Assembly (NCBI RefSeq): GCF_004011835.1
Contig: NZ_RKLN01000002.1
Span: 105,469-169,468 of the forward strand
From: Rhodococcus spongiicola
GTDB lineage: Bacteria; Actinomycetota; Actinomycetes; Mycobacteriales; Mycobacteriaceae
Direction of reading: 5' to 3'
DNA: 64,000 nt
Shown: positions 1 through 64,000 of the stretch, in pieces
How positions within the stretch are numbered: position 1 is the first letter of the stretch
Layout: each line of letters begins with the position of its first letter
Notes under the pieces: generated by a model
Database searches by the model: none
What the model was told of the DNA's origin: nothing
Seen by the model: the letters and a program-made list of their open reading frames with translations, nothing else
Program-made: the position numbers and the translations under genes

Positions 1-379
1 GTGATTTGCCCGAGGGGCTGGCGTTGAGTGAGCAGGGTGTGTTGTCCGGTACTCCGACGGCCGCTGGGACGTTCGAGTTCACGGTGACCGCATCGAACGG
101 GGTTGGTGACGATGCGGTCCTCGAGGCCGCTCTAGAGATCGGGCAGGCTCCGGAGATCTCCGGTGCTCCGGCCGGTGGGGTGGTCGGCCAGCCCTATGAG
201 CACACGTTCACGGTGTCCGGAACTCCGGCACCGACGGTGGTGGTGACCGCTGGTGATTTGCCCGAGGGGCTGGCGTTGAGTGAGCAGGGTGTGTTGTCCG
301 GTACTCCGACGGCCGCTGGGACGTTCGAGTTCACGGTGACCGCATCGAACGGGGTTGGTGACGATGCGGTCCTCGAGGC
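1..379 (+). repeat. Exact 127-bp direct repeat, period 252 bp
   Basis: Positions 1-127 and 253-379 are identical base for base. They encode the second half of each Ig-like unit, and the 252-bp period equals 84 codons. Identity at all codon positions implies recent duplication or gene conversion rather than old repeat divergence. The equivalent part of the gene at 658-1974 (about 1750-1895) is clearly related but has diverged. Confidence 0.9.
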
Positions 380-446
380 GGCCATCGGCGTCACGGCCGA
401 GACCGATCCGGGAGCCGGTTCGTTGGGCAGCTTGGTCGGGAGCTGA
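1..446 (+). CDS. Secreted-type Ig-like (He_PIG) repeat protein, 3' end only
   Basis: This is the end of a gene that enters from the left edge; its first complete codon starts at position 3 and it stops at TGA 444-446. The visible residues form two putative Ig-fold units of about 84 residues of the He_PIG type (signature LPEGLALSEQGVLSGTPT), followed by the tail TDPGAGSLGSLVGS. Such beta-sandwich modules are usually found in exported or surface proteins; no ligand can be inferred. The neighbour at 658-1974 ends in the same module and tail, so the two are tandem paralogues, and a propeller may lie upstream outside the window. The N-terminus and any signal peptide are not visible. Confidence 0.75.
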   Translation, partial: DLPEGLALSEQGVLSGTPTAAGTFEFTVTASNGVGDDAVLEAALEIGQAPEISGAPAGGVVGQPYEHTFTVSGTPAPTVVVTAGDLPEGLALSEQGVLSGTPTAAGTFEFTVTASNGVGDDAVLEAAIGVTAETDPGAGSLGSLVGS

Positions 447-590
447 TCCGCGGGACATGGCTTCGGCGTGGTTGCTCGGCCGGTCGGAGCGAGGGTGCCG
501 AAGACGCAGATGCCTCTGTCGGCCCGGGCTAACTTTGCTTCGCTCGACGGAACGAACTCCGCGGTGAGCGACCGGTATGTATGTTTTGTC

Positions 591-617
591 GGAGTGGCCG
601 CCTTCCGCGGCCACTCC
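591..617 (+). promoter_or_regulatory. Perfect 11-bp hairpin between the two Ig-repeat genes
   Basis: Arms 591-601 and 607-617 are exact inverse complements around the 5-nt loop CTTCC. There is no T-run after it. It lies after the first gene's stop (446) and 40 bp before the ATG at 658, so it could end transcription of the first gene or act as a 5' leader structure for the second. Nothing else is recognised in the 447-657 gap. Confidence 0.5.
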
Positions 618-657
618 GCCCCTCGGGGGGTGCGGGATACCGGAAGGGCACATCACC

Positions 658-1974
658 ATGATCACCATCATTGGTCCGTCACCCTCACGAGTGAGACTGT
701 CGCGGTTGTCGGCGGCCTTCGGTGGCACCGTTCTCGCCGCAGCCACAATCCTCACTACTGCTGTCGGGTCGGCGGCCGCCGATGTCGTCACCGACACAAT
801 CCCAGTCCCGGAGGGACCGTCCGAGATTGCGATCACTCCGGACGGTGCCCACGCCTACGTCACCCAACAGCACAGTGACTCTGTGTCGGTGATCGCTACT
901 GCCACCAACACCGTCATCGACACCATCTCATGGGGCGACTCACCGAATGGGGTGGCGATCACCCCGGACGGTGCGCACGTGTACTACACCAACATGATCC
1001 GCGACTCGGTGTCGGTGATCGATACCTCCACCAACAAGGTCATCGCCGACGTCCCGGTCGGCGGCTCACCTCCCGCTGTGGCGATCACCCCTAACGGTGC
1101 CCTCGCCTACGTCACTAACTCGTCGGACGACGAAGTATTGGTGATCGACACCGCCACCAACACGGTCGCCACCACCGTCCCGGTCGGTCAGGTGCCGTTC
1201 GAGCTGGCGATCACCCCTGACGGGGCCTTCGCCTACGTAGCCAACATGGTTGGCGACTCGGTGTCGGTGATCGACATCGCTACCAACACGGTCGTCACCG
1301 CCGTCCCGGTAGGTGACCAACCGGTCGGGGTGGCGATCACCCCGGACGGTGCCCTCGCCTACGTCACCCACCAGGGCGATGACTCGGTGTCGGTGATCGA
1401 TACCTCCACCAACACGGTCGCCACCACCTTCCCTGTGGGCGGCCGACCGACTTCGGTCGCGATCACTCCGGACGGAGCCCTCGCCTATATCACCAACTTT
1501 GACGACGAATCGGTGTCGGTGATCGATACCTCCACCAACACGGTCGCCACCACAATCGCGGTCGGCGACCGACCGTCCGGAGTGGCGATCACCCCGAACG
1601 GCACCCACGCCTACGTCACCAACTGGTTCGAGAACACGGTGTCGGTGATCGAGGTCGGTATACCAGCCTCCATCACCGGTGCACCGGCTGCCGGTGTCGT
1701 CGGCGAGGTGTACGAGCACCTTTTCGAGGTGACCGGTACCCCGGCACCGGCGGTGGCGGTGACCGCTGGGGATTTGCCCGAGGGGCTCACATTGAGCGAG
1801 CAGGGGGTTCTCTCCGGTAGCCCGACGGTCGCCGGGACGTACGAGTTCACTGTGACCGCATCCAACGGGATCGGTGACGACGCGGTCCTCGAGATCACTG
1901 TCGACGTCACAGCCCAGACGGATCCGGGAACCGGTTCGTTGGGCAGCTTGTTGGAGAGCTTGGCCGGGAGCTGA
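658..1974 (+). CDS. Secreted seven-repeat YVTN beta-propeller protein with C-terminal Ig-like domain
   Basis: The product has 438 residues. I chose ATG 658 because GGAAGGG lies about 11 bp upstream and the protein then opens with a signal peptide: a basic stretch, a hydrophobic core (FGGTVLAAATILTTAVGS) and an AAA-type cleavage region. Seven repeats of about 42 residues follow, each with the core VAITPDGAxAYVTN...VSVIDTxTNTV, the expected number for a seven-bladed propeller. A He_PIG Ig-like unit sits near residues 345-420 and the tail is TDPGTGSLGSLLESLAGS. The protein is probably exported and may bind cell wall or ligands; no catalytic residues are recognisable. It is a tandem paralogue of the gene ending at 446. 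Confidence 0.85.
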   Translation: MITIIGPSPSRVRLSRLSAAFGGTVLAAATILTTAVGSAAADVVTDTIPVPEGPSEIAITPDGAHAYVTQQHSDSVSVIATATNTVIDTISWGDSPNGVAITPDGAHVYYTNMIRDSVSVIDTSTNKVIADVPVGGSPPAVAITPNGALAYVTNSSDDEVLVIDTATNTVATTVPVGQVPFELAITPDGAFAYVANMVGDSVSVIDIATNTVVTAVPVGDQPVGVAITPDGALAYVTHQGDDSVSVIDTSTNTVATTFPVGGRPTSVAITPDGALAYITNFDDESVSVIDTSTNTVATTIAVGDRPSGVAITPNGTHAYVTNWFENTVSVIEVGIPASITGAPAAGVVGEVYEHLFEVTGTPAPAVAVTAGDLPEGLTLSEQGVLSGSPTVAGTYEFTVTASNGIGDDAVLEITVDVTAQTDPGTGSLGSLLESLAGS

Positions 1975-2083
1975 TTCGCGGGTGATGCAGCCGACGCCGT
2001 CACCTGCGACGCCGTCATTCGGCCGTCCAGGACCGGGATACGCACTCGGGTTGCTACGCGAGGGGCACCCAGCTCGTGATCAC

Positions 2084-2115
2084 TTGACTCGATAGGACGG
2101 GGCGGTCCGTAGACT
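2084..2115 (+). promoter_or_regulatory. Candidate promoter for the small ORF / sucrase-ferredoxin unit
   Basis: A -10-like TAGACT at 2110-2115 lies exactly 6 nt before GTG 2122, the spacing typical of leaderless actinobacterial transcripts. A TTGACT at 2084-2089 could be the -35, but the 20-bp spacer is longer than ideal. Confidence 0.45.
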
Positions 2116-2121
2116 GCGCAG

Positions 2122-2238
2122 GTGCTGATCGAGGACTGCGACGCGCTCGGTGAGGCGATTCCAAACAAGATCCAGTGGCTGGTGGGTTCTTCTCTCACCA
2201 CGGTTTTGGCTGGCGGTTTCCCGGGAGGCGTTCGGTGA
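2122..2238 (+). CDS. Possible leaderless 38-codon small ORF coupled to the next gene
   Basis: GTG 2122 opens a 38-residue ORF (begins MLIEDCDALGEAIPNKIQW, ends GGFPGGVR) whose TGA (2236-2238) overlaps the GTG start of the next gene at 2235 as GTGA, a standard translational-coupling arrangement. A TAGACT hexamer sits 6 nt upstream of the start. No family is recognised. It may be a real short protein, a leader peptide that sets translation of the downstream gene, or chance. Confidence 0.35.
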   Translation: MLIEDCDALGEAIPNKIQWLVGSSLTTVLAGGFPGGVR

Positions 2239-3152
2239 GCGAATCGGTTCCCCCGGGTGGCCCCGTCGCGTGTTCCGTGTTGTCCGCGGACGAACCCCTC
2301 CCCGGGACTGCGGTGCATGTCACCGGGTGGGTGTGCATCGAGTACCCGGGTGCGTGGGGCCGCGACGTGCTCGACGGGACGGCGCTCGGTGCGGAGTTGG
2401 CCGCCGAACTGTCCAGGCGGGCCGACGCGGCGGCTGTCCGCATCATGTTCATCCGCCGCCCCGGGCGGGACGAACAGACGCGTGACGGGCGGACGGTACT
2501 GCTGGCGAACTCGGACCCCCGCCACTCGTGGTGCGAGCGGCTCGTGATCGGGGAGATCTCGGAACTACTGGACATCGACCTGTCTCGGGTCGCCGGCCCC
2601 GCCCCCGGTCTCGGGGAACCGGTGGTCGAACCGGTCGTGCTGGTGTGTGCTCACGGTAAACGCGACCGGTGCTGTGCGGTGCTCGGACGTCCGGTCGCGG
2701 CCGAGTTGGCTGCGGAGTTCGGCGACGCCGTGTGGGAGTGCTCGCACACCGGCGGCCACCGGTTCGCACCGTCGATGATCCTGCTGCCGAGCGGCGTGAC
2801 GTACGGCCGGCTCGCCCCGGCCGAGAGTGAGCTGGCGGTGCGGGCGGCCACGGCTGGCGAGGTGTATCTGTCGGGCCTGCGTGGTCGCAGCTACTGGGCC
2901 CCGCGCGGACAGGCCGCTGAGGTATTCGTGCGGCATAGCGTGCGTGCCGGTGTGGACGACCTCTCGGTCGACGATCGGGGTCCCGATCCGGTCGTGACGC
3001 ATCGCGACGGCCGCCGCTGGCGGGTCATCGTGCAGCAGCGCGAGCTCGAAGCCAGGCCCACCAGTTGCGGCGCCGACGCCAAGCCGGTACGCCCGGTGGT
3101 GGCGGTGGACATGCACGAACTTCCTGCCGGAATCCCTACAGGGAGTTCGTGA
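2235..3152 (+). CDS. Sucrase/ferredoxin-like family protein
   Basis: This 305-residue protein of the Suc_Fer-like family has a thioredoxin-like ferredoxin fold. The family's cysteine/histidine signatures are present: CAHGKRDRCCAVLG near the middle, then CSHTGGHRFAP, which in relatives is thought to hold a [2Fe-2S] cluster. An upstream motif HSWCERLVIGEIS is also seen. GTG 2235 was preferred to an in-frame upstream ATG because GGGAGG lies 8 bp before it and the N-terminus then matches the expected length. The role is probably cytosolic electron transfer or redox; the partner is unknown. It converges on the reductase gene at 3185. Confidence 0.8.
   Translation: MSESVPPGGPVACSVLSADEPLPGTAVHVTGWVCIEYPGAWGRDVLDGTALGAELAAELSRRADAAAVRIMFIRRPGRDEQTRDGRTVLLANSDPRHSWCERLVIGEISELLDIDLSRVAGPAPGLGEPVVEPVVLVCAHGKRDRCCAVLGRPVAAELAAEFGDAVWECSHTGGHRFAPSMILLPSGVTYGRLAPAESELAVRAATAGEVYLSGLRGRSYWAPRGQAAEVFVRHSVRAGVDDLSVDDRGPDPVVTHRDGRRWRVIVQQRELEARPTSCGADAKPVRPVVAVDMHELPAGIPTGSS
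3114..3151 (+). terminator. Hairpin overlapping the stop of the sucrase/ferredoxin gene
   Basis: Arms 3114-3126 and 3139-3151 pair over 13 bp with one mismatch (CACGAACTTCCTG against CAGGGAGTTCGTG). It includes the last codons and TGA, with no T-run. It sits 33 bp before the end of the convergent gene, consistent with a terminator. Confidence 0.55.
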
Positions 3153-3184
3153 TCGAACGTCGTCAGTTGATCAACGCAGTCGGG

Positions 3185-5182
3185 TCACCAGTGCGTGCCC
3201 GGAATCAGTCGACCGAGACGGCGGACGATCCGGGCCGCGGACTCGGCCGGGCCGGTCGGCCGCGGCGTGACCGATGGTGTCTCGGGAGCGGGTTCCGGCT
3301 TGGCTGCGCTACCTTCCCCGCGCGCCGCGGGTGAATCGGGGAACGCGTGATAGAAGGCGGAGAACATGCGGTCTTTCATCCGCGGCATGAAGATCCCGCC
3401 GAACTCGAAAAACGTTCCGATCGGGGCGTCGATTCGCTTCGGCTTCTCGATCAACGCGCGGATCACCATCGCGGCCGCCTTCTCGGGGCTGGCAGCGGGA
3501 CCGGTGTTGTAGTGGCCGGTCGGTGCGATCATCGGGGTGCGCACGAGCGGCATGTGGATGGTCGTGAAGGTGATCCCGTCGGAGAGGGTCTCGGCGGCGG
3601 CGACGTCCGCGAAGCCGTCGAGGGCCGACTTGCTCGCGATGTATCCGGCGAAGCGCGGCGTACGCGCCTGGACACCGGCGGTGCTGATATTGACGATGTG
3701 GCCGAAGCGGCGCTCACGCATGTGCGGCAGCAGCGCCAATACCAGGCGGACCGCGCCGAAGTAGTTGACCGCCATCGTTCGTTCGAAGTCGTGTAGGCGG
3801 TCGGTCGACCGGTACAGGCCGCGTCGAATGGACCGGCCCGCGTTGTTGACGAGCATATCCACGTGACCGTGTTCGGCCAGAATGGATTTGATGGTGTGGT
3901 CGACGGCCTCGGTGTCGGTGATGTCGCACTGGTAGGCGAACGCGGATCCGCCGCTTTCGCGAATCTGGGACACGACGGCCTCGAGCTCGTCGCCGCGGCG
4001 CGCGAGTAGCAGCACCGTGGCGCCTTTTTCAGCCGCCATGATCGCGGCCGAACGACCGATACCGGACGAGGCCCCGGTGATGATCACGTGCCGGTTGACG
4101 AGCGGGCCGGCCGGATCGTCACGGCGGGCACGGTCCGGGTCCAGATGCTCGTACCAGTACGTCCACAGCTTCGATGCGTACGACGGGAACGGTGGCACCG
4201 ATATTCCACTGTCCTGCAACGCCTCGCGAGTCCGGTCGACTGTGAATCGGGACGGCACGGTGAGGTGGTCGAGGATCACCGGTGGGATGCCCATCCGGCG
4301 CAGGACCGTGTCGCGGATTCTCCGGGCCGGTGCCGGAGGGCTCAGCAGGGGGCGGGCAGTGGCCGCCGGCAGGTCGGCGATCGGGGTCGGCGCGTGCGCG
4401 GCCTTCGCGAGTGCAGCAAAGATCTGACGGACCGGCTGTGGCTCGGGGGAGACGAGGTGGAAGGTCTGCGCGTCGAGGTCGGGACGCAGCATCAGTTCCA
4501 CCATCGCGTCCGCGACGAAGTCCACCGGAACGATGTTGGTGTAGCCGAGCTTCGGGACGGCGACCGGCAGCGCAGCCGGCAGTTTCGCCAGCGCGGCGAG
4601 CAGAGGGAAGAACAGGTAGGGGCCGTCGACCTTGTCCATCTCGCCGGTGACCGAACTGCCGACCACCGTCGAAGGGCGGTAGATCCGCCACGGCACGTCC
4701 GACTTGCGAACCAGACGCTCGGCCTCGAACTTGGTGCGGTGGTACGGCGTCGGGAAGTGCTGCCCCAGGTCGAAGTCGTCCTCGGTGAAGCGACCGTGGT
4801 GATCGCCCGCCACCGCGATCGACGAGACGTGGTGCAGGGTTGCGCCGAGTCGGGACGCGAGATCGATCACCGCCCGGGTCCCGTCGATGTTCGTTCTCGC
4901 CTGCTCCTCGCCGGCGGTCAGATCGTAGATCGCGCCGAGGTGCACGACGTGGTCCGCGGCCGGTGGGTCGGCCTCCAGCCCCAGGTCCGGTTCGGTGAGA
5001 TCGCCGACGAGGGCGTGTACCCGGTCGCCGCCCGTCCAGTGGTCCGCCATGCGCTCGAACTTCGAGAGCGAGTCCGGCCGCACCAACACGTGGACCTGCG
5101 CCGACGGGTCGCGGTCGAGCAATCGCTCGATCGTGTGCCTGCCCAGGAATCCCGTGCCGCCCGTGACGATGTAAGTGGCCAT
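3185..5182 (-). CDS. Two-domain SDR fatty acyl(-CoA) reductase, AcrA1-like
   Basis: The product has 665 residues. The N-terminal half is an extended SDR/male-sterility-type NAD(P)-binding reductase domain (VTGGTGFLG at about residues 6-14; YHRTKFEAERLV active-site region). The C-terminal half, from about residue 375, is a classical SDR (ITGASSGIGRS; NNAGRS; catalytic Ser ...GYIASK). This is the architecture of mycobacterial AcrA1-type enzymes, which reduce fatty acyl-CoA to fatty aldehyde/alcohol for wax or cell-wall lipids; substrate preference is inferred. ATG 5182 is the only sensible start, although GGAGG is just one base away, which may mean weak or unusual initiation. A perfect dyad lies directly upstream. 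Confidence 0.85.
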   Translation of the reverse strand: MATYIVTGGTGFLGRHTIERLLDRDPSAQVHVLVRPDSLSKFERMADHWTGGDRVHALVGDLTEPDLGLEADPPAADHVVHLGAIYDLTAGEEQARTNIDGTRAVIDLASRLGATLHHVSSIAVAGDHHGRFTEDDFDLGQHFPTPYHRTKFEAERLVRKSDVPWRIYRPSTVVGSSVTGEMDKVDGPYLFFPLLAALAKLPAALPVAVPKLGYTNIVPVDFVADAMVELMLRPDLDAQTFHLVSPEPQPVRQIFAALAKAAHAPTPIADLPAATARPLLSPPAPARRIRDTVLRRMGIPPVILDHLTVPSRFTVDRTREALQDSGISVPPFPSYASKLWTYWYEHLDPDRARRDDPAGPLVNRHVIITGASSGIGRSAAIMAAEKGATVLLLARRGDELEAVVSQIRESGGSAFAYQCDITDTEAVDHTIKSILAEHGHVDMLVNNAGRSIRRGLYRSTDRLHDFERTMAVNYFGAVRLVLALLPHMRERRFGHIVNISTAGVQARTPRFAGYIASKSALDGFADVAAAETLSDGITFTTIHMPLVRTPMIAPTGHYNTGPAASPEKAAAMVIRALIEKPKRIDAPIGTFFEFGGIFMPRMKDRMFSAFYHAFPDSPAARGEGSAAKPEPAPETPSVTPRPTGPAESAARIVRRLGRLIPGTHW

Positions 5183-5190
5183 ACCTCCGG

Positions 5191-5210
5191 AACTTACTGG
5201 AAAGTAAGTT
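5191..5210 (-). promoter_or_regulatory. Perfect 8-bp-arm dyad (TTACT-N4-AGTAA), TetR-type operator
   Basis: AACTTACTGGAAAGTAAGTT is a perfect inverted repeat with 8-bp arms and spacer GGAA, beginning 8 bp upstream of the acyl reductase start codon. Its size and symmetry are those of a TetR-family operator. The core TTACT-N4-AGTAA recurs at 46169-46182 before an enoyl-CoA hydratase gene. Confidence 0.7.
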
Positions 5211-5334
5211 GCATTGCTAGAGGGGCCGGACACGATCTCGATGGCCGTATTGCCACTGTCTGGTAACGATGCGAACCAGCGCTTCCAGCTCTTCTCGCCG
5301 TCCAGGCCCGCTCGAGACCCACCATATGGCATAA

Positions 5335-5350
5335 TCGAACACAAGTTCGA
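5335..5350 (+). promoter_or_regulatory. LexA SOS box upstream of dnaE2
   Basis: TCGAACACAAGTTCGA is a perfect 6-bp dyad with a 4-bp spacer, matching the Gram-positive/actinobacterial LexA consensus TCGAAC-N4-GTTCGA. It lies 68 bp before the dnaE2 start, so the mutagenic polymerase should be DNA-damage inducible, as in mycobacteria. Confidence 0.9.
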
Positions 5351-5417
5351 ATGATGTGCCTTCCCCTCCGCATCTTCCCAGGTAAGCAGGCCGCGAGAGC
5401 TGGACGGGGTGGGGCAG

Positions 5418-8400
5418 ATGGGCTGGGGCAACGGTCCGCCGACGTGGTCGGAGATGGAGCGGGTGCTGTCCGGGCGCCCGGATCGACGGGAGGGGCAGTT
5501 CCCGGGCGACGGTGGCGACAGCCCGGCCTGGTCCCGCAAGCGGGGCGCCTACCTGGCCGATGGTGTGTCACGGCCGGCTGGTGCCACCGTCCCGTACGCG
5601 GAACTGCACACCCACTCCGCCTTCAGCTTCCTCGATGGCGCCAGCCCGCCCGAAGAGTTGGTGGAGGAGGCGGTGCGGCTCGGCCTGGACGCGATTGCCC
5701 TCACCGACCATGACGGGATGTACGGCGTGGTCCGGTTCGCCGAGGCTGCCAAGGAACTCGGCATGCGGACGGTGTTCGGGGCCGAGTTGTCGCTCGATGC
5801 CGCGCCGCGCACCGGCGCCCCCGACCCCGACGGCACGCACCTGCTGGTGCTGGCCCGCGGACAAGAGGGGTACCGGCGGCTGTCCCGGCAGATCGCGGCC
5901 GCACACCTCGCGGGCGGGGAGAAGGGCAAGCCCCGCTACGACTACGACGCGCTCACCGAGGCGGCCGGCGGGCACTGGCAGGTGCTCACCGGTTGCCGCA
6001 AGGGGCATGTGGGCAGCGCGCTCGCCGCGGGCGGACTCGACGCCGCCGAGGCGGCGCTGCGCGATCTCGTCGACCGGTTCGGTGCGGACCGGGTGACCGT
6101 CGAACTCACCCACCGCGGGCTGCCCGCGGACGATGAGGTCAATGCGCTGCTCGCGGAACTCGCGGTGAGACAGGGCCTTTCCGTCATCGCCTCCACAGCT
6201 GCACACTTCGCCGGTCCGTCGCGTCGACGGCTCGCAATGGCGATGGCCGCGGTGCGGGCCCGACAGAGCCTCGACGAGACCGCGGGCTGGCTCGCGCCCA
6301 CCGGAGGCGCGCACCTGCGGTCCGGGGCCGAGATGGCGCGGCTGTTCGCCCGCTATCCGGAGGCCGTCGCGGGGGCGGCCGAGTTGGGGCTCGAGTGCGC
6401 ATTCGACCTGCGTCTCATCGCGCCGAAACTGCCGCCGTTCGACGTCCCACCCGGCCACACCGAGGCGAGTTGGCTCCGCGAGTTGACCATGCAGGGGGCG
6501 CGACGGCGCTACGGTCCGCCGCCCGAGAGCCCGGCCGCGTACGAGCAGATCGAGCACGAACTCGGGATCATCGAACGCCTGGACTTCCCCGGCTACTTCC
6601 TCGTCGTCCACGACATCGTCTCGTTCTGCAAGGACAACGACATCCTCTGCCAGGGAAGGGGATCGGCCGCCAACTCGGCGGTCTGCTACGCGATCGGCAT
6701 CACCAACGTCGACCCCGTGCGCAACGAGCTGCTGTTCGAGCGGTTCCTCTCACCCGAGAGAGACGGCCCGCCCGACATCGACGTCGACATCGAGTCCGAC
6801 CGCCGTGAGGAGGCCATCCAGCACGTCTACACCAAGTACGGCCGGGAGTACGCCGCTCAGGTTGCCAACGTCATCACCTACCGCGGCAAGTCGTCGGTGC
6901 GGGACATGGCGCGGGCGCTCGGGTTCTCGCAGGGGCAGCAGGACGCGTGGAGCAAACAGGTCAGTCGCTGGACGGGCGTCGGCGGCGAGACGGGGACGGA
7001 CATTCCCCCGGCCGTCCTGGAGCTGGCCGCCCAGATCGAGGGCTTCCCACGGCATCTGGGCATCCACTCCGGTGGCATGGTGATCTGCGACCGCCCCATC
7101 GCCGACGTGTGCCCGGTCGAGTGGGCACGCATGGAGAATCGCAGCGTCCTGCAGTGGGACAAGGATGACTGTGCCGCAGTGGGATTGGTGAAGTTCGATC
7201 TGCTGGGTCTCGGCATGCTCTCGGCCCTGCACTACATGATCGACCTGGTCGCCGAGCACATGGGCGTCGAGGTGAACCTGGCGCAACTGGACCTGTCCGA
7301 GCAGGCGGTCTACGAGATGCTGCAGCGGGCCGACTCGGTGGGTGTGTTCCAGGTGGAGTCGCGGGCTCAGATGGCGACGCTGCCGCGCCTGAAGCCCCGG
7401 AACTTCTACGACCTGGTGGTGGAGGTCGCTCTGATCCGGCCCGGCCCGATCCAGGGCGGCTCGGTGCACCCCTACATCCGGCGCCGGGCCGGCCGCGAAC
7501 CCGTCACCTACGACCATCCGTGTCTCGAGAAGGCGTTGAAGCGCACGCTGGGGGTGCCGTTGTTCCAGGAACAGCTCATGCAGATGGCCGTCGACGCGGC
7601 CGGGTTCACCGCTGCCGAGGCCGATCAGTTGCGGCGTGCAATGGGCTCCAAGCGGTCGCCCGAGAAGATGGAACGGCTGCGCGGGCGCCTCTACGACGGC
7701 ATGCGAGAGTTGCACGGCATCACCGGTGAGGTCGCCGACCGGATCTACGAGAAGCTGTACGCCTTCGCCAACTTCGGCTTCCCCGAGAGTCATTCGCAGT
7801 CCTTCGCGTCGCTGGTCTTCTACTCGGCGTGGTTCAAGCTGCACCACCCCGCGGCCTTCTGTGCCGGACTGCTGCGGGCGCAGCCGATGGGTTTCTACTC
7901 GCCGCAGTCGCTCGTCGCCGACGCCCGCCGGCACGGGGTGCGGGTGCGCGGCGCGGACGTGAACGCGAGCCTCGCGGACGCGACGCTCGAGGAACACGGC
8001 ACCGAGGTGCGGCTGGGGCTCGGGGAGGTGCGCGGCATCGGTACCTCGCTCGCCGAACGCATCGCCGCGGCCCGGGAGCAGGACGGGCCATTCACGTCGA
8101 TCCTGGATCTGACCGGGCGGGTCGAGCTGAGCGCCGCACAGGTCGAGTCCCTCGCGATGGCCGGTGCGCTCGGGTGCTTCGGGCTCTCCCGGCGTGAGGG
8201 GTTGTGGGCGGCCGGCGCGGCGGCGGGGGAACGTCCGGACCGGCTGCCGGGGACGGGTGCGTCGACCCACGCGCCCACCCTGCCCGGCATGAGCGCTCTC
8301 GAACTCGCCGCCGCCGACGTGTGGGCCACCGGAATCTCGCCGGACAGCTACCCCACGGAGTTCCTGCGTCCGCAACTCGACGCGCTGGGAGTGCTCCCGG

Positions 8401-8702
8401 CGTCGCGGCTGTTGGACGTGCCGGACGGGGACCGGGTGCTGGTCGGGGGCGCGGTCACGCACCGGCAGCGGCCGGCGACCGCCTCCGGGGTGACCTTCAT
8501 CAACCTCGAGGACGAGACCGGAATGGTCAACGTCGTGTGTTCGGTCGGGCTGTGGGCGAGGTACCGCAAGCTCGCGACCGGCGCTCCGGCGCTGCTGGTG
8601 CGCGGGCGGGTGCAGAATGCGGAGGGCGCCGTGACGGTTGTCGCGGACCATCTCCAACTCATGGACCTGCGGATGTCGAGCAGGTCGCGAGACTTCCGCT
8701 GA
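5418..8702 (+). CDS. dnaE2: Error-prone DNA polymerase III alpha subunit DnaE2 (ImuC)
   Basis: This 1094-residue C-family polymerase performs SOS translesion synthesis, normally with ImuA' and ImuB, whose genes are not in this window. An N-terminal PHP domain begins YAELHTHSAFSFLDG (near residue 60). The palm carries the catalytic aspartates in PDIDVDIESD (about residues 452-461), followed by helix-hairpin-helix and OB-fold regions (GVTFINLEDETGMVNVV). The start MGWGNGPPTW at ATG 5418 matches what I recall of the mycobacterial protein; GTG 5409 is an in-frame alternative. Control by LexA is indicated by the box at 5335-5350. Confidence 0.93.
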   Translation: MGWGNGPPTWSEMERVLSGRPDRREGQFPGDGGDSPAWSRKRGAYLADGVSRPAGATVPYAELHTHSAFSFLDGASPPEELVEEAVRLGLDAIALTDHDGMYGVVRFAEAAKELGMRTVFGAELSLDAAPRTGAPDPDGTHLLVLARGQEGYRRLSRQIAAAHLAGGEKGKPRYDYDALTEAAGGHWQVLTGCRKGHVGSALAAGGLDAAEAALRDLVDRFGADRVTVELTHRGLPADDEVNALLAELAVRQGLSVIASTAAHFAGPSRRRLAMAMAAVRARQSLDETAGWLAPTGGAHLRSGAEMARLFARYPEAVAGAAELGLECAFDLRLIAPKLPPFDVPPGHTEASWLRELTMQGARRRYGPPPESPAAYEQIEHELGIIERLDFPGYFLVVHDIVSFCKDNDILCQGRGSAANSAVCYAIGITNVDPVRNELLFERFLSPERDGPPDIDVDIESDRREEAIQHVYTKYGREYAAQVANVITYRGKSSVRDMARALGFSQGQQDAWSKQVSRWTGVGGETGTDIPPAVLELAAQIEGFPRHLGIHSGGMVICDRPIADVCPVEWARMENRSVLQWDKDDCAAVGLVKFDLLGLGMLSALHYMIDLVAEHMGVEVNLAQLDLSEQAVYEMLQRADSVGVFQVESRAQMATLPRLKPRNFYDLVVEVALIRPGPIQGGSVHPYIRRRAGREPVTYDHPCLEKALKRTLGVPLFQEQLMQMAVDAAGFTAAEADQLRRAMGSKRSPEKMERLRGRLYDGMRELHGITGEVADRIYEKLYAFANFGFPESHSQSFASLVFYSAWFKLHHPAAFCAGLLRAQPMGFYSPQSLVADARRHGVRVRGADVNASLADATLEEHGTEVRLGLGEVRGIGTSLAERIAAAREQDGPFTSILDLTGRVELSAAQVESLAMAGALGCFGLSRREGLWAAGAAAGERPDRLPGTGASTHAPTLPGMSALELAAADVWATGISPDSYPTEFLRPQLDALGVLPASRLLDVPDGDRVLVGGAVTHRQRPATASGVTFINLEDETGMVNVVCSVGLWARYRKLATGAPALLVRGRVQNAEGAVTVVADHLQLMDLRMSSRSRDFR

Positions 8703-8723
8703 GAGCAGTCTCACATCCTCCAG

Positions 8724-8739
8724 ATACCCCCTGGGGTAT
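8724..8739 (+). promoter_or_regulatory. CsoR/CstR-type operator before the CoA-disulfide reductase gene
   Basis: ATACCCCCTGGGGTAT has perfect 7-bp arms. Such G/C-tract dyads flanked by AT are typical operators of the CsoR/CstR repressor family. It lies 30 bp before GTG 8769 and is the best of three similar sites in this cluster, which also encodes a repressor of that family (12776-13042). Confidence 0.75.
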
Positions 8740-8768
8740 GGTTGTGCGAAACGTCGAGGAGGTAGCTC

Positions 8769-10415
8769 GTGAAGGTTGTCATCGTCGGAGGTGTCGCCGG
8801 TGGAATGTCCGCCGCCACCCGTCTGCGCCGTCTGGACGAGTTGGCGGAGATCATCGTGTTCGAGCGTGGCGCACACGTATCGTTCGCGAACTGCGGTCTG
8901 CCGTACTACGCCGGCGGGGTCATCGAGGACCGGGACGAGCTGCTGCTGCAGACCCCGGAGAGTCTCGGAGCCCGCTTCCGGCTGGACGTCCGCGTGCGCA
9001 GTCAGGTCGTGGCGATCGATCCCGGCGCGCGCACCGTCACGGTCGAGGACCTCGAGACGGGCGACCCCTACGTCGAGAGCTACGACGAGCTGATCCTCAG
9101 CACCGGCGCGAGCCCCGTCGTGCCGCCCCTGCCCGGGGCGGACCGCGCCCTGACCCTGCGCGACGTCGAGGACGTCGACCGCCTGGTCGCGGAGATGGCG
9201 TCGGCTCGCAGCGCCGTAGTCGTCGGTGCCGGGTTCATCGGCATCGAACTGGCCGAGAACCTGCGGCGCCGCGAACTCGACGTCACCGTCGTCGAACTCG
9301 CCGATCAGGTGCTCGCCCCACTCGACCCCGAGATGGCGGTCCCCGTCGCGGACCGGCTGCGCGAGAACGGGGTACGCCTCGAACTCGGCACCGAGCTGGC
9401 CCGCATCGACGAAACCACGGCGGAGCTGGACGGCGGGCGTACGGTTCCGGCGGACGTCGTCGTCATGGCGATCGGCGTGCGGCCCGAGACGGCGCTCGCC
9501 GAGATGGCCGGGCTGGTGTCCGGCGAGCGCGGCGGTATCGCGGTCGACGATCAGATGCGCACCTCGGTTCCGCACATCTTCGCGGTCGGTGACGCGGTCG
9601 AGAAGCGCGACGTCGTCGGCGGCAACGCCGCGCTGATCCCGCTCGCCAACCCCGCGAACCGGCAGGGGCGTCTGGTGGCCGACGTCATCGCGGGCCGGCC
9701 GGCGCGGGCGAAGGCGTCGTCGGGCACCGCGGTGGTCGGTGTCTTCGGGCTGATCGCCGCGGCGGCCGGCTGGAACGAGAAGCGGCTGCGCGCGGCGGAC
9801 CGTCCCTACCGGGCCATCCACACCCACCCCCACTCGCACGCCGGGTACTACCCTGGCGCGCAGCAGATGTCGATCAAGCTGCTGGTCGATCCCGAGACGG
9901 ACGGCATCCTCGGCGCCCAGGCCGTCGGCGGCGAAGGGGTCGACAAGCGGATCGACGTCATCGCGACGGCGATGGCCGGCGGAGTCACCGCGTCCGAACT
10001 GGCCGACCTCGAACTGGCGTACGCGCCGCAGTTCGGTTCGGCCAAGGACCCGGTGAACATGCTCGGCTACATCGCCGACAACCTGCGCACCGATTCCATC
10101 CGTGCGGTCCAGTGGCACGAACTCGACGCCCTGCTTGCCGACGGTGCTTTGCTCGTCGACGTTCGCACCGCCGACGAGTTCGCGGACGGCCCCATTCCCG
10201 GGGCCGTCAACGTTCCGCTCGACGAGCTCAGGGAACGCGTCGGCGAACTGCCGGTCGGGGATCTGATCGTGCTCTGCCAGGTGGGTCAGCGCGCCCACGC
10301 CGCGGTGTGCCTGCTCGAACAGCTGGGTCGGCCCGCGGCGAACCTCGACGGCGGCTACCAGACGTGGGACGCCGGACGGCGTGCGAACGCGCCGATTGTC
10401 GTGGCGCGTAGCTGA
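8769..10415 (+). CDS. CoA-disulfide reductase-like flavoenzyme fused to a rhodanese domain
   Basis: The product has 548 residues. A pyridine nucleotide-disulfide reductase opens with the FAD motif VIVGGVAGGMSAATRLRR and carries the single active-site cysteine in FANCGLPYY (Cys42), the CoA-disulfide reductase signature. The NAD(P)-binding motif VVVGAGFIGIELAENL and a dimerisation domain follow. From about residue 455 there is a rhodanese domain with DVRTADEFADGPIPGAVNVP and Cys503 in IVLCQVGQRAHA. Such fusions reduce CoA-persulfide, CoA-disulfide or polysulfide and carry sulfane sulfur in the cytosol. GTG start with GAGGAGGT 8 bp upstream. Likely repressed by the CsoR-family protein encoded downstream, through 8724-8739. 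Confidence 0.9.
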   Translation: MKVVIVGGVAGGMSAATRLRRLDELAEIIVFERGAHVSFANCGLPYYAGGVIEDRDELLLQTPESLGARFRLDVRVRSQVVAIDPGARTVTVEDLETGDPYVESYDELILSTGASPVVPPLPGADRALTLRDVEDVDRLVAEMASARSAVVVGAGFIGIELAENLRRRELDVTVVELADQVLAPLDPEMAVPVADRLRENGVRLELGTELARIDETTAELDGGRTVPADVVVMAIGVRPETALAEMAGLVSGERGGIAVDDQMRTSVPHIFAVGDAVEKRDVVGGNAALIPLANPANRQGRLVADVIAGRPARAKASSGTAVVGVFGLIAAAAGWNEKRLRAADRPYRAIHTHPHSHAGYYPGAQQMSIKLLVDPETDGILGAQAVGGEGVDKRIDVIATAMAGGVTASELADLELAYAPQFGSAKDPVNMLGYIADNLRTDSIRAVQWHELDALLADGALLVDVRTADEFADGPIPGAVNVPLDELRERVGELPVGDLIVLCQVGQRAHAAVCLLEQLGRPAANLDGGYQTWDAGRRANAPIVVARS

Positions 10416-10423
10416 TACCACCT

Positions 10424-10466
10424 GAACCCGGTTGAAACCGAGCGGTTCTCGGCCGGGTTCTCTTTC
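10424..10466 (+). terminator. Terminator after the CoA-disulfide reductase gene
   Basis: GAACCCGG (10424-10431) pairs with CCGGGTTC (10453-10460), with an inner AACCG/CGGTT stem between them, followed by the pyrimidine tract TCTTTC. It lies 9 bp after the stop codon, so the MMPL gene probably has its own promoter. Confidence 0.6.
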
Positions 10467-10476
10467 GGGCCCCTAT

Positions 10477-10492
10477 ATACCCCCACCCGTAT
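10477..10492 (+). promoter_or_regulatory. Weak CsoR/CstR-like operator before the MMPL gene
   Basis: ATACCCCCACCCGTAT keeps the left half-site ATACCC of the 8724 and 12733 operators and 4 of 6 bases of the right half. It lies 26 bp before the MMPL start, so control by the same repressor is plausible but not secure. Confidence 0.4.
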
Positions 10493-10518
10493 TTTCGATT
10501 GGACGGAAAGGTAACTCT

Positions 10519-12684
10519 ATGACCATCACCGGACAGCAGCAAGAGAAATCGCTGCCATCCACCGAGTCGGTCGGCGGGCCGCTGGCCCGGCTCGGTGCGA
10601 CGATGGCCGACAACTTCCGCTGGGTGATCACCGCGTGGCTCGTGCTCGTCGTCGCCCTCGGCGCCGCCGCGCCATCGGTGTTCGGCTCGCTCGCCGGCGC
10701 CGGCTGGCAGGCCAACGGCTCCGAGTCGGTCCAGGTGCGCGAACTCGCACAGCAGCACTTCGGCGGCAACGCGTCGTCGGCCATCCAAGTCGTCGTCCAC
10801 TCCGACACCAAGCCGCTCGACGACCCGGCCGTCCAGCAGGTGCTCGGCGAGGCGACCGCGATCCTGAGCGCCGATGCGCGTATCGACGAGGTGATCCCGC
10901 CGCAGCCCGGGATGACAGTCAGCCCGGACGGGCGCACCGGCATCCTCGTTGCGGGGGCCAACGCGAACACCGACGACATGGTGCGTGCGGTCGACGATCT
11001 CGGCGGTGACCTCGAGGCGCTGTCCGGCGACGGCATCGAGGTCTACCCGACCGGTGCGTCGGCGCTGTGGAGCGACTTCAACCACGCCAACCACGACGCG
11101 ATGATCAAGGCGGAGATGATGTCGTGGCCGGTCACGCTCGCCATCATGTTGCTCGCGTTCGGCTCGCTCGTCGCAGCGGGGCTCCCGCTGCTGCTGACCC
11201 TCGCCGGGCTGGTGGCGTCCGCCGGTGGCCTGGTGCTGCTCAACGAGATCACGCCGATCTCGGTGTGGGCGATGAACTTTGCGATGATGTTCGCCCTCGC
11301 TCTCGGCATCGACTACGCCCTGTTCCTCGTCGTCCGCTTCCGGGACGCACTTCACGGGAACGCGAACGCGCGACTGGCGGTCGCCGAGACCATGGACACC
11401 GCCGGCAAGGCCGTGCTGCTGTCCGGTCTGACGGTGCTGGTGAGCCTGTCGGCCGTGCTGCTGGTGCCGGCACCCGCGGTCCGGACGATGGCGGTCGGCA
11501 TCATGCTCGCGGTCGTGTTCGTGCTCGGCGCGACGCTGACCCTGCTGCCCGCGGTGCTCGGCAAGCTGGGCCGAAAGGTCAACGCCGGCTCGCTGCCGTA
11601 CGCCAAGAAGCAGCAGAACCAGGTCGGCGGTTCGCCGCTGTTCACCAAGTGGGGCAAGCTTCTCGACCGGCACCCGTGGCCGTTTGCGCTCGCAGCGGTC
11701 GGGATACTCATCGCCATGGCGATCCCGGTCACGGGGCTCAAGGTCGCGATGCCGTCGATCCAGGTCGTTCCCGAGGACGCCGCCGTGCGCCAGGGCTACG
11801 AACTGGTGCAGGAGCAGATGGGCGTCGGTGCGCCGGGTGCGCTGCAGATCGTGGTTCCGGTCTCCGATGCGCAGGCCGTCGCCGATACCGCCGCGACGGT
11901 CGACGGCGTGGCCGCGGTGACGCCCGCGATGCCGGCCATGGACGACTCGAACCTCGTTATGATGCAGGCGATTCCGACCGTCGACCCGTCGGATCCGGCG
12001 CTCGGTGACACTCTCGGCACCCTGCGGGCCGAACTGCCCGACAGTGCACTCGTCGGTGGCGCGCCCGCGGAGAACCTGGACCTGCAACAGACGCTGAACG
12101 ACTACTTGCCGCTGGTCATCGGCGTGATCCTGGTGCTGGGCTTCCTACTGCTCCTCGTGGCGCTTCAGGCGCCGCTGGTCTCCCTGATCGGCACCGTCGT
12201 GAGCCTGCTCTCGACTGCCGCCGCGTTCGGTGCGGCCAAGCTGATCTTCCAGGACGGGCACCTGTCCGAGCTGCTCGGCTTCACCCCACAGGGATTCCTG
12301 GACGGTTGGGGTCCGGTGTTCTTCTTCGCGATGATCTTCGCGATCGCGATGGATTACACGGTGTTCTTGCTCTCGACCGTCAAGGAGCACTACGAGACGA
12401 CCGGTAACGCGCGCAACGCCAAGATCGCCGGCATGGCGCATTCCGGGCGGGTCATCTTCGCGGCCGCTGCCGTCATGGTGGGTGTGTTCTTCAGCTTCGC
12501 GCTGGCCGAACCGCTACCGCCGAAGGAGATGGGCATCCTGCTCGGCATCGCGGTTCTGCTCGACGCCGTGCTCATCCGCCTGGTGCTGCTCCCCGCACTG
12601 CTGCGGTTGACCGGGGACGCGGCCTGGTGGTCGCCGAACTGGCTGCGTAGGGCACTGCCGAAAATCAGTTTCGCGCACGGCTGA
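10519..12684 (+). CDS. MMPL/RND-family transporter
   Basis: This 721-residue inner-membrane RND-type exporter has two MMPL repeats, each a transmembrane segment, a large extracytoplasmic loop and a five-helix bundle. The first bundle contains ALGIDYALFLVVRFRD and the second AIAMDYTVFLLSTVKEHYE, the conserved proton-relay Asp-Tyr motifs. ATG 10519 follows GGAAAGG by about 8 bp; an in-frame upstream start would add an unlikely Pro-rich leader. Substrates of this subgroup are unknown. The setting, between a persulfide/CoA-disulfide reductase and a sulfur-type CsoR-family repressor, suggests export of a stress-related lipid, thiol or metabolite, but that is inference. Confidence 0.85.
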   Translation: MTITGQQQEKSLPSTESVGGPLARLGATMADNFRWVITAWLVLVVALGAAAPSVFGSLAGAGWQANGSESVQVRELAQQHFGGNASSAIQVVVHSDTKPLDDPAVQQVLGEATAILSADARIDEVIPPQPGMTVSPDGRTGILVAGANANTDDMVRAVDDLGGDLEALSGDGIEVYPTGASALWSDFNHANHDAMIKAEMMSWPVTLAIMLLAFGSLVAAGLPLLLTLAGLVASAGGLVLLNEITPISVWAMNFAMMFALALGIDYALFLVVRFRDALHGNANARLAVAETMDTAGKAVLLSGLTVLVSLSAVLLVPAPAVRTMAVGIMLAVVFVLGATLTLLPAVLGKLGRKVNAGSLPYAKKQQNQVGGSPLFTKWGKLLDRHPWPFALAAVGILIAMAIPVTGLKVAMPSIQVVPEDAAVRQGYELVQEQMGVGAPGALQIVVPVSDAQAVADTAATVDGVAAVTPAMPAMDDSNLVMMQAIPTVDPSDPALGDTLGTLRAELPDSALVGGAPAENLDLQQTLNDYLPLVIGVILVLGFLLLLVALQAPLVSLIGTVVSLLSTAAAFGAAKLIFQDGHLSELLGFTPQGFLDGWGPVFFFAMIFAIAMDYTVFLLSTVKEHYETTGNARNAKIAGMAHSGRVIFAAAAVMVGVFFSFALAEPLPPKEMGILLGIAVLLDAVLIRLVLLPALLRLTGDAAWWSPNWLRRALPKISFAHG

Positions 12685-12689
12685 TCCGA

Positions 12690-12725
12690 GGGGGCTGTGA
12701 CCGTAGGACCTCGGTCACAGCCCCC
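12690..12725 (+). terminator. Strong 14-bp hairpin after the MMPL gene
   Basis: Perfect 14-bp arms (12690-12703 and 12712-12725) close an 8-nt loop 6 bp after the MMPL stop. No long T-run follows, as is common in high-GC actinobacteria. Confidence 0.75.
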
Positions 12726-12732
12726 TGGGCGG

Positions 12733-12748
12733 ATACCCCTGAGGGTAA
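12733..12748 (+). promoter_or_regulatory. CsoR/CstR-type operator before the repressor gene
   Basis: ATACCCCTGAGGGTAA matches ATACCC-N4-GGGTAT with one change. It sits 28 bp before the repressor ATG, as expected for autoregulation. Confidence 0.65.
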
Positions 12749-12772
12749 TCTCGGGATCAAAAGAGGAGGTAG

Positions 12773-13042
<270 letters not shown>

Positions 13043-13110
13043 GCGCCGGAGCCCAACGAAAGACCGGCACAACCAACAACTGGAGCCCAAGGAACGACCG
13101 TAAGGAGTCA

Positions 13111-13500
13111 ATGATGGACCTGGGAATCTCAACCCGCCTGAACACTGCGTTCGACGACGCCGTCGCCAAGACACGCGCCGCGCTGCAGGAGCAGGGTTTC
13201 GGTGTCCTCACCGAGATCGACATGCAGGCGACGTTGAAGGAGAAGATCGGCGCCGACATGGAGCGCTACGTCATCCTCGGTGCCTGTAACCCCCAGCTCG
13301 CGCATCGGGCGGTCGGTGTGAACCGGCAGATCGGTCTGCTGCTGCCGTGCAACGTCGTCGTCCGCGACGACGGTGAGGACGTCGTCGTCGAGGCCATGAA
13401 CCCGGCGATCATGGTCGAGGTGACCAAGGAGCCCGAGCTCGACGCCGTCGCCGCCGAGGCGACGACCCGTCTCGAGGCCGCCATCGCCGCCCTGGCCTGA
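13111..13500 (+). CDS. DUF302 domain protein
   Basis: This 129-residue protein is of the DUF302 family (small alpha/beta domain; features here: ALQEQGFGVLTEIDMQATLKEK, YVILGACNPQLAHRAV, LLLPCNVVV). The biochemical role is not established; relatives often sit beside rhodaneses, sulfur-oxidation or thiol-stress genes. AAGGAG at 13102-13107 is 3 nt before ATG 13111 and 6 nt before ATG 13114, so the second ATG may be used. The gene follows the CsoR-family repressor by 68 bp and is probably transcribed with it, which supports a part in the same response. Confidence 0.8.
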   Translation: MMDLGISTRLNTAFDDAVAKTRAALQEQGFGVLTEIDMQATLKEKIGADMERYVILGACNPQLAHRAVGVNRQIGLLLPCNVVVRDDGEDVVVEAMNPAIMVEVTKEPELDAVAAEATTRLEAAIAALA

Positions 13501-13520
13501 TCGCGATCGGCCGATCCGGA

Positions 13521-14585
13521 TCACACCGGAGCCGGTAGCGCCCGGATCCGAACCCGGTGGGCGGTGTGCACGGCCACCACACACCAGGCGACGACGAGGG
13601 CGCACAGCAGCCCGGCCGACAGCAGACGCGCGAGCTCTAGGTCGCCCGCGGTACCGAATGCTGCCATCCCGACCGCGCACGCGCCGACGGGGAACGTGAA
13701 GCTCCACCAACTCATCGTGAAGGTGAGCCCCTGACGGAACGCGCGCACCGTCACGACGCCGAGCGCGGAGAGCATAACGATCATGATGGTCCCCATCACC
13801 AAGCCGTAGCCGAGGCCGAAGGCGTGCAGCGCGTGCGCGCCGCGGTCGCCGACTGTGTGTCCCGCGGCGGTACCGAGCAGATTCGAGGCCGCGACCGATT
13901 GGCCGACGACGCCGACGGGGATCCACATGGTCGGCAGGGCTTGCAGCGGCGGCAGTCCGCGCTCGTTGATCCGGCGGCCAACCATGGCTGCGATGACCAG
14001 GGCAAAGACCAGCGCGAGTGTGAACAGCGCGTAGCAGCCGGCGAGCATCGCGGCGCGTGGCCATCCTTCCGGCAGGTGGTTCACCAGCGCGGCGCCGGTC
14101 GCCGCCGAGACCATCGGCGGCACCACCGGCATCAGCCAGGCCGGGGTGGGGTTTCCGCGATCGTCACTCGCCCGCAGCCTCATCGCCATCGCCGCGCACG
14201 TCAGCAGGCCCCCGACAGTGCCGGCCGTCCAGAGTGCCCCCGCAATCGTGAAGGCGACACCACTGGCGATCAGGGTCGACCCCACCGCAGCCGTGCCGGC
14301 CCCGACGGTGAGAGCCGCCATCGGCACAGCCCCGTAGAACGGGAACATCGCGGCGCTGCGTGCGTACCCGCGGGCGTGGTCGGTGTGCCGGACCCAGTGG
14401 AGGGCGAAGGCGGTCGCGAGCACCGCCAGCAGCACTGCGGAAAGGATCCAGAACGTCAGCGCCATTCCACGTCGGCCGGGCAGGTCCATCGGCAGCGACG
14501 CCGTGGCGACGGCGACGATGCCGGTACCCATCACCACGGCGAACCAATTGGGGGTCAGGTGAGCCAAACGTGAAGCAGTAGGCAT
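13521..14585 (-). CDS. TDT/SLAC1-family anion or tellurite/C4-dicarboxylate transporter
   Basis: This 354-residue integral membrane protein has about ten hydrophobic helices. The first, NWFAVVMGTGIVAVATASLP, carries the family's MGTGI motif near residue 20. Relatives include TehA, plant SLAC1 anion channels and yeast SSU1 sulfite efflux pumps. Anion or sulfite export fits the neighbouring sulfur-stress genes, but the substrate is not shown by sequence. It is convergent with the DUF302 gene (20-bp gap) and divergent from the LysR regulator gene at 14676, its likely controller. The ATG start has only a weak AAGAG ribosome-binding site. Confidence 0.8.
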   Translation of the reverse strand: MPTASRLAHLTPNWFAVVMGTGIVAVATASLPMDLPGRRGMALTFWILSAVLLAVLATAFALHWVRHTDHARGYARSAAMFPFYGAVPMAALTVGAGTAAVGSTLIASGVAFTIAGALWTAGTVGGLLTCAAMAMRLRASDDRGNPTPAWLMPVVPPMVSAATGAALVNHLPEGWPRAAMLAGCYALFTLALVFALVIAAMVGRRINERGLPPLQALPTMWIPVGVVGQSVAASNLLGTAAGHTVGDRGAHALHAFGLGYGLVMGTIMIVMLSALGVVTVRAFRQGLTFTMSWWSFTFPVGACAVGMAAFGTAGDLELARLLSAGLLCALVVAWCVVAVHTAHRVRIRALPAPV

Positions 14586-14643
14586 GAATACGACTCTTGT
14601 GTTCCATCGCGAGCTGCGGTAGATGCCTCGGGGTGGATAGGGT

Positions 14644-14669
14644 ACAAATTCGGTTTGTGGGTCTAGCCT
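14644..14669 (+). promoter_or_regulatory. LysR-type dyad and leaderless promoter in the divergent intergene
   Basis: ACAAATTCGGTTTGT (14644-14658) is a 5-bp dyad with a 5-bp spacer and sits just upstream of the -10 hexamer TAGCCT (14664-14669). The ATG of the LysR gene begins 6 nt after that hexamer, so the transcript is probably leaderless. The dyad position fits autorepression together with control of the divergent transporter gene. Confidence 0.6.
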
Positions 14670-14675
14670 TGTGGT

Positions 14676-15569
14676 ATGCCGCTTTCGAACCGTGTGCCGG
14701 AACTCGCCGCGCTGGAAGTGCTGATCGCGGTGGGTCGGCTCGGAAGTATGGGCGCGGCCGGACGTGAACACGGATTGAGTCAGCAGGCGGTCAGCGCGCG
14801 TGTGCGCTCCGCCGAGCGTCAACTTGGGATCCGGGTGTTCGACCGCGGTGCCGGCGGTGTCCAGCCCACCGCCGAGGGGGCGCTGATCCTCGAATGGGCC
14901 TCGGCGATCCTCGACAGCGCCGAGGAACTGGCCTCGGGCGTCGCGGCGGTGCGTGGTGAACTGGACGCCAACCTCACCGTCGCCGCCAGCATGACCATCG
15001 CCGAGTACCTGGTTCCCGGGTGGACCGTCACGATGCGACGTAAGTGCCCCAATGTCGTGACATCGGTACGGCTGTCGAACTCCACCGAGGTCGCCGCCCA
15101 GGTGCGGGCGGGTGACGCCGATCTCGGGTTCGTCGAAGGCCCCGTCGTGCCGAACGGGCTGCGCTCGGTCGAGGTCGCGCGGGACGAACTGGTCGTGATC
15201 GTGCCGCCCGGCCACAAGTGGATCCAGCGGGCGCCGATCGCGGTGACCGAACTCGCCGAGACTCCGCTGATCCAACGTGAACCCGGATCGGGCACCCGCA
15301 TCACACTCGAACACGCGGTGCCCGGCTGCGTCGAACCGATTCTCGAACTGGGGTCGTGCACGGCGGTGAAGGCGGCCGTCGTCGCAGGCAATGCACCCGC
15401 GGTCGTCTCATCACTCGCGGTAGAGGCCGATCTGAACGACGGTCGGCTCGCATCCGTCGAGGTCGAGGGGCTGTGCATGCCGCGTCGGCTGCTCGCGGTA
15501 TGGGACGAGTCCCGGGGGCTGCGGGGCGCGGCCCGCGACTTCCTCGACATCGCCCGCGGTGCGGGCTAG
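14676..15569 (+). CDS. LysR-family transcriptional regulator
   Basis: The product has 297 residues. The N-terminal winged helix-turn-helix (LEVLIAVGRLGSMGAAGREHGLSQQAVSARVRSAERQLG, written here as separate halves LEVLIAVGRLGSMGAAG and LSQQAVSARVRSAERQLG) covers about residues 10-60. The C-terminal substrate-binding domain begins near residue 90 (LTVAASMTIAEYLVPGW). It probably senses a small effector and controls the divergent TDT/SLAC1 transporter gene, the standard LysR arrangement. The TAG stop (15567-15569) lies inside the first unit of a tandem repeat that runs to the end of the convergent trmL gene. Confidence 0.88.
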   Translation: MPLSNRVPELAALEVLIAVGRLGSMGAAGREHGLSQQAVSARVRSAERQLGIRVFDRGAGGVQPTAEGALILEWASAILDSAEELASGVAAVRGELDANLTVAASMTIAEYLVPGWTVTMRRKCPNVVTSVRLSNSTEVAAQVRAGDADLGFVEGPVVPNGLRSVEVARDELVVIVPPGHKWIQRAPIAVTELAETPLIQREPGSGTRITLEHAVPGCVEPILELGSCTAVKAAVVAGNAPAVVSSLAVEADLNDGRLASVEVEGLCMPRRLLAVWDESRGLRGAARDFLDIARGAG

Positions 15570-15622
15570 ACGACATCGCCCGCGGTGCGGGCTAGACGAC
15601 ACCGCCCGTGCTTCGGGCTAGA
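15545..15622. repeat. Three 26-bp tandem repeats bridging two convergent stop codons
   Basis: Units at 15545-15570, 15571-15596 (identical) and 15597-15622 (diverged). Each contains a GCCCG...CGGGC stem and ends GGGCTAGA. The CTAG gives a stop codon on both strands: the lysR TAG is in unit 1 and the trmL stop in unit 3. The array therefore fills the convergent gap and should act as a bidirectional terminator. Confidence 0.9.
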
Positions 15623-16106
15623 CGCCCCCGGCGAACCCGTGCTGTCGCCACGCTTCGTAGGTGACGACCGCGGCCGCGTTCGACAGGTTCAGTGACCGCC
15701 GTCCCGGGACCATCGGGATCCGCACCTGCGCAGTGACGTGCGGATCGGTGAGCACCTGTTGCGTCAACCCCGTAGGTTCGGGCCCGAACAGCAGCACGTC
15801 CCCTGGCCGGTAGGCGATTTCGGCGTACGGCGTCGAGCCGTGCGCCGTGAACGCGAATACCCGGTCCGGCTGCAGCGCCGCCCACGCCGCGTCGAGGTCC
15901 TCGTGGACCGTCACCGATGCCAGGTCGTGGTAGTCGAGTCCTGCACGGCGGAGTTTCGGTTCGGACAGGTCGAACCCGAGCGGCCCGACGAGGTGCAGTT
16001 CGCACCCGGTGCCCGCGACCAAACGGATCGCGTTCCCGGTGTTGGGTGGGATGCGAGGCTGGTGGAACATCACCTTGAACACAACGAACTGTAACAAACC
16101 GGGCAT
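15618..16106 (-). CDS. trmL: tRNA (cytidine/uridine-34-2'-O)-methyltransferase TrmL (SpoU class)
   Basis: This 162-residue SPOUT-fold methyltransferase 2'-O-methylates the wobble base of certain leucine tRNAs using SAM. Family signatures: HQPRIPPNTGNAIRLVAGTG at the N-terminus, DVLLFGPEPTGL, and the knot sequence VRIPMVPGRRSLNLSNAAAV. ATG 16106 was chosen because CGGAG lies 5 bp upstream; a GTG at MFKVMFHQPR would match the family start more closely and remains possible. The gene is convergent with lysR and shares its tandem repeat. Confidence 0.88.
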   Translation of the reverse strand: MPGLLQFVVFKVMFHQPRIPPNTGNAIRLVAGTGCELHLVGPLGFDLSEPKLRRAGLDYHDLASVTVHEDLDAAWAALQPDRVFAFTAHGSTPYAEIAYRPGDVLLFGPEPTGLTQQVLTDPHVTAQVRIPMVPGRRSLNLSNAAAVVTYEAWRQHGFAGGV

Positions 16107-16235
16107 GGCGGCTCCGCTGGAGAACGGCCGTGGTCTCGGCAGGCAGCGCGAAACGCCGGGAACAGACCAAAGGCCTGTCAGAGCCTTGCGACCCACGTCA
16201 TGGGCAGGAAGGCTCAGTGGAAGGAGGCGAAGTAG

Positions 16236-17432
16236 ATGAAGGCACTTGTCTGCGGAGCCGGCCTCGCGGGACTGACCCTGGCGCACCGGCTTTCGGTGCT
16301 CGGCGTCGAAGTGGTGCTGTTGGAGCGCGCGCCGGGGCCACGGACGCAGGGTTACATGATCGATTTCTTGGGGCCTGGCTACGACACTGCCGAGGCGATG
16401 GGCCTGCTACCAGCCGTTCGGGAAGTGGCGTACTACCTCGAGGAAGCCACCATGGTCGATGAGGGTGGTCACCGCCGGGCGAGCCTCCCAATGGCTCTGT
16501 TGGCTCCGGGCCCGCGGCTCGATGTGATGCGGCCCGACCTCGAGCGTGTACTGCGCGAATCGTTGCCGCCCTCGGTGGAACTGCGATTCGGCGTCGGCCC
16601 GGTCGCGGTCGAGGACCGGGGCGGTTCGGTTCGGGTCATCCTGGACGACAGTTCGGAGCTCGATGTCGACCTTCTCGTCGGTGCCGACGGACTGCACTCG
16701 ACTGTGCGGCGGCTGACCTTCGGGGATGAGTCTGAATACCTGCGCTACTTGGGTTTTCACACAGCGGCCTTTACCTTTCCGGACGACGAGCTCAATGAAG
16801 CACTCGCCGGCCGCTTCTGGATGACCGACACCGTGGACCGGTTGCTGGGCCTGTACGCGTTACGCGACAAGCGTGTTGCCGTCTTCGCCATTCACCGCAG
16901 CCCGGATCCCACCGTGCCCGACGATCCCCGTGCGGCGCTTCGCGAAACCTACAGCGGAATGGGCTGGCTGGTGCCCCAGATACTGAGCAAGCTTCCATCT
17001 CCGTCGGAGATCTACTACGACCAGGTTGCACAAGTCTTGATGCCGAACTGGTGCAAAGGCCGGGTCGTGCTCGTGGGCGACGCCTGCTTCGCGGTGTCGG
17101 TGCTCGCCGGCCAGGGCGCGTCGATGGCCATGGGTGGCGCCTACGTGCTGGCCGATCGATTGTCGCGCACGGCATCGATCGAACAGGCGCTGTCCGGCTA
17201 CGAGAAGCTGTGGCGGCCAGTGGTCGAACGAACTCAGCGGCAGGGCCGCTGGTCGGGCGGCTTCTTCGTACCCGGATCACAGCGATGGCTGTTGGCACGG
17301 CGTGCGGTGCTGCGGGCGCTGCAGCTACCCATCATCGACCAAGTGGCAAGCGCGGCAGCGGCTCGGGCCGGTGAACCCATTGACCTGATCCCCGTGCTGC
17401 ACCGGAGTCAATCGACGGCGGCGGGACCCTGA
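16236..17432 (+). CDS. FAD-dependent monooxygenase (PHBH class)
   Basis: The product has 398 residues. The N-terminal dinucleotide motif VCGAGLAGLTLAHRLSVLG, the second motif LLVGADGLHSTVR (about residues 150-160) and the FAD-ribityl motif GRVVLVGDACFAVSVLAGQG (near 275-295) define a group A flavoprotein hydroxylase. It would hydroxylate an aromatic or polyketide-like substrate with NAD(P)H and O2; some relatives inactivate antibiotics, but no substrate can be assigned. Strong RBS (AAGGAGG, 9 bp before ATG). Divergent from trmL and convergent with the SRPBCC gene. Confidence 0.82.
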   Translation: MKALVCGAGLAGLTLAHRLSVLGVEVVLLERAPGPRTQGYMIDFLGPGYDTAEAMGLLPAVREVAYYLEEATMVDEGGHRRASLPMALLAPGPRLDVMRPDLERVLRESLPPSVELRFGVGPVAVEDRGGSVRVILDDSSELDVDLLVGADGLHSTVRRLTFGDESEYLRYLGFHTAAFTFPDDELNEALAGRFWMTDTVDRLLGLYALRDKRVAVFAIHRSPDPTVPDDPRAALRETYSGMGWLVPQILSKLPSPSEIYYDQVAQVLMPNWCKGRVVLVGDACFAVSVLAGQGASMAMGGAYVLADRLSRTASIEQALSGYEKLWRPVVERTQRQGRWSGGFFVPGSQRWLLARRAVLRALQLPIIDQVASAAAARAGEPIDLIPVLHRSQSTAAGP

Positions 17433-17476
17433 CGCCCAACGATTTCGAGACGAGAAACGATATTCGAGAAACAAGA

Positions 17477-17926
17477 TCAGAGTGCGGTGGCGAGTTTGTC
17501 GAGGGCCATCGAGTGTCCTTCGCGGGTGCCGGCGATCATGTCGTCACCCACGAACGAGCAGATCTGCGAGACCACGGTGACTTCGGTCCCGTCGTCGTTC
17601 GGATCGAGGCTCCAGGTCACCAACGAGATCGCAAGTGGTTCCGCGTCCAGCGATATCGTCTCGCTGTAAACCAAACGAACACCCTCCTTGATATCGAGGT
17701 AGCGGACTCGCCCGGTGAGTTCTGCCTGACCGACGGGCCCGCATCGGAAGTCATCCACCCCGTCCACTTCGAACGAGGTGCTTGTGTACACGACTTCGTG
17801 CCCCTCGGGTGCCGTCCAGGAAGCACGACGCTCAACGTCTGCGTAGGCCGCGAAAATCTTGTCGGGCGACACCGGATAACTGCGTGCGACCTCCACTGTG
17901 CTGTGGCTCAGAGTGGGAGTGCTCAT
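17477..17926 (-). CDS. SRPBCC/AHSA1-domain protein
   Basis: The 149-residue protein is a START-like helix-grip domain of the AHSA1 type (VEVARSYPVSPDKIFAAYAD; SWTAPEGHEVVY; TSLVTW-like core; final helix MALDKLATAL). These proteins bind hydrophobic ligands or act as small stress partners; no catalytic residues are evident. It is translationally coupled to the ArsR regulator gene upstream (ATGA overlap 17923-17926), a very common arsR-ahsa1 pair. Confidence 0.82.
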   Translation of the reverse strand: MSTPTLSHSTVEVARSYPVSPDKIFAAYADVERRASWTAPEGHEVVYTSTSFEVDGVDDFRCGPVGQAELTGRVRYLDIKEGVRLVYSETISLDAEPLAISLVTWSLDPNDDGTEVTVVSQICSFVGDDMIAGTREGHSMALDKLATAL

Positions 17927-18297
17927 CGGGGTCCCTTCTGGTTGGTCTGATCTGTCGAGTCGGCGGCTGTCAGGACAGCGACCACCTCGTCGAGCCGGTC
18001 CAAACGTGCCTCATAGCGATTCCGCCTGCTTGCCGACCACCGCTCGAGGCGTGCAAGTCCGTCTTGGAGTAGTTCGTGCACCCTGACCCTTCCGACCTTG
18101 CGTGATACGACCAGATCGGCCGATTCGAGGTGCTGCAAGTGTTGAACCACCGCGGCCAAGGACATCTCGAGCGGTCCCGCGAGCGCCGATGTGGTTGCAG
18201 GCCCGTAGGCCAGACGCGTGATGACGTCGCGCCGGGCGGGATTCGCCAGCGCTTTGAAGACTGCATCGATGTCATCGGGCACGCGGTCATCGGGCAC
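17923..18297 (-). CDS. ArsR-family winged-helix repressor
   Basis: The product has 124 residues. The wHTH spans about residues 8-95 (VFKALANPARRDVITRLAYGP; LEMSLAAVVQHLQHLESADLV; VGRVRVHEL). The ELCVCDL metal-box of ArsR/SmtB sensors is absent, so it belongs to the non-metal subgroup usually paired with AHSA1/SRPBCC genes. A 15-bp direct duplication at 18271-18300 makes the N-terminus read (V)PDDRVPDD and provides two possible GTG starts (18297 and 18282). The first fits a leaderless promoter perfectly. Its target is probably its own operon through the dyad at 18336-18350. Confidence 0.85.
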   Translation of the reverse strand: MPDDRVPDDIDAVFKALANPARRDVITRLAYGPATTSALAGPLEMSLAAVVQHLQHLESADLVVSRKVGRVRVHELLQDGLARLERWSASRRNRYEARLDRLDEVVAVLTAADSTDQTNQKGPR

Positions 18298-18303
18298 GCG
18301 ACA

Positions 18304-18350
18304 ACTCTAGGCACAGGTACCGGTGACAGTCAAGTAATCACTTAAGTATT
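18304..18350 (-). promoter_or_regulatory. arsR promoter and operator
   Basis: On the minus strand, TTGACT (18328-18333) and TAGAGT (18304-18309) are separated by 18 bp and the GTG start follows 6 nt later, giving a leaderless promoter. Just upstream lies a near-palindrome, AATCACTTAAGTATT (18336-18350; central ACTTAAGT), suited to ArsR autorepression. Confidence 0.65.
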
Positions 18351-18416
18351 TAGGCGCCGCACCGTCGGACCTACATCCGGTCGAAATTGCCGGTGTTCGA
18401 GGGCAGGATGGGAAGC

Positions 18417-19043
18417 ATGGCGGGAGAACTGTTGGAGATCGTCGGAGAGGACTTCTCCGACGCGGGCCTTCCTCGACAGACCTGGAGCCGACAGCACTAC
18501 ACCGAGTGCTCGTTCCGGGACGCCGACCTGCACGGATTGCGCACCGAGTTCACGGTGTTCAGCGGGTGCGATTTCACGGGCGCCGACCTCGTCGATTCGC
18601 ACCACTTCTCGAGCGCCTTCCGTTCCTGCATGTTCACTCGGACATCTTTGGGGCACAGCCGCTTCCGGGGGACAAGTCTGCTCGGATCGGTCTTCGTCGA
18701 CTGCCAGTTCCGGCCGATGCTGATCGACGAGGCCGACCTCACCCTGGTGTCGATGGTTGGTGCCGACCTGCGGGGCGTCGACTTCATCGATTCACGGCTC
18801 CGGGACGCCAACCTCGTGCAGGCCGACATGCGCGGCGCGAACCTACGGTCCGTAGACCTGTTCGGTGCACGCGTCGAGGGTCTGCGGCTCGACGGGGCCG
18901 ACCTGCGCGGCGCGCACGTCGATCCTGGGCTCTGGAAGGCCGCCAGCCTCGACGGCGCTCATGTCGAACAAACTCAGGCGGTGGCGTACGCGACCGCGCG
19001 CGGACTCGTCGTCGAACCAGCTGTGACGCTCAGCGGGCGGTAG
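18417..19043 (+). CDS. Pentapeptide-repeat protein (MfpA/Qnr-like fold)
   Basis: The product has 208 residues. Most of the chain is A(D/N)Lxx-type pentapeptides ([54 protein letters not shown]), which build a right-handed quadrilateral beta-helix. DNA-mimic relatives such as MfpA bind gyrase and modify fluoroquinolone response, but many others have unknown roles, so gyrase binding is only a possibility. ATG 18417 was chosen (GGGAAG upstream); ATG 18408 is also in frame. Divergent from arsR. Confidence 0.8.
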
Positions 19044-19145
19044 CACGCGATCGTGGCGGCGTCGGACGGCGGCCAGGTTGGACCCGCCAGATTGGACGAT
19101 CGTCGGTACGACGCGTGGACCGTGGATCCGGAGCCGGTGTCACGA

Positions 19146-19174
19146 GGCGACCATTGCCTGGAACAATGGTCGCC
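19146..19174 (+). promoter_or_regulatory. Perfect 11-bp inverted repeat enclosing the folD ATG
   Basis: Arms GGCGACCATTG (19146-19156) and CAATGGTCGCC (19164-19174) are exact inverse complements around a 7-nt loop CCTGGAA. The folD ATG (19166-19168) is inside the right arm, and a GTG alternative start (19175) begins directly after it. It could be an RNA hairpin that hides the start region or a DNA operator. Confidence 0.6.
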
Positions 19175-20044
19175 GTGACTGCGACGATTCTCGATGGCAA
19201 GGCAACCCGCGACGAGATTTTCAAGGACCTCGAGGCCCGGGTGTCGGCCTTGAAGGGGAAGGGCATCACACCCGGTCTGGGCACCATTCTCGTCGGCGAC
19301 GATCCTGGATCCGCGGCGTACGTACGTGGCAAGCACAACGACTGCGCCAAGGTCGGAATCACCTCGATCCGCCGGGATCTGCCGGCTGACATCACGCAGG
19401 CCGAACTCGAGGCCACGATCGACGAGCTGAACTCCAACCCCGAATGCACCGGCTACATCGTCCAGCTCCCGCTGCCGCGGCACCTCGACGAGAACGCCGC
19501 GCTCGAGCGCATCGACCCCGGTAAGGACGCCGATGGCCTGCACCCAGTGAATCTGGGCCGCCTCGTCCTCGGCAAGGAGGCGCCGCTGCCGTGCACCCCG
19601 CGCGGCATCGTCCACCTGTTGCGCCGCTACGACGTCCCGATCGCCGGCGCACACGTTGCTGTCGTCGGACGAGGAGTCACCGTCGGTCGCCCGATCGGCC
19701 TACTGCTGACCCGCCGCACCGAGAACGCCACGGTCACGCTGTGTCACACCGGAACCCGTGATCTCGCCGCGCAGGTGCGGCAGGCCGACATCGTCGTCGC
19801 CGCGGCCGGTGTGCCCGGACTGATCAAGGCCGACATGGTCAAGCCCGGGGCCGCGGTCCTCGACGTGGGCGTCAGCCGCACCGAGGACGGACTCGCGGGT
19901 GACGTCGCAGACGACGTTCGTGAGGTCGCCGGATTCATCTCGCCGAACCCCGGTGGCGTCGGACCGTTGACCCGGGCGTTCCTGCTCACCAACGTGGTCG
20001 AGCGGGCCGAGCAGCTAGCCGGCTTGGACGGCAACCAGAGCTAG
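19166..20044 (+). CDS. folD: Bifunctional methylenetetrahydrofolate dehydrogenase/cyclohydrolase FolD
   Basis: The 292-residue protein oxidises 5,10-methylene-THF to methenyl-THF with NADP and hydrolyses it to 10-formyl-THF, supplying one-carbon units for purines. Signatures: [23 protein letters not shown] (in part, including the catalytic YxxxK, here YVRGK), [19 protein letters not shown], and the NADP site [16 protein letters not shown] 19166 gives [14 protein letters not shown] 19175 gives VTATILDG and is an equally good start. The DUF3017 gene follows by 8 bp in the usual folD-DUF3017 pair. Confidence 0.93.
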
Positions 20045-20052
20045 GACAGCCA

Positions 20053-20340
20053 ATGACCCAACCCGTGATGCAGTTCGCGCGCCGAAACCTGCCGATGCTG
20101 GCCGTCCTCCTCGTGGTGGCGGCCGCATTCGCGCTGGTGCTCGCCGACCGGTGGCGGCGTGGCGCCTTCGTCCTCGGTGGAGCCATGCTTCTCGCGGCGT
20201 TTCTGCGGGCGGTGTTGTCACCGGAGCGGGTGGGATTGCTCGCGGTGCGCGACAAGGGGTTCGATGTCGTCGCCATGACCGCAGTAGGCGCGGCGATCAT
20301 GGCGCTGGCGGCATCGATCGACCCGCTCGGCACCGACTGA
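20053..20340 (+). CDS. DUF3017 small membrane protein
   Basis: The 95-residue protein has three hydrophobic segments (MLAVLLVVAAAFALVLA; GAFVLGGAMLLAAFLRA; VVAMTAVGAAIMALAAS) and the family motif LSPERVGLLAVRDKGFD. It lies 8 bp after folD, the position in which this actinobacterial family is typically found. No function is known. It probably shares the folD transcript and converges on metX. Confidence 0.85.
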   Translation: MTQPVMQFARRNLPMLAVLLVVAAAFALVLADRWRRGAFVLGGAMLLAAFLRAVLSPERVGLLAVRDKGFDVVAMTAVGAAIMALAASIDPLGTD

Positions 20341-20364
20341 TGTGACCGACGGGTCGCGAGGGTC

Positions 20365-21525
20365 TCAGCCGCGGGACACTCGGTTCCGACGCGCCTCGCG
20401 TGCCAGCTCCGCCGTCTCTTTCAACAGTTCGGCCACGGCGTCGGACTCGGTGAGGAACCCGTCGTGGCCATCCTTCGACTCGACGACGCGCAGCCCATCG
20501 CAGCCAGCCAGTCCGTCCGCAAGTTCCTGCAGCAGCCTCAGCGGGTACAGGCGGTCCGAGTCGACGCCGCCGACGATCACCGGGACTTCGGTCGAGCCGA
20601 GAGCGGCCGCGACACCGCCGCGGCCTCGTCCCACATCATGCCGGTTGAGGGATTCCGTCAGCAGCACGTAGGTGCCCGCGTCGAATCGGGAGACAAGCTT
20701 GTCGGCCTGGTATTCGAGATAGCTCTGAACGGCGTAGCGTCCACCGGCCCAGGGGTTCTCGCCAGTCTGGTTGTCGTTGGCGAAACGCGAGTCCAGTTCG
20801 CTTTCCGAGCGGTAGGACATGTGCGCGATCCGCCGGGCGAGTCCCAGCCCGGTGGTGGGGCGGCGCCCCGTGCCGTGGTAGTCGCCGTCTTGCCAGTCCG
20901 GATCGTTCTTGATGATCTCGATCTGCGCGGTCTGGGTGCCGATCTGGTCAGCCGTGGCCCGAGCGCTGACTGCTAGGACGAGCGCAGCGTCGACGCGGTG
21001 CGGATGCCCGACGATCCACTCCAGTGCCCGCATTCCGCCCATCGACCCGCCGACCACAGCGGCGAAGCTCTCGATGCCCAGTACGTCCGCGAGTGCGACC
21101 TCGGCGGTCACTTGGTCGCGGATGGAGATCTCGGGGAACCGAGAGCCCCAGAAGGCCCCGTCTGCGGCGAGTGATCCAGGACCGGTCGTACCCCGGCAGC
21201 CGCCGAGCACATTCGTGGCGACGACGCACCATTCGTTGGTGTCGATCGGTGCACCGGGTCCGATCATGCCGTTCCACCAACCGGGGGAGGGGTGCTCGTC
21301 GTCGGCGGAGCCGACGACGTGCGAATCCCCGGTGAGGGCGTGTTCGATGAGGACCACGTTGTCCCGGGCGGGGGAGAGCTCACCCCAACGCTGGAGGGCG
21401 AGGGTCACGTCGGGTAGTTCCACACCGCTCTCGAGCTTGATCGAGCCGATGTGGACGAAGCCCAGCTGCCCGTCCGCCGAGGGAAATCCGGCCGGCGGGG
21501 CGTTGGTGATGGAGCTGATCGTCAA
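20365..21525 (-). CDS. metX: Homoserine O-acetyltransferase MetX
   Basis: This 386-residue alpha/beta-hydrolase acetylates homoserine with acetyl-CoA, the first committed step of methionine synthesis by direct sulfhydrylation. Visible motifs: [14 protein letters not shown] (oxyanion region), the nucleophile elbow [12 protein letters not shown], then [12 protein letters not shown] and the catalytic histidine in [10 protein letters not shown]. It overlaps the upstream metY gene by ATGA (21522-21525), so the two are translationally coupled. The operon lies behind a SAM-IV riboswitch. Confidence 0.93.
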
Positions 21526-22829
21526 GATGTCACCGCCGCTGCCGTGAACCCGGCTTCCAGGTCGCCCAAGATGTCGTCGATGCCCTCGATGCCGACGGCG
21601 AGGCGCACCAGACCCGGCGTGACACCGGATGCGAGTTGCTCCTCGGGTGTGAGCTGCGAGTGCGTCGTCGACGCGGGGTGAATCACCAGCGAGCGCACGT
21701 CACCGATGTTGGCAACGTGGCTGTGCAGCGTGAGCGCGTTGACGAACCTCTTGCCGGCGTCGACTCCGCCCGCGATCTCGAACGCGACGATCGCGCCGGC
21801 GCCACGAGGTGCCAGCGTCTTCGCGCGCTCGTGCCACGGCGAGGACTCCAGTCCGGCGTACGACACCGAGATCACGTCATTTCGGGCCTCGAGGTACTCG
21901 GCGACGGCCTTCGCGTTCTTCACGTGGCGCTCCATGCGCAGGCTCAGGGTCTCGATGCCCTGCGAGATGAGGAACGCGTTGAACGGGGAGACAGCGGAGC
22001 CGAGATCGCGCAGCAGTTGAACGCGCGCCTTGAGCGCAAATGCCGGAGCGCCCAAGTCGGAGTAGACGACACCGTGGTAGCTGGGGTCCGCCGTCGTGAA
22101 ATTGGTGTGCCGGCCCTGCGTCCAGTCGAACGTGCCACCGTCGACGATCACACCGGCGACCGCGGTGCCGTGGCCGCCGAGGTACTTGGTGGCCGAATGC
22201 ACGACGATGTCGGCGCCGTGCTCGAGCGGGCGGATCAGGTAGGGCGTCGCGACGGTGTTGTCGACGATCAACGGGATGCCGTTCTCGTGCGCGACCTGCG
22301 CAATGCCCGGGATGTCGAGGACGTCGTTGTGTGGGTTGGAGATCGACTCGCCGTAGAACGCCTTGGTGTTCGGGCGGATCGCGGCGCGCCACTGCTCGAT
22401 GTCGTCGGGATCCTCGACGAACGAGACCTCGATGCCCAGCTTGGGCAGCGAGTAGTGGAACAGGTTGTACGTGCCGCCGTACAGGCGGGGGCTCGACACG
22501 ATGTGGTCACCGGCCTCCGCGAGGTTGAGTATGGCGAACGTCTCGGCGGCCTGGCCGGAGGCGAGCAGCAGTGCGGCGACGCCACCCTCGAGCGCGGCGA
22601 TCCGCTGCTCGACGGCGTCCTGCGTCGGATTCATGATTCGGGTGTAAATGTTGCCGGGCTCGGCGAGACCGAATAGCGCGGCGGCGTGATCAGTGCTGTC
22701 GAACGTGTACGACGTGGTCTGGTAGATCGGCAGCGCGCGCGCGTTCGTGGTTCCATCGGGGAGCTGACCTGCGTGTACCTGCTTGGTATCGAAACTCCAG
22801 TTAGCCGATGGATCCGTGATTTCAGTCAT
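21522..22829 (-). CDS. metY: O-acetylhomoserine sulfhydrylase MetY
   Basis: This 435-residue PLP enzyme of the Cys/Met metabolism family joins O-acetylhomoserine and sulfide to give homocysteine. Motifs: [22 protein letters not shown] near the N-terminus, [20 protein letters not shown], and the PLP-lysine motif [13 protein letters not shown]. It is the first gene of the metY-metX operon. GGAG lies about 10 bp before the ATG. Expression should be shut down by SAM through the riboswitch in the leader (22972-23093). It supplies the direct sulfur-assimilation route. Confidence 0.93.
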
Positions 22830-22958
22830 AAGTCGTCTACTCCAGGTTCGGGAGATGATGGTCGGCGTATGAGCTGGCGCAGAGTCGTGCGCGCCGGGGA
22901 CCGGCTAATGGTGAGAGCAGCACATGCTGAACCTCCGTTGGGGCATGGCCCGGTCAGT

Positions 22959-22978
22959 GGGTCCGTCCCAGCGGACCC
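22959..22978 (-). promoter_or_regulatory. Hairpin 3' of the SAM-IV aptamer
   Basis: GGGTCCG (22959-22965) pairs with CGGACCC (22972-22978) over a 6-nt loop. It directly follows or overlaps the 3' end of the aptamer and may be part of the expression platform (attenuator or sequestering stem). Confidence 0.5.
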
Positions 22979-23093
22979 GCGCTTGTTCCTCGACTTTCGT
23001 CGGGAAACCTGGTCATCACCCGGGGCACCCCACCGCGGTTGGAGGGTTGCCGGCCAGCGAGCCGGGGCTTGGCGCTGGCGCTCTTGACCTCTC
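22972..23093 (-). ncRNA. SAM-IV riboswitch in the metY leader
   Basis: Read on the minus strand from 23093, the leader contains GGTCAAGAGCGCCAGCGCC, AAGCCCCGGCTCGCTGGC, CGGCAACCCTCC, CGCGGTGGGGTGCCCCGGGT and GATGACC in that order. This is the conserved core of the actinobacterial SAM-IV class, in which GGTCA near the 5' end pairs with TGACC near the 3' end. It lies about 140 nt before the metY start. Exact ends are approximate. Confidence 0.9.
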
Positions 23094-23410
23094 TGTGATC
23101 TTAGCGAAACGGCCGGGTAATGGGAAGCTGGGGTGGCCATTTCTACGTGGATTCGATGTGGGCGTAACCCGTCGGACCCGCGTACCAACCAAGGTTACCG
23201 GGAAGTAGTGGTTCTTGGCACGGGCGAAGGTTGCGTGGCGGCGTAATAGCAGTACGCTCGTCTTGTTTCGGTCGGCCCTGACGTGGGAGATTCGGACCGT
23301 ATACGTTTGATAATTGAACCGTTGGCGGGCTTACTCACAAAGTGGTCCGCGCACCCCCAGTACCCAGGGAACGGAACCAAGGGAAACTCCTAGGAGGACG
23401 CGAAGCCCCC
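23094..23410 (+). other. Intergenic region between metY leader and icd
   Basis: No gene is recognised here. It must hold the divergent promoters of the metYX riboswitch transcript and of icd. AT-richer patches occur at 23246-23256 and 23290-23320 (GTATACGTTTGATAATTG), but no promoter pair is convincing enough to assign. Confidence 0.5.
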
Positions 23411-24628
23411 ATGTCCAAGATCAAGGTCGAAGGCAAGGTCGTCGAACTCGACGGCGACGAGATGACCCGCATCATCTGGCAGTTCATCAAAGACAAGTTG
23501 ATCCATCCGTACCTGGATGTCGATCTGGAGTACTACGACCTGGGCATCGAGCATCGCGATGCCACCGACGACCAGGTCACCATCGACGCGGCTAACGCGA
23601 TCAAGAAGCACGGCGTCGGCGTCAAGTGCGCGACCATCACCCCGGACGAGGCCCGCGTCGAGGAGTTCGGGCTCAAGAAGATGTGGCGTTCCCCGAACGG
23701 CACCATCCGCAACATCCTGGGTGGCACCATCTTCCGCGCCCCAATCCTGATCTCCAACGTCCCCCGCCTGGTCCCCGGCTGGACCAAGCCGGTGATCGTC
23801 GGACGTCACGCGTTCGGTGACCAGTACCGTGCAACCGACTTCAAGGTCCCGGGAGCCGGCACCATCACCATCACCTTCACCCCCGAGGACGGCTCCGAGC
23901 CGATCGAGCACGAGGTGTGCCGCATTCCCGAGGACGGTGGCGTCGTCTTGGGCATGTACAACTACCGGAAGTCCATCCAGGACTTCGCGCGCGCGTCGTT
24001 CGCGTACGGCCTGCAGCGCAACTACCCGGTCTACCTGTCGACCAAGAACACGATCCTCAAGGCCTACGACGGCATGTTCAAGGACGAGTTCCAGCGTATC
24101 TTCGACGAGGAGTTCAAGGCCGAGTTCGACGCTGCCGGACTGACCTACGAGCACCGCCTCATCGACGACATGGTTGCGTCGTCCCTCAAGTGGGAGGGCG
24201 GGTACGTCTGGGCGTGCAAGAACTACGACGGAGACGTCCAGTCCGACACCGTCGCGCAGGGCTACGGCTCGCTGGGTCTGATGACCTCGGTCCTGATGAC
24301 GCCGGACGGAAAGACCGTCGAGGCCGAGGCCGCGCACGGCACCGTCACCCGTCACTACCGTCAGCACCAGCAGGGCAAGCCCACCTCGACGAACCCGATC
24401 GCGTCGATCTTCGCGTGGACCCGCGGTCTCGAGCATCGCGGCAAGCTCGACAACACGCCTGAGCTGATCGAGTTCGCGAACCAACTCGAGGACGTCGTCA
24501 TCCGGACCGTCGAGAACGGTCAGATGACCAAGGATCTCGCTCTGCTGATCGGTCCCGATCAGGGTTGGCAGACCACCGAGGAGTTCCTCGCCACGTTGGA
24601 CGAGAACCTCCAGAAGGCGCGCGCGTAA
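23411..24628 (+). CDS. icd: NADP-dependent isocitrate dehydrogenase (homodimeric, eukaryote-like class)
   Basis: The 405-residue enzyme performs oxidative decarboxylation of isocitrate to 2-oxoglutarate in the TCA cycle, producing NADPH. Family signatures: [18 protein letters not shown], the substrate loop [38 protein letters not shown] (metal aspartates) and [13 protein letters not shown] (NADP site). ATG 23411 begins the conserved N-terminus ([10 protein letters not shown]); AGGAGG lies 11-12 bp upstream, rather far. A strong intrinsic terminator follows. Confidence 0.95.
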
Positions 24629-24648
24629 CCCTGCCCCACGCAACGATG

Positions 24649-24687
24649 CGGGACGTTCCCTTCGCGGGAACGTCCCGTTTTCTTTTG
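24649..24687 (+). terminator. Rho-independent terminator of icd
   Basis: CGGGACGTTCCC (24649-24660) and GGGAACGTCCCG (24666-24677) form a perfect 12-bp stem with loop TTCGC, followed by TTTTCTTTT. It starts 21 bp after the icd stop codon. Confidence 0.95.
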
Positions 24688-24719
24688 CGAGATACCGTGG
24701 TTCCCGCGTCGTCCCGTCG

Positions 24720-25967
24720 ATGACGGCTGCGTGTAACTGCGGAAGGCCTCCCTTCTTGACGATCCCGGCCCGCACAGGGCCTCCTCCGACTACGCGCCTG
24801 ACGCCTTCCGGACGGCGTCTGGCGATGTTCGCGCTCGCGATGGGCGGCTTCGGCATCGGCACCACCGAGTTCGTGGCGATGGGCTTGCTTCCCCAGATCG
24901 CCGGTGGGCTAGGGGTCTCCGAGCCCGCGGCGGGACGCATCGTCACCGCGTACGCGATGGGTGTCGTAGTGGGCGCACCGCTCATTGCGGCGCTCACGGC
25001 TCGGATTCCCCGCAGGGCGCTGCTCGTCGCTCTCATGGTCGCCTTCACAGTGGGCAACGCAGCGGCGATCGTGGCACCGAACTACGGGGGACTGATGGTC
25101 GCGCGGTTCGTCGCAGGCCTGCCGCACGGCGCGTACTTCGGTGTCGCATCGCTCGTAGCGGCACATCTGGCCGAGCCTGGGAAGCGGGCCAAGGCCGTGT
25201 CGATCGTGATTTCGGGACTCTCGGTCGCCAACGTCGCCGGGGTGCCGGTCGCCACGTGGATCGGACAGGACCTGGGCTGGCGCTCCGCGTTCGCCCTGGT
25301 TGCGGTGGTCGGCGTACTCACCGTCGTGGCGATCGCCGCGTGGGTTCCGCCGCTGCACACCATGTCCACGACGGACCCGCGGACCGAACTCGGGGCACTG
25401 CGGCGTGGGCAGGTGTGGCTGACCCTCGCAATCGCCATGGTGGGCTTCGCCGGCATGTTCGCGGTCTACACCTATGTGGTCTCGACTTTGACCGACGTCG
25501 CCGGGATGCCGATGTCACTGATCCCGCTGGCGCTCTTGGTCTATGGGGTCGGCATGGTCGTCGGTGTTTTCCTAGGCGGCGTTGTCGCAGATCGCGTACC
25601 CACGCCCGGTCTGTTCGCGGTGCTGGGCGCGGTTGCGGCGTTCCTGACGATGTTCGCTGTCGCCGCACACAACCCGTACACGGCCGTCGCGGTGCTGTTC
25701 CTCGTCGCGGCATCCGGGGCGGCCCTCGTGCCGGGCTTGCAGACCCGCTTGATGGACGTTGCCGCCGATGCGCAGACCCTCGCGGCTGCGCTCAACCATT
25801 CCGCGTTCAACGTCGCGAACGGGTTCGGGGCGTGGATCGGTGGCGTCGTCATCGCGGCCGGTTTCGGGTACACGGCCCCGGCGCTCGTCGGTGCCGGGTT
25901 GGCGGTTCTTGGGCTGGTGGTGCTCACCATTTCGGTGATGGCAGCCGCGGTGACGGCACGGCGCTGA
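24720..25967 (+). CDS. MFS transporter of the DHA1 drug/sugar-efflux type
   Basis: The 415-residue protein has 12 predicted helices, beginning RRLAMFALAMGGFGIGTTEFVAMGLLPQI (the GTTEFxxMGLLP signature of the AraJ/YdhP/CmlR-type DHA1 subfamily). Motif A-like loops are present (ALTARIPRRALL, GGVVADRVPTPG). Probable proton-driven efflux; the substrate is unknown. The ATG at 24720 has no visible RBS, whereas TTG 24756 has GGAAGG about 10 bp upstream, so the shorter form may be the real one. It begins after the icd terminator and stands alone. Confidence 0.82.
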   Translation: MTAACNCGRPPFLTIPARTGPPPTTRLTPSGRRLAMFALAMGGFGIGTTEFVAMGLLPQIAGGLGVSEPAAGRIVTAYAMGVVVGAPLIAALTARIPRRALLVALMVAFTVGNAAAIVAPNYGGLMVARFVAGLPHGAYFGVASLVAAHLAEPGKRAKAVSIVISGLSVANVAGVPVATWIGQDLGWRSAFALVAVVGVLTVVAIAAWVPPLHTMSTTDPRTELGALRRGQVWLTLAIAMVGFAGMFAVYTYVVSTLTDVAGMPMSLIPLALLVYGVGMVVGVFLGGVVADRVPTPGLFAVLGAVAAFLTMFAVAAHNPYTAVAVLFLVAASGAALVPGLQTRLMDVAADAQTLAAALNHSAFNVANGFGAWIGGVVIAAGFGYTAPALVGAGLAVLGLVVLTISVMAAAVTARR

Positions 25968-26009
25968 CCGTCGGCGCGAGGCGGCGCCGCGGTCGGTACG
26001 GTTCTGGTT

Positions 26010-27942
<1,933 letters not shown>

Positions 27943-27949
27943 TTAGCGC

Positions 27950-28975
27950 ATGGCCGGTGCCGCACCGAGCTTCCTCGACAGACAGCGAGCGGCGCGGCCG
28001 TGGGTGGATCACCTCGTCCGGGCGGGTAGGCGCTACCAGCAGCAGCAGGGCAACCACTACGCCGCCGGGATCACCTTCTTCACGATTCTCGCGATCGTCC
28101 CGATCCTGATGGTGGCGTTCGCCGTTGTGGGTTTCGTGCTCGCGGGTCGGCCCGAGGTGCTCACCGAGATCCAAGACCAGGTCAGCACCAGCATGCCGGG
28201 TGGCCTCGGCGACACCGTCAACGACCTGATCGATTCCGCGATCTCCTCCCGCGCCGGCGTCGGGGTCGTGGGTTTCCTCGGCGCCACGTACGCGGGGCTC
28301 GCTTGGATGGCCAACCTGCGCGACGCTCTGACCGCGATGTGGGAACACACACGAAAGGAGCATGGCCTCGTCGTCACGAAGCTCCGGGACTTCGTCAAGC
28401 TGGTGGGTCTGGGTCTGGCGTTGATCGTGACGTTCGGGTTGTCGGCGCTGAGCAACGGCCCGGTCGCCCAGCGCGTCGTGGAATGGCTCGGGGTCGAGAA
28501 CGCCCTCGCCGGCGGAGTTCTGCTGCGGATCACCTCAGTGGTGGTCGCTCTGCTCGCGACGTGGGGCCTGTTGACCTGGGTGATCGCCCGGCTGCCACGT
28601 GAACCGGTGACGCTGCGCAGCGCAATGCGGGCCGCGTTCGCCGCTGCGATCGTGTTCGAACTCTTTCGCCAGGTGGGTGCCATCTACCTGAACGCAGTCA
28701 GCCAAGGACCCGCCGGCGTGGCATTCGGGCCGATCATCGGTCTGCTCGTGTTCAGCAACCTGGCCGCGAGACTGGTTCTGTTCGCGACCGCGTGGGCGGC
28801 GACCGCGCGTGAGAACGTCGAGCAGGCGTTCGTGCCGCCGCCCGACTCGGCCGTCATACAGCCGCGGGTGCAGGTTCGCGAAGGGGTGTCGGTGAAGGAA
28901 GCGGTGATCCTCACCGGCGCGGGTGCGCTTGCGGCGATCGGGCTGGCCGGCTTGTGGCGCCGTCGGGCGCAGTGA
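27950..28975 (+). CDS. YihY/BrkB-family inner membrane protein (YhjD-like)
   Basis: This 341-residue protein has about six to seven helices with the YihY family features GNHYAAGITFFTILAIVPILM, GFLGATYAGLAWMANLRDALTAMW (written in part) and FGPIIGLLVFSNLAARLVLFA. The molecular role is unsettled; YhjD relatives have been linked to export of lipid A precursors, which is not relevant in an actinobacterium. It follows trpS by 7 bp. The TGA stop (28973-28975) lies inside the first unit of a tandem repeat array that reaches to the stop of dacB. Confidence 0.85.
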   Translation: MAGAAPSFLDRQRAARPWVDHLVRAGRRYQQQQGNHYAAGITFFTILAIVPILMVAFAVVGFVLAGRPEVLTEIQDQVSTSMPGGLGDTVNDLIDSAISSRAGVGVVGFLGATYAGLAWMANLRDALTAMWEHTRKEHGLVVTKLRDFVKLVGLGLALIVTFGLSALSNGPVAQRVVEWLGVENALAGGVLLRITSVVVALLATWGLLTWVIARLPREPVTLRSAMRAAFAAAIVFELFRQVGAIYLNAVSQGPAGVAFGPIIGLLVFSNLAARLVLFATAWAATARENVEQAFVPPPDSAVIQPRVQVREGVSVKEAVILTGAGALAAIGLAGLWRRRAQ

Positions 28976-29076
28976 CCAGTGGCGCCGTCGGGCGCAGTGA
29001 CCAGTGGCGCCGTCGGCGCGGTGACTATCGGCGCCACCGGCGCGGTGACTATTGGCGCCACCGGCGCGGTGATCAC
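28955..29076. repeat. Five 24-25-bp tandem repeats bridging two convergent stop codons
   Basis: Units: 28955-28979 and 28980-29004 (identical 25-mers), 29005-29028, 29029-29052 and 29053-29076 (diverged 24-mers). The core is GGCGCC..CGGCGC followed by GTGAC/GTGAT. The yihY TGA lies in unit 1 and the dacB stop (TCA on the plus strand, 29073-29075) in unit 5, so the whole convergent gap is repeat. Each unit can fold on itself. Confidence 0.9.
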
Positions 29077-30347
29077 CGACGGCGACGCCTGAGTATCCGG
29101 GCCCAGCCGAACAGGCCGACGAGTACTCCGAATCCCACGAGACCGATCGCGAAGCGTAGGGCTACGTCTTGGTTCGGCAAGTCCGAGCCCGACGCCAAGT
29201 CCATGCCGCCCGGACCATGAGTAGCCGGTTCGATGACCTCGATCACGCGCTCATCGGACTCGGTCGCGGGGGGCACCAGAGTGCCCACGGACACCGTACG
29301 GTCCAGGCCGAAACCGTAGTCGAGCAGTCGCGCGGCCTGCTCCCACGGACGGATCGGAGCGAGGTCCGCCTCGAGGATCACCACTGCGAGCCGCCGTCCG
29401 TCCCGCTCGGCCCCGCCGACGAAGGTGTGTCGGGCGTCGTCGGTGTACCCGGTCTTGCCGCCGAGGGCTCCCGGGTAGTTCGCGAGCAGCGGGTTGTCGT
29501 TGTAGATCGGATACGGCTCGACGGGCTGATCGCCGGGCTGCGCCGGATCGGCGGGGTTGCCGGGGAACAACACCGTGTCCGTCGCGATCGACCGCGCGAA
29601 GATCGGGTTCTGCATGGCAGCGCGGAAGATGAGCGCGAGGTCGTACGGCGACGTCGACATCCCCGGGCCGTCGAGACCGGAGACCGACGCCGCCCGGGTG
29701 TCCAGCGCGCCCAGGTACCTGGCCTTGGCGTTCATCTTCGCGACTGCCACTTCATCGCCGCCGAGCTGTGCTGCGAGAGCGTGCGCGGCGTCGTTGCCCG
29801 AACGCATCAGTAGGCCCTGCATCAGCTGGAGATTGGAGTACGCCCCGCCCGCGCCGAGACCGACGGAACTGCCCTCCATAGCGGCGTCCGCCGCGTCCGC
29901 GACATAGGTCTTGTCCAGATCGAGTTCGTCGAAAGCGACGAGTGACAGCAGAACCTTGATCGTGCTGGCGGGCCGGTAGCGACCGTGTGGATCCTTGGCG
30001 GCGAGTACCTGCCCGGTGTCGAGATCGCACAGGATCCAGGCGGTGGCGGAAATGTCGGCCGGCAACGGCGGCGTTCCGGGAGCGGTGACTATCCCGCAGT
30101 TTCCGAGTTCCCCGCCGCCCACCGGAGAGTCCGGAACCGGAAGCGGCATCGGAGCCGCCTGCCCCGGCTTCGGCACCTCGGAGAGGTCTATCGCCGGCGG
30201 TGGAGACTCGCGGTAGGGGCACTCATCGGTGTTCGTGGGGGGCTGTGCCGCTACGGGGAGCGGGAGAGCGGCCCCGACGCCGAGAGCGAGTGCGGAGGCC
30301 GTGGCGGTCAGGAGGATTCGCCGCGCGGAATTCGGGAGTGCAGCCAT
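29073..30347 (-). CDS. dacB: D-alanyl-D-alanine carboxypeptidase (DacB/PBP5-like)
   Basis: The 424-residue serine peptidase trims D-Ala from peptidoglycan stem peptides. It has an N-terminal signal peptide (LLTATASALALGVGAALPLPVAAQ), the catalytic Ser-Lys in STIK (128-131), SGN (183-185) and KTG (298-300), and a C-terminal transmembrane anchor (FAIGLVGFGVLVGLFGW) followed by RILRRRRR. This gives an exported enzyme tethered to the membrane. Start ATG 30347; GTG 30350 directly precedes it. It begins 9 bp after the membrane-protein gene upstream and is probably in its operon. Confidence 0.93.
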   Translation of the reverse strand: MAALPNSARRILLTATASALALGVGAALPLPVAAQPPTNTDECPYRESPPPAIDLSEVPKPGQAAPMPLPVPDSPVGGGELGNCGIVTAPGTPPLPADISATAWILCDLDTGQVLAAKDPHGRYRPASTIKVLLSLVAFDELDLDKTYVADAADAAMEGSSVGLGAGGAYSNLQLMQGLLMRSGNDAAHALAAQLGGDEVAVAKMNAKARYLGALDTRAASVSGLDGPGMSTSPYDLALIFRAAMQNPIFARSIATDTVLFPGNPADPAQPGDQPVEPYPIYNDNPLLANYPGALGGKTGYTDDARHTFVGGAERDGRRLAVVILEADLAPIRPWEQAARLLDYGFGLDRTVSVGTLVPPATESDERVIEVIEPATHGPGGMDLASGSDLPNQDVALRFAIGLVGFGVLVGLFGWARILRRRRR

Positions 30348-30356
30348 CACGACAGT

Positions 30357-30833
30357 TCAGCGTATGGGAGGAGTTCCGGGGTGTTGTGGTGGCGCGCTGG
30401 CGCCGTCCCGCTTGTTCTTCCCGGGGTACTGATCCTTCTGAGTGATCCACTGATCCTTCTGAGTGATCCACTGGGCCTTCTGATCGAACCACTGAGCCTT
30501 CTGATTGATCCACTTGCGTGTTCGCGGATCTCCGACAAGGAAGACCGCGAAGATCGGCGACCCGACCACGCTGGCTCCGGCCCGCATGTAGTCGCCTGCG
30601 AGAGCGAGTGCGATCGTCGCAACCGCGCCGAACGAGAGATAGGTGACGGTCAGGAAAACAGCTGGTTCCTGACTCAGTTTCAGCGCACGCCAAACCGTGA
30701 CCGCCGCCGCGACCGGAATGCACAGCAGCAGTAAGACCCTGGGTCCCTGATTGGATGCGTCCGCCACCATCTGACCGACCATCACAGCGCACCAGACTCC
30801 CAGTACGGCGGTGACGCCGAGATTGAACTTCAT
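30357..30833 (-). CDS. Four-helix membrane protein with a tandem WxxQKxQ tail
   Basis: The product has 158 residues and no recognised family. Four hydrophobic segments (NLGVTAVLGVWCAVMVGQM; VLLLLCIPVAAAVTVWRA; AVFLTVTYLSFGAVATIAL; GASVVGSPIFAVFLVG) are followed by a hydrophilic tail with four heptads, WINQKAQ-WFDQKAQ-WITQKDQ-WITQKDQ, and a Pro-rich end. The tail is probably cytoplasmic and helical with tryptophan on one face, suggesting a membrane-surface or protein-binding element. GGGAG precedes the ATG. It lies 9 bp upstream of dacB, so a cell-envelope role is likely but unproven. Confidence 0.7.
   Translation of the reverse strand: MKFNLGVTAVLGVWCAVMVGQMVADASNQGPRVLLLLCIPVAAAVTVWRALKLSQEPAVFLTVTYLSFGAVATIALALAGDYMRAGASVVGSPIFAVFLVGDPRTRKWINQKAQWFDQKAQWITQKDQWITQKDQYPGKNKRDGASAPPQHPGTPPIR
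30429..30512 (-). repeat. Four 21-bp tandem repeats encoding the WxxQKxQ heptads
   Basis: Units 30429-30449 and 30450-30470 are identical; 30471-30491 and 30492-30512 are diverged copies. The unit is 21 bp, so copy number can change without shifting frame. Each unit encodes one heptad. Confidence 0.9.
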
Positions 30834-30935
30834 GTTCTCCCAATACAGTCGGGACCGGTGTGATGCTCTACGTCTCGCCACTCGTCATGGGTCTGCGGGG
30901 CTGTGCTCGGGGGACCACCCGCTGAAGCGCACTAT

Positions 30936-30980
30936 GCGCACCTGCGCTGCTCCCGACCGGCGGGAGCAGCGCAGGTGCGC
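30936..30980 (-). terminator. Perfect 20-bp hairpin ending the sdh operon
   Basis: Arms 30936-30955 and 30961-30980 are exact inverse complements with loop ACCGG. It lies 35 bp beyond the sdhB stop on the minus strand and is the strongest hairpin candidate for terminating the sdhCDAB transcript. Confidence 0.85.
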
Positions 30981-31014
30981 AAGACGGGGTGTTGTACCCC
31001 TCAGGAATGCATCA

Positions 31015-31791
31015 CTAGCGGGCGAACAACAGGGCGCGCTTGACTTCCTGGATCGCCTTCGTCACCTGGATGCCGCGGGGGCACGCGTCGGTGCAGTTGA
31101 AGGTCGTGCGGCAGCGCCACACGCCGTCCTTGTCGTTGAGGATGTCGAGACGCTCGGCCGCGCCCTCGTCACGGCTGTCGAAGATGAAGCGGTGCGCATT
31201 CACGATCGCGGCCGGTCCGAAGTAGCTGCCGTCGCTCCAATACACCGGGCACGACGTGGTGCAGCATGCGCACAGGATGCACTTGGTGGTGTCGTCGAAC
31301 CGGGCACGGTCAGCCTGCGACTGGATGCGTTCACGGGTCGGTTCGTTACCCGACGTGATGAGGAACGGCTTCACGGCGCGGAACGCGTCGAAGAAGGGCT
31401 CCATGTCGACCACCAGATCCTTCTCGACCGGCAGACCCTTGATGGGCTCGACGGTGATGGTGATCGGCTTGCCGTCCTTGGGCAGCATGTCGCGCATGAG
31501 AACCTTGCACGCCAGACGGTTGACGCCGTTGATGCGCATCGCGTCCGAACCGCACACGCCGTGGGCGCAGGAGCGGCGGAACGTCAGCGTGCCGTCCAGG
31601 TAGCCCTTCACGTACAGCAGCAGGTTCAGCAGACGGTCGGTCGGCAGGGTGGGGACCTGGAAGCTCTCCCAGCGCTGTCCCTCGCCGTCCTCCGGATTGA
31701 ACCGGGCGATCTTGAGGGTGACCATGACGGCGCCCTCGGGAACGGGCGGCAGCGCGGGTGCGTCCTGGTCCATTACGGCAGGTGCGGACAT
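31015..31791 (-). CDS. sdhB: Succinate dehydrogenase iron-sulfur subunit
   Basis: The 258-residue protein carries the [2Fe-2S] ferredoxin domain (CAHGVCGSDAMRINGVNRLAC) and the cysteine blocks for the [4Fe-4S] and [3Fe-4S] clusters (CILCACCTTSCPVYW; CRTTFNCTDACPRGIQVTKAI). It passes electrons from SdhA flavin to the membrane quinone site in respiratory complex II. Its ATG shares one base with the sdhA TGA (31791). It is the last gene of sdhCDAB. Confidence 0.96.
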   Translation of the reverse strand: MSAPAVMDQDAPALPPVPEGAVMVTLKIARFNPEDGEGQRWESFQVPTLPTDRLLNLLLYVKGYLDGTLTFRRSCAHGVCGSDAMRINGVNRLACKVLMRDMLPKDGKPITITVEPIKGLPVEKDLVVDMEPFFDAFRAVKPFLITSGNEPTRERIQSQADRARFDDTTKCILCACCTTSCPVYWSDGSYFGPAAIVNAHRFIFDSRDEGAAERLDILNDKDGVWRCRTTFNCTDACPRGIQVTKAIQEVKRALLFAR

Positions 31792-33542
31792 CAGTACTTA
31801 CGCTCCATCGGCTCGTAACGGGTCTGGACCACCGGCTTGTAGTCCAGACGGATCGGCGCGAGTAGTTCCGATCCCTCCTTGTACGCCATCGTGTGCTGCA
31901 TGTACTCGGCGTCGTTTCGGTCCGGGTAGTCCTCGCGGGCGTGACCGCCGCGCGACTCCTTCCGGTTGAGCGCGCCGACGACCGTGACTTCGGCCATCTC
32001 GAGCAGGAAGCCCAGCTCGACGGCCTCGAGCAGGTCGCTGTTGTAGCGCTTGCCCTTGTCCTGGACCGTGATCTGGCTGTAGCGCTCCTTGAGGGCGTGG
32101 ATGTCGTCGAGCGCCTTCGTCAGGGTCTGCTCGGTACGGAACACCGACGCGTTGTTGTCCATCGACTGCTGCAGCTCCGTGCGGATGTCCGCGACGCGCT
32201 CGTGGCCCTTCTCGGACACGATTTCCGAGAGCCAGTCCTCGACCATCTTGGCCGGGTTCTCCGGAAGCGGCACGAAGTCGGAGTTCATCGCGTGCTCGGC
32301 GGCGGCGATGCCGGCGCGGCGGCCGAAGACGTTGATGTCGAGCAGCGAATTGGTGCCCAGCCGGTTGGCGCCGTGCACCGAGACACACGCACACTCGCCG
32401 GCCGCGTACAGGCCGGGGACGTGGTCCTCGTTGTTGCGGAGCACCTCGCCGTTGATCTTGGTGGGAATGCCGCCCATCACGTAATGGCAGGTCGGGTAGA
32501 CCGGCACGAGTTCGGTGACCGGGTCGACGCCGAGATAGGTGCGGGCAAACTCGGTGATGTCGGGGAGCTTCTCCTCGAGCACGTCCTCGCCGAGGTGTGT
32601 GACGTCGATGTAGACGTAGTCCTTGTTCGGACCGGCGCCGCGGCCCTCGAGCACCTCGAGCACCATCGAGCGAGCGACGATGTCACGCGGGGCCAGGTCC
32701 TTGATGGTGGGGGCGTAGCGCTCCATGAAGCGCTCACCGTCGGCGTTGCGGAGGATGCCGCCCTCACCACGGACGGCCTCGGAGATCAGGATGCCCAGTC
32801 CGGCCAATCCCGTCGGATGGAACTGATGGAACTCCATGTCCTCGAGCGGCAGGCCCTTGCGGAAGACGACACCCATGCCGTCACCGGTGAGGGTGTGCGC
32901 ATTCGACGTGGTCTTGTACATGCGGCCAGAGCCACCGGTCGCGAAGACGATTGACTTCGCGTGGAAGACGTGGATCTCGCCGGTCGCGAGTTCATAGGCG
33001 ATGACACCCGTGGCGACCGGGCCCTCCGGGGTCTCGGTCATCGCGACGTCGAGCGCGTAGAACTCGTTGAAGAACTCGACATCGTGCTTGACGCAGTTCT
33101 GGTAGAGCGTCTGCAGGATCATGTGGCCGGTGCGGTCGGCGGCGTAGCAGGCGCGGCGAACCGGGGCCTTGCCGTGATCGCGGGTGTGGCCGCCGAAACG
33201 GCGCTGGTCGATCTTGCCCTCGGGCGTGCGGTTGAACGGAAGCCCCATCTTCTCGAGGTCCAGAACCGCGTCGATGGCCTCCTTGGCCATGACCTCGACG
33301 GCGTCCTGGTCGGCGAGGTAGTCGCCGCCCTTGACTGTGTCGAAGGTGTGCCACTCCCAGTTGTCCTCCTCGACGTTGGCGAGGGCGGCGCACATTCCGC
33401 CCTGGGCGGCACCGGTGTGGCTGCGAGTGGGGTACAGCTTGGTCAGGACGGCGGTGCGAACGCGGGGTCCGGCCTCGATGGCCGCGCGCATGCCGGCGCC
33501 ACCGGCGCCGACAATGACGACGTCATAACGATGTTCCTGCAT
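31791..33542 (-). CDS. sdhA: Succinate dehydrogenase flavoprotein subunit
   Basis: The 583-residue FAD subunit oxidises succinate to fumarate. Visible: FAD-binding VVIVGAGGAGMRAAIEAG, the covalent-FAD histidine region TRSHTGAAQGG, the substrate loop FHPTGLAGLGILISEAVRGEGG (in part), and the active-site Arg/His region MGGIPTKINGEVLRN with NRLGTNSLLD. It lies 15 bp after sdhD and overlaps sdhB by one base. Cytoplasmic face of the membrane complex. Confidence 0.97.
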   Translation of the reverse strand: MQEHRYDVVIVGAGGAGMRAAIEAGPRVRTAVLTKLYPTRSHTGAAQGGMCAALANVEEDNWEWHTFDTVKGGDYLADQDAVEVMAKEAIDAVLDLEKMGLPFNRTPEGKIDQRRFGGHTRDHGKAPVRRACYAADRTGHMILQTLYQNCVKHDVEFFNEFYALDVAMTETPEGPVATGVIAYELATGEIHVFHAKSIVFATGGSGRMYKTTSNAHTLTGDGMGVVFRKGLPLEDMEFHQFHPTGLAGLGILISEAVRGEGGILRNADGERFMERYAPTIKDLAPRDIVARSMVLEVLEGRGAGPNKDYVYIDVTHLGEDVLEEKLPDITEFARTYLGVDPVTELVPVYPTCHYVMGGIPTKINGEVLRNNEDHVPGLYAAGECACVSVHGANRLGTNSLLDINVFGRRAGIAAAEHAMNSDFVPLPENPAKMVEDWLSEIVSEKGHERVADIRTELQQSMDNNASVFRTEQTLTKALDDIHALKERYSQITVQDKGKRYNSDLLEAVELGFLLEMAEVTVVGALNRKESRGGHAREDYPDRNDAEYMQHTMAYKEGSELLAPIRLDYKPVVQTRYEPMERKY

Positions 33543-33557
33543 GAAGTTTCTGCTCCC

Positions 33558-34001
33558 CTAGCTCGCCGAGATGTTGGGGTCGAAGGTGAAGATGACGTAG
33601 GTGCCCAGGCCCATGATCAGGATCATCGACACGACCAGGATCGTGTTGAGCCAGAACCGGGTGGAGTCCTTACGCGAGTAGTCCGCGATGACAGTGCGCA
33701 GGCCGTTGCCGCCGTGCAGCTGGGCGAGCCAGAGCATCGTGAGGTCCCAGAACTGCCAGAAGGGGCTGGACCAGCGGCCCGCGACGAACGCGAAGTTGAT
33801 CCGCTGAACGCCCTCGTCGATCATCAGCATGATAAACAAGTGGCCCAGGACCAGGACGATGAGCGCCAGGCCGGACAGCCGCATGAAGAGCCACGCGTAG
33901 AGCTCGAAGTTGTTCTTGGCCGGCTGGCGCGGCGAACGGGGGTTGTCCAAGCTGGCCGGGCGGTCGAACGCCTTGCCGAGAGTCTTCGCTTCTGTCGTCA
34001 T
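33558..34001 (-). CDS. sdhD: Succinate dehydrogenase membrane anchor subunit SdhD
   Basis: The 147-residue protein has three transmembrane helices (LFMRLSGLALIVLVLGHLF; FWDLTMLWLAQLHGGNGLR; LNTILVVSMILIMGLGTYV) with conserved RLSG and the histidines GHLF and QLHGG typical of haem/quinone-binding anchors. ATG 34001 starts one base after the sdhC stop. It anchors SdhAB with SdhC. Confidence 0.9.
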   Translation of the reverse strand: MTTEAKTLGKAFDRPASLDNPRSPRQPAKNNFELYAWLFMRLSGLALIVLVLGHLFIMLMIDEGVQRINFAFVAGRWSSPFWQFWDLTMLWLAQLHGGNGLRTVIADYSRKDSTRFWLNTILVVSMILIMGLGTYVIFTFDPNISAS

Positions 34002-34002
34002 G

Positions 34003-34407
34003 TCAGTGCCCCGCAAACATGTTGTAGAAGATGCGACCGGCGCCCGGGATCATGACCACGAACCAGATCGCAAGGACGGCCCAGAGCATCACGCGCTGGT
34101 ACTTCGGGCCCTTCGACCAGAAGTCGATCGCCATCACGCGCAGGCCGTTGAGTGCGTGGTACAGCACCATGGCCACAAGCGCGATCTCCATGAGTCCGAC
34201 GATCGGGTTCTTGTAGGTCTCGATGACCCGGTCGTAGGTGTCCGGGTTGACGCGTACAAGTGCGGTGTCCAGGACGTGGACGAAGAGGAAGAAGAAGGTC
34301 GCGACGCCGGTGATCCGGTGTAGAACCCAGGACCACATGCCGGGATCGCCGCGGTAAAGCGACCGGGTGCGCTCCGTTACTGGAGCGGCTTCAGCCGTGC
34401 TGCTCAT
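34003..34407 (-). CDS. sdhC: Succinate dehydrogenase cytochrome b556 subunit SdhC
   Basis: The 134-residue protein has three helices; the first carries the Sdh_cyt signature WSWVLHRITGVATFFFLFVHVLD (in part HRITGV and the haem His in FVHVLD) and the second ALVAMVLYHALNGLRVM with YHALNGLR. ATG 34407 has GGAGG about 10 bp upstream; TTG 34425 is an in-frame alternative. It is the first gene of the operon and is divergent from cdd. Confidence 0.92.
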   Translation of the reverse strand: MSSTAEAAPVTERTRSLYRGDPGMWSWVLHRITGVATFFFLFVHVLDTALVRVNPDTYDRVIETYKNPIVGLMEIALVAMVLYHALNGLRVMAIDFWSKGPKYQRVMLWAVLAIWFVVMIPGAGRIFYNMFAGH

Positions 34408-34591
34408 CGAGTGCTGTGCCTCCAACGTCTTTGTGGGCGCGTCGAGCCTGCACAGCTCTTCGGATTTACCGGGGCTTGGGCTCGACGAGAACCTAAATCG
34501 ACTCCTGTGAACTCTAAACCCAACAGAATCCGGGAACTAATTCGCTCCGCGGTTCGTACCAGATCGAAAGTAGTTGTTAGGTTTGCCTTCC

Positions 34592-34606
34592 CACATTGCC
34601 AATGTG
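34592..34606. promoter_or_regulatory. 15-bp palindrome in the sdhC-cdd intergene
   Basis: CACATTGCCAATGTG has perfect 7-bp arms around a central C. It lies 52 bp before the cdd ATG and about 185 bp before sdhC, in the shared promoter region. It is a plausible operator for the cdd-deoA-add unit; no specific regulator is recognised. Confidence 0.45.
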
Positions 34607-34658
34607 TTCTCCACGGACCTCCTGCGGCAATCCAATGGCCGTGGTTGGATGAGGAATT

Positions 34659-35084
34659 ATGACCCTGGTCGACTGGAAGCTGTTGCGCGACAATGCTCAT
34701 CGGGCCATGAGTCGGGCTTACGCACCCTATTCCAGGTACCCAGTGGGGGCGGCCGCGCTCGACATAGAAGGTCATCTCGTAACGGGATGCAATGTGGAAA
34801 ATGTCTCATACGGACTGAGTCTGTGCGCCGAGTGTGTACTCGTCGGTAACTTGATTTCTCGTGGTGGCGGCCGGTTGATGGCGGTCAGCTGCTGTGATGC
34901 GAGTGGCGCAATTTTGATGCCGTGTGGGCGCTGCCGACAAGTCCTACTCGAACACGGGGGAGTCGAACTCATGGTCGACACCCGATCCGGTGTTCGGCTA
35001 CTCGGGGACCTTTTGCCCGACGCCTTCGGGCCTACCGAGCGAGAGGGTCTCATCGGCGAGAACGAGGACAACGGTCATGCATGA
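34659..35084 (+). CDS. cdd: Cytidine deaminase
   Basis: The 141-residue zinc enzyme deaminates cytidine and deoxycytidine. Substrate and zinc motifs: GCNVENVSYGLSLCAECVLV (Cys-Ala-Glu) and PCGRCRQVLLE (the two further zinc cysteines), the tetrameric CDA pattern. GAGG lies just before the ATG. Its 3' end overlaps the deoA start by 8 bp. It is the first gene of a salvage operon cdd-deoA-add. Confidence 0.95.
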   Translation: MTLVDWKLLRDNAHRAMSRAYAPYSRYPVGAAALDIEGHLVTGCNVENVSYGLSLCAECVLVGNLISRGGGRLMAVSCCDASGAILMPCGRCRQVLLEHGGVELMVDTRSGVRLLGDLLPDAFGPTEREGLIGENEDNGHA

Positions 35085-36372
35085 CGCGGTATCGATCATT
35101 TCGGCCAAGCGCGACGGCCGGGAACTAACGGACGCACAGATCGACTGGGTGATCGAGTCGTTCACGCACGGTGTGGTCGCGGACGAGCAGATGTCGGCGC
35201 TGGCCATGGCGATCTACTTCCGCGGTATGACGCGACGGGAAATCGCGTGCTGGACGGCGGCGATGGTCGCGTCCGGGCGGCGGCTCGACTTCTCACGCCT
35301 GTCGCGCCCAACGGTGGACAAGCACTCCACCGGTGGAGTCGGAGACAAGATCACGCTGCCACTGGCCCCGCTGGTCGCCGCGTGCGGGGCTGCGGTTCCA
35401 CAATTGTCGGGTCGGGGTCTCGGGCACACGGGCGGGACGCTGGACAAGTTGGAGGCGATCCGCGGGTGGCGCGCCGACCTCGACGCGGCGGAGGTCGCAG
35501 AGATCCTGTCCGACCCGGCGGTCGGTGCCGTGGTGTGCGCAGCCGGCACCGACTTGGCGCCCGCTGACAGGCGTCTGTATGCGCTGCGAGACGTCACCGG
35601 CACCGTCGAGTCGATTCCGCTCATCGCCAGTTCGATCATGAGCAAGAAGATCGCCGAGGGAACAGGAGCACTGGTCCTCGACGTCAAGGTCGGCTCGGGT
35701 GCGTTCATGAAAAAGCTCGACGATGCGCGTGAACTGGCGCAGACGATGGTCGGCCTCGGCGCGGACGAGGGGGTACGCACCGTGGCCCTGCTGACCGCGA
35801 TGGATGCGCCGCTCGGATACACCGCGGGTAATGCACTCGAGGTACGGGAGTCGCTCGAGGTCCTGGCGGGCGGCGGCCCGTCCGACGTCGTGGAGCTCAC
35901 GTTGGCTCTAGCGCGGGAAATGTTGTTGTCAGTCGGGATCGAGCACGTCGATCCCGCGGAGAAGCTACGCGACGGCTCCGCCATGGACCGGTGGCGGGCC
36001 ATGATCGTCGCCCAAGGCGGCGACCCGGACGCCCCACTTCCTCAGGCCCAGCACACCGAGGTCCTGCTCTCGGAGTCGGACGGCGTGGTGTGCGAACTGG
36101 ATGCGATGGCCATCGGGCTCGCCGCGTGGCAGCTAGGTGCAGGACGAGCCCGTCCGGGGGAGTCGGTCCAGGCTGGAGCCGGGGTCGAGTTACACGCCAA
36201 GCCTGGTGACAGGGTGTCGGTCGGCACGCCGCTCGTCACCCTCCACACCGACACGCCCGAGCGTTTCGCCGCCGCGAAACATGCGCTCACCGACGCCTGG
36301 ACCATCCAGGCCGACGCACCGACGAGAACCACCCCCCTCGTCATCGAGCGGATCGAGGACCGGTCAGGCTAA
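35077..36372 (+). CDS. deoA: Thymidine phosphorylase
   Basis: The 431-residue protein splits thymidine and deoxyuridine with phosphate. The class signature is present around SGRGLGHTGGTLDKLEAIRGW, with phosphate-site KHSTGGVGDKITL, plus KIAEGTGALVLDVKVGSGAFMK (shown in part). ATG 35077 overlaps the cdd stop as ATGCATGA, indicating coupling. The add gene starts 9 bp downstream. Confidence 0.95.
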   Translation: MHDAVSIISAKRDGRELTDAQIDWVIESFTHGVVADEQMSALAMAIYFRGMTRREIACWTAAMVASGRRLDFSRLSRPTVDKHSTGGVGDKITLPLAPLVAACGAAVPQLSGRGLGHTGGTLDKLEAIRGWRADLDAAEVAEILSDPAVGAVVCAAGTDLAPADRRLYALRDVTGTVESIPLIASSIMSKKIAEGTGALVLDVKVGSGAFMKKLDDARELAQTMVGLGADEGVRTVALLTAMDAPLGYTAGNALEVRESLEVLAGGGPSDVVELTLALAREMLLSVGIEHVDPAEKLRDGSAMDRWRAMIVAQGGDPDAPLPQAQHTEVLLSESDGVVCELDAMAIGLAAWQLGAGRARPGESVQAGAGVELHAKPGDRVSVGTPLVTLHTDTPERFAAAKHALTDAWTIQADAPTRTTPLVIERIEDRSG

Positions 36373-36381
36373 CGTCAACCC

Positions 36382-37470
36382 ATGACAGCGCCGTTGGACC
36401 TCGAGTACATACGCCGGGCACCCAAGGTTCTGCTCCACGACCACCTTGACGGAGGCCTGCGCCCGGCTACCGTCGCGGAACTGGCCGCCGCGTGCGGGTA
36501 CACCGGGCTGCCGGTCGAAGCCCCCGATGAACTGGCCCGGTGGTTCCGGGAGTCAGCCGACAGCGGGTCGCTCGAGCGGTATCTCGAGACGTTCGCGCAC
36601 ACCGTCGCGGTGATGCAGACCCCGGAGGGTCTGCGCCGCGTGGCCCGCGAGTGCGCGGAGGATCTCGCCCACGACGGCGTCGTGTATGCCGAGGTCCGCT
36701 TCGCCCCCGAGCAGCACCTCGAGGGAGGGCTCAGCCTCGACGAGGTGGTCGACAACGTCCTCGCGGGATTCCGCGAAGGGGAGGCCTCGGCCCGCGCGGC
36801 GGGGCGCGAGATCCGCGTCGGCTGTCTGCTCACCGCTATGCGGCACGCGGCGAGGTCCCGGGAGATTGCCGAACTCGCCGTCCGATTCCGCTATCGCGGC
36901 GTGGTCGGGTTCGACATCGCGGGAGCCGAGGCGGGTTACCCGCCGAGTCGGCACCTCGACGCGTTCGAGTACATGCGGAACTGCAATGCGCACTTCACGA
37001 TCCATGCGGGCGAGGCGTTCGGACTGCCGTCGATCCACGAAGCCATCGCGTTCTGCGGCGCGGATCGACTGGGGCACGGAGTTCGCATCACCGACGACAT
37101 CGCAGTCGGGTCGGACGGACACGTCACGATGGGGTTACTCGCGAATTACGTACGGGACAAGCGGATCCCTCTCGAAATGTGCCCGAGTTCCAACGTGCAG
37201 ACCGGGGCGGTTGCAAGCCTCGACGAACACCCCTTCGACCTGCTGGCCCGCATGCGGTTCCGGGTCACCGTCAATACCGACAACCGCCTGATGAGCGACA
37301 CGTCCATGAGTCGCGAGATGCTGGTTCTGGTCAACACCTTCGGTTACGGATGGAGCGACCTAGAGCGCTTCACCATCAACGCGATGAAGTCGGCCTTCAT
37401 CCCATTCGACCAGCGTCTGGCGGTGATCGACGACATCATCAAGCCCGGCTTCGCCGTACTGATCGGCTGA
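36382..37470 (+). CDS. add: Adenosine deaminase
   Basis: The 362-residue TIM-barrel zinc hydrolase converts (deoxy)adenosine to (deoxy)inosine. Metal and active-site motifs: [12 protein letters not shown] (first metal histidines, HxH written HDH), [20 protein letters not shown] (catalytic His) and [11 protein letters not shown] (metal Asp). Last gene of the cdd-deoA-add unit; its product feeds the purine nucleoside phosphorylase encoded at 45332-46153. Confidence 0.95.
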
Positions 37471-37528
37471 ACTCGAGCCGTCTGTCGGGCTCCAGTCCGC
37501 GCCCGTCTTCGAAGAGTAGGTTGCACGG

Positions 37529-37900
37529 TCAGCGGTCAGGATCGATCGCGCCGAGCGTCCGCGCGTTCGCCTCCTCGGTGGCGCCGAACCTTGCTGCGAT
37601 CTTCTCGAACACCGACTGCATCTGCTCGACGACGGCGATGTGGTCGCCGAGCGCCTGATCGAGCGCGTACTCGCCACCCGACGCCTTCTGCTCGAATTTG
37701 CGGGCAAGGGCGATCCCGGAGGGCAGGTGGCCGAGGCCGTCGATTCTGGCGAGTCTTTTGGCGTCGTCTTGCAGGATTACGAGCTCGCGTCGCAGCTGCG
37801 CGCAGCGGGCGGCGCACTTCTCGGCGATGCCTGGCTCCAGGTAGAGCTCACCTGCACCCACCAGTTCGCCGAGTTCTTTCCACGAGGGATTTATCCACAT
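37529..37900 (-). CDS. Small helical protein downstream of the DUF3558 lipoprotein gene
   Basis: The product has 123 residues, is almost entirely helical by composition, and has no signal peptide. It contains W at positions 2 and 7, LYLEPGIAEKCAARCAQLRRE and a later GGEYALDQALGDHIAVVEQM segment, a layout reminiscent of WXG100/EspC-type type VII proteins, but no clear family is recognised. It begins 15 bp after the DUF3558 lipoprotein stop, so the pair is one operon. Convergent with add. Confidence 0.6.
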   Translation of the reverse strand: MWINPSWKELGELVGAGELYLEPGIAEKCAARCAQLRRELVILQDDAKRLARIDGLGHLPSGIALARKFEQKASGGEYALDQALGDHIAVVEQMQSVFEKIAARFGATEEANARTLGAIDPDR

Positions 37901-37915
37901 GATCGGGTCTCTTCG

Positions 37916-38449
37916 TCAGCGGGGCAGGGACGGTTCGAGAAGCTTCGCGTTCTCGATCGCCTGCGGACAGGGGCTCTGCGACGGTGGTAGGCCCTTGGCG
38001 AGACTCGTCTGCAGCATCAGGGTGTCCGGGCCAACGCTGAGCAGGACGTCGCAGTGTTCGTTGCGGGTATCGGACGTCTCGCGAACTGTGAACGCCTCGC
38101 GACCGGCGAGGTCGACCGGGGTGACGTCGATGAACCGTTCGTTCGTGCGGATCGTGTCGAGCGACATCCCGGTGGCGAAGATCGTGACGAAGAAGGAGAC
38201 ATCGCGATCGTTCCAGCCGCACACGCTCCAGCCGGGCTGTTTGACGCCCATGACATCGCGACGCTCCGACGCCGGATCGACGCCGATCGTGTGCAGCACG
38301 TCGTCGGGGATGCTGCAGGGATCGAACACCGGCTCCCCGGCCTCCGTCGTCCCGGCTTGCCCCTCGACAGTCGCCGACCCGCAGCCGACCAGCGCCAACA
38401 CACTGACCGCGGCGACGATCGCGCCGCCCCACCGTCCCATGAACCCCAC
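37916..38449 (-). CDS. DUF3558 lipoprotein
   Basis: This protein of about 177 residues has a lipoprotein signal: GGAIVAAVSVLALVGCGS, with lipobox LVGC and lipidated Cys. The mature part holds the DUF3558 pattern (DPCSIPDDVL; CGWNDRDVSFFVTIF; CDVLLSVGPDTLMLQ; a late Cys in QSPCPQAIE), with cysteines suited to disulfides. It is envelope-exposed and of unknown function, characteristic of mycolate actinobacteria. GTG 38449 has AGGAG close by; ATG 38440 is the alternative. Confidence 0.8.
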   Translation of the reverse strand: MGFMGRWGGAIVAAVSVLALVGCGSATVEGQAGTTEAGEPVFDPCSIPDDVLHTIGVDPASERRDVMGVKQPGWSVCGWNDRDVSFFVTIFATGMSLDTIRTNERFIDVTPVDLAGREAFTVRETSDTRNEHCDVLLSVGPDTLMLQTSLAKGLPPSQSPCPQAIENAKLLEPSLPR

Positions 38450-38570
38450 GCTTCTCCTCAATTCCGCAACGACCAGCTCATCGAATCAGACGCATCGGGG
38501 CCACGCGTGGTTCCCTCGAACAGCCCGGACGGCAGGGCTGAGCGAGGCGCGGACTATTGGCGGCGGCGGA

Positions 38571-39818
38571 CTATTCGGGACGCAGGCGGGCCTCGAACTC
38601 CTGCTCGAGCGTCCTCCATGCGTCCGCTTCGGCCTGGAAGGGTGGACTGGGGGTCATACGACCGGGTGTGGGATCGAGGAGGTAGGAGACGTACCAGCCC
38701 AGCGGCGTCGACGACGCCAGGGCGGCGTCGGTGGCGTCGTCCTTCGCGAAGTCCGCTGCATCGGTGAACAATTCGACGGCCAACTCCAACTGGTCGGCGT
38801 CGACGGCATCGGGGCCCTCGGCGAGGTCGTCGGCCAGTCCCGGCAGCACGTAGACGTTCGCGTCGGTGACCTCGATCTCGAGTGTGCCGTCCACGGCCGC
38901 GTTCTGCACCTGCAGGTAGGTGGTCACCCGCGCCAGGTCGTGCTCGTGGTTGTCGGCCAGGTAGCGGGCGAGTGCGCGCTCGGAGTTGAAGACCGAGATT
39001 TTTCCGCCACGGCCGAGGAAGACGGGGTGCTCGTCCTCGCCGAGGTAGCAGCGCAGCGAGAAGTACGTGGTCTCGGATGTGATGATCTTGATCGGGTCGA
39101 TCCCAACGCTGGACCAGAAGGTCTCTACTTCTTCCTCTTCCTCCTCCTGCTCCTCATCGGTCTCGTACTCATCCTCGGCCTCGGCCTCGGCCTCGTCGTC
39201 GGCGTCGACGATGTTCTCTTCGGCCGTGAGGATCTCGGCGTCGGCGACGGAGAGCGCATCCGCGTCGACGTCCGGTGTGGTGACGATCGAATCGATCGCG
39301 TCGATGACCGCGTCCCAGTCCTCGGCGACGGCGATGCCGATGCGGTCCCACAGTGCCTCGCCGTCGCGGCCCTCGAACTGGCCGACGCCGCCGCGCAGGT
39401 AGCCGATCTCCGGATGGTTCTCGAAGAACTTGATCACCGGCTCGAGGTCGCAGACCTCCCCGATGGTGCGCACCGTCGCGAGTGTGCTCTCGAGTTCGGC
39501 AATGGGGAGGGCCTCGGGATCGCCGGCAGCGAGTTCGGGGACCCCGATCAGATCGAACGTGAAGTTCTCCTCCGGCTCGAGTTCCGGAGCGGCGAGCTTG
39601 GAGACCACGGGCCAGGCCGGATGATCGACAAGGTCGTTCTCGTCGTTCGTGCGGATGAACGCGGCGAGCGCGGCAACCGATTCGAACGCGTAGAGGTCTT
39701 CTTCGTGGCCTAGGAAGGCCTGCCACTCGTCGTCGCCCTCGCGCCAGCGAGGGGCCCACAAGGTGACCAGGTCGCCTTTGGTCAGACCGAGTTCGATCGG
39801 AACGATGTCTCCAGCCAT
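38571..39818 (-). CDS. Conserved acidic mycobacterial-type protein, Rv3311-like
   Basis: This 415-residue cytosolic protein has no signal or transmembrane segment. It resembles the conserved actinobacterial protein found at this position in mycobacteria (Rv3311, from memory). Two globular parts (1-195 and 235-415, both rich in acidic residues, with repeated FLG(H/R) segments) flank a very acidic linker at about 199-232 (DEEQEEEEEEVE). No enzymatic motif is recognised. ATG 39818 lies 7 nt after a TAGGCT hexamer on the minus strand and lacks a Shine-Dalgarno, suggesting a leaderless transcript; GTG 39863 is an alternative. Confidence 0.7.
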   Translation of the reverse strand: MAGDIVPIELGLTKGDLVTLWAPRWREGDDEWQAFLGHEEDLYAFESVAALAAFIRTNDENDLVDHPAWPVVSKLAAPELEPEENFTFDLIGVPELAAGDPEALPIAELESTLATVRTIGEVCDLEPVIKFFENHPEIGYLRGGVGQFEGRDGEALWDRIGIAVAEDWDAVIDAIDSIVTTPDVDADALSVADAEILTAEENIVDADDEAEAEAEDEYETDEEQEEEEEEVETFWSSVGIDPIKIITSETTYFSLRCYLGEDEHPVFLGRGGKISVFNSERALARYLADNHEHDLARVTTYLQVQNAAVDGTLEIEVTDANVYVLPGLADDLAEGPDAVDADQLELAVELFTDAADFAKDDATDAALASSTPLGWYVSYLLDPTPGRMTPSPPFQAEADAWRTLEQEFEARLRPE

Positions 39819-39866
39819 GGCCGGAAGCCTAGCCACGTCGAGCTCAAAGACATAGCCGGACACCGG

Positions 39867-40172
39867 TCAACCTTTGCCGTACGTATCGAACAACGTGCCC
39901 GTGATCCGGGCTCGCTCCGCGGCCGCGGTCGCCGCTGCCCGGTGCGCGGTGTCAGTGATCGACTGTGCCAGGCTGCGGGCATCGAGGTCGTGGAGGGAAT
40001 CGCTCAGCCATATCCCGGTCGGCCTGGCGTTGCCGTCGACCTCAACCCGTACCCGGCCGTCCTCGCTCACCGCCTCGGCCCGGATCGTGTCGAGTGATGT
40101 CAGAGCGTCGTCGAGCAGGTTCAAGGCTGCCGTTGCACGTTCTACGAGCGCATCCATCTCGCTGCCGCTCAT
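39867..40172 (-). CDS. YbaB/EbfC-family protein
   Basis: The product has 101 residues: an N-terminal helix (MDALVERATAALNLLDDALTSLDTIR), a beta region SEDGRVRVEVDGNARPTGIWLSD (written in parts, with the typical VxVDGxGxxxGIxL pattern) and a C-terminal helix, as in YbaB/EbfC nucleoid-associated proteins. In actinobacteria, divergent members often accompany WXG/type VII gene pairs. It overlaps the preceding gene by ATGA (40169-40172). Confidence 0.7.
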   Translation of the reverse strand: MSGSEMDALVERATAALNLLDDALTSLDTIRAEAVSEDGRVRVEVDGNARPTGIWLSDSLHDLDARSLAQSITDTAHRAAATAAAERARITGTLFDTYGKG

Positions 40173-40510
40173 ACCCGGCGCATCCAGCTCGTCGGTGCCT
40201 CCAGCGTGTCGGCCGCGGCCTGCTCCGCTGCGATCTCATCACGGGTCGGGAGCCCCAGCTGATCCAGCACGTCGCGGGGCATGCCTTGGCGTGCCAGTTC
40301 GTCGCGCTGTCGGGCTCCCGCCTCCCGGCCGGCCTCCCGGCACAGGCCGAGGATCTCCTGTGCCAGTCGTTCGCCGCCATAACGCAGCTCGCCTGAGTCG
40401 ATGTGGATCTCCATCGGCAGACCGGTCTCTGTGGCGCGCACCGTAACGGTGCGGGCGCGGTTGGCGGCCGACGCCACAGTGGCGGGCGGCGGGGACGGTT
40501 CGATCGTCAT
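40169..40510 (-). CDS. Small protein coupled to the YbaB-like gene
   Basis: The product has 113 residues. A beta-rich N-terminal half (TVTVRATETGLPMEIHIDS, GELRYGGERLAQEIL) recalls a YbaB-like fold, followed by a charged helix (CREAGREAGARQRDELARQGMP). No family is firmly recognised. ATG 40510 follows AGGAG at good spacing. Its stop overlaps the start of the YbaB-like gene, so the two proteins may form a complex. Confidence 0.6.
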   Translation of the reverse strand: MTIEPSPPPATVASAANRARTVTVRATETGLPMEIHIDSGELRYGGERLAQEILGLCREAGREAGARQRDELARQGMPRDVLDQLGLPTRDEIAAEQAAADTLEAPTSWMRRV

Positions 40511-40699
40511 ATTGCTCCTAGTACTTCGTGGTGCGGCAGAAACCCTGGAACCGCAGAAAATAGCCCTTGTGTCGGAGTCTCTGTCAGAAGGTAGGGCACC
40601 GGAGTGCCCGAGGATGTCGGTCCCGACGCTCACTCGTCGGCGACCTCCTCGCCGCCCTCGAGAGGACGGTTGCCCGGGTCGGCCCAGGGTCTCAGTCGG

Positions 40700-40735
40700 G
40701 GTGTCGCCTCCAGTCCCGGTGTCGCCTCCAGCCCC
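40700..40735. repeat. Two tandem 18-bp repeats
   Basis: GGTGTCGCCTCCAGTCCC (40700-40717) and GGTGTCGCCTCCAGCCCC (40718-40735) differ at one base, and GGTGT continues a partial third copy. Intergenic. Confidence 0.85.
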
Positions 40736-41005
40736 GGTGTTACTGCAATTCCCAGAACACAAAATCTGCGAGGTGCGGCTCGTCTCGATCGCTTGGCATT
40801 ACCAGGTTTGACGCGCGTCGTGGGTGTTCGGTTCCATCGGTCAGGATGGGTGGTCCACAGCGATCTCGAACAGTCCTCATGCTCCGAGGTCTCCTACATT
40901 CTCGGCTTCGAGGGGTTGCACTCCTACCCGTGCTCGCCATCTCTGCCAGAGCGTCCGTACGCGCGATTCCATGATCATTCGGAAGGTCTCCGGTGCAATG
41001 CTTTT

Positions 41006-41051
41006 CGTTCCTGAGCATCAGTCAGTGCGTCCAGTTGGTCGATAGAAGCCG
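41006..41051 (-). pseudogene. Duplicated remnant of the NlpC/P60 gene 3' end
   Basis: These 46 bp match 41837-41882 (40 of 46 identical), which is the end of the NlpC/P60 gene and the bases just past its stop. On the minus strand the remnant reads GFYRPTGRTD-stop against GFYRPTERTY-stop in the intact gene. Homology ends abruptly on both sides, so it is a fragment and not a second gene. Confidence 0.7.
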
Positions 41052-41336
41052 TCCGTTCACACGCCCGTTGATCAATGGTGATGAGCGTCACAATTATCTG
41101 CATTCCTCCAGCACAACAACGTGTTTCGGAGACACAGTGCCGCACAGGTCGATCGCCTCCGATGAATCAGTCGGTGCGGTTTCACCCTTCCGAATGCAGA
41201 ACTGTGATTAACTCTCTTCTGGCTTAGGGGGGCCAGCAATGCCTGTTGGGGGATTCCGTCAACCAGTGACCGATGCCGCCAGGTGTTGTGATGCCCGCAC
41301 GCGTTCGTGTGCGGTGAGTCGAATGAAAGAGGATCG

Positions 41337-41627
41337 ATGAAGAAGACAGTTCGCACAGCAGCAGCAGCAATGCTCGCCGCACCTCTCATCGCCGCAGTCT
41401 TCGCGGCGCCGGCCAGCGCAGACGCACACGGTGAAGGCACGCCGAGTTCGTTCGAGATGTTCCTCGCCAGCTTGGACATCATTGGTTCCATCGATACAGC
41501 GAGCATGGACACCCTGAACGGCAGCATCGACGACTCCCTGGGCAGCGCCGACAACACCCTGGGCAGCGCCGATGACGCCCTGGGTAGCCTCGATGGCATC
41601 TTCGGCAGCAGCATGAACGCCAACTAA
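41337..41627 (+). CDS. Small secreted protein with LGSxD heptad repeats
   Basis: This 96-residue protein belongs to no recognised family. It has a clear signal peptide (MKKTVRTAAAAMLAAPLIAA, cleavage after ASA at residue 28) and a mature part of about 68 acidic residues. The C-terminal half consists of heptads SLGSADN-TLGSADD-ALGSLDG-IFGSSMN encoded by in-frame 21-bp units (41535-41618). No cysteines. AGAGGA precedes the ATG and a strong hairpin terminator follows, so it is a monocistronic, well-signalled gene. The GSL-type tail resembles the C-terminal GSLGSL motif of the propeller/Ig proteins at the left edge of the window. Exported; function unknown. Confidence 0.75.
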   Translation: MKKTVRTAAAAMLAAPLIAAVFAAPASADAHGEGTPSSFEMFLASLDIIGSIDTASMDTLNGSIDDSLGSADNTLGSADDALGSLDGIFGSSMNAN

Positions 41628-41680
41628 GTCGTGACTCCGTGACACACGAGCAGTTTGGATTCGTGTAGCTAACGGACACG

Positions 41681-41709
41681 GACGGCCCCGCCCAATAGGC
41701 GGGGCCGTC
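41681..41709 (+). terminator. Perfect 12-bp hairpin terminator of the small secreted protein gene
   Basis: GACGGCCCCGCC (41681-41692) and GGCGGGGCCGTC (41698-41709) close the loop CAATA, 53 bp past the stop codon. No long T-run. Confidence 0.8.
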
Positions 41710-41848
41710 GCCGTTCAGCCACTTCCCACCGCCGAGGGCCGATCGGGGCGGTGCCGGCGTGACGTCAAGTCGGACCCACTCCCACAGAGCTGCCCGGACG
41801 GTTCAGCGGCGAAGCCCCATACTCACCGGCTACCACCGTTCCTCAGCA

Positions 41849-42790
41849 TCAGTAGGTGCGTTCTGTTGGTCGATAGAAACCGTGGAAACCCATGCTGCTG
41901 TTGGTGGTTCGGATGGGGCTGATACCGATGGGGTCTCCGGCCTCGATCATCTGGCCGTTGCCGATGATCATCGCGACGTGACCATCCCACACCGCGAGGT
42001 CACCCGGCATCAACCCTTCTTCTCCGACGGGCATGCCGACGGACTGCTGTTGCGCGAGTCGGGGCAGGTCCACTCCAGCCTCACCGTATGCCCACTGCGT
42101 CAGTCCGCTGCAGTCCAGGCCCCGCCCTGCAGTGGTGCCGCCCCACTCGTAGGCGACACCCTGCTGCGTCAGCGCGTTGCGGACGGCGTCGGCTGCCGCC
42201 GGATTGGGTGCGATGACCGTGCTGCCGTCGGGAAGCAGGATCTCGATGCTGCCGGCGCTCACCCCGTCGACCGTGCGAGCCTCGGCCGGCACCGGATCCG
42301 CCCCGGTCAACTCGATCATCCTCGCGGTGAGCACGGCCAGCTCCCCGCGCACCCGTTCGACGACGCCCAGGGCCCGCCCCAGATGGTCGATCGCCACTGT
42401 AATCAACACGGTCTGCCCGGTCGGGGTGGCGACCAGCGGCAGCGCAGACGACGCCATCGACAGGAAGGAATCCAGGATCGCCCTCAGCTCGGCAGCTCCG
42501 GCGCGAACCGCGTGTGATGCGGTCTCGGTGACCCCTGCGATCTCTCGGCCCCGGTCGGACAGCTGCACCGATGCGGCTTGCGTGGCCTGCGCCCTGTCGA
42601 TCGCGGCGTCGGCTGCGGTGCCGCTCCACACGCCGCCGATGTCGCTGATTGCTGTGCGGCCACGTGCGTGCACGGCATCGATGGCATCGGACGCTTCCCG
42701 GATTGCCTCGACGGGGGATTCGGTGGGCGGGGTGCCGGTGCCGAAGGCGCCGAGCAGATCGACGACCGGGCGGGCGAGCAGGCCGATCAC
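41849..42790 (-). CDS. NlpC/P60 peptidoglycan hydrolase with an N-terminal WxG-type helical domain
   Basis: The product has 313 residues. The N-terminal 165 residues are helical and contain a WxG motif (GGVWSGTAADAA, Trp55), as in type VII secretion substrates. The C-terminal NlpC/P60 domain has catalytic Cys227 in GLDCSGLTQWAYGEAGV and His271 in WDGHVAMIIGNG, predicting D,L-endopeptidase activity on stem peptides. There is no classical signal peptide. GTG 42790 overlaps the stop of the EspC-like gene as GTGA, so the two are co-translated and probably secreted as a pair through an ESX/type VII system encoded elsewhere. Confidence 0.85.
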   Translation of the reverse strand: MIGLLARPVVDLLGAFGTGTPPTESPVEAIREASDAIDAVHARGRTAISDIGGVWSGTAADAAIDRAQATQAASVQLSDRGREIAGVTETASHAVRAGAAELRAILDSFLSMASSALPLVATPTGQTVLITVAIDHLGRALGVVERVRGELAVLTARMIELTGADPVPAEARTVDGVSAGSIEILLPDGSTVIAPNPAAADAVRNALTQQGVAYEWGGTTAGRGLDCSGLTQWAYGEAGVDLPRLAQQQSVGMPVGEEGLMPGDLAVWDGHVAMIIGNGQMIEAGDPIGISPIRTTNSSMGFHGFYRPTERTY

Positions 42791-43101
42791 AAGGCCGCCG
42801 AAGTCGAGTTGAGCGTGGACGCGGTGCCCGCATCGGTCGCTTCGTAACCCGCGGCGGTCGTGATGGCGGCGGCACTCATCGACGCCCAGGCGGAGGCAAG
42901 CCGCTCGAGCCGTGCCGCGTGGGCGCTGCGCGCACCGGTGAAAGCGGCGAGCAAGTCGCCGCCGATCAGTCCGAACACCTGGCCGAGTGCGTCCGGCTTC
43001 GCGGCTACAGCTGCAGCGGCCGCTTCCGCCCGTGCGGCCAGCTCGGTCGCGGTGCCCCCGAATGCGGCGATCCCGGCCGCCGCCGCTGAGAACTCGCTCA
43101 T
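42787..43101 (-). CDS. EspC/WXG100-like type VII secretion substrate with YxxxD signal
   Basis: The product has 104 residues forming an all-alpha hairpin: helix 1 ([20 protein letters not shown]), then [20 protein letters not shown], Trp72 in SAWASM, and the C-terminal secretion signal YEATD (Tyr86 to Asp90), matching YxxxD/E. This is the composition of EspC/PE-like partners that pair with a WxG protein, here the NlpC/P60 hydrolase encoded directly downstream with a GTGA overlap. ATG 43101 was chosen because GGGGGA lies 6 bp upstream; ATG 43113 is in frame. Confidence 0.8.
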
Positions 43102-43218
43102 CGCGTCCCCCATGGATTCTTGTTCGTCGATGAATTGGACGCGCCGGGATTGGGTGCGGTTCCATTCGGTTGTGGGCCGTCCGGGTGTGCGCGCTCGCCG
43201 ACACTATTCTGTGGAGCC

Positions 43219-43842
43219 ATGGAAACGCGAGTGGTCGATCATCCTCTGGCGGCGGCGCTTCTGACGAAGATGCGCGACGAGCGCAGCGACAACGCCACGT
43301 TCCGATCGGCGCTGCGGCGGCTCACCGAGATGCTGATCTACGAGGCCGCCCGCGACGCCCAGATCGAGGAGTTCGACATCACCACACCCGTCGCCGTCAC
43401 GAAGGGCGCCCGCCTGGCACAGCCGCCGCTGCTGGTTCCCGTGTTGCGGGCAGGTCTGGGCATGGTCGAACCGGCCAGTGCATTGATCCCGCAGTCACAG
43501 GTCGGGTTCGTCGGGATGGCCCGTGACGAGCACACTCACCAGCCGGTGCCGTACATGGAGTCGCTACCTGCAGACCTTTCCGCAACGCCGGTGTATGTAC
43601 TCGATCCGATGCTCGCGACCGGCGGTTCGATGGTCCACACGATCGACCTGCTCGTCGCCCGGGACGCCACCGACATCACGGCCGTGTGCGTCGTTGCATC
43701 CCCCGAGGGAGTCTCCGCTCTCGAGCGATCGGGCCATCCGGTGCGCCTGATCACCGCGACCGTCGACGAGGGTCTCAACGAGAACGCCTTCATCGTGCCC
43801 GGTCTCGGCGACGCCGGTGACCGCCAGTTCGGCCCTCGCTAG
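43219..43842 (+). CDS. upp: Uracil phosphoribosyltransferase
   Basis: The 207-residue enzyme makes UMP from uracil and PRPP. Motifs: [23 protein letters not shown] (shown in part), [17 protein letters not shown], the PRPP loop [16 protein letters not shown], and the uracil-binding C-terminus [20 protein letters not shown] (43205-43210) lies 8 nt before the ATG, with GGAG in between. Its TAG stop overlaps the convergent mutase stop within CTAG. It recovers uracil released by the cdd/deoA route. Confidence 0.95.
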
Positions 43843-45335
43843 AAGGCCTGAAGGTACCGCCGCACCAGGTCCGCGCGATCTCGGGCGGCAGAGCGCGCCG
43901 CGGCGAGCCCGTCGCGGCCGGAGACCGGTTCGACCACCTCGAAGTAGCACTTGAGCTTCGGTTCGGTGCCCGACGGCCGAACCGTCACGTGCAGGTTCGG
44001 GCCGGCGAACGTCACCGCGTCCGTCCGGAGTGGGCCGCGCACCGTCGCTAGATCTATGGCCGCTACCTCGATCCCTGCGATCTCCGTCGGTGGGTCCGTG
44101 CGCAGTTGCTCCATGGTGCGGCGGATCTCGTCGAGGTGCCCCGCCCGACGTGACACCTGGCCTGTCGTATGCACCCCGAACTCGATGGCGAGGTCGTCGA
44201 GCGCGTCGAGCAGCGTCCGACCGCTGCCGGCAAGATCGGCTGCGAGATCGGCGACCAGCACCGCGGCAGAGATACCGTCCTTGTCGCGCACCACGTCGGG
44301 GTCCACGCAGTGCCCGATCGCCTCCTCGTACGCGTAGACCAGTCCGGCACCGGCCCGCACCAGCCATTTGAATCCGGTCAGGGTGCGGGCCGAGTCGAAG
44401 CCGCGGGCGTCGGCGATCTTTCCCAGCAGGGTCGACGACACGATCGTCGTCGCGACCAGCGCATGCGGGGGCGCGTGGGTGAGGATGCGGTCGCCGAGCA
44501 GTGCGCCGGTCTCGTCGCCGCTGAGCATCCGCCAACCGGTCGGTCCGGGCACACCGACGGCGCAGCGGTCGGCGTCGGGGTCGAGGGCGATCGCGACGTC
44601 GGCGTCGACGGAGGCCGCGAGCAGCAGCAACTCATCGGTCGCCCCGGGCTCCTCGGGGTTCGGGAACGCGACCGTCGGGAAGTCCGGGTCGGGTGCGAAT
44701 TGCGTTGCAACGGTGTGAATGTCGGTGAACCCTGCCGTACGCAGCGCCGCCACCGCCACGTCACCGCCGACGCCGTGCATGGCGGTTAGCGCGATGCGGA
44801 CGTCGCGACGGTCGCCGAGCGGCAGCGTCGCGACGCGGTCGAGGTACGCCGTCTCCATCGTGTCGTCGGCCGCCGCTACTGGCACGCGCCGAATCCGCTC
44901 GACGCGTGCGATCGCGTCCTCGATCTCACGGTCCGCCGGTGCGGCGAGGGGTGCGCCGCCGTGCACGTACACCTTGTAGCCGTTGTCGGCGGGAGGGTTG
45001 TGCGACGCGGTGATCTGCACGCCGGCGACCGCACTGAGTCGGCGCACCGCGAACGCGACGAGGGGGGTCGGCAGGGGCCGCGGCAGCAGGACGACGTCGA
45101 AGCCGTCGGCCGCGAGCACCTCGGCGGCGGCGCGGGCGAACTCCTCCGAGCCGTGACGAGCGTCGCGGCCGACGACCACTATCCCGCCGAGGTGGTTGTC
45201 GTGCAGCCATCGGGCCAGCCCGGCGGTGGTGCGCTCGACCACGCCGACGTTCATGCAGCCGGGGCCGTCGCCGACCGGGCCGCGCAGGCCGGCGGTGCCG
45301 AAGCGGAGGGGCGGGCGGGGCGGCGGGGGGTTCAC
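43839..45335 (-). CDS. pmmB: Phosphopentomutase/phosphomannomutase family enzyme (PmmB-like)
   Basis: The 498-residue alpha-D-phosphohexomutase has the phosphoserine motif [15 protein letters not shown] (Ser111), metal loop [10 protein letters not shown], sugar loop [11 protein letters not shown] and the phosphate-binding [12 protein letters not shown]. It interconverts sugar 1- and 6- (or ribose 1- and 5-) phosphates. Lying directly after purine nucleoside phosphorylase, with a GTGA overlap (45332-45335), it may serve ribose-1-phosphate recycling as well as mannose metabolism; specificity cannot be read from sequence. Starts GTG AAC CCC. Confidence 0.88.
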
Positions 45336-46153
45336 AGCCGGGCGAGCAGGTCGCGCAGCAGTGCGCCCACGCGCGCCGCGGACGCCTGTCCGGCCGCGAG
45401 GACCTCCGCATGGTCGAGGGGCTCTCCGGTCGTCCCGGCCGCGAGGTTCGACACGAGTGAGATGCCGAGGACCTCGGCCCCGAGCGCCCGGGCCGCGATG
45501 GTCTCGTGCACCGTCGACAGTCCGACCAGGTCGGCGCCGAGGGTGCGGAGCATGCGGATCTCGGCTGGAGTCTCGTAGTGCGGGCCGGGCAGTCCCGCGT
45601 ACACACCCTCTGCGAGCGACGGGTCGATCTCGCGCGCGATTGCCCGCAACCGGGGGCTGTAGGCATCGACCAGGTCGACGAAGTGAGCTCCGACCAGGGG
45701 GGACCGTGCCGTCAAGTTCAGGTGGTCGCTGATGAGGACCGGCTGGCCGACGCTCATGTCGGCGCGAATGCCGCCCGCGGCATTGGTGAGGACCACCGTC
45801 TCCGCGCCGGCCGCGATCGCGGTTCGTATCGGGTGCACCACCCGGCCGAGGTCGTGGCCCTCGTAGGCGTGCGCACGCCCGAGTAGGACGAGCACCGGGC
45901 TGTCGCCGATCCGCACCGACAGCGCTGTCCCGGCGTGACCGACCGCCGACGGGGTGGCGAACCCTGGCAGGTCGGCCATCGGCACGCTCACGGCCGGTGC
46001 TCCCAGTACGTCGGCGGCGGCCTGCCAGCCCGATCCGAGGACGACAGCCGCGCTGTGTCTTGCGATTCCGGTGCGGTCCGCGAGGACGTCGGCGGCTTGC
46101 TGCTCGAGGGTGCCCATGGACGGAAACAGTAGTGGGACAGCATCGATCGGCAT
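45332..46153 (-). CDS. Purine nucleoside phosphorylase (trimeric PNP)
   Basis: The 273-residue enzyme splits purine nucleosides with phosphate to base and ribose-1-phosphate. Signatures of the low-molecular-mass trimeric class: [60 protein letters not shown] and [16 protein letters not shown] 46153 follows AAGG; GTG 46162 is in frame. It acts downstream of adenosine deaminase and upstream of the sugar mutase with which it is coupled. Divergent from the enoyl-CoA hydratase gene. Confidence 0.93.
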
Positions 46154-46167
46154 GCTTGACACCTTAT

Positions 46168-46183
46168 GTTACTCGTGAGTAAC
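46168..46183 (+). promoter_or_regulatory. Second TTACT-N4-AGTAA dyad, before the enoyl-CoA hydratase gene
   Basis: GTTACTCGTGAGTAAC has perfect 7-bp arms around GT. The inner TTACT-CGTG-AGTAA has the same half-sites and spacing as the dyad before the acyl reductase gene (5194-5207). It ends 9 bp before the hydratase ATG (46193) and lies in the 39-bp gap shared with the phosphorylase gene. Confidence 0.7.
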
Positions 46184-46192
46184 CTCCGGCCC

Positions 46193-46897
46193 ATGCCATA
46201 TTTGAATCGCCAAGGCGACGTCTTCGTTCTGTACCTCGGCAACGAGGGAGAGACGGACAACGAGAACCGGTTCCACCCGGACTGGGTCGAGGCCACGCAT
46301 GCCCTGTTGGACGAGGTCGAGGCACACGAGGGGCCCGCGGCTCTGGTCACGACAGCGACCGGCAAGTTCTACTCCAACGGCCTCGACGTCGAATGGATCG
46401 CCGGCAATCTCGAGAAGTTGCCCGCCTACCTGGACCGGGTCCAGACGGTCCTCTCCCGCTTCTTGACGTTCCCGATGGCGACGGTCGCGGCGGTGCAGGG
46501 CCACGCGTTCGGCGCCGGCGCGCTGCTGGCCACCTCCCACGACTTCCGCGTCATGCGCAGCGACCGGGGCTACTACTGCCTGCCCGAGGTCAACCTGAAC
46601 ATGCCGTTCACGGTGGGCCTGACCACGCTGCTCACCTCCCGACTGACACGGCAGACGGCGGTCGAGGCGATGACCACCGGTCGTCGTTACAACGGCACCG
46701 ACGCCGTCGCCGCCGGTATCGTCGACGACACCGTCGAAGGCGATCTCGTGCTCGACGCCGCGGTTGCCCGGGCATCCGCGCTGGTTTCGACCCACGGCGA
46801 GAACCTGGCCGGGATCAAGCAGGGCATCCACCGCGACGCCGTCGACGCGCTCGGTATCAAGACCGACGAGAGCAACTTCAAGTTCAAGTTGGGGTGA
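46193..46897 (+). CDS. Enoyl-CoA hydratase/isomerase family protein
   Basis: The 234-residue crotonase-fold protein contains GPAALVTTATGKFYSNGLDVEWI (in part), the CoA oxyanion hole GHAFGAGALLATSHDFRVM, and PEVNLNMPFTVG. It probably acts in beta-oxidation or short acyl-CoA isomerisation; it is short and one of the usual catalytic glutamates is not obvious, so the exact reaction is open. No Shine-Dalgarno is seen. It appears inserted relative to the mycobacterial gene order and carries its own operator. Confidence 0.82.
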   Translation: MPYLNRQGDVFVLYLGNEGETDNENRFHPDWVEATHALLDEVEAHEGPAALVTTATGKFYSNGLDVEWIAGNLEKLPAYLDRVQTVLSRFLTFPMATVAAVQGHAFGAGALLATSHDFRVMRSDRGYYCLPEVNLNMPFTVGLTTLLTSRLTRQTAVEAMTTGRRYNGTDAVAAGIVDDTVEGDLVLDAAVARASALVSTHGENLAGIKQGIHRDAVDALGIKTDESNFKFKLG

Positions 46898-46934
46898 CCC
46901 GGGTCCGGTCCCCAAGAGTGAGAGACTGGGGGCT

Positions 46935-48122
46935 GTGAGATCAGGAACCCCGTCGGCTTCGTCGCCGGCTTCGGTGTCGGATGCCGTGCTGGCTGCGCGC
47001 TCCGATCTCATCGCGCTGTCGCACTCGATCCACTCCGAACCGGAGTTGGCCTTCGAGGAGCACCGGAGCGCCGCCAAGCTGGTCGAGTTCCTGCGCGGCC
47101 AGGGCTTCGACGTCCGGACGCAGATCGCGGATCTGCCGACGGCGTTCGACGCGCGGTTCGGCGACGGTGAGTTGGTAGTGGCCCTTCTCGCCGAATACGA
47201 CGCGCTGCCCGAGATCGGGCATGCATGTGGTCACAACATCATCGCGGCGTCGGCAGTCGGCGCCGGGCTCGCGTTGGCCCCAATGGCGGAATCGCTGGGG
47301 ATCACCGTGCGCGTCATCGGCACTCCGGCCGAGGAGTCCGGTGGGGGCAAGGTGCTCATGCTCGAGCGCGGTGTCTTCGACGACGTCGCCGCCGCGTTGA
47401 TGGTGCACCCCGGCCCGTTCGACATCGTCGCCGCGACATCGCTCGCGCTCGCCGACATCGCGATCACTTTCACAGGGCGGGAAGCACACGCCTCGGCGGC
47501 ACCGGAATTCGGACGAAACGCCGCGGACGCGGCCACGGTCGCTCAGGTCGGCCTCGGCCTGCTGCGTCAGCACCTCGCCCCCGGCCAGCAGTTGCACGGC
47601 ATCGTCAGTGCCGGCGGCACGGCGCCCAACATCATCCCGGCACGCGCCGAGATGCTGTACTACCTGCGCGCGCACACCGCTGAGTCGCTCGACGAACTCC
47701 TGACTCGAGCTGATGCGTGTTTCGCGGCCGGCGCGCTCGCGACCGGGTGCACGCACGAGGTGCGCACGGTGTCGCCGGCGTACGCGGAGCTGCGGCCCGA
47801 CCCCTGGCTCGTCGACGTCTTTCGCGAGGAGATAACCGACCTCGGTCGCACCCCGGTGCCCGCGGATGTCGAGGCGTCTCGCCCGCTGGGCAGCACGGAC
47901 ATGGGCAACGTGACCCAGGTGATCCCCGGCATCCACCCGGTGGTCGGACTCGACTCCGGCGGGTCGGTGATCCATCAACCGGAGTTCGCTGCGGCCGCGG
48001 TCACGGAGTCGGCAGACCGGGCCCTCCTCGACGGTGCGATGGCTCTGGCGCGCACCGTCATCCGTGCCGTACTCGATCCCGATCAGCGCGCGCGGTTGCT
48101 CGAGGGGGTGGAACGTCGGTGA
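46935..48122 (+). CDS. M20-family amidohydrolase (AmiB1-like)
   Basis: This 395-residue protein is of the M20D peptidase/amidohydrolase family. Metal and catalytic motifs: HSIHSEPELAFEEHRSA, LLAEYDALPEIGHACGHNII (Cys-Gly-His), GTPAEESGGGKVLM (Glu-Glu) and late GSTDMGNVTQVIPGIHP. This resembles the AbgB-type aminobenzoyl-glutamate or N-acyl amino acid hydrolases. GTG 46935 follows GGGGG. It is coupled to the next amidohydrolase gene by a GTGA overlap (48119-48122); the products may form a two-subunit enzyme like AbgAB. Confidence 0.85.
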   Translation: MRSGTPSASSPASVSDAVLAARSDLIALSHSIHSEPELAFEEHRSAAKLVEFLRGQGFDVRTQIADLPTAFDARFGDGELVVALLAEYDALPEIGHACGHNIIAASAVGAGLALAPMAESLGITVRVIGTPAEESGGGKVLMLERGVFDDVAAALMVHPGPFDIVAATSLALADIAITFTGREAHASAAPEFGRNAADAATVAQVGLGLLRQHLAPGQQLHGIVSAGGTAPNIIPARAEMLYYLRAHTAESLDELLTRADACFAAGALATGCTHEVRTVSPAYAELRPDPWLVDVFREEITDLGRTPVPADVEASRPLGSTDMGNVTQVIPGIHPVVGLDSGGSVIHQPEFAAAAVTESADRALLDGAMALARTVIRAVLDPDQRARLLEGVERR

Positions 48123-49288
48123 ACGAGGGCAGGTCGATGAATGAGGGCGTCGAGAAGTGGCTCGCCGAGCACGCGATGGATCTGTCCCGGTGGCGCAGAC
48201 ACTTCCACATGAACCCGGAACTGGCCCGGCACGAGTTCGGGACCACCTCGTTCGTCGCGAGTCAATTGTCGGCGGCGGGAATGTCGCCACTGTTGCTGCC
48301 TGGTGGGACCGGCGTCGTCTGCGACATCGGGCCGGGCGGGATGCGGATCGCTCTGCGTGCCGATCTCGATGCGTTGCCGTTGCAAGAAGCCACCGGTGTG
48401 GCGTACGCGTCCACGGTGCCGGGGGTCGATCACGCGTGTGGCCACGATGCGCACACCGCGATCCTGCTCGGAACCGCCCTTGCGCTGAATTCGTTGCCAC
48501 AGTTGCCGATCGGCGTGAGGTTCATCTTCCAGCCGGCCGAGGAAGTGATGCCCGGTGGCGCGCTCGACGTCGTCGCCGCAGGCGGCATGCAGGGTGTGTC
48601 GCGGATCTTCGCGCTGCACTGCGATCCGCGCCTGGAGGCGGGACGGGTCGGGGTCCGGGTCGGGGCGATCACGTCCGCCGCGGACACCGTCGAACTCGTG
48701 CTCGACTCACCGGGTGGGCACACGTCGCGGCCACATCTGACGACGGACCTGGTGTACGCGATCGGCACCGTGATCACGGGTCTGCCCGGGATGCTCAGCC
48801 GCCGGATAGACCCACGCAGCGCAACCGTGATGGTGTGGGGTGCGGTGAGCGCGGGGCAGGCCCCCAACGCGATCCCGCGCAGCGGCATCCTCACCGGCAC
48901 CGTCCGCACCGGTGACCATGACACGTGGGCCCTGCTCGAACCGACGGTCCGCGAGATCGTGCACGGGCTGCTCGCGCCGACCGGGGTGCGGTACGAACTC
49001 AACTACCGGCGGGGTGTGCCTCCAGTCGTCAACGACGAGGTGTCGGCGCGAATTCTCGAGGACGCCGTGCGAGCGATCGGCCCCGACGCGCTCGCGGACA
49101 CCCCTCAGTCGGGCGGCGGCGAGGACTTCTCGTGGTATCTCGAGGAAGCGCCGGGCGCCATGGCTCGCTTGGGTGTGTGGTCGGGGCGCGGCCCGCAACT
49201 CGACATCCACCAGCCGACGTTCGACATCGACGAGCGAGCTCTTGCGACTGGAGTGCGGGTTCTGACGAACCTGGTGCTGCAGTCCTGA
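48119..49288 (+). CDS. M20-family amidohydrolase (AmiA1-like)
   Basis: The 389-residue paralogue of the preceding gene has RHFHMNPELARHEFGT, RADLDALPLQE, DHACGHDAHTAILLG and FQPAEEVMPGGA, the full M20D metal set, and ends ...TNLVLQS. GTG 48119 overlaps the previous stop; ATG 48137 with GAGGGCAGG upstream is an alternative start. The stop codon TGA (49286-49288) lies inside the first unit of a 16-bp tandem repeat. The substrate is probably an N-acyl amino acid or peptide amide; not determinable here. Confidence 0.86.
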   Translation: MNEGRSMNEGVEKWLAEHAMDLSRWRRHFHMNPELARHEFGTTSFVASQLSAAGMSPLLLPGGTGVVCDIGPGGMRIALRADLDALPLQEATGVAYASTVPGVDHACGHDAHTAILLGTALALNSLPQLPIGVRFIFQPAEEVMPGGALDVVAAGGMQGVSRIFALHCDPRLEAGRVGVRVGAITSAADTVELVLDSPGGHTSRPHLTTDLVYAIGTVITGLPGMLSRRIDPRSATVMVWGAVSAGQAPNAIPRSGILTGTVRTGDHDTWALLEPTVREIVHGLLAPTGVRYELNYRRGVPPVVNDEVSARILEDAVRAIGPDALADTPQSGGGEDFSWYLEEAPGAMARLGVWSGRGPQLDIHQPTFDIDERALATGVRVLTNLVLQS

Positions 49289-49323
49289 AAGGCTGTAGTC
49301 CCGAAACGCTGCAGTCGTGAAAC
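49276..49323. repeat. Three 16-bp tandem repeats from the amidohydrolase stop codon
   Basis: GCTGCAGTCCTGAAAG (49276-49291), GCTGTAGTCCCGAAAC (49292-49307) and GCTGCAGTCGTGAAAC (49308-49323), then a partial GCAGCC. The array starts in the last codons of the amidohydrolase gene, includes its TGA, and ends 18 bp before the stop of the convergent cyclotransferase gene. Confidence 0.85.
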
Positions 49324-49341
49324 GCAGCCGGGGGACTACGG

Positions 49342-49812
49342 CTAGGCCGTGCCGGGGCCCACGTTGCGACTGTTGCGGGTGCGAAGGCTGCGGACGTAGT
49401 CGGCGGGGGCTCCGGCGGTCTCGGCGGCGTCGGCGATGACACCGAGGTAGCGCGCCGAGGGCAGGCCACCCTCGTACGCATCGAGCACGTACAGCCAGGC
49501 CAGCACGGGGCCATCGGCGGTGTCGATGCGGAGCCGGATCTTGCGGTGTAGGCCCAGTTCGGACCCCTCCCATCGGTCCAGTCGGCTCTCGTCCTCGTCC
49601 GGGACGTCGTACAGCACCACGAACACCTTGGCATCCGGATCGTCCGGATCCTCGACGACGGTGGCGAGCGCACCCTCCCAACCGATGTCGTCACCGCTGA
49701 ACGTGAGCCGCCAGCCGTGAAGCCAACCCGTGCCCGCCGTGGGGGAGTGTGGGCAGCGTTCGAGCATCTGTTCCGGGTGCATGTTGGACCCGTACGCGGC
49801 ATAGATCGGCAC
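49342..49812 (-). CDS. Gamma-glutamylcyclotransferase-fold protein
   Basis: The 156-residue GGCT/AIG2-type barrel has the substrate loop YAAYGSNMHPEQML (YGSN) and VVLYDVPDEDESRLDRWEG (catalytic Glu in the WEGxExG-like block). It would cyclise a gamma-glutamyl amine to 5-oxoproline, releasing the amine; the natural substrate is uncertain. It occupies the same position as the mycobacterial Rv3304 gene. Convergent with the amidohydrolase pair. Confidence 0.85.
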   Translation of the reverse strand: MPIYAAYGSNMHPEQMLERCPHSPTAGTGWLHGWRLTFSGDDIGWEGALATVVEDPDDPDAKVFVVLYDVPDEDESRLDRWEGSELGLHRKIRLRIDTADGPVLAWLYVLDAYEGGLPSARYLGVIADAAETAGAPADYVRSLRTRNSRNVGPGTA

Positions 49813-50012
49813 GGCGGCAAGCCTAATCTGTGTGCAGCACCCACGGGTAGTGGAAGAGCCGTCCGCGCACGATCGTGCAAGTTCGGCCGTACAGGTTCGC
49901 CGTGGCGAAGGCAGTCTCGAGGGGCCCTCGCCTGCGTGTTCCCGGTCACTGGAATAGCGTTGTCCGCGGGCCCACCGGAGATCCCGGTAGGCGCCGCGAG
50001 CTTGGAGGACGA

Positions 50013-51419
50013 ATGACCCGGATCGTGATCATCGGTGGCGGACCAGCCGGATACGAAGCGGCCCTGGTGGCTGCCCAGCACGGGGCCAACGTGTCACTGA
50101 TCGACTCCGACGGCATCGGCGGTGCGTGTGTGTTGTTCGACTGCGTGCCCTCGAAGACCTTCATCGCGTCCACCGGAATCCGCACCGACATGCGCCGGGC
50201 CACCGACCTGGGCATCTCCGTCGACCCGTCCAACGTCTCCATCTCGCTTCCGAAGATCAACTCACGCGTCAAGAACCTCGCACAGGCTCAGTCCTCCGAC
50301 ATCCGCGCTCGCCTCCAGAGCGTCGGCGTGCAACTGCTGTCCGGTAGGGCCGAGCTGATCGACCCGCAGATCGGGATGGCCGCCCACCTGGTGCGGGCAA
50401 CCCTCACCACCGGTGAGGAGAAGACTCTCGAAGCCGACGTCGTCCTCATCGCGACTGGTGGCAGCCCGCGCGTGCTCCCCGGTGCCGTGCCGGACGGCGA
50501 GCGCATCCTGACATGGCAACACCTCTACGACCTGGAGGAGTTGCCCACCCACCTGGTAGTCGTGGGTTCGGGTGTCACGGGCGCCGAGTTCGTGTCGGCC
50601 TACACCGAGATGGGTGTCAAGGTCACGTTGGTGTCCAGCCGTGACCGTGTCATGCCGCACGAGGACGCGGACGCGGCACTGGTCCTCGAGGACGTGCTCG
50701 CCGAGCGCGGCGTCACGCTGGTCAAGCATGCGCGCGCCGACGCTGTCGAGCGCACCGACGACGGGGGCATCGTCGTCAAGCTCACGGACGGCCGCACCGT
50801 GCACGGCAGTCACGCGCTCATGGCGGTCGGGTCCACCCCGAACACGAGTGGTCTGGGCCTCGAAAAGGTCGGCATCGAGCTCGACGGGGGCGGCTACATG
50901 CGCGTCGACCGCGTCTCCCGCACCTCCGTGTCCGGCATCTACGCCGCCGGCGACTGCACCGGCCTGCTGCCGCTGGCCTCGGTGGCCGCGATGCAAGGCC
51001 GTATCGCGATGTACCACGCGCTCGGCGAGGGCGTGAGCCCGATCAAGCTCAAGACGGTCGCGTCGGCGGTGTTCACGCGCCCGGAGATCGCCAACGTCGG
51101 CGTGAGTCAGGCCGCGATCGACAACGGCGAGGTGGCCGCCCGCACGGTCATGCTGCCGCTCAACACGAACCCGCGAGCCAAGATGTCGGGTCTGCGCCGC
51201 GGCTTCGTGAAGATCTTCTGCCGCCCCGCCACCGGTGTGGTCATCGGCGGTGTCGTGGTCGCGGTGAACGCATCCGAGTTGATCCTCCCGATCGCGATCG
51301 CGGTCCAGAACAACCTCACCGTGGGTGACCTAGCGCAGACCTTCTCGGTGTACCCGTCGCTGACCGGGTCGATCACCGAGGCGTCGCGCCAACTCATGCG
51401 GCACGACGACCTGGGTTAG
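50013..51419 (+). CDS. lpdA: NAD(P)H-quinone dehydrogenase LpdA (flavoprotein disulfide reductase family)
   Basis: The 468-residue protein has FAD motif VIIGGGPAGYEAALVAAQHG and a modified redox-active region GGACVLFDCVPSKTFI with cysteines at C-x4-C-like spacing; NAD(P) motif VVGSGVTGAEFVSAY; FAD motif GIYAAGDCTGLLPLASVA; dimer domain VFTRPEIANVGVS. The C-terminal His-Glu pair of true lipoamide dehydrogenases is absent (LTGSITEASRQL), matching the LpdA/Rv3303c quinone-reductase subgroup. GGAGG 5 bp before ATG. Confidence 0.9.
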   Translation: MTRIVIIGGGPAGYEAALVAAQHGANVSLIDSDGIGGACVLFDCVPSKTFIASTGIRTDMRRATDLGISVDPSNVSISLPKINSRVKNLAQAQSSDIRARLQSVGVQLLSGRAELIDPQIGMAAHLVRATLTTGEEKTLEADVVLIATGGSPRVLPGAVPDGERILTWQHLYDLEELPTHLVVVGSGVTGAEFVSAYTEMGVKVTLVSSRDRVMPHEDADAALVLEDVLAERGVTLVKHARADAVERTDDGGIVVKLTDGRTVHGSHALMAVGSTPNTSGLGLEKVGIELDGGGYMRVDRVSRTSVSGIYAAGDCTGLLPLASVAAMQGRIAMYHALGEGVSPIKLKTVASAVFTRPEIANVGVSQAAIDNGEVAARTVMLPLNTNPRAKMSGLRRGFVKIFCRPATGVVIGGVVVAVNASELILPIAIAVQNNLTVGDLAQTFSVYPSLTGSITEASRQLMRHDDLG

Positions 51420-51614
51420 CTCCGGCTTCGACTCTGTCCAGAATATGAGAATCGTCGTTCACATAGTGAATTGACTGTGGGATGATCGGATAGGTCGAGA
51501 CCATCGGCCTCATCTTCGCGCTCGCCGCCCCGTGGATCCGGGACGACTTGGGTGCCCCCGTCTTCATCTGTCGCCGCCGTGTGCGACGGCAGTACCTCGT
51601 ACTTCGGAGTCGCC

Positions 51615-52844
51615 ATGTCGGTCGATTCGCCGTCACTCGATCCTTCCCTGCGGCTGTCGTCGCGGATGGCCGGATTGCGCAGTTCCGCCATCCGCGATCT
51701 GCTCACGTTCACCGCTCGGCCGGAGGTCATCAGCCTCGCGGGTGGGCTCCCTGCGGTGGAACTCGTGCCGCGTGAACGCATCGCGCGGGCCGCGCAGCGA
51801 GCGCTCGGCGACCCGCGTTCGGTCCAGTACGGCGAGACGTCGGGGTGGGCGCCGCTGAGGGAAACCGTCGCCTCTCGCGAGAGCGACGCGGTGGGACGCC
51901 GTCTCGATTCGTCCGAGGTGGTCATCACGCACGGATCGCAGCAGGCGCTGAGCCTGCTCGCACAGGTGCTGCTCGACCCTGGAGACACCGTCGTCGTCGA
52001 GGAACCGGGGTATACCGGGGCGTTGCAGGCCTTCGGGGCCGCGCAGGCCGCACTGGTGCCCGTCGCTCTCGACGCCGATGGCATGGACACTGCTGTCCTC
52101 GAAGAGGCATTGACAGAAGGATTGCGGCCCAAAGTCGTCCACACGGTCAGCAACTTCCACAACCCGCGCGGCGTTGTGCTGTCCGCGCAGCGCCGGGAAC
52201 ACCTGGCGTCGCTCGCGGACCGGTACGGGTTCTGGATCATCGAAGACGATCCCTATGGCGAGTTGTGGTTCGATGCGCCGGCACCCGCACCCGTCGCCGC
52301 CCACTCGGACCGGGTGCTGCGGCTGTCGAGCGGGTCCAAGACCCTCGCGCCCGCGCTGAGGGTCGGCTGGCTGCACGGCGATCGCCGCGTGTGTGAGGCG
52401 GTCGAACTCATCAAGCAGGGCACCGATTTGTGTGGGTCGTCGCTGACGCAGAGGATCGCGACGGAATTGCTCGACGACGGTGCGTGGCTCGACACGCATC
52501 TGGCCACCGTGCGCGGCGCCTACGCGGCGCGGTCCGGTGCGCTGATCCGCGCGCTCGAATCGGCTTTCGGGGAACGACTTTCGCACACCGAGGTCTTCGG
52601 TGGCATGTTCTGCTGGATCGAGTTCACCGACGGTTGCGACACCACCCGACTTCTCGAAAGGGCGATCGAGCACGACGTCGCGTTCGTGCCGGGCGGCGCG
52701 TTCGGCGTCGCGAAGGGACACCCGCACGCGGCGAGGTTGTGCTTCGCGACCTACGACAGTGCGGCGCTGGTCGAGGGGGTCGATCGGCTACGCCGAGCGT
52801 ATGACGCCCATCTACGGACTCCCTGGTCCGCAACCGGTCACTGA
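51615..52844 (+). CDS. PLP-dependent aminotransferase (class I/II, 2-aminoadipate type)
   Basis: The 409-residue fold-type I transaminase has FTARPEVISLAGGLPAVELVP, HGSQQALSLLAQVLLDPGDTV (in part), the aspartate-tyrosine block IIEDDPYGELWF and the PLP lysine in LSSGSKTLAPALRVGW. This pattern is that of LysN/valine-pyruvate-type aminotransferases related to MocR effector domains, but no DNA-binding domain is present. ATG 51615 has GGAG 5 bp upstream. The substrate is not assigned. A small TTCAC-ATA-GTGAA dyad (51458-51470) lies in the upstream gap. Confidence 0.85.
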   Translation: MSVDSPSLDPSLRLSSRMAGLRSSAIRDLLTFTARPEVISLAGGLPAVELVPRERIARAAQRALGDPRSVQYGETSGWAPLRETVASRESDAVGRRLDSSEVVITHGSQQALSLLAQVLLDPGDTVVVEEPGYTGALQAFGAAQAALVPVALDADGMDTAVLEEALTEGLRPKVVHTVSNFHNPRGVVLSAQRREHLASLADRYGFWIIEDDPYGELWFDAPAPAPVAAHSDRVLRLSSGSKTLAPALRVGWLHGDRRVCEAVELIKQGTDLCGSSLTQRIATELLDDGAWLDTHLATVRGAYAARSGALIRALESAFGERLSHTEVFGGMFCWIEFTDGCDTTRLLERAIEHDVAFVPGGAFGVAKGHPHAARLCFATYDSAALVEGVDRLRRAYDAHLRTPWSATGH

Positions 52845-52944
52845 GCGACGGGCGGGACCGGTTCGAGTTATCGACTTATGGCCCTATGCCTCCCCTCCGG
52901 GCCGCATCGACACTGGTGTCATCGACCGGTTTCGGGAGATGGCG

Positions 52945-53535
52945 ATGACCGATATGAACATTTCGGTGGCGCGCCTGTGGCGCCTAGCGCCATGGAGCGG
53001 CAATCGCCTGATGCGTCGCAGCGATCGCCTCGAATCCCTCTCGATACTCTTCGTCACCCTGGTGCTCGCGATGCTGATACCCCTCGCCGGGGCGGTGGGC
53101 ACGAGCACCTATACCGGTCTCTCCGACGCCGCACGACAGGTCAGACAGACGAACCAGCAGGTTCCCGCCGTCCTACTCGGCGACGCCCCGTCGCCCCAAA
53201 CTCGCGGGACAGGCATGTACGACCGCGCTCGTGCGCAGTGGTCGGTGGACGGGACACCACGCACGGGCTTGATCGACGTCGACGGCGAGATCCAGGTGGG
53301 CCGAACCGTGGACATTTGGATCGACCCCGAAGGCAACTACACGGAACCTCCGAGCACCGGCGCGGAGAACGCCTTCGGCGCGGTGGGTGCCGCGCTCATG
53401 TTCTGGGCCTTCGGTTCGGCAGGATGCGTGCTTGTGCTGCTCGCAGTCCACTCGATGGCGAACAGGTACCGGCTACGGTGCTGGCAGCGGGAATGGGACA
53501 GCCTCGGCCAGACACGAGGGTGGTCCTTGAACTGA
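52945..53535 (+). CDS. Two-TM membrane protein of the Rv1733c type
   Basis: The product has 196 residues. A basic Trp-rich N-terminus (ARLWRLAPWSGNRLMRRSDRLE) precedes helix 1 (LSILFVTLVLAMLIPLAGAVG). An extracytoplasmic domain of about 90 residues (AQWSVDGTPRTGLIDVDGEI, VDIWIDPEGNYTEPPS) follows, then helix 2 (AALMFWAFGSAGCVLVLLAV) and a short cytoplasmic tail. The layout matches the Rv1733c family of mycolate actinobacteria; function unknown. ATG 52945 has GGGAG at good spacing. Its TGA lies inside the first 15-bp repeat unit that follows. Confidence 0.75.
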   Translation: MTDMNISVARLWRLAPWSGNRLMRRSDRLESLSILFVTLVLAMLIPLAGAVGTSTYTGLSDAARQVRQTNQQVPAVLLGDAPSPQTRGTGMYDRARAQWSVDGTPRTGLIDVDGEIQVGRTVDIWIDPEGNYTEPPSTGAENAFGAVGAALMFWAFGSAGCVLVLLAVHSMANRYRLRCWQREWDSLGQTRGWSLN

Positions 53536-53573
53536 TCTGCGGCGAACTGATCTGCGGCGAACTGATCTGCGGC
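53529..53573. repeat. Three identical 15-bp repeats starting at the membrane-protein stop
   Basis: GAACTGATCTGCGGC occurs at 53529-53543, 53544-53558 and 53559-53573 without mismatch. The gene's TGA is at 53533-53535 in unit 1, and in-frame copies add further TGA codons on the same strand. Confidence 0.95.
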
Positions 53574-53617
53574 CTGGGCTGACCTTCCCGCCGGCGGCAC
53601 ACCCGAATACGCGGCCA

Positions 53618-53667
53618 GACTGCTTGGGGCGAGACCGCTTGGAGTGAGACTGCTCGGGATGAGACTA
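53618..53667. repeat. 15-bp repeats ending at the glpK stop
   Basis: GACTGCTTGGGGCGA (53618-53632), GACCGCTTGGAGTGA (53633-53647), GACTGCTCGGGATGA (53648-53662) and the start of a fourth unit at 53663, which contains the glpK stop (CTA, 53665-53667). It is unrelated in sequence to the array at 53529-53573, yet both have 15-bp units and meet in the same convergent gap. Confidence 0.85.
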
Positions 53668-55176
53668 GGCCGAAGGGTCTTCGTGCTCGTCGGTCCAGCC
53701 GTACGTGCGCTCTACGGCGCGGTTCCACCCGGCGTAGAGGCGTTCACGCTCCGGTTCGTCCATCCGGGGCTGCCAGGTCTTGTCCTCGGCCCAGTTCCTG
53801 CGGATATCGTCCTCGCTCTTCCAGAATCCGACCGCCAGACCGGCCGCATAGGCGGCCCCGAGGGCGGTGGTCTCGTTCACGACTGGGCGCGTCACCGGGA
53901 CATCGAGGATGTCGGACTGGAACTGCATGAGGGTCTCGTTGACAACCATGCCGCCGTCGACCTTCAGCGAGCTCAGCTCGACGCCGGAATCGGCCCGCAT
54001 CGCCTCGATGACCTCGCGGGTCTGGTACGCGGTGGCCTCGAGGGCCGCCCGCGCGAGGTGCCCCTTGTTGACGAATCGGGTCAGCCCGGCGATGACGCCG
54101 CGGGCGTCGGGGCGCCAACGTGGTGCGAACAGTCCCGAGAAGGCCGGCACGATGTATGCGCCGCCGTTGTCGTCCACCGTCTTCGCGAGCGGCTCGATAT
54201 CCTTGGCGGACTGGATGATTCCCAGGTTGTCGCGTAGCCACTGGACCAGGGCGCCGGTAACCGCGACCGATCCCTCCAGCGCATACACGGCGGGGTTGTC
54301 TCCGAGCTTGTAACAGACAGTGGTGAGCAGGCCGTTCTCGCTGCGGACCGGTGTCGTTCCCGTGTTGAGCAGCAGGAAATTGCCTGTTCCGTAGGTGTTC
54401 TTGGCCTCGCCCTCGGACAGGCACGCCTGGCCGAACGTAGCTGCTTGCTGGTCACCGAGAATGCCTGCGACGGGGATGCTCGGCGAGATTCCGGACACGG
54501 CGAGGTCACCGTAGATCTCGGACGAACTGCGGATCTCCGGCAGCATCGATGTCGGAATGCCCATCGCCCCGCAGATCTCGTGATCCCAGTCGAGGGTCTC
54601 GATGTTCATCAACAGGGTCCGGGACGCGTTGGTGACGTCGGTGAGGTGAAGACCGCCGGTGAGGTTCCACAGGATCCACGAGTCGATCGTTCCGAAGCAC
54701 AGTTCGCCGGCCTCCGCGCGCTCCCGGGCGCCGTCGACGTTGTCGAGGATCCAGCGAGCCTTGGGGCCGGAGAAATACGTCGACAGCGGCAGGCCGGTCG
54801 CCTCACGGAACCGCCCGCTGCCCTGTTCACCGCCGAGTTCGGTGCACAGTCGGTCGGTGCGGGTGTCTTGCCAGACGATCGCGTTGTAGACGGGTTTGCC
54901 GGTTTTTCGGTCCCACACAACGGTCGTCTCACGCTGGTTGGTGATGCCGGCCGCCGCGATGTCCTCGGCCGTGAGACCTGTTTCGGCGAGCACCGCCGCG
55001 ATCATCTCCCGGGTGTTGCTCCACAGCTCTTCGGGATCGTGTTCCACCCAGCCCGGTTTCGGGAAGATCTGTTCGTGTTCCTTCTGGGCCGCACCGACGA
55101 CCCGACCACCGTGGTCGAAGATCATGCATCGGGTCGAAGTCGTTCCCTGGTCGATGGAGGCGATGTACTGGGTCAC
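53665..55176 (-). CDS. glpK: Glycerol kinase
   Basis: The 503-residue FGGY kinase phosphorylates glycerol to glycerol-3-phosphate. Motifs: [16 protein letters not shown] (phosphate 1), [64 protein letters not shown] (in part), and [23 protein letters not shown] 55176 has GAGG at good spacing. It is divergent from glpD with an 81-bp shared gap; together they make dihydroxyacetone phosphate from glycerol. Its 3' end merges into a 15-bp tandem repeat. Confidence 0.96.
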
Positions 55177-55257
55177 GGTGATCCTCGTCTCTCGCGCGGT
55201 CTGGCCCCGAAGCTACTAGCCTGAGAGCAGATCCGCAGACAACCACGGGAGACCGAG

Positions 55258-57024
55258 TTGGACAAGCAGCCTGGTGTGCAGTTCCTTGGCCCCGAACAGC
55301 GGGAGCGGGCCTGGGAGCAGTTGGGGACCGAGCAGTTCGACGTGGTGGTAGTCGGTGGCGGTGTCGTCGGGGCGGGTGCCGCACTCGATGCCGCGACCCG
55401 TGGATTGAAGGTCGCACTCGTCGAGGCGCGCGATTTCGCGTCGGGCACGTCGTCACGGTCCTCGAAGATGTTTCACGGCGGCCTGCGCTACCTCGAGCAA
55501 CTCGAGTTCGGTCTGGTGGCGGAGGCGCTGCGCGAGCGCGAGTTGTCGATGTCGACCCTCGCGCCCCACCTGGTCAAACCGCTGAGTTTCCTCTTCCCGC
55601 TGACTCACAGGGTGTGGGAGCGCCCGTACATGGCAGCCGGCTTCCTGCTGTACGACCGGATGGGTGGTGCGAAGTCCGTTCCACCGCAGAAACATCTGAC
55701 GCGTGCAGGGGCGTTGCGCATGGCGCCCGGGCTCAAGCGGAACGCGCTCATCGGTGGAATCCGCTTCTTCGACACCGTCGTCGACGACGCTCGTCACACT
55801 ATGACGGTCGCGCGCACCGCTGCTCACTACGGGGCGGTGGTGCGGACCTCGACGCAGGTGGTGGGTTTCCTGCGGGAGGCCGACCGGGTTTCGGGCGTAC
55901 AGGTGCGCGATTCGGAGACCGGGGCGACGACGGAGGTCAAGGGCCACGTCGTGATCAATGCGACGGGCGTGTGGACCGACGAGATCCAGGCGTTGTCCAA
56001 GCAGCGCGGCCGGTTCCGGGTACGGGCGTCCAAGGGTGTTCACGTCGTTGTTCCGCGAGATCGCATCGTGAGCGACTCCGCGATCATTCTGCGCACCGAG
56101 ACGTCCGTCCTGTTCGTCATCCCGTGGGGCAATCACTGGATCATCGGCACTACCGACACCGACTGGAACCTCGACCTGGCCCATCCAGCGGCGACGAGGG
56201 CCGATATCGACTACATCCTGGGCCGCGTGAACACAGTGCTCGTCACTCCTCTCACGTACGAAGACATCGACGGCGTCTACGCCGGACTGCGACCGCTGCT
56301 GGCGGGGGAGAGCGACGAAACGTCCAAGCTCTCGCGCGAGCATGCGGTCGCCCGGGTAGCCCCCGGCCTGGTCGCGATCGCCGGCGGCAAGTACACCACC
56401 TACCGGGTGATGGGCCGAGACGCCGTCGATCTCGCCGCCGAGGACATCCCCGCGCGCGTGGCGCCGTCGATCACCGAGAAGGTCCCGTTGGCCGGTGCCG
56501 ACGGGTACTTCGCACTGGTCAACCAGACCGTGCACTTGGGGGCGTTGCATGGGCTGCACCCCTACCGGATCAAGCACCTGCTGGATCGCTACGGGTCGCT
56601 GATCGACGAGGTCCTCGATCTCGCCGACGGGTCACCGGAACTGCTCCAGCCGATCACCGAGGCGCCTGCCTATCTTCAGGTCGAGGCGGTGTACGCGGCC
56701 GCGGCGGAGGGGGCGCTGCATCTCGAGGACATGCTCGCGAGGCGTACCCGCATCTCGATCGAGTACTCGCACCGCGGCGTCGACTGCGCCGAGCAGGTGG
56801 CACGTCTGATGGCTCGGGTGCTGGGCTGGGGCGAGGCCGAGATCGCCGGCGAGGTCGACAACTACCGGGCCCGCGTCGAGGCCGAGATCATGTCACAGGC
56901 CCAGCCCGACGACGCGTCCGCCGACGCCTTGCGGGCCGCCGCGCCCGAGGCGCGGGCCGAGATCCTCGAGCCAGTGCCGGGAGCGGTCCCTAGTGGGTCA
57001 GTACGACCTTTAGGACGACGATAG
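55258..57024 (+). CDS. glpD: Glycerol-3-phosphate dehydrogenase (aerobic, FAD)
   Basis: The 588-residue membrane-associated flavoenzyme oxidises glycerol-3-phosphate to DHAP, passing electrons to quinone. Motifs: VVVVGGGVVGAGAALDAATRG, ASGTSSRSSKMFHGGLRYLEQ, FVIPWGNHWIIGTTDTDW and AIAGGKYTTYRVMGRDAV, with the extra C-terminal helical domain. TTG 55258 is the start, with GGGAGA upstream. Its last 35 bp overlap the convergent membrane-protein gene. Confidence 0.94.
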   Translation: MDKQPGVQFLGPEQRERAWEQLGTEQFDVVVVGGGVVGAGAALDAATRGLKVALVEARDFASGTSSRSSKMFHGGLRYLEQLEFGLVAEALRERELSMSTLAPHLVKPLSFLFPLTHRVWERPYMAAGFLLYDRMGGAKSVPPQKHLTRAGALRMAPGLKRNALIGGIRFFDTVVDDARHTMTVARTAAHYGAVVRTSTQVVGFLREADRVSGVQVRDSETGATTEVKGHVVINATGVWTDEIQALSKQRGRFRVRASKGVHVVVPRDRIVSDSAIILRTETSVLFVIPWGNHWIIGTTDTDWNLDLAHPAATRADIDYILGRVNTVLVTPLTYEDIDGVYAGLRPLLAGESDETSKLSREHAVARVAPGLVAIAGGKYTTYRVMGRDAVDLAAEDIPARVAPSITEKVPLAGADGYFALVNQTVHLGALHGLHPYRIKHLLDRYGSLIDEVLDLADGSPELLQPITEAPAYLQVEAVYAAAAEGALHLEDMLARRTRISIEYSHRGVDCAEQVARLMARVLGWGEAEIAGEVDNYRARVEAEIMSQAQPDDASADALRAAAPEARAEILEPVPGAVPSGSVRPLGRR

Positions 57025-57532
57025 CCGTCGCGGCGATCGCAAGGACCGCCGCGCCGATCAGTGTGTAGCCCGAGGGCCGTTCTCCGCGCAGTCGAGCGAT
57101 CACGAAGACCATCGACGCGATCCGGACCAGGATCGCGACCTCGGCGATGAGCTGAGCGGCGGACGGCTCGAGCCACCCGAAGACCGCAGCGGTTGCCAGC
57201 ACCACGATCGGGACGATCGCGGAACTGAGGACAGGCACGGAGTCGCGCAACTCTGCCAGTCGTTCGACGGTCGTCAACTGACGTCCGGTGCGGACAGACT
57301 TGCCCACCCCTTCCGCGAAAGCGTGTGCGACGAAGGTCGAGACCGCAGTCCCGGCGACCACGGCGATGATGCGGGTGTCGCTATGGGTGGCAGACTCTGC
57401 GATGAGCGCCGCGAGGATCAGGATGTTGCCGTACACGTAGGCGCTGATCCGGCTCGCGGCGTTGTCCCTGTCGAGGGGAACCGACCGGCTCAGCAGAGGC
57501 CGGTTCAGTAACGAGCGACGATCCGGATCCAT
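56990..57532 (-). CDS. Multi-pass membrane protein of unknown function
   Basis: The 180-residue protein has about five hydrophobic segments (YVYGNILILAALIAE; IIAVVAGTAVSTFVAHAFAEG; VPVLSSAIVPIVVLATAAVFG; LIAEVAILVRIASMVFVIARL; LIGAAVLAIAATAIVVLKVVL) and a conserved-looking AHAFAEGVGKSVRTGR loop. This resembles small VIT/DUF-type actinobacterial membrane proteins, but no family is firmly recognised. The RBS is weak. The 3' end overlaps glpD by 35 bp on the opposite strand. Confidence 0.6.
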   Translation of the reverse strand: MDPDRRSLLNRPLLSRSVPLDRDNAASRISAYVYGNILILAALIAESATHSDTRIIAVVAGTAVSTFVAHAFAEGVGKSVRTGRQLTTVERLAELRDSVPVLSSAIVPIVVLATAAVFGWLEPSAAQLIAEVAILVRIASMVFVIARLRGERPSGYTLIGAAVLAIAATAIVVLKVVLTH

Positions 57533-57551
57533 GCGACTGAGCGTCGCACGG

Positions 57552-58471
57552 TCAGTACGCCGGCGGCGAGTAGTGGCTTGGATCGTCGCGGTGCTGCAAC
57601 GGTGGCAGGTTGCGGTTCGGCGTGTGCACCAGCGGTGCCTCGGCTGATGCGCGGCCGCTTACCCTGTCCAAACCGGCACGGGCACGGGGATGTTTGCGCC
57701 GGCGCGCCGGGATCAGGAAGAAAGCCGCGTTCACGGCCTGCCCCACTCTCCGGTGCAGCCAGGCGTCGACCGGAGTCCGGCGATAGCCCAGCAGGTCCCG
57801 TACAGCTTGGTCGTAGAGGCCGACCGTCAACCACACCAATCCCTTCGACACCGGGATCCGGATGACGCGCCAGGCGGGTCCGGGTAGCCACGTCAGGAAC
57901 GGGGGCCGGTCGACGCCGGACAGATCGAGTACGTCGCGAGTGGCCTTGTTGTCTTCGAGGACGTTGCGGCACATGTGATCCCAGTACTGCCGGAAATCCT
58001 CCCATGTCTGCGGCACCGGGCGCATGCTCATTCCGTACAGCGATACCACTGGATGTGTTCGGCGAACAGTTGACGCTTCTGCTCCTCGGTGATGCCGCCC
58101 ATGAAGTTGTCGGCGGTGAGGATCGTGCCCACGAAGAACGTCGCATGTGCCCAGTAGAAGGTGTCCGGATCGAGAGCGTGGTAGCGGCGCCCCTTCGCAT
58201 CGATGCCTTTGATGTTGCGGTGGTAGTCGCGGACCTCCTGGGCCGTCTGCTGGGCCCGGTTGCCGTCGAAGACGACACCGCCGATCGGGTACAGGGATCG
58301 CAGCAGGCGCTCCCATCTCTCCTCGAAGAATCGGGAGTGCTGTTCGACGCCGGCACCCAGCCCGGGATGCATGTTCTGCATGGATCCCGCCCACAATCCC
58401 TGGAGCATGCCGCGCCAGTCACCGAAGTAGCGCCACGTGAGCGCGTCCGGCGACAAAGGGGTCGGCCCCAC
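57552..58471 (-). pseudogene. Frameshifted MpaB/DUF2236-family oxygenase
   Basis: Two adjacent frames make one protein of the oxygenase MpaB (DUF2236) family. The first frame, 58471-58028, has WRYFGDWRGMLQGLWAGSM, RDYHRNIKGIDAKGRRYHAL and DPDTFYWAHATFFVG, and ends WYRCTE. The second, from about 58045 down to 57552, continues LYGMSMRPVPQTWEDFRQYW to the end. One base is missing near 58043 (expected TGG TAT CGN CTG TAC). These are haem-type oxidoreductases in some relatives (latex-clearing protein). The 5' end is also suspect: an in-frame TGA lies at 58475-58477, inside a perfect inverted repeat. Confidence 0.75.
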
Positions 58472-58500
58472 CTCTCATTGAGGTGGGGCCGACCCCTTTG
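58454..58500. repeat. Perfect 21-bp inverted repeat with 5-nt loop
   Basis: Arms 58454-58474 and 58480-58500 are exact inverse complements (core GGGGTCGGCCCCACCTC) around TCATT. The left arm is also the first codons of the oxygenase pseudogene. It marks the boundary between chromosomal genes and a zone with transposase remains. It may be a terminator, abutting ends of a mobile element, or the result of an inverted duplication. Confidence 0.85.
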
Positions 58501-58679
58501 CGGTATTGGACGGTCTTCCCGCAGCCCCGCGCTGGCCAGCGGGAATCGCGGTACCCAACTATTGGGCCTCGCGCTCCGACCAGAAATCGGATCTAGACCG
58601 AGAGGGCCACCAACCGGAGCGGCGCATCCAACAGCTCACCTGGGACGCACGGGCGAGCCAATCTACGGTCGGCGCCGCG
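58501..58679. other. Degenerate stretch between the inverted repeat and transposase remnant
   Basis: No intact gene can be read on either strand. Composition is coding-like but frames are interrupted, so it is probably decayed mobile-element sequence. Nothing specific is recognised. Confidence 0.5.
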
Positions 58680-59120
58680 CCCTACATGCCCGCTCCCCGC
58701 TGCTGCGTAGCCACCAAAAGGATTGACTGGAAGCCATTTTCGCCGACGAGAACCACCTCGCCATCGAACTCGGTTGGAACTCTTACCCAACGTCTCATCG
58801 CTGCCTATGCCCAGCCCGACCGCCGCCGCGCCAAGCCATGATGACCGATATCGTCAAGACACTACGCAGCGGCGTGCCCGCGGCCCGGAAGAACTGGGTC
58901 ACCTCGGCCGCGCACTGTGGCCTCGCCGCGCCAACGTACTGCCTACTTCGACCACCACGCCTCCAACGGCCCCACCGAGGGCATCAACGGCCGACTCGAA
59001 GCGGTGCGCCGCAATGCCCTCGGAGTCAGGAACCTGACCCACTACCGACTGCGCACACTGCTGCACTGCGGCAACCTTACCGAACAGATCGATGCACTCT
59101 CGTTCTGGAAGAGCCCCTAA
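58680..59120 (+). mobile_element. Decayed ISL3-family transposase remnant
   Basis: The 3' part of an ISL3-type transposase is spread over at least four frames: LEAIFADENHLAIELGW (from 58729), QRLIAAYAQPDRRRAK, MMTDIVKTLRSGVPA, PEELGHLGRALWPRRANVL and AYFDHHASNGPTEGINGRLE followed by RRNALGVRNLTHYRLRTLLHCG. An in-frame TGA precedes the first block. Multiple frameshifts in about 390 bp mean an old, inactive copy. No clear terminal repeats or target duplication were found. Confidence 0.85.
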
Positions 59121-59173
59121 CCCAAGGAGCGAGTGATCGGGCCTGTTCTCGGCGACCTAGAAGTTACGCTAGT

Positions 59174-59746
59174 TCAATTAACAACGATATCGTCACCCGA
59201 GCGTATTTGTTTACGAACAGCGACTTCTTCCCGCAGCTTGCTGATAAACTGTTCGCCATGAGCGCGGATCACCTGCTTGTCCACTTTAGCAGCGTCATAC
59301 ATCCGTAATGGTCGCAGGAAGTCCATATTGCATAAGTGGGCTGTTTTTCTAAGCGGCTGCAAATATTCATCTACCGTCAGCTCTTGCGCACCACCGGGAT
59401 GGTAATCCTCTTCACTGCCCCCTACTGAGGTAATTACTAACATCTGTTTTCCGCGGAGATGAGTACCTTTGCTGCCATAGGCAAAACCATATAGCAATAC
59501 CTCGTCGATCCATTTCTTTAACAATGGAGGCCCTGCGTACCAATAAAAGGGAAACTGCAACAAGATCCTGTCATGCTCCACTAGGTCCTGTTGCTCTCTC
59601 TCGACATCGATGTTCAGGCTCGGGTATAGAGCATACATATCCTTGGAAGTCTCAACTTGGTCACTCTGAGAGATCATCTCGTTCCATACTCTGTTGACGG
59701 AGGACGTCTCCATGTGCGGATGGAACAACATATGCAAAATTTTCAT
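59174..59746 (-). CDS. NAD(P)H oxidoreductase, flavodoxin-like (MdaB/KefF type), probably acquired
   Basis: The 190-residue flavodoxin-fold quinone reductase has MKILHMLFHPHMETSSVNRVW (N-terminal FMN/FAD loop, in part), ILLQFPFYWYAGPPLLKKWIDEVLLYGFAYG (in part) and MLVITSVGGSEEDYHPGG. It would reduce quinones or other electrophiles by two electrons. GGAG precedes the ATG. Codon use is clearly AT-richer than all core genes in the window (frequent AAT, AAA, TTA-type codons), and it sits beside a transposase remnant, so transfer from a lower-GC bacterium is likely. A doubled operator lies upstream. Confidence 0.85.
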   Translation of the reverse strand: MKILHMLFHPHMETSSVNRVWNEMISQSDQVETSKDMYALYPSLNIDVEREQQDLVEHDRILLQFPFYWYAGPPLLKKWIDEVLLYGFAYGSKGTHLRGKQMLVITSVGGSEEDYHPGGAQELTVDEYLQPLRKTAHLCNMDFLRPLRMYDAAKVDKQVIRAHGEQFISKLREEVAVRKQIRSGDDIVVN

Positions 59747-60269
59747 GCTTTCTCCAATAGAGTTTCAGCGGCAATTTCGCCATCACAATTCCGGCGTTGC
59801 TACTCATGACCTCCACAGCGCAGTTTTCCGATAGCATCCCAGAGATGCCTTTTTCCCTCTGGAGAATCGCGGACATTAAACGGACCGTCTGGACGGTACA
59901 GTGACTGACCGTCTGGACGGTACAGTACCCAAGCCGTGCCCCAACGTCAATCGACAAGCTTCGGGATGACACGCCGACATCCCAGTCCTCGGCGCGGCAG
60001 CCATGGCCCCAAACTGCATTTGCTGTGCGAGCAAAGCATCTGTGGTGCAAGCGGAATCCTCCCCGGCGACGAGCGGCTGCGCCGCCGCGAGCGCGGGCCC
60101 AGGCCGGCGGCAGCCAGCGCCTGATGTCGCGCCGATCGCGTGAACACGTAGTAGTGCACTGGCTCGGCCACGCCGACCTATAGTCAGGGGAACGGGGGTG
60201 TGGTGAGCGCCATCAAAGACCGATGCGCTGTCCTGGAATTCCTGCCGAAACTGAGGAGATTCACTAATC
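59747..60269. other. Gap between the two acquired genes
   Basis: The first 140 bp before the oxidoreductase gene are AT-rich and carry its promoter and the doubled dyad at 59883-59926. From about 59935 to 60180 the composition returns to high GC, but no frame on either strand is recognisable as a gene. No TetR-like regulator gene, intact or broken, was found here. Confidence 0.55.
59883..59926 (-). promoter_or_regulatory. Two identical 20-bp operator copies (ACCGTC-TG-GACGGT)
   Basis: GACCGTCTGGACGGTACAGT occurs at 59883-59902 and 59907-59926, centres 24 bp apart. Each holds a 6-bp dyad with a 2-bp spacer, a typical TetR-family operator. It lies about 140 bp upstream of the oxidoreductase start. 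Confidence 0.75.
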
Positions 60270-60716
60270 ATGACAAGTATGACACGTGAAGAACGTGAAG
60301 CCTTCTTGACCGATGTCCGTATTGGCGTCCTGTCGATAAACGAAGATAACCGAGGTCCTCTCTCGGTCCCTATCTGGTATTACTACAATCCCGGTCGTGA
60401 TCTCTGGCTAACCGCAGGGGAGAATACTCGTAAAGGACGGCTCCTAAGTAGAGCCAAACGTATTGGTTTTTGCGTGCAATGCGAAATACCACCCTATAGG
60501 TATGTCAGCATGGAAGGTCCGTTCACCATTGAAAGCGACGACCCAGACAGTATTCTGGCGGATACCCTTAGACTGGCCCATCGTTATCTGGGTACCGAGG
60601 GCGGTGATGCCTACTACGCCGCTCAAAAAGAGTACTTCGTACGCTCCGGACCGATTCGCCTTCGATTGCAACCCGAACACTGGCTAACGTTCGATGCATC
60701 AAAGCCACGCACCTAG
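60270..60716 (+). CDS. PPOX-class flavin/F420-type split-barrel protein, probably acquired
   Basis: This 148-residue pyridoxamine-5'-phosphate-oxidase-like protein has MTREEREAFLTDVRIGVLSI, PLSVPIWYYYNPGRDLWLTAG and KGRLLSRAKRIGFCVQCEIP, which form the FMN/F420-binding split barrel, then YVSMEGPFTIE. It is probably a small flavin-dependent reductase. Composition is AT-richer than the surrounding core genes, like the oxidoreductase at 59174. GAGGAG lies about 11 bp before the ATG. Confidence 0.82.
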   Translation: MTSMTREEREAFLTDVRIGVLSINEDNRGPLSVPIWYYYNPGRDLWLTAGENTRKGRLLSRAKRIGFCVQCEIPPYRYVSMEGPFTIESDDPDSILADTLRLAHRYLGTEGGDAYYAAQKEYFVRSGPIRLRLQPEHWLTFDASKPRT

Positions 60717-60961
60717 TAACACGTTGTGGTCAAGACTGCGATCCTCGTGTCGCATTGGCCGCATCGCACATAGCGATGATCGGGCACGATGACCGTATTT
60801 GCCGCAGCAAGTTCAGCGAGGAAGACCTGCTCAGCGTTTCCCATCCGATTGCGGTGGCAGTAGTTGGTTTCCCGTTTCAACCCGTCTTTCAGGGTATGCA
60901 CCAGATCCTTCGCCATTCGTGTCAGGTCCGAGGGGGGACGGGCTGGCCCCCGGTGGTTCGG
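60717..60961. other. Gene-less remnant between the acquired zone and nei2
   Basis: A 67-codon minus-strand frame (60916-60713, with KDLVHTLKDGLKRETNYCHR and AAANTVIVPDHRYV) is the only notable reading. It belongs to no recognised family and lacks a clear start signal. Probably the right-hand debris of the insertion. Confidence 0.4.
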
Positions 60962-61747
60962 TCAGGCCGGCGGCTGACAGGTCGGGCAGTAGAACACAGC
61001 GCGCTGCGTCCCAGATCGCTCACCCAGGTCGGTTGCGACGATCGTCGTCCCGCAGCGCAGGCAGGGCTCGCCGCCGCGGCCGTACACCCACTCACGCCGG
61101 CCGGGCCGCCGATCCCCGGTGGTGATGCGAGTTGCGCGACGGCGGTTGGCCTGCAGCAGCCGATACGCCAGGTCCACGACCGCGGGCAGGTTCGGCACCC
61201 GATCGGTGGGTGTGCGCGGATCAATGCCACGAAGGAAGCAGATCTCGTTGCGGTACGCGTTCCCGATACCGGCCATGATGCGTTGGTCGAGCAGGGCCTC
61301 ACCGATCGGACGGTCGCCGGCCGCAGCGAGATTCGCCGCGGCGGCGGAAGCGTCCCAATCCGGGCCGAGCAGATCCGGGCCGAGGTGCCCGACGACGTCG
61401 TCCTCGTCGCTGCGCGCGAGGACCTCGGTGATTCCGAGCAGAAATCCCACCGCGACGGTCTCCTGCGTGCCGAGGACGATCCGCACTTGGTGCGCCGGGC
61501 GCCTCCACCGAGCGCCACGCGGGTACACCCGCCAGACGCCGTCCATCTTCAGGTGGGTGTGGACCGTATGGTCGCCGACGCGGATCAGCAGGTGCTTGCC
61601 GCGGGCGAGCACCTCGTCGACCCGTTGGCCCGACAGATCGACGGTCGCGAAGCGCGGCACCCGGATGTCGCACTCGGTGAGCACGTTTCCGGTCAGAGCC
61701 GCGCCGAGGTTGTGCGCGACCCGCCAGACGGTGTCCCCTTCCGGCAC
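60962..61747 (-). CDS. nei: Fpg/Nei-family DNA glycosylase, Nei2-like
   Basis: The 261-residue bifunctional glycosylase/AP lyase removes oxidised bases. The catalytic N-terminus is exact (MPEGDTVWRVA, Pro2 nucleophile and Glu3), with LARGKHLLIRVGDHTVHTHLKMDG, the helix-two-turn-helix DQRIMAGIGNAYRNEI and a C-terminal zinc finger CLRCGTTIV...FYCPTC. It begins 3 bp after lhr ends, so lhr-nei form one operon for DNA repair. Confidence 0.93.
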   Translation of the reverse strand: MPEGDTVWRVAHNLGAALTGNVLTECDIRVPRFATVDLSGQRVDEVLARGKHLLIRVGDHTVHTHLKMDGVWRVYPRGARWRRPAHQVRIVLGTQETVAVGFLLGITEVLARSDEDDVVGHLGPDLLGPDWDASAAAANLAAAGDRPIGEALLDQRIMAGIGNAYRNEICFLRGIDPRTPTDRVPNLPAVVDLAYRLLQANRRRATRITTGDRRPGRREWVYGRGGEPCLRCGTTIVATDLGERSGTQRAVFYCPTCQPPA

Positions 61748-61750
61748 TGT

Positions 61751-64000
61751 TCACGCTCGCAGTCGGTAGCCGCGTGGGGTGGCTGAGAATCCGGCCTCCG
61801 CGAGGAGTTCGCCGAAGTCGTTGCCGTGGATGGTCAGGCCGTCGACCTTCTCCACCACGACCTTGTCGATGCCGCCGTGTTTGACGGTGGCGGCGAGCGA
61901 TTCCGTGGCGGTGCGCAGAGCGCCGACGTCGTCGGTGAACGTCAGGACGGTGCGTCCACCGCGTTCGACGAACAGCACTAGTTCCCCGTCGACGAGTACC
62001 ACCAGGCCGCCCGCCTTGCGGCCGGGACGGTGTCTGGTGGCAGCGCTGCCGTCGCCTCTAGCCACCCCACTGCCACCGGCTACTGACGGGGGCCACGGCA
62101 GAGCGGCGCCGTACGGGTTGGCAGGATCGCAGGCCGCGAGGGTGACTGCGGGCGCCGCCGGGTGGCGACCCTCGATCGAGTCGCCATATGTGCGGAGGCG
62201 GTCGACCACGTCGGGTGTGGAGAACTGTGCCCCACCGAGGGTGTCGACGAAGTGGCCTCTGCGACAACGTCCGCCGTCCTCGAAGCCGCTGAATACCTTG
62301 TACATCAGGGCGAATCCGCCGGGGACGTTCTCGCTGACCACCGAGCCGCGGGTGACGACACCGTAGCGTTCGAGGAGCAGATCCGCGGTCGAGTGGGCGC
62401 GCAGCGTCGGGTCCGGCTCGGGCTCGGGGAGCAGCGACCAGCGTCCGCCCACGGTGGGCGGACCGGAGCGGGTCGGGAGGGTCGGACGGCTGAAGCGCCG
62501 GTATGCGTGCGCGCGGGGGGCGCGGCGAGGGGTGCGGTGGCTGGGAGTGGCGCGTGAGGTGTCCGACAGCAGTGCCCGCAGCGGGGCGAGGGTGTCGTTG
62601 CCGATGCGACCGGCCCACACCAGATCCCAGAGGGCGGCGGTGAGCGACGCGTCGTCCACGCCGCTGGACGCCGCCATGCCCGTTGCACCCAACGCGTCCG
62701 ACAGTTGCCGGAAGAAGTACGCACCGCCCCCGGACAGTGCGTCGAGGACGGCCCGGTGCAACTCGGTGAGGTCGATGTCGGCTGCCGGCGCGAGCGTCAG
62801 CGGCGCCGACTCGGCCAGGTGCAGGCTGATCCACCCGTCCTTACCGGAGATCTGTCCTGCACCCGCCCACAGCACCTCGCCCGTGGAGGTGAGTTCGTCG
62901 AGCATCGCGGGAGTGTAGTCGCGCACCCGGGAGCCGAGGATCAGCGATTCCAGCGCCGAGGACGGAACCGGGACGCCCGCAAGCTGTTCCACGACGGACA
63001 CGACACCGTCCAGCCCGCGCAGCGAACCGCCGACGTGCTGCCAACTCGGGAGGAAGCGTCCGAGAGTCGCAGTGCTGACCGGTTCGACGTCCTCACGCGC
63101 GGCGGCGAGCGAGCGTCGCCGTAGTCGGCGTAGTACCTCGACGTCGCACCATTCGCTGCCGGAGGCGCCGGGCCGGAACTCGCCCTCGACGACCCGCTTC
63201 TCGGCCGCGAGTCGGGTGAGGACATCGCGCGCGACGGCGGCACCGATGCCGAACCGTTCGGCCGCTTCGGCGAGCGTGAACGGCCCGTGAGTGCGGGCGT
63301 AGCGGCTCAACAGATCGCCGAGCGGGTCGTCGACCGGTTCGATGAACGCGGCGGGTGTGCCGATGGGCAACGGCACACCGAGACCGTCCCGCAGGCGTGC
63401 CGCGTCCTCGATCGCCGTCCACCACTGCCGGCCCGCGAACGACACCTGGAGTGCACGGCGCTGGTCGACGAGATCGGTGAGCCACGGCTGTGGGTCGCCG
63501 GTCGCACGGGCGGCCGCCTCCTCGGTGGTGAGCGGACCGAGCAGGCGCAGGAGGTCCGCCATCCCCTCGATGTCACGGGCGTGGCGCTCCGGAACGAGGC
63601 GTTGCAGTTCCTCCTCGGTCCGCGTGATGACGTCGGCGTCGAGCAGTTCCCGCAACTCGACTCGGCCGAGTAGTTCGGCCAGCAGCGTGGAGTCGAGCGA
63701 CAGGGCCGCCGCCCGGCGCTCGGCGAGCGGACTGTCGCCCTCGTACATGAACGCGCCGACGTAGTCGAACAGCAGCGCGTTGGCGAACGGCGACGGTGTC
63801 GCGGTCTCGACCTCGACGATCCGGATCTGCCGGCGGGCGAGGCGGCCGAAGAGGTCGCGCAGTGCCGGCAGGTCATACACGTCCTGGAGGCATTCGCGCA
63901 CGGTCTCGAGCAGGATCGGGAACGTCGGGAACTTGCGGGCGACATCGAGCAGCTGTGCCGATCGTTGCCGCTGCTGCCACAGCGGCGCCCGCTTGCCCGG
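61751..64000 (-). CDS. lhr: Lhr helicase, C-terminal part (gene runs off the right edge)
   Basis: The reading frame is open from the right edge to the stop at 61751 (about 749 residues). From the edge it reads GKRAPLWQQRQRSAQLLDVA, FPTFPILLETVRECLQDVYD, then several winged-helix/beta-barrel repeats (LADYARTHGPFTLAEAAERF-type; VVLVDGELVLFVERGGRTVL) and ends FSATPRGYRLRA. This is the large C-terminal region of mycobacterial-type Lhr, an ATP-dependent 3'-5' DNA/RNA helicase of about 1500 residues used in DNA repair. The RecA-like motor domains lie outside the window. Confidence 0.93.
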   Translation of the reverse strand, partial: PGKRAPLWQQRQRSAQLLDVARKFPTFPILLETVRECLQDVYDLPALRDLFGRLARRQIRIVEVETATPSPFANALLFDYVGAFMYEGDSPLAERRAAALSLDSTLLAELLGRVELRELLDADVITRTEEELQRLVPERHARDIEGMADLLRLLGPLTTEEAAARATGDPQPWLTDLVDQRRALQVSFAGRQWWTAIEDAARLRDGLGVPLPIGTPAAFIEPVDDPLGDLLSRYARTHGPFTLAEAAERFGIGAAVARDVLTRLAAEKRVVEGEFRPGASGSEWCDVEVLRRLRRRSLAAAREDVEPVSTATLGRFLPSWQHVGGSLRGLDGVVSVVEQLAGVPVPSSALESLILGSRVRDYTPAMLDELTSTGEVLWAGAGQISGKDGWISLHLAESAPLTLAPAADIDLTELHRAVLDALSGGGAYFFRQLSDALGATGMAASSGVDDASLTAALWDLVWAGRIGNDTLAPLRALLSDTSRATPSHRTPRRAPRAHAYRRFSRPTLPTRSGPPTVGGRWSLLPEPEPDPTLRAHSTADLLLERYGVVTRGSVVSENVPGGFALMYKVFSGFEDGGRCRRGHFVDTLGGAQFSTPDVVDRLRTYGDSIEGRHPAAPAVTLAACDPANPYGAALPWPPSVAGGSGVARGDGSAATRHRPGRKAGGLVVLVDGELVLFVERGGRTVLTFTDDVGALRTATESLAATVKHGGIDKVVVEKVDGLTIHGNDFGELLAEAGFSATPRGYRLRA

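Follow-up and report, generated by a model that had tools for sequence, protein, structure and literature searches.

Tandem arrays that cross gene stops at four convergent junctions in Rhodococcus spongiicola are probably young minisatellites of a duplication-rich lineage, filtered by selection and harmless at gene 3′ tails, a reading to which we assign a probability of about three in four. The four junctions lie in the window, the 64,000-nucleotide stretch of the genome analysed here, and their arrays look like ordinary cases of the short tandem duplications of this lineage. The reading draws on an excess of short duplications over congeners, a reading-frame rule within genes and the position profile of arrays around gene ends, together with the shallow reach of arrays into genes, one unit at the deepest at most stops, and with the sister species, in which three of the four junctions have close to a single unit.

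Tandem arrays cross gene stops at four convergent junctions

Tandem Repeats Finder (TRF) detected five arrays at four junctions of the window, all convergent, and reading of the sequence gave the same result, which confirmed the arrays listed in the earlier note. That note had also claimed that the tandem unit contains a stop codon. This is true of the gene in which each array begins, whose stop lies inside the unit nearest to the gene. As shown in Table 1, the arrays run head to tail and their units fall within the roughly 10–100 bp of minisatellites, or variable-number tandem repeats (VNTRs). The array at 28954 combines two TRF rows, one of 24 bp with 4.9 copies (28954–29072) and one of period 48 that runs to 29086. 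For the array on the glpK side, the TRF end (53666) falls one base before the end of the stop, so this array was excluded from the counts of stops inside arrays given below. Gene identities are NCBIfam matches; neither the 157-codon frame at 49342–49812 nor the 159-codon frame at 30357–30833 matched an NCBIfam family.

Table 1. Tandem repeats of the window, their state in the sister species, and the polymerase frame discussed in the text
Feature	Position	Strand	Context	Sister species
26-bp unit, 3.1 copies	15545..15624	+	Spans stop of LysR-type gene (15567-15569), extends to stop of opposing TrmL-like gene (end 15618; match below curated cut-off)	One unit (28 bp versus 80 bp in the window)
24-25-bp unit, 5 copies	28954..29086	+	Spans YhjD stop (28973-28975), extends to stop of DacD-like gene (end 29073; match below cut-off)	Also expanded, with copies differing between the two species
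16-bp unit, 3.1 copies	49276..49325	+	Spans stop of amidohydrolase gene (TIGR01891; 49286-49288); opposing 157-codon frame ends at 49342	One unit (16 bp versus 50 bp in the window)
15-bp unit, 3.0 copies, 100% match	53529..53573	+	Spans stop of Rv1733c-family gene (53533-53535)	About 0.9 unit
15-bp unit, 3.6 copies, 79% match	53613..53667	-	First copy contains the TAG stop of glpK (GlpK end 53665)	1.6 units
21-bp in-frame array, 4.1 copies	30428..30514	-	Near 3′ end of 159-codon frame 30357-30833	3.2 copies
15-bp perfect duplication	18271..18300	.	Divergent gap	About one unit
Y-family polymerase, 372-residue open frame	G000:C28:14783-15214 and G013:C17:449643-450074		Two species only among 14	

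All five arrays differed in copy number between the window species and the sister species. The sister species, with close to a single unit at three of these junctions, upheld the proposal of the earlier note that gene 3′ tails had been duplicated in tandem, and the units look unrelated by eye, in line with its claim that a process rather than a sequence family is shared. The YhjD junction was compared at seven of 14 loci (the window species, the sister and five other congeners), the other seven having no motif match, and no array was seen by eye in the five other congeners whose junction was printed.

Repeats of other kinds were also found. A 126-bp repeat of 6.5 copies, unlike the short arrays in length, lies within a gene at 829–1652 of the window, and its consensus resembles a YVTN-type beta-propeller repeat. 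Elsewhere in the sampled genome, stretch L037 carries at 757–1243 a 265-bp tandem duplication with two tRNA-Phe/tRNA-Asp pairs, in a gap called convergent; it was left out of the counts at periods 10–80. In stretch L039, a 475-bp unit is repeated 2.9 times at 13289–14662, starting within a tRNA-Trp gene (13263–13338).

Arrays are not confined to convergent junctions

The 3.97-Mb genome (29 contigs) was sampled as the window plus 60 further stretches, amounting to 1.09 Mb or 27% of the genome (1.08 Mb without the contigs that read as N). Genes were called by an in-house codon-usage script, which places stops more reliably than starts. This yielded 156 convergent, 621 tandem and 157 divergent junctions, at which arrays were scored at a TRF score of at least 45 and a period of 10–80. 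The scope is therefore one clade, seen through samples and an in-house gene caller.

Arrays occurred at 24 convergent, 51 tandem and 23 divergent junctions, and their densities per kb of gap were 1.16, 0.67 and 0.52, respectively. Equal density at tandem or divergent gaps, which the earlier note had named as counting against its proposal, was thus half found: arrays do occur at those gaps, at a lower density than at convergent ones. Stops wholly inside arrays numbered 22 of 312 at convergent and 15 of 621 at tandem junctions (Fisher p=0.0011). Because the window had been picked for its arrays, this count was redone without it, giving 16 of 288 convergent versus 15 of 588 tandem stops (p=0.031). 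By the in-house gene calls, 4 of 12 convergent junctions in the window carried arrays versus 20 of 144 in the remaining sample, indicating that the window was a favourable draw. Stratification by gap class without the window left a pooled odds ratio of 1.9 for convergent stops, a point against the minisatellite reading.

The bulk of the convergent excess came from gaps of 20–100 bp, in which 17 of 148 convergent and 5 of 180 tandem stops lay in arrays; the corresponding counts were 3 of 44 and 3 of 113 in gaps of 100–200 bp, and 0 of 44 and 4 of 111 in gaps above 200 bp. The median convergent gap was 53 bp. Arrays within 60 bp of a stop were also counted for gaps above rising minimum lengths. 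In gaps of at least 80 bp, 13 of 110 convergent ends had one, versus 26 of 277 tandem ends; the counts were 5 of 72 versus 20 of 194 in gaps of at least 120 bp, and 1 of 60 versus 15 of 142 in gaps of at least 160 bp. A convergent excess independent of gap length was therefore not found, the excess being gone at 160 bp and above. The shortage of arrays in long convergent gaps may be due in part to genes missed by the in-house caller.

The specificity for convergent ends implied by the earlier note was thus not supported, with an excess of about twofold outside the window, none in gaps of at least 160 bp, and arrays present at tandem and divergent junctions as well as in frame within genes. The arrays do not form a device specific to the ends of convergent genes. 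The same data bear on the cause that the earlier note had suggested, namely collision of replication with transcription at convergent ends, considered here as a head-on collision of these two or of two RNA polymerases, with breaks repaired by duplication. The twofold excess would suit this cause, and the window genome has Ku and LigD-type polymerase domains; in mammalian cells, according to the part of the source cited here, end joining of protruding ends yields tandem duplications (PMC5730883). Collision, however, predicts an excess specific to convergent ends, which fails in long gaps, and arrays also occur where genes do not converge. Moreover, Ku was matched in 14 of 14 genus genomes, including ones with few or no such duplications. 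Collision is therefore an unlikely source of the arrays.

Arrays lie past stops, seldom near starts and in frame within genes

Array coverage was 4.7% in bases 20 to 3 before convergent gene ends, and 11.2, 12.9, 8.9, 4.5 and 0.6% in successive 20-bp bins after convergent stops. It was 4.7–5.8% over the first 60 bp past tandem stops, and in the 20 bp upstream of starts it was 1.3% at tandem and 0.7% at divergent junctions; 12 of 935 starts were inside arrays. The 37 stops inside arrays belong to 33 distinct arrays. At 32 of these stops (18 of the 22 convergent ones and 14 of the 15 tandem ones) the array intruded into the gene by one period at most, and at the other five it extended deeper. 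With an intrusion of at most one period, the protein end is preserved by the first copy.

All 31 exact coding duplications of period 12 or more had periods divisible by three, as did 31 of 32 when the limit was lowered to period 10, whereas intergenic periods were unrestricted. This is the pattern of minisatellites, in frame inside genes and free outside them. The intragenic array at 30428 likewise has a period divisible by three.

The frame of the periods also bears on backup stop codons, a role that the earlier note had considered, in which copies would be retained as extra stops behind the first. In the perfect 15-bp array at 53529, TGA does recur in frame. Of the 33 distinct stop-spanning arrays, however, 11 had a period divisible by three (4 of the 18 convergent ones and 7 of the 15 tandem ones), which is the third expected by chance; later stops were in frame no more often than this. 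In the array of glpK, the copies after the first have CAG, CGG and CAG in place of the TAG, so that the stop is lost. We consider a backup role hardly credible.

Bidirectional termination, the other role raised in the earlier note, fared little better. Here each unit would be a hairpin that stops transcription from both sides, and copies would be selected at convergent junctions. The 26-bp unit could fold into a stem of 6 bp closed by a 3-base loop, the stem being retained and the loop altered in the third copy, and the 24–25-bp unit contains a GC-rich stem; the folding energies of the two units are about −11 to −12 kcal/mol. Against this, the 15- and 16-bp units of the window reach just −1.5 to −3.8 kcal/mol, and units folded no better than their shuffled versions, with a mean z of 0.11 at convergent junctions (n=24, standard error 0.19), 0.04 at tandem junctions (n=55), 0.29 at divergent junctions (n=24) and 0.07 in coding sequence (n=157). 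None of the 24 convergent units was at or below the 5% folding level. Units above 40 bp were left out of this assay, and the array at 28954 was consequently absent from it; its 24–25-bp units, folded separately, gave a z of about −0.35. Long convergent gaps, moreover, are short of arrays. Tandem terminators are therefore very unlikely.

Short duplications are in excess in the window species and its sister

Exact tandem duplications of period 12 or more were then compared between the window species, its sister, four congeners (G011, G001, G006 and G008, 200 kb each) and 80 named loci. Intergenic DNA held 37 in 141.3 kb of the window species and 7 in 41.2 kb of the sister, versus 5 in 107.8 kb of the four congeners and 7 in 74.4 kb of the named loci; the density in the window species was about six times that of the congeners. 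The congeners were uneven (G011, 0; G001, 0; G006, 2; G008, 3). Within genes, the window species had 31 (925 kb), the sister 11 (320 kb), the congeners 7 (683 kb) and the named loci 4 (455 kb). The window species differed from the congeners in both intergenic (p=1.2e-5) and intragenic DNA (p=0.0016), and likewise from the named loci (p=0.005 and p=0.003), with no significant difference in duplication rate from the sister (p=0.19), indicating that the excess is a property of the species pair. In a check against randomised intergenic DNA, made as second-order Markov copies in six rounds, 0.0 such duplications occurred versus 35 observed.

The excess was limited in period. Exact duplications of 5–7 bp showed none (0.446 per kb over expectation versus 0.425 in congeners), nor did those of 8–11 bp (0.043 versus 0.042), and no exact intergenic duplication of period 30–90 was present in the sampled window species. 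Imperfect intergenic TRF arrays reached at least 30 bp in 6 of 109 cases, one of them the 24–25-bp array at 28954, and two exact coding duplications had periods of 30 and 72.

Counted over all periods, arrays contained 23 of 312 convergent and 15 of 621 tandem stops in the window species, 2 of 108 and 2 of 221, respectively, in the sister, 0 of 262 and 5 of 443 in the four congeners, and 2 of 166 and 0 of 265 at the named loci. TRF coverage over all periods was 12.8% of convergent gaps versus 2.6% at the 80 named loci, the former value being inflated by a pair of long arrays that includes at least one of tRNA genes, and 4.6% of the convergent gaps of congener G011. Coverage was 3.3% versus 2.0% in tandem gaps and, in the reverse direction, 2.2% versus 3.9% in divergent gaps. 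By TRF coverage, an excess over the named loci is thus clear only at convergent gaps, which counts against the minisatellite reading.

The genomes of the two species are smaller (4.0 and 3.7 Mb versus 4.4–5.8 Mb in the congeners sampled) and lower in G+C (65% versus 67–70% in the four congeners), a hint of genome reduction.

Many arrays have about one unit in the sister species

The sister genome (G013) is 90–94% identical to that of the window species across aligned stretches above 6 kb, and the YhjD proteins share 97% identity, versus 75–79% for 12 of the 13 other genus genomes. Seventeen intergenic arrays had a located counterpart in the sister. Nine of them have at most 1.3 units there (4 of 6 convergent, 2 of 5 divergent and 3 of 6 tandem arrays), and the remaining eight are partly or wholly shared. 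In the reverse comparison, three of six intergenic arrays of the sister have at most 1.3 units in the window species; sister arrays of the added stretch L222 were labelled coding, since no genes were called on it. An alignment read indel by indel showed 11 insertions of at least 4 bp as tandem duplications (nine in the window species and two in the sister), and it was not used, as it split known arrays into several gaps. Gain of units in the window species, and not their loss in the sister, would be the simpler reading, with the outgroup comparison covering the YhjD junction alone.

A changed polymerase set as a possible cause of the excess

Such an excess could stem from a lineage-specific mutator that makes tandem duplications of about 12–29 bp, for which a changed set of Y-family polymerases and staggered breaks joined by Ku–LigD are the named candidates. 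A mutator is compatible with the minisatellite reading, of which it would be the cause, and we regard it as possible though not probable. In its favour are the excess over congeners, sixfold between genes and threefold within them, and the restriction in period, with no excess at 5–11 bp and no exact intergenic case at 30–90 bp. Furthermore, the 372-residue Y-family frame of Table 1 was not seen in the 12 other genomes, and the two species are without the best-scoring Y-family type, which was found in 8 of those 12. On the other side, the comparison covers one clade, in which any shared difference could account for the excess; the common Y-family type is also missing from G011 and G012, and G011 has no intergenic cases; longer periods exist, as among the TRF arrays and coding duplications above; and slower repeat loss would serve as an alternative. 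The Y-family difference tracks the excess in one clade and is a lead and no more. The more specific proposal, that a changed replication or repair activity of the two-species clade makes these duplications at several times the rate of the genus, with the arrays as its footprint and the Y-family set as first suspect, is rather doubtful.

Among the genes tested, none that would explain the excess was found, which counts against the minisatellite reading. Loss of one of the tested repair genes was rejected as the cause, since these families were matched in all 14 genus genomes (Ku, NucS, 5′ nuclease domain, ExoVII large subunit, Y-family polymerase, DnaE-type polymerase, LigD polymerase domain and RecG) and the absences did not fall in the two species with the excess. 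Above the curated cut-off, the LigD domain was matched in 12 of 14 (main copy absent in G011 and G012) and RecG in 13 of 14 (short in G003, a 79% complete genome); the second DnaE-type copy was absent in G011 and G012. In the window species, a second DnaE-type polymerase gene, which we take to be DnaE2-like, lies at 5418–8702 of the window, and a Y-family polymerase match lies about 5 kb before the window (G000:C12:100411).

Discussion

The arrays are real and mostly ordinary, and they are probably minisatellites kept at harmless sites. We propose that segments of about 12–29 bp would undergo tandem duplication in the window species and its sister at a net rate that is unusually high, most simply through polymerase slippage or template misalignment aided by 1–3 bp of microhomology, and that some arrays would lengthen through further slippage. 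For two-copy cases, the identity at the boundary averaged 1.95 bp in intergenic DNA versus 0.76 simulated (21 cases), and 2.89 bp in coding DNA versus 0.92 (18 cases). This favours slippage or misalignment with slight microhomology over blunt joining, and we infer that slippage is the generating step, although older partial third copies may inflate the boundary identity.

Purifying selection would then act as the filter and set the place of retention. Within genes, only multiples of three would survive, and arrays would be rare near starts because ribosome-binding sites and promoters are located there. A duplication of a 3′ tail from the last codons through the stop would leave the first copy, and hence the protein, unaltered. 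Since a convergent gap has two tails, no start and a short length, an array in it may be nearly forced over a stop.

Mycobacterial interspersed repetitive units are, like the arrays described here, tandem repeats in actinobacterial intergenic DNA. They form one related sequence family with longer units, whereas the units of the window look unrelated. Repeats of the present kind are already known from the VNTRs of Yersinia pestis, where, in the parts of the report considered here, units of 7–21 bp make up 84.1% of 88 loci, 48 loci are intergenic, 24 are located within ORFs and have a unit length divisible by three, 10 lie over stops and 6 over starts, one start case being a CRISPR (PMC3689786). 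That placement is similar to the placement of the arrays in the window species, which belongs to a different phylum. The same parts of that report expect less effect at stops and put differences in diversity down to purifying selection; they also describe very low diversity at some 3′ or stop-overlapping loci, where constraint is suspected, and this is a point against the harmless-site reading (PMC3689786). Unlike that study as far as the parts considered go, the present one counts junction orientation, finds a near-single-copy sister state at three junctions and compares densities with congeners. The joining of protruding ends, in the part of its report cited above, yields short tandem duplications as here; that system consists of mammalian cells with Cas9 nick pairs, whereas the present arrays have somewhat more microhomology at their boundaries than simulated duplications and are not linked to the presence of Ku (PMC5730883). 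A literature search on short tandem repeats at bacterial stop codons or convergent genes found no paper, from which we do not claim absence from print.

To this the present analysis adds the counts per junction type, the comparison with the sister and the excess over congeners. The sites at which short duplications survive hint at which bases of a junction matter and are likely a map of selection. Furthermore, a species pair that shows the excess, and in which the sister has about one unit at several sites, is a usable case for the question of what governs the rate of short tandem duplication in bacteria.
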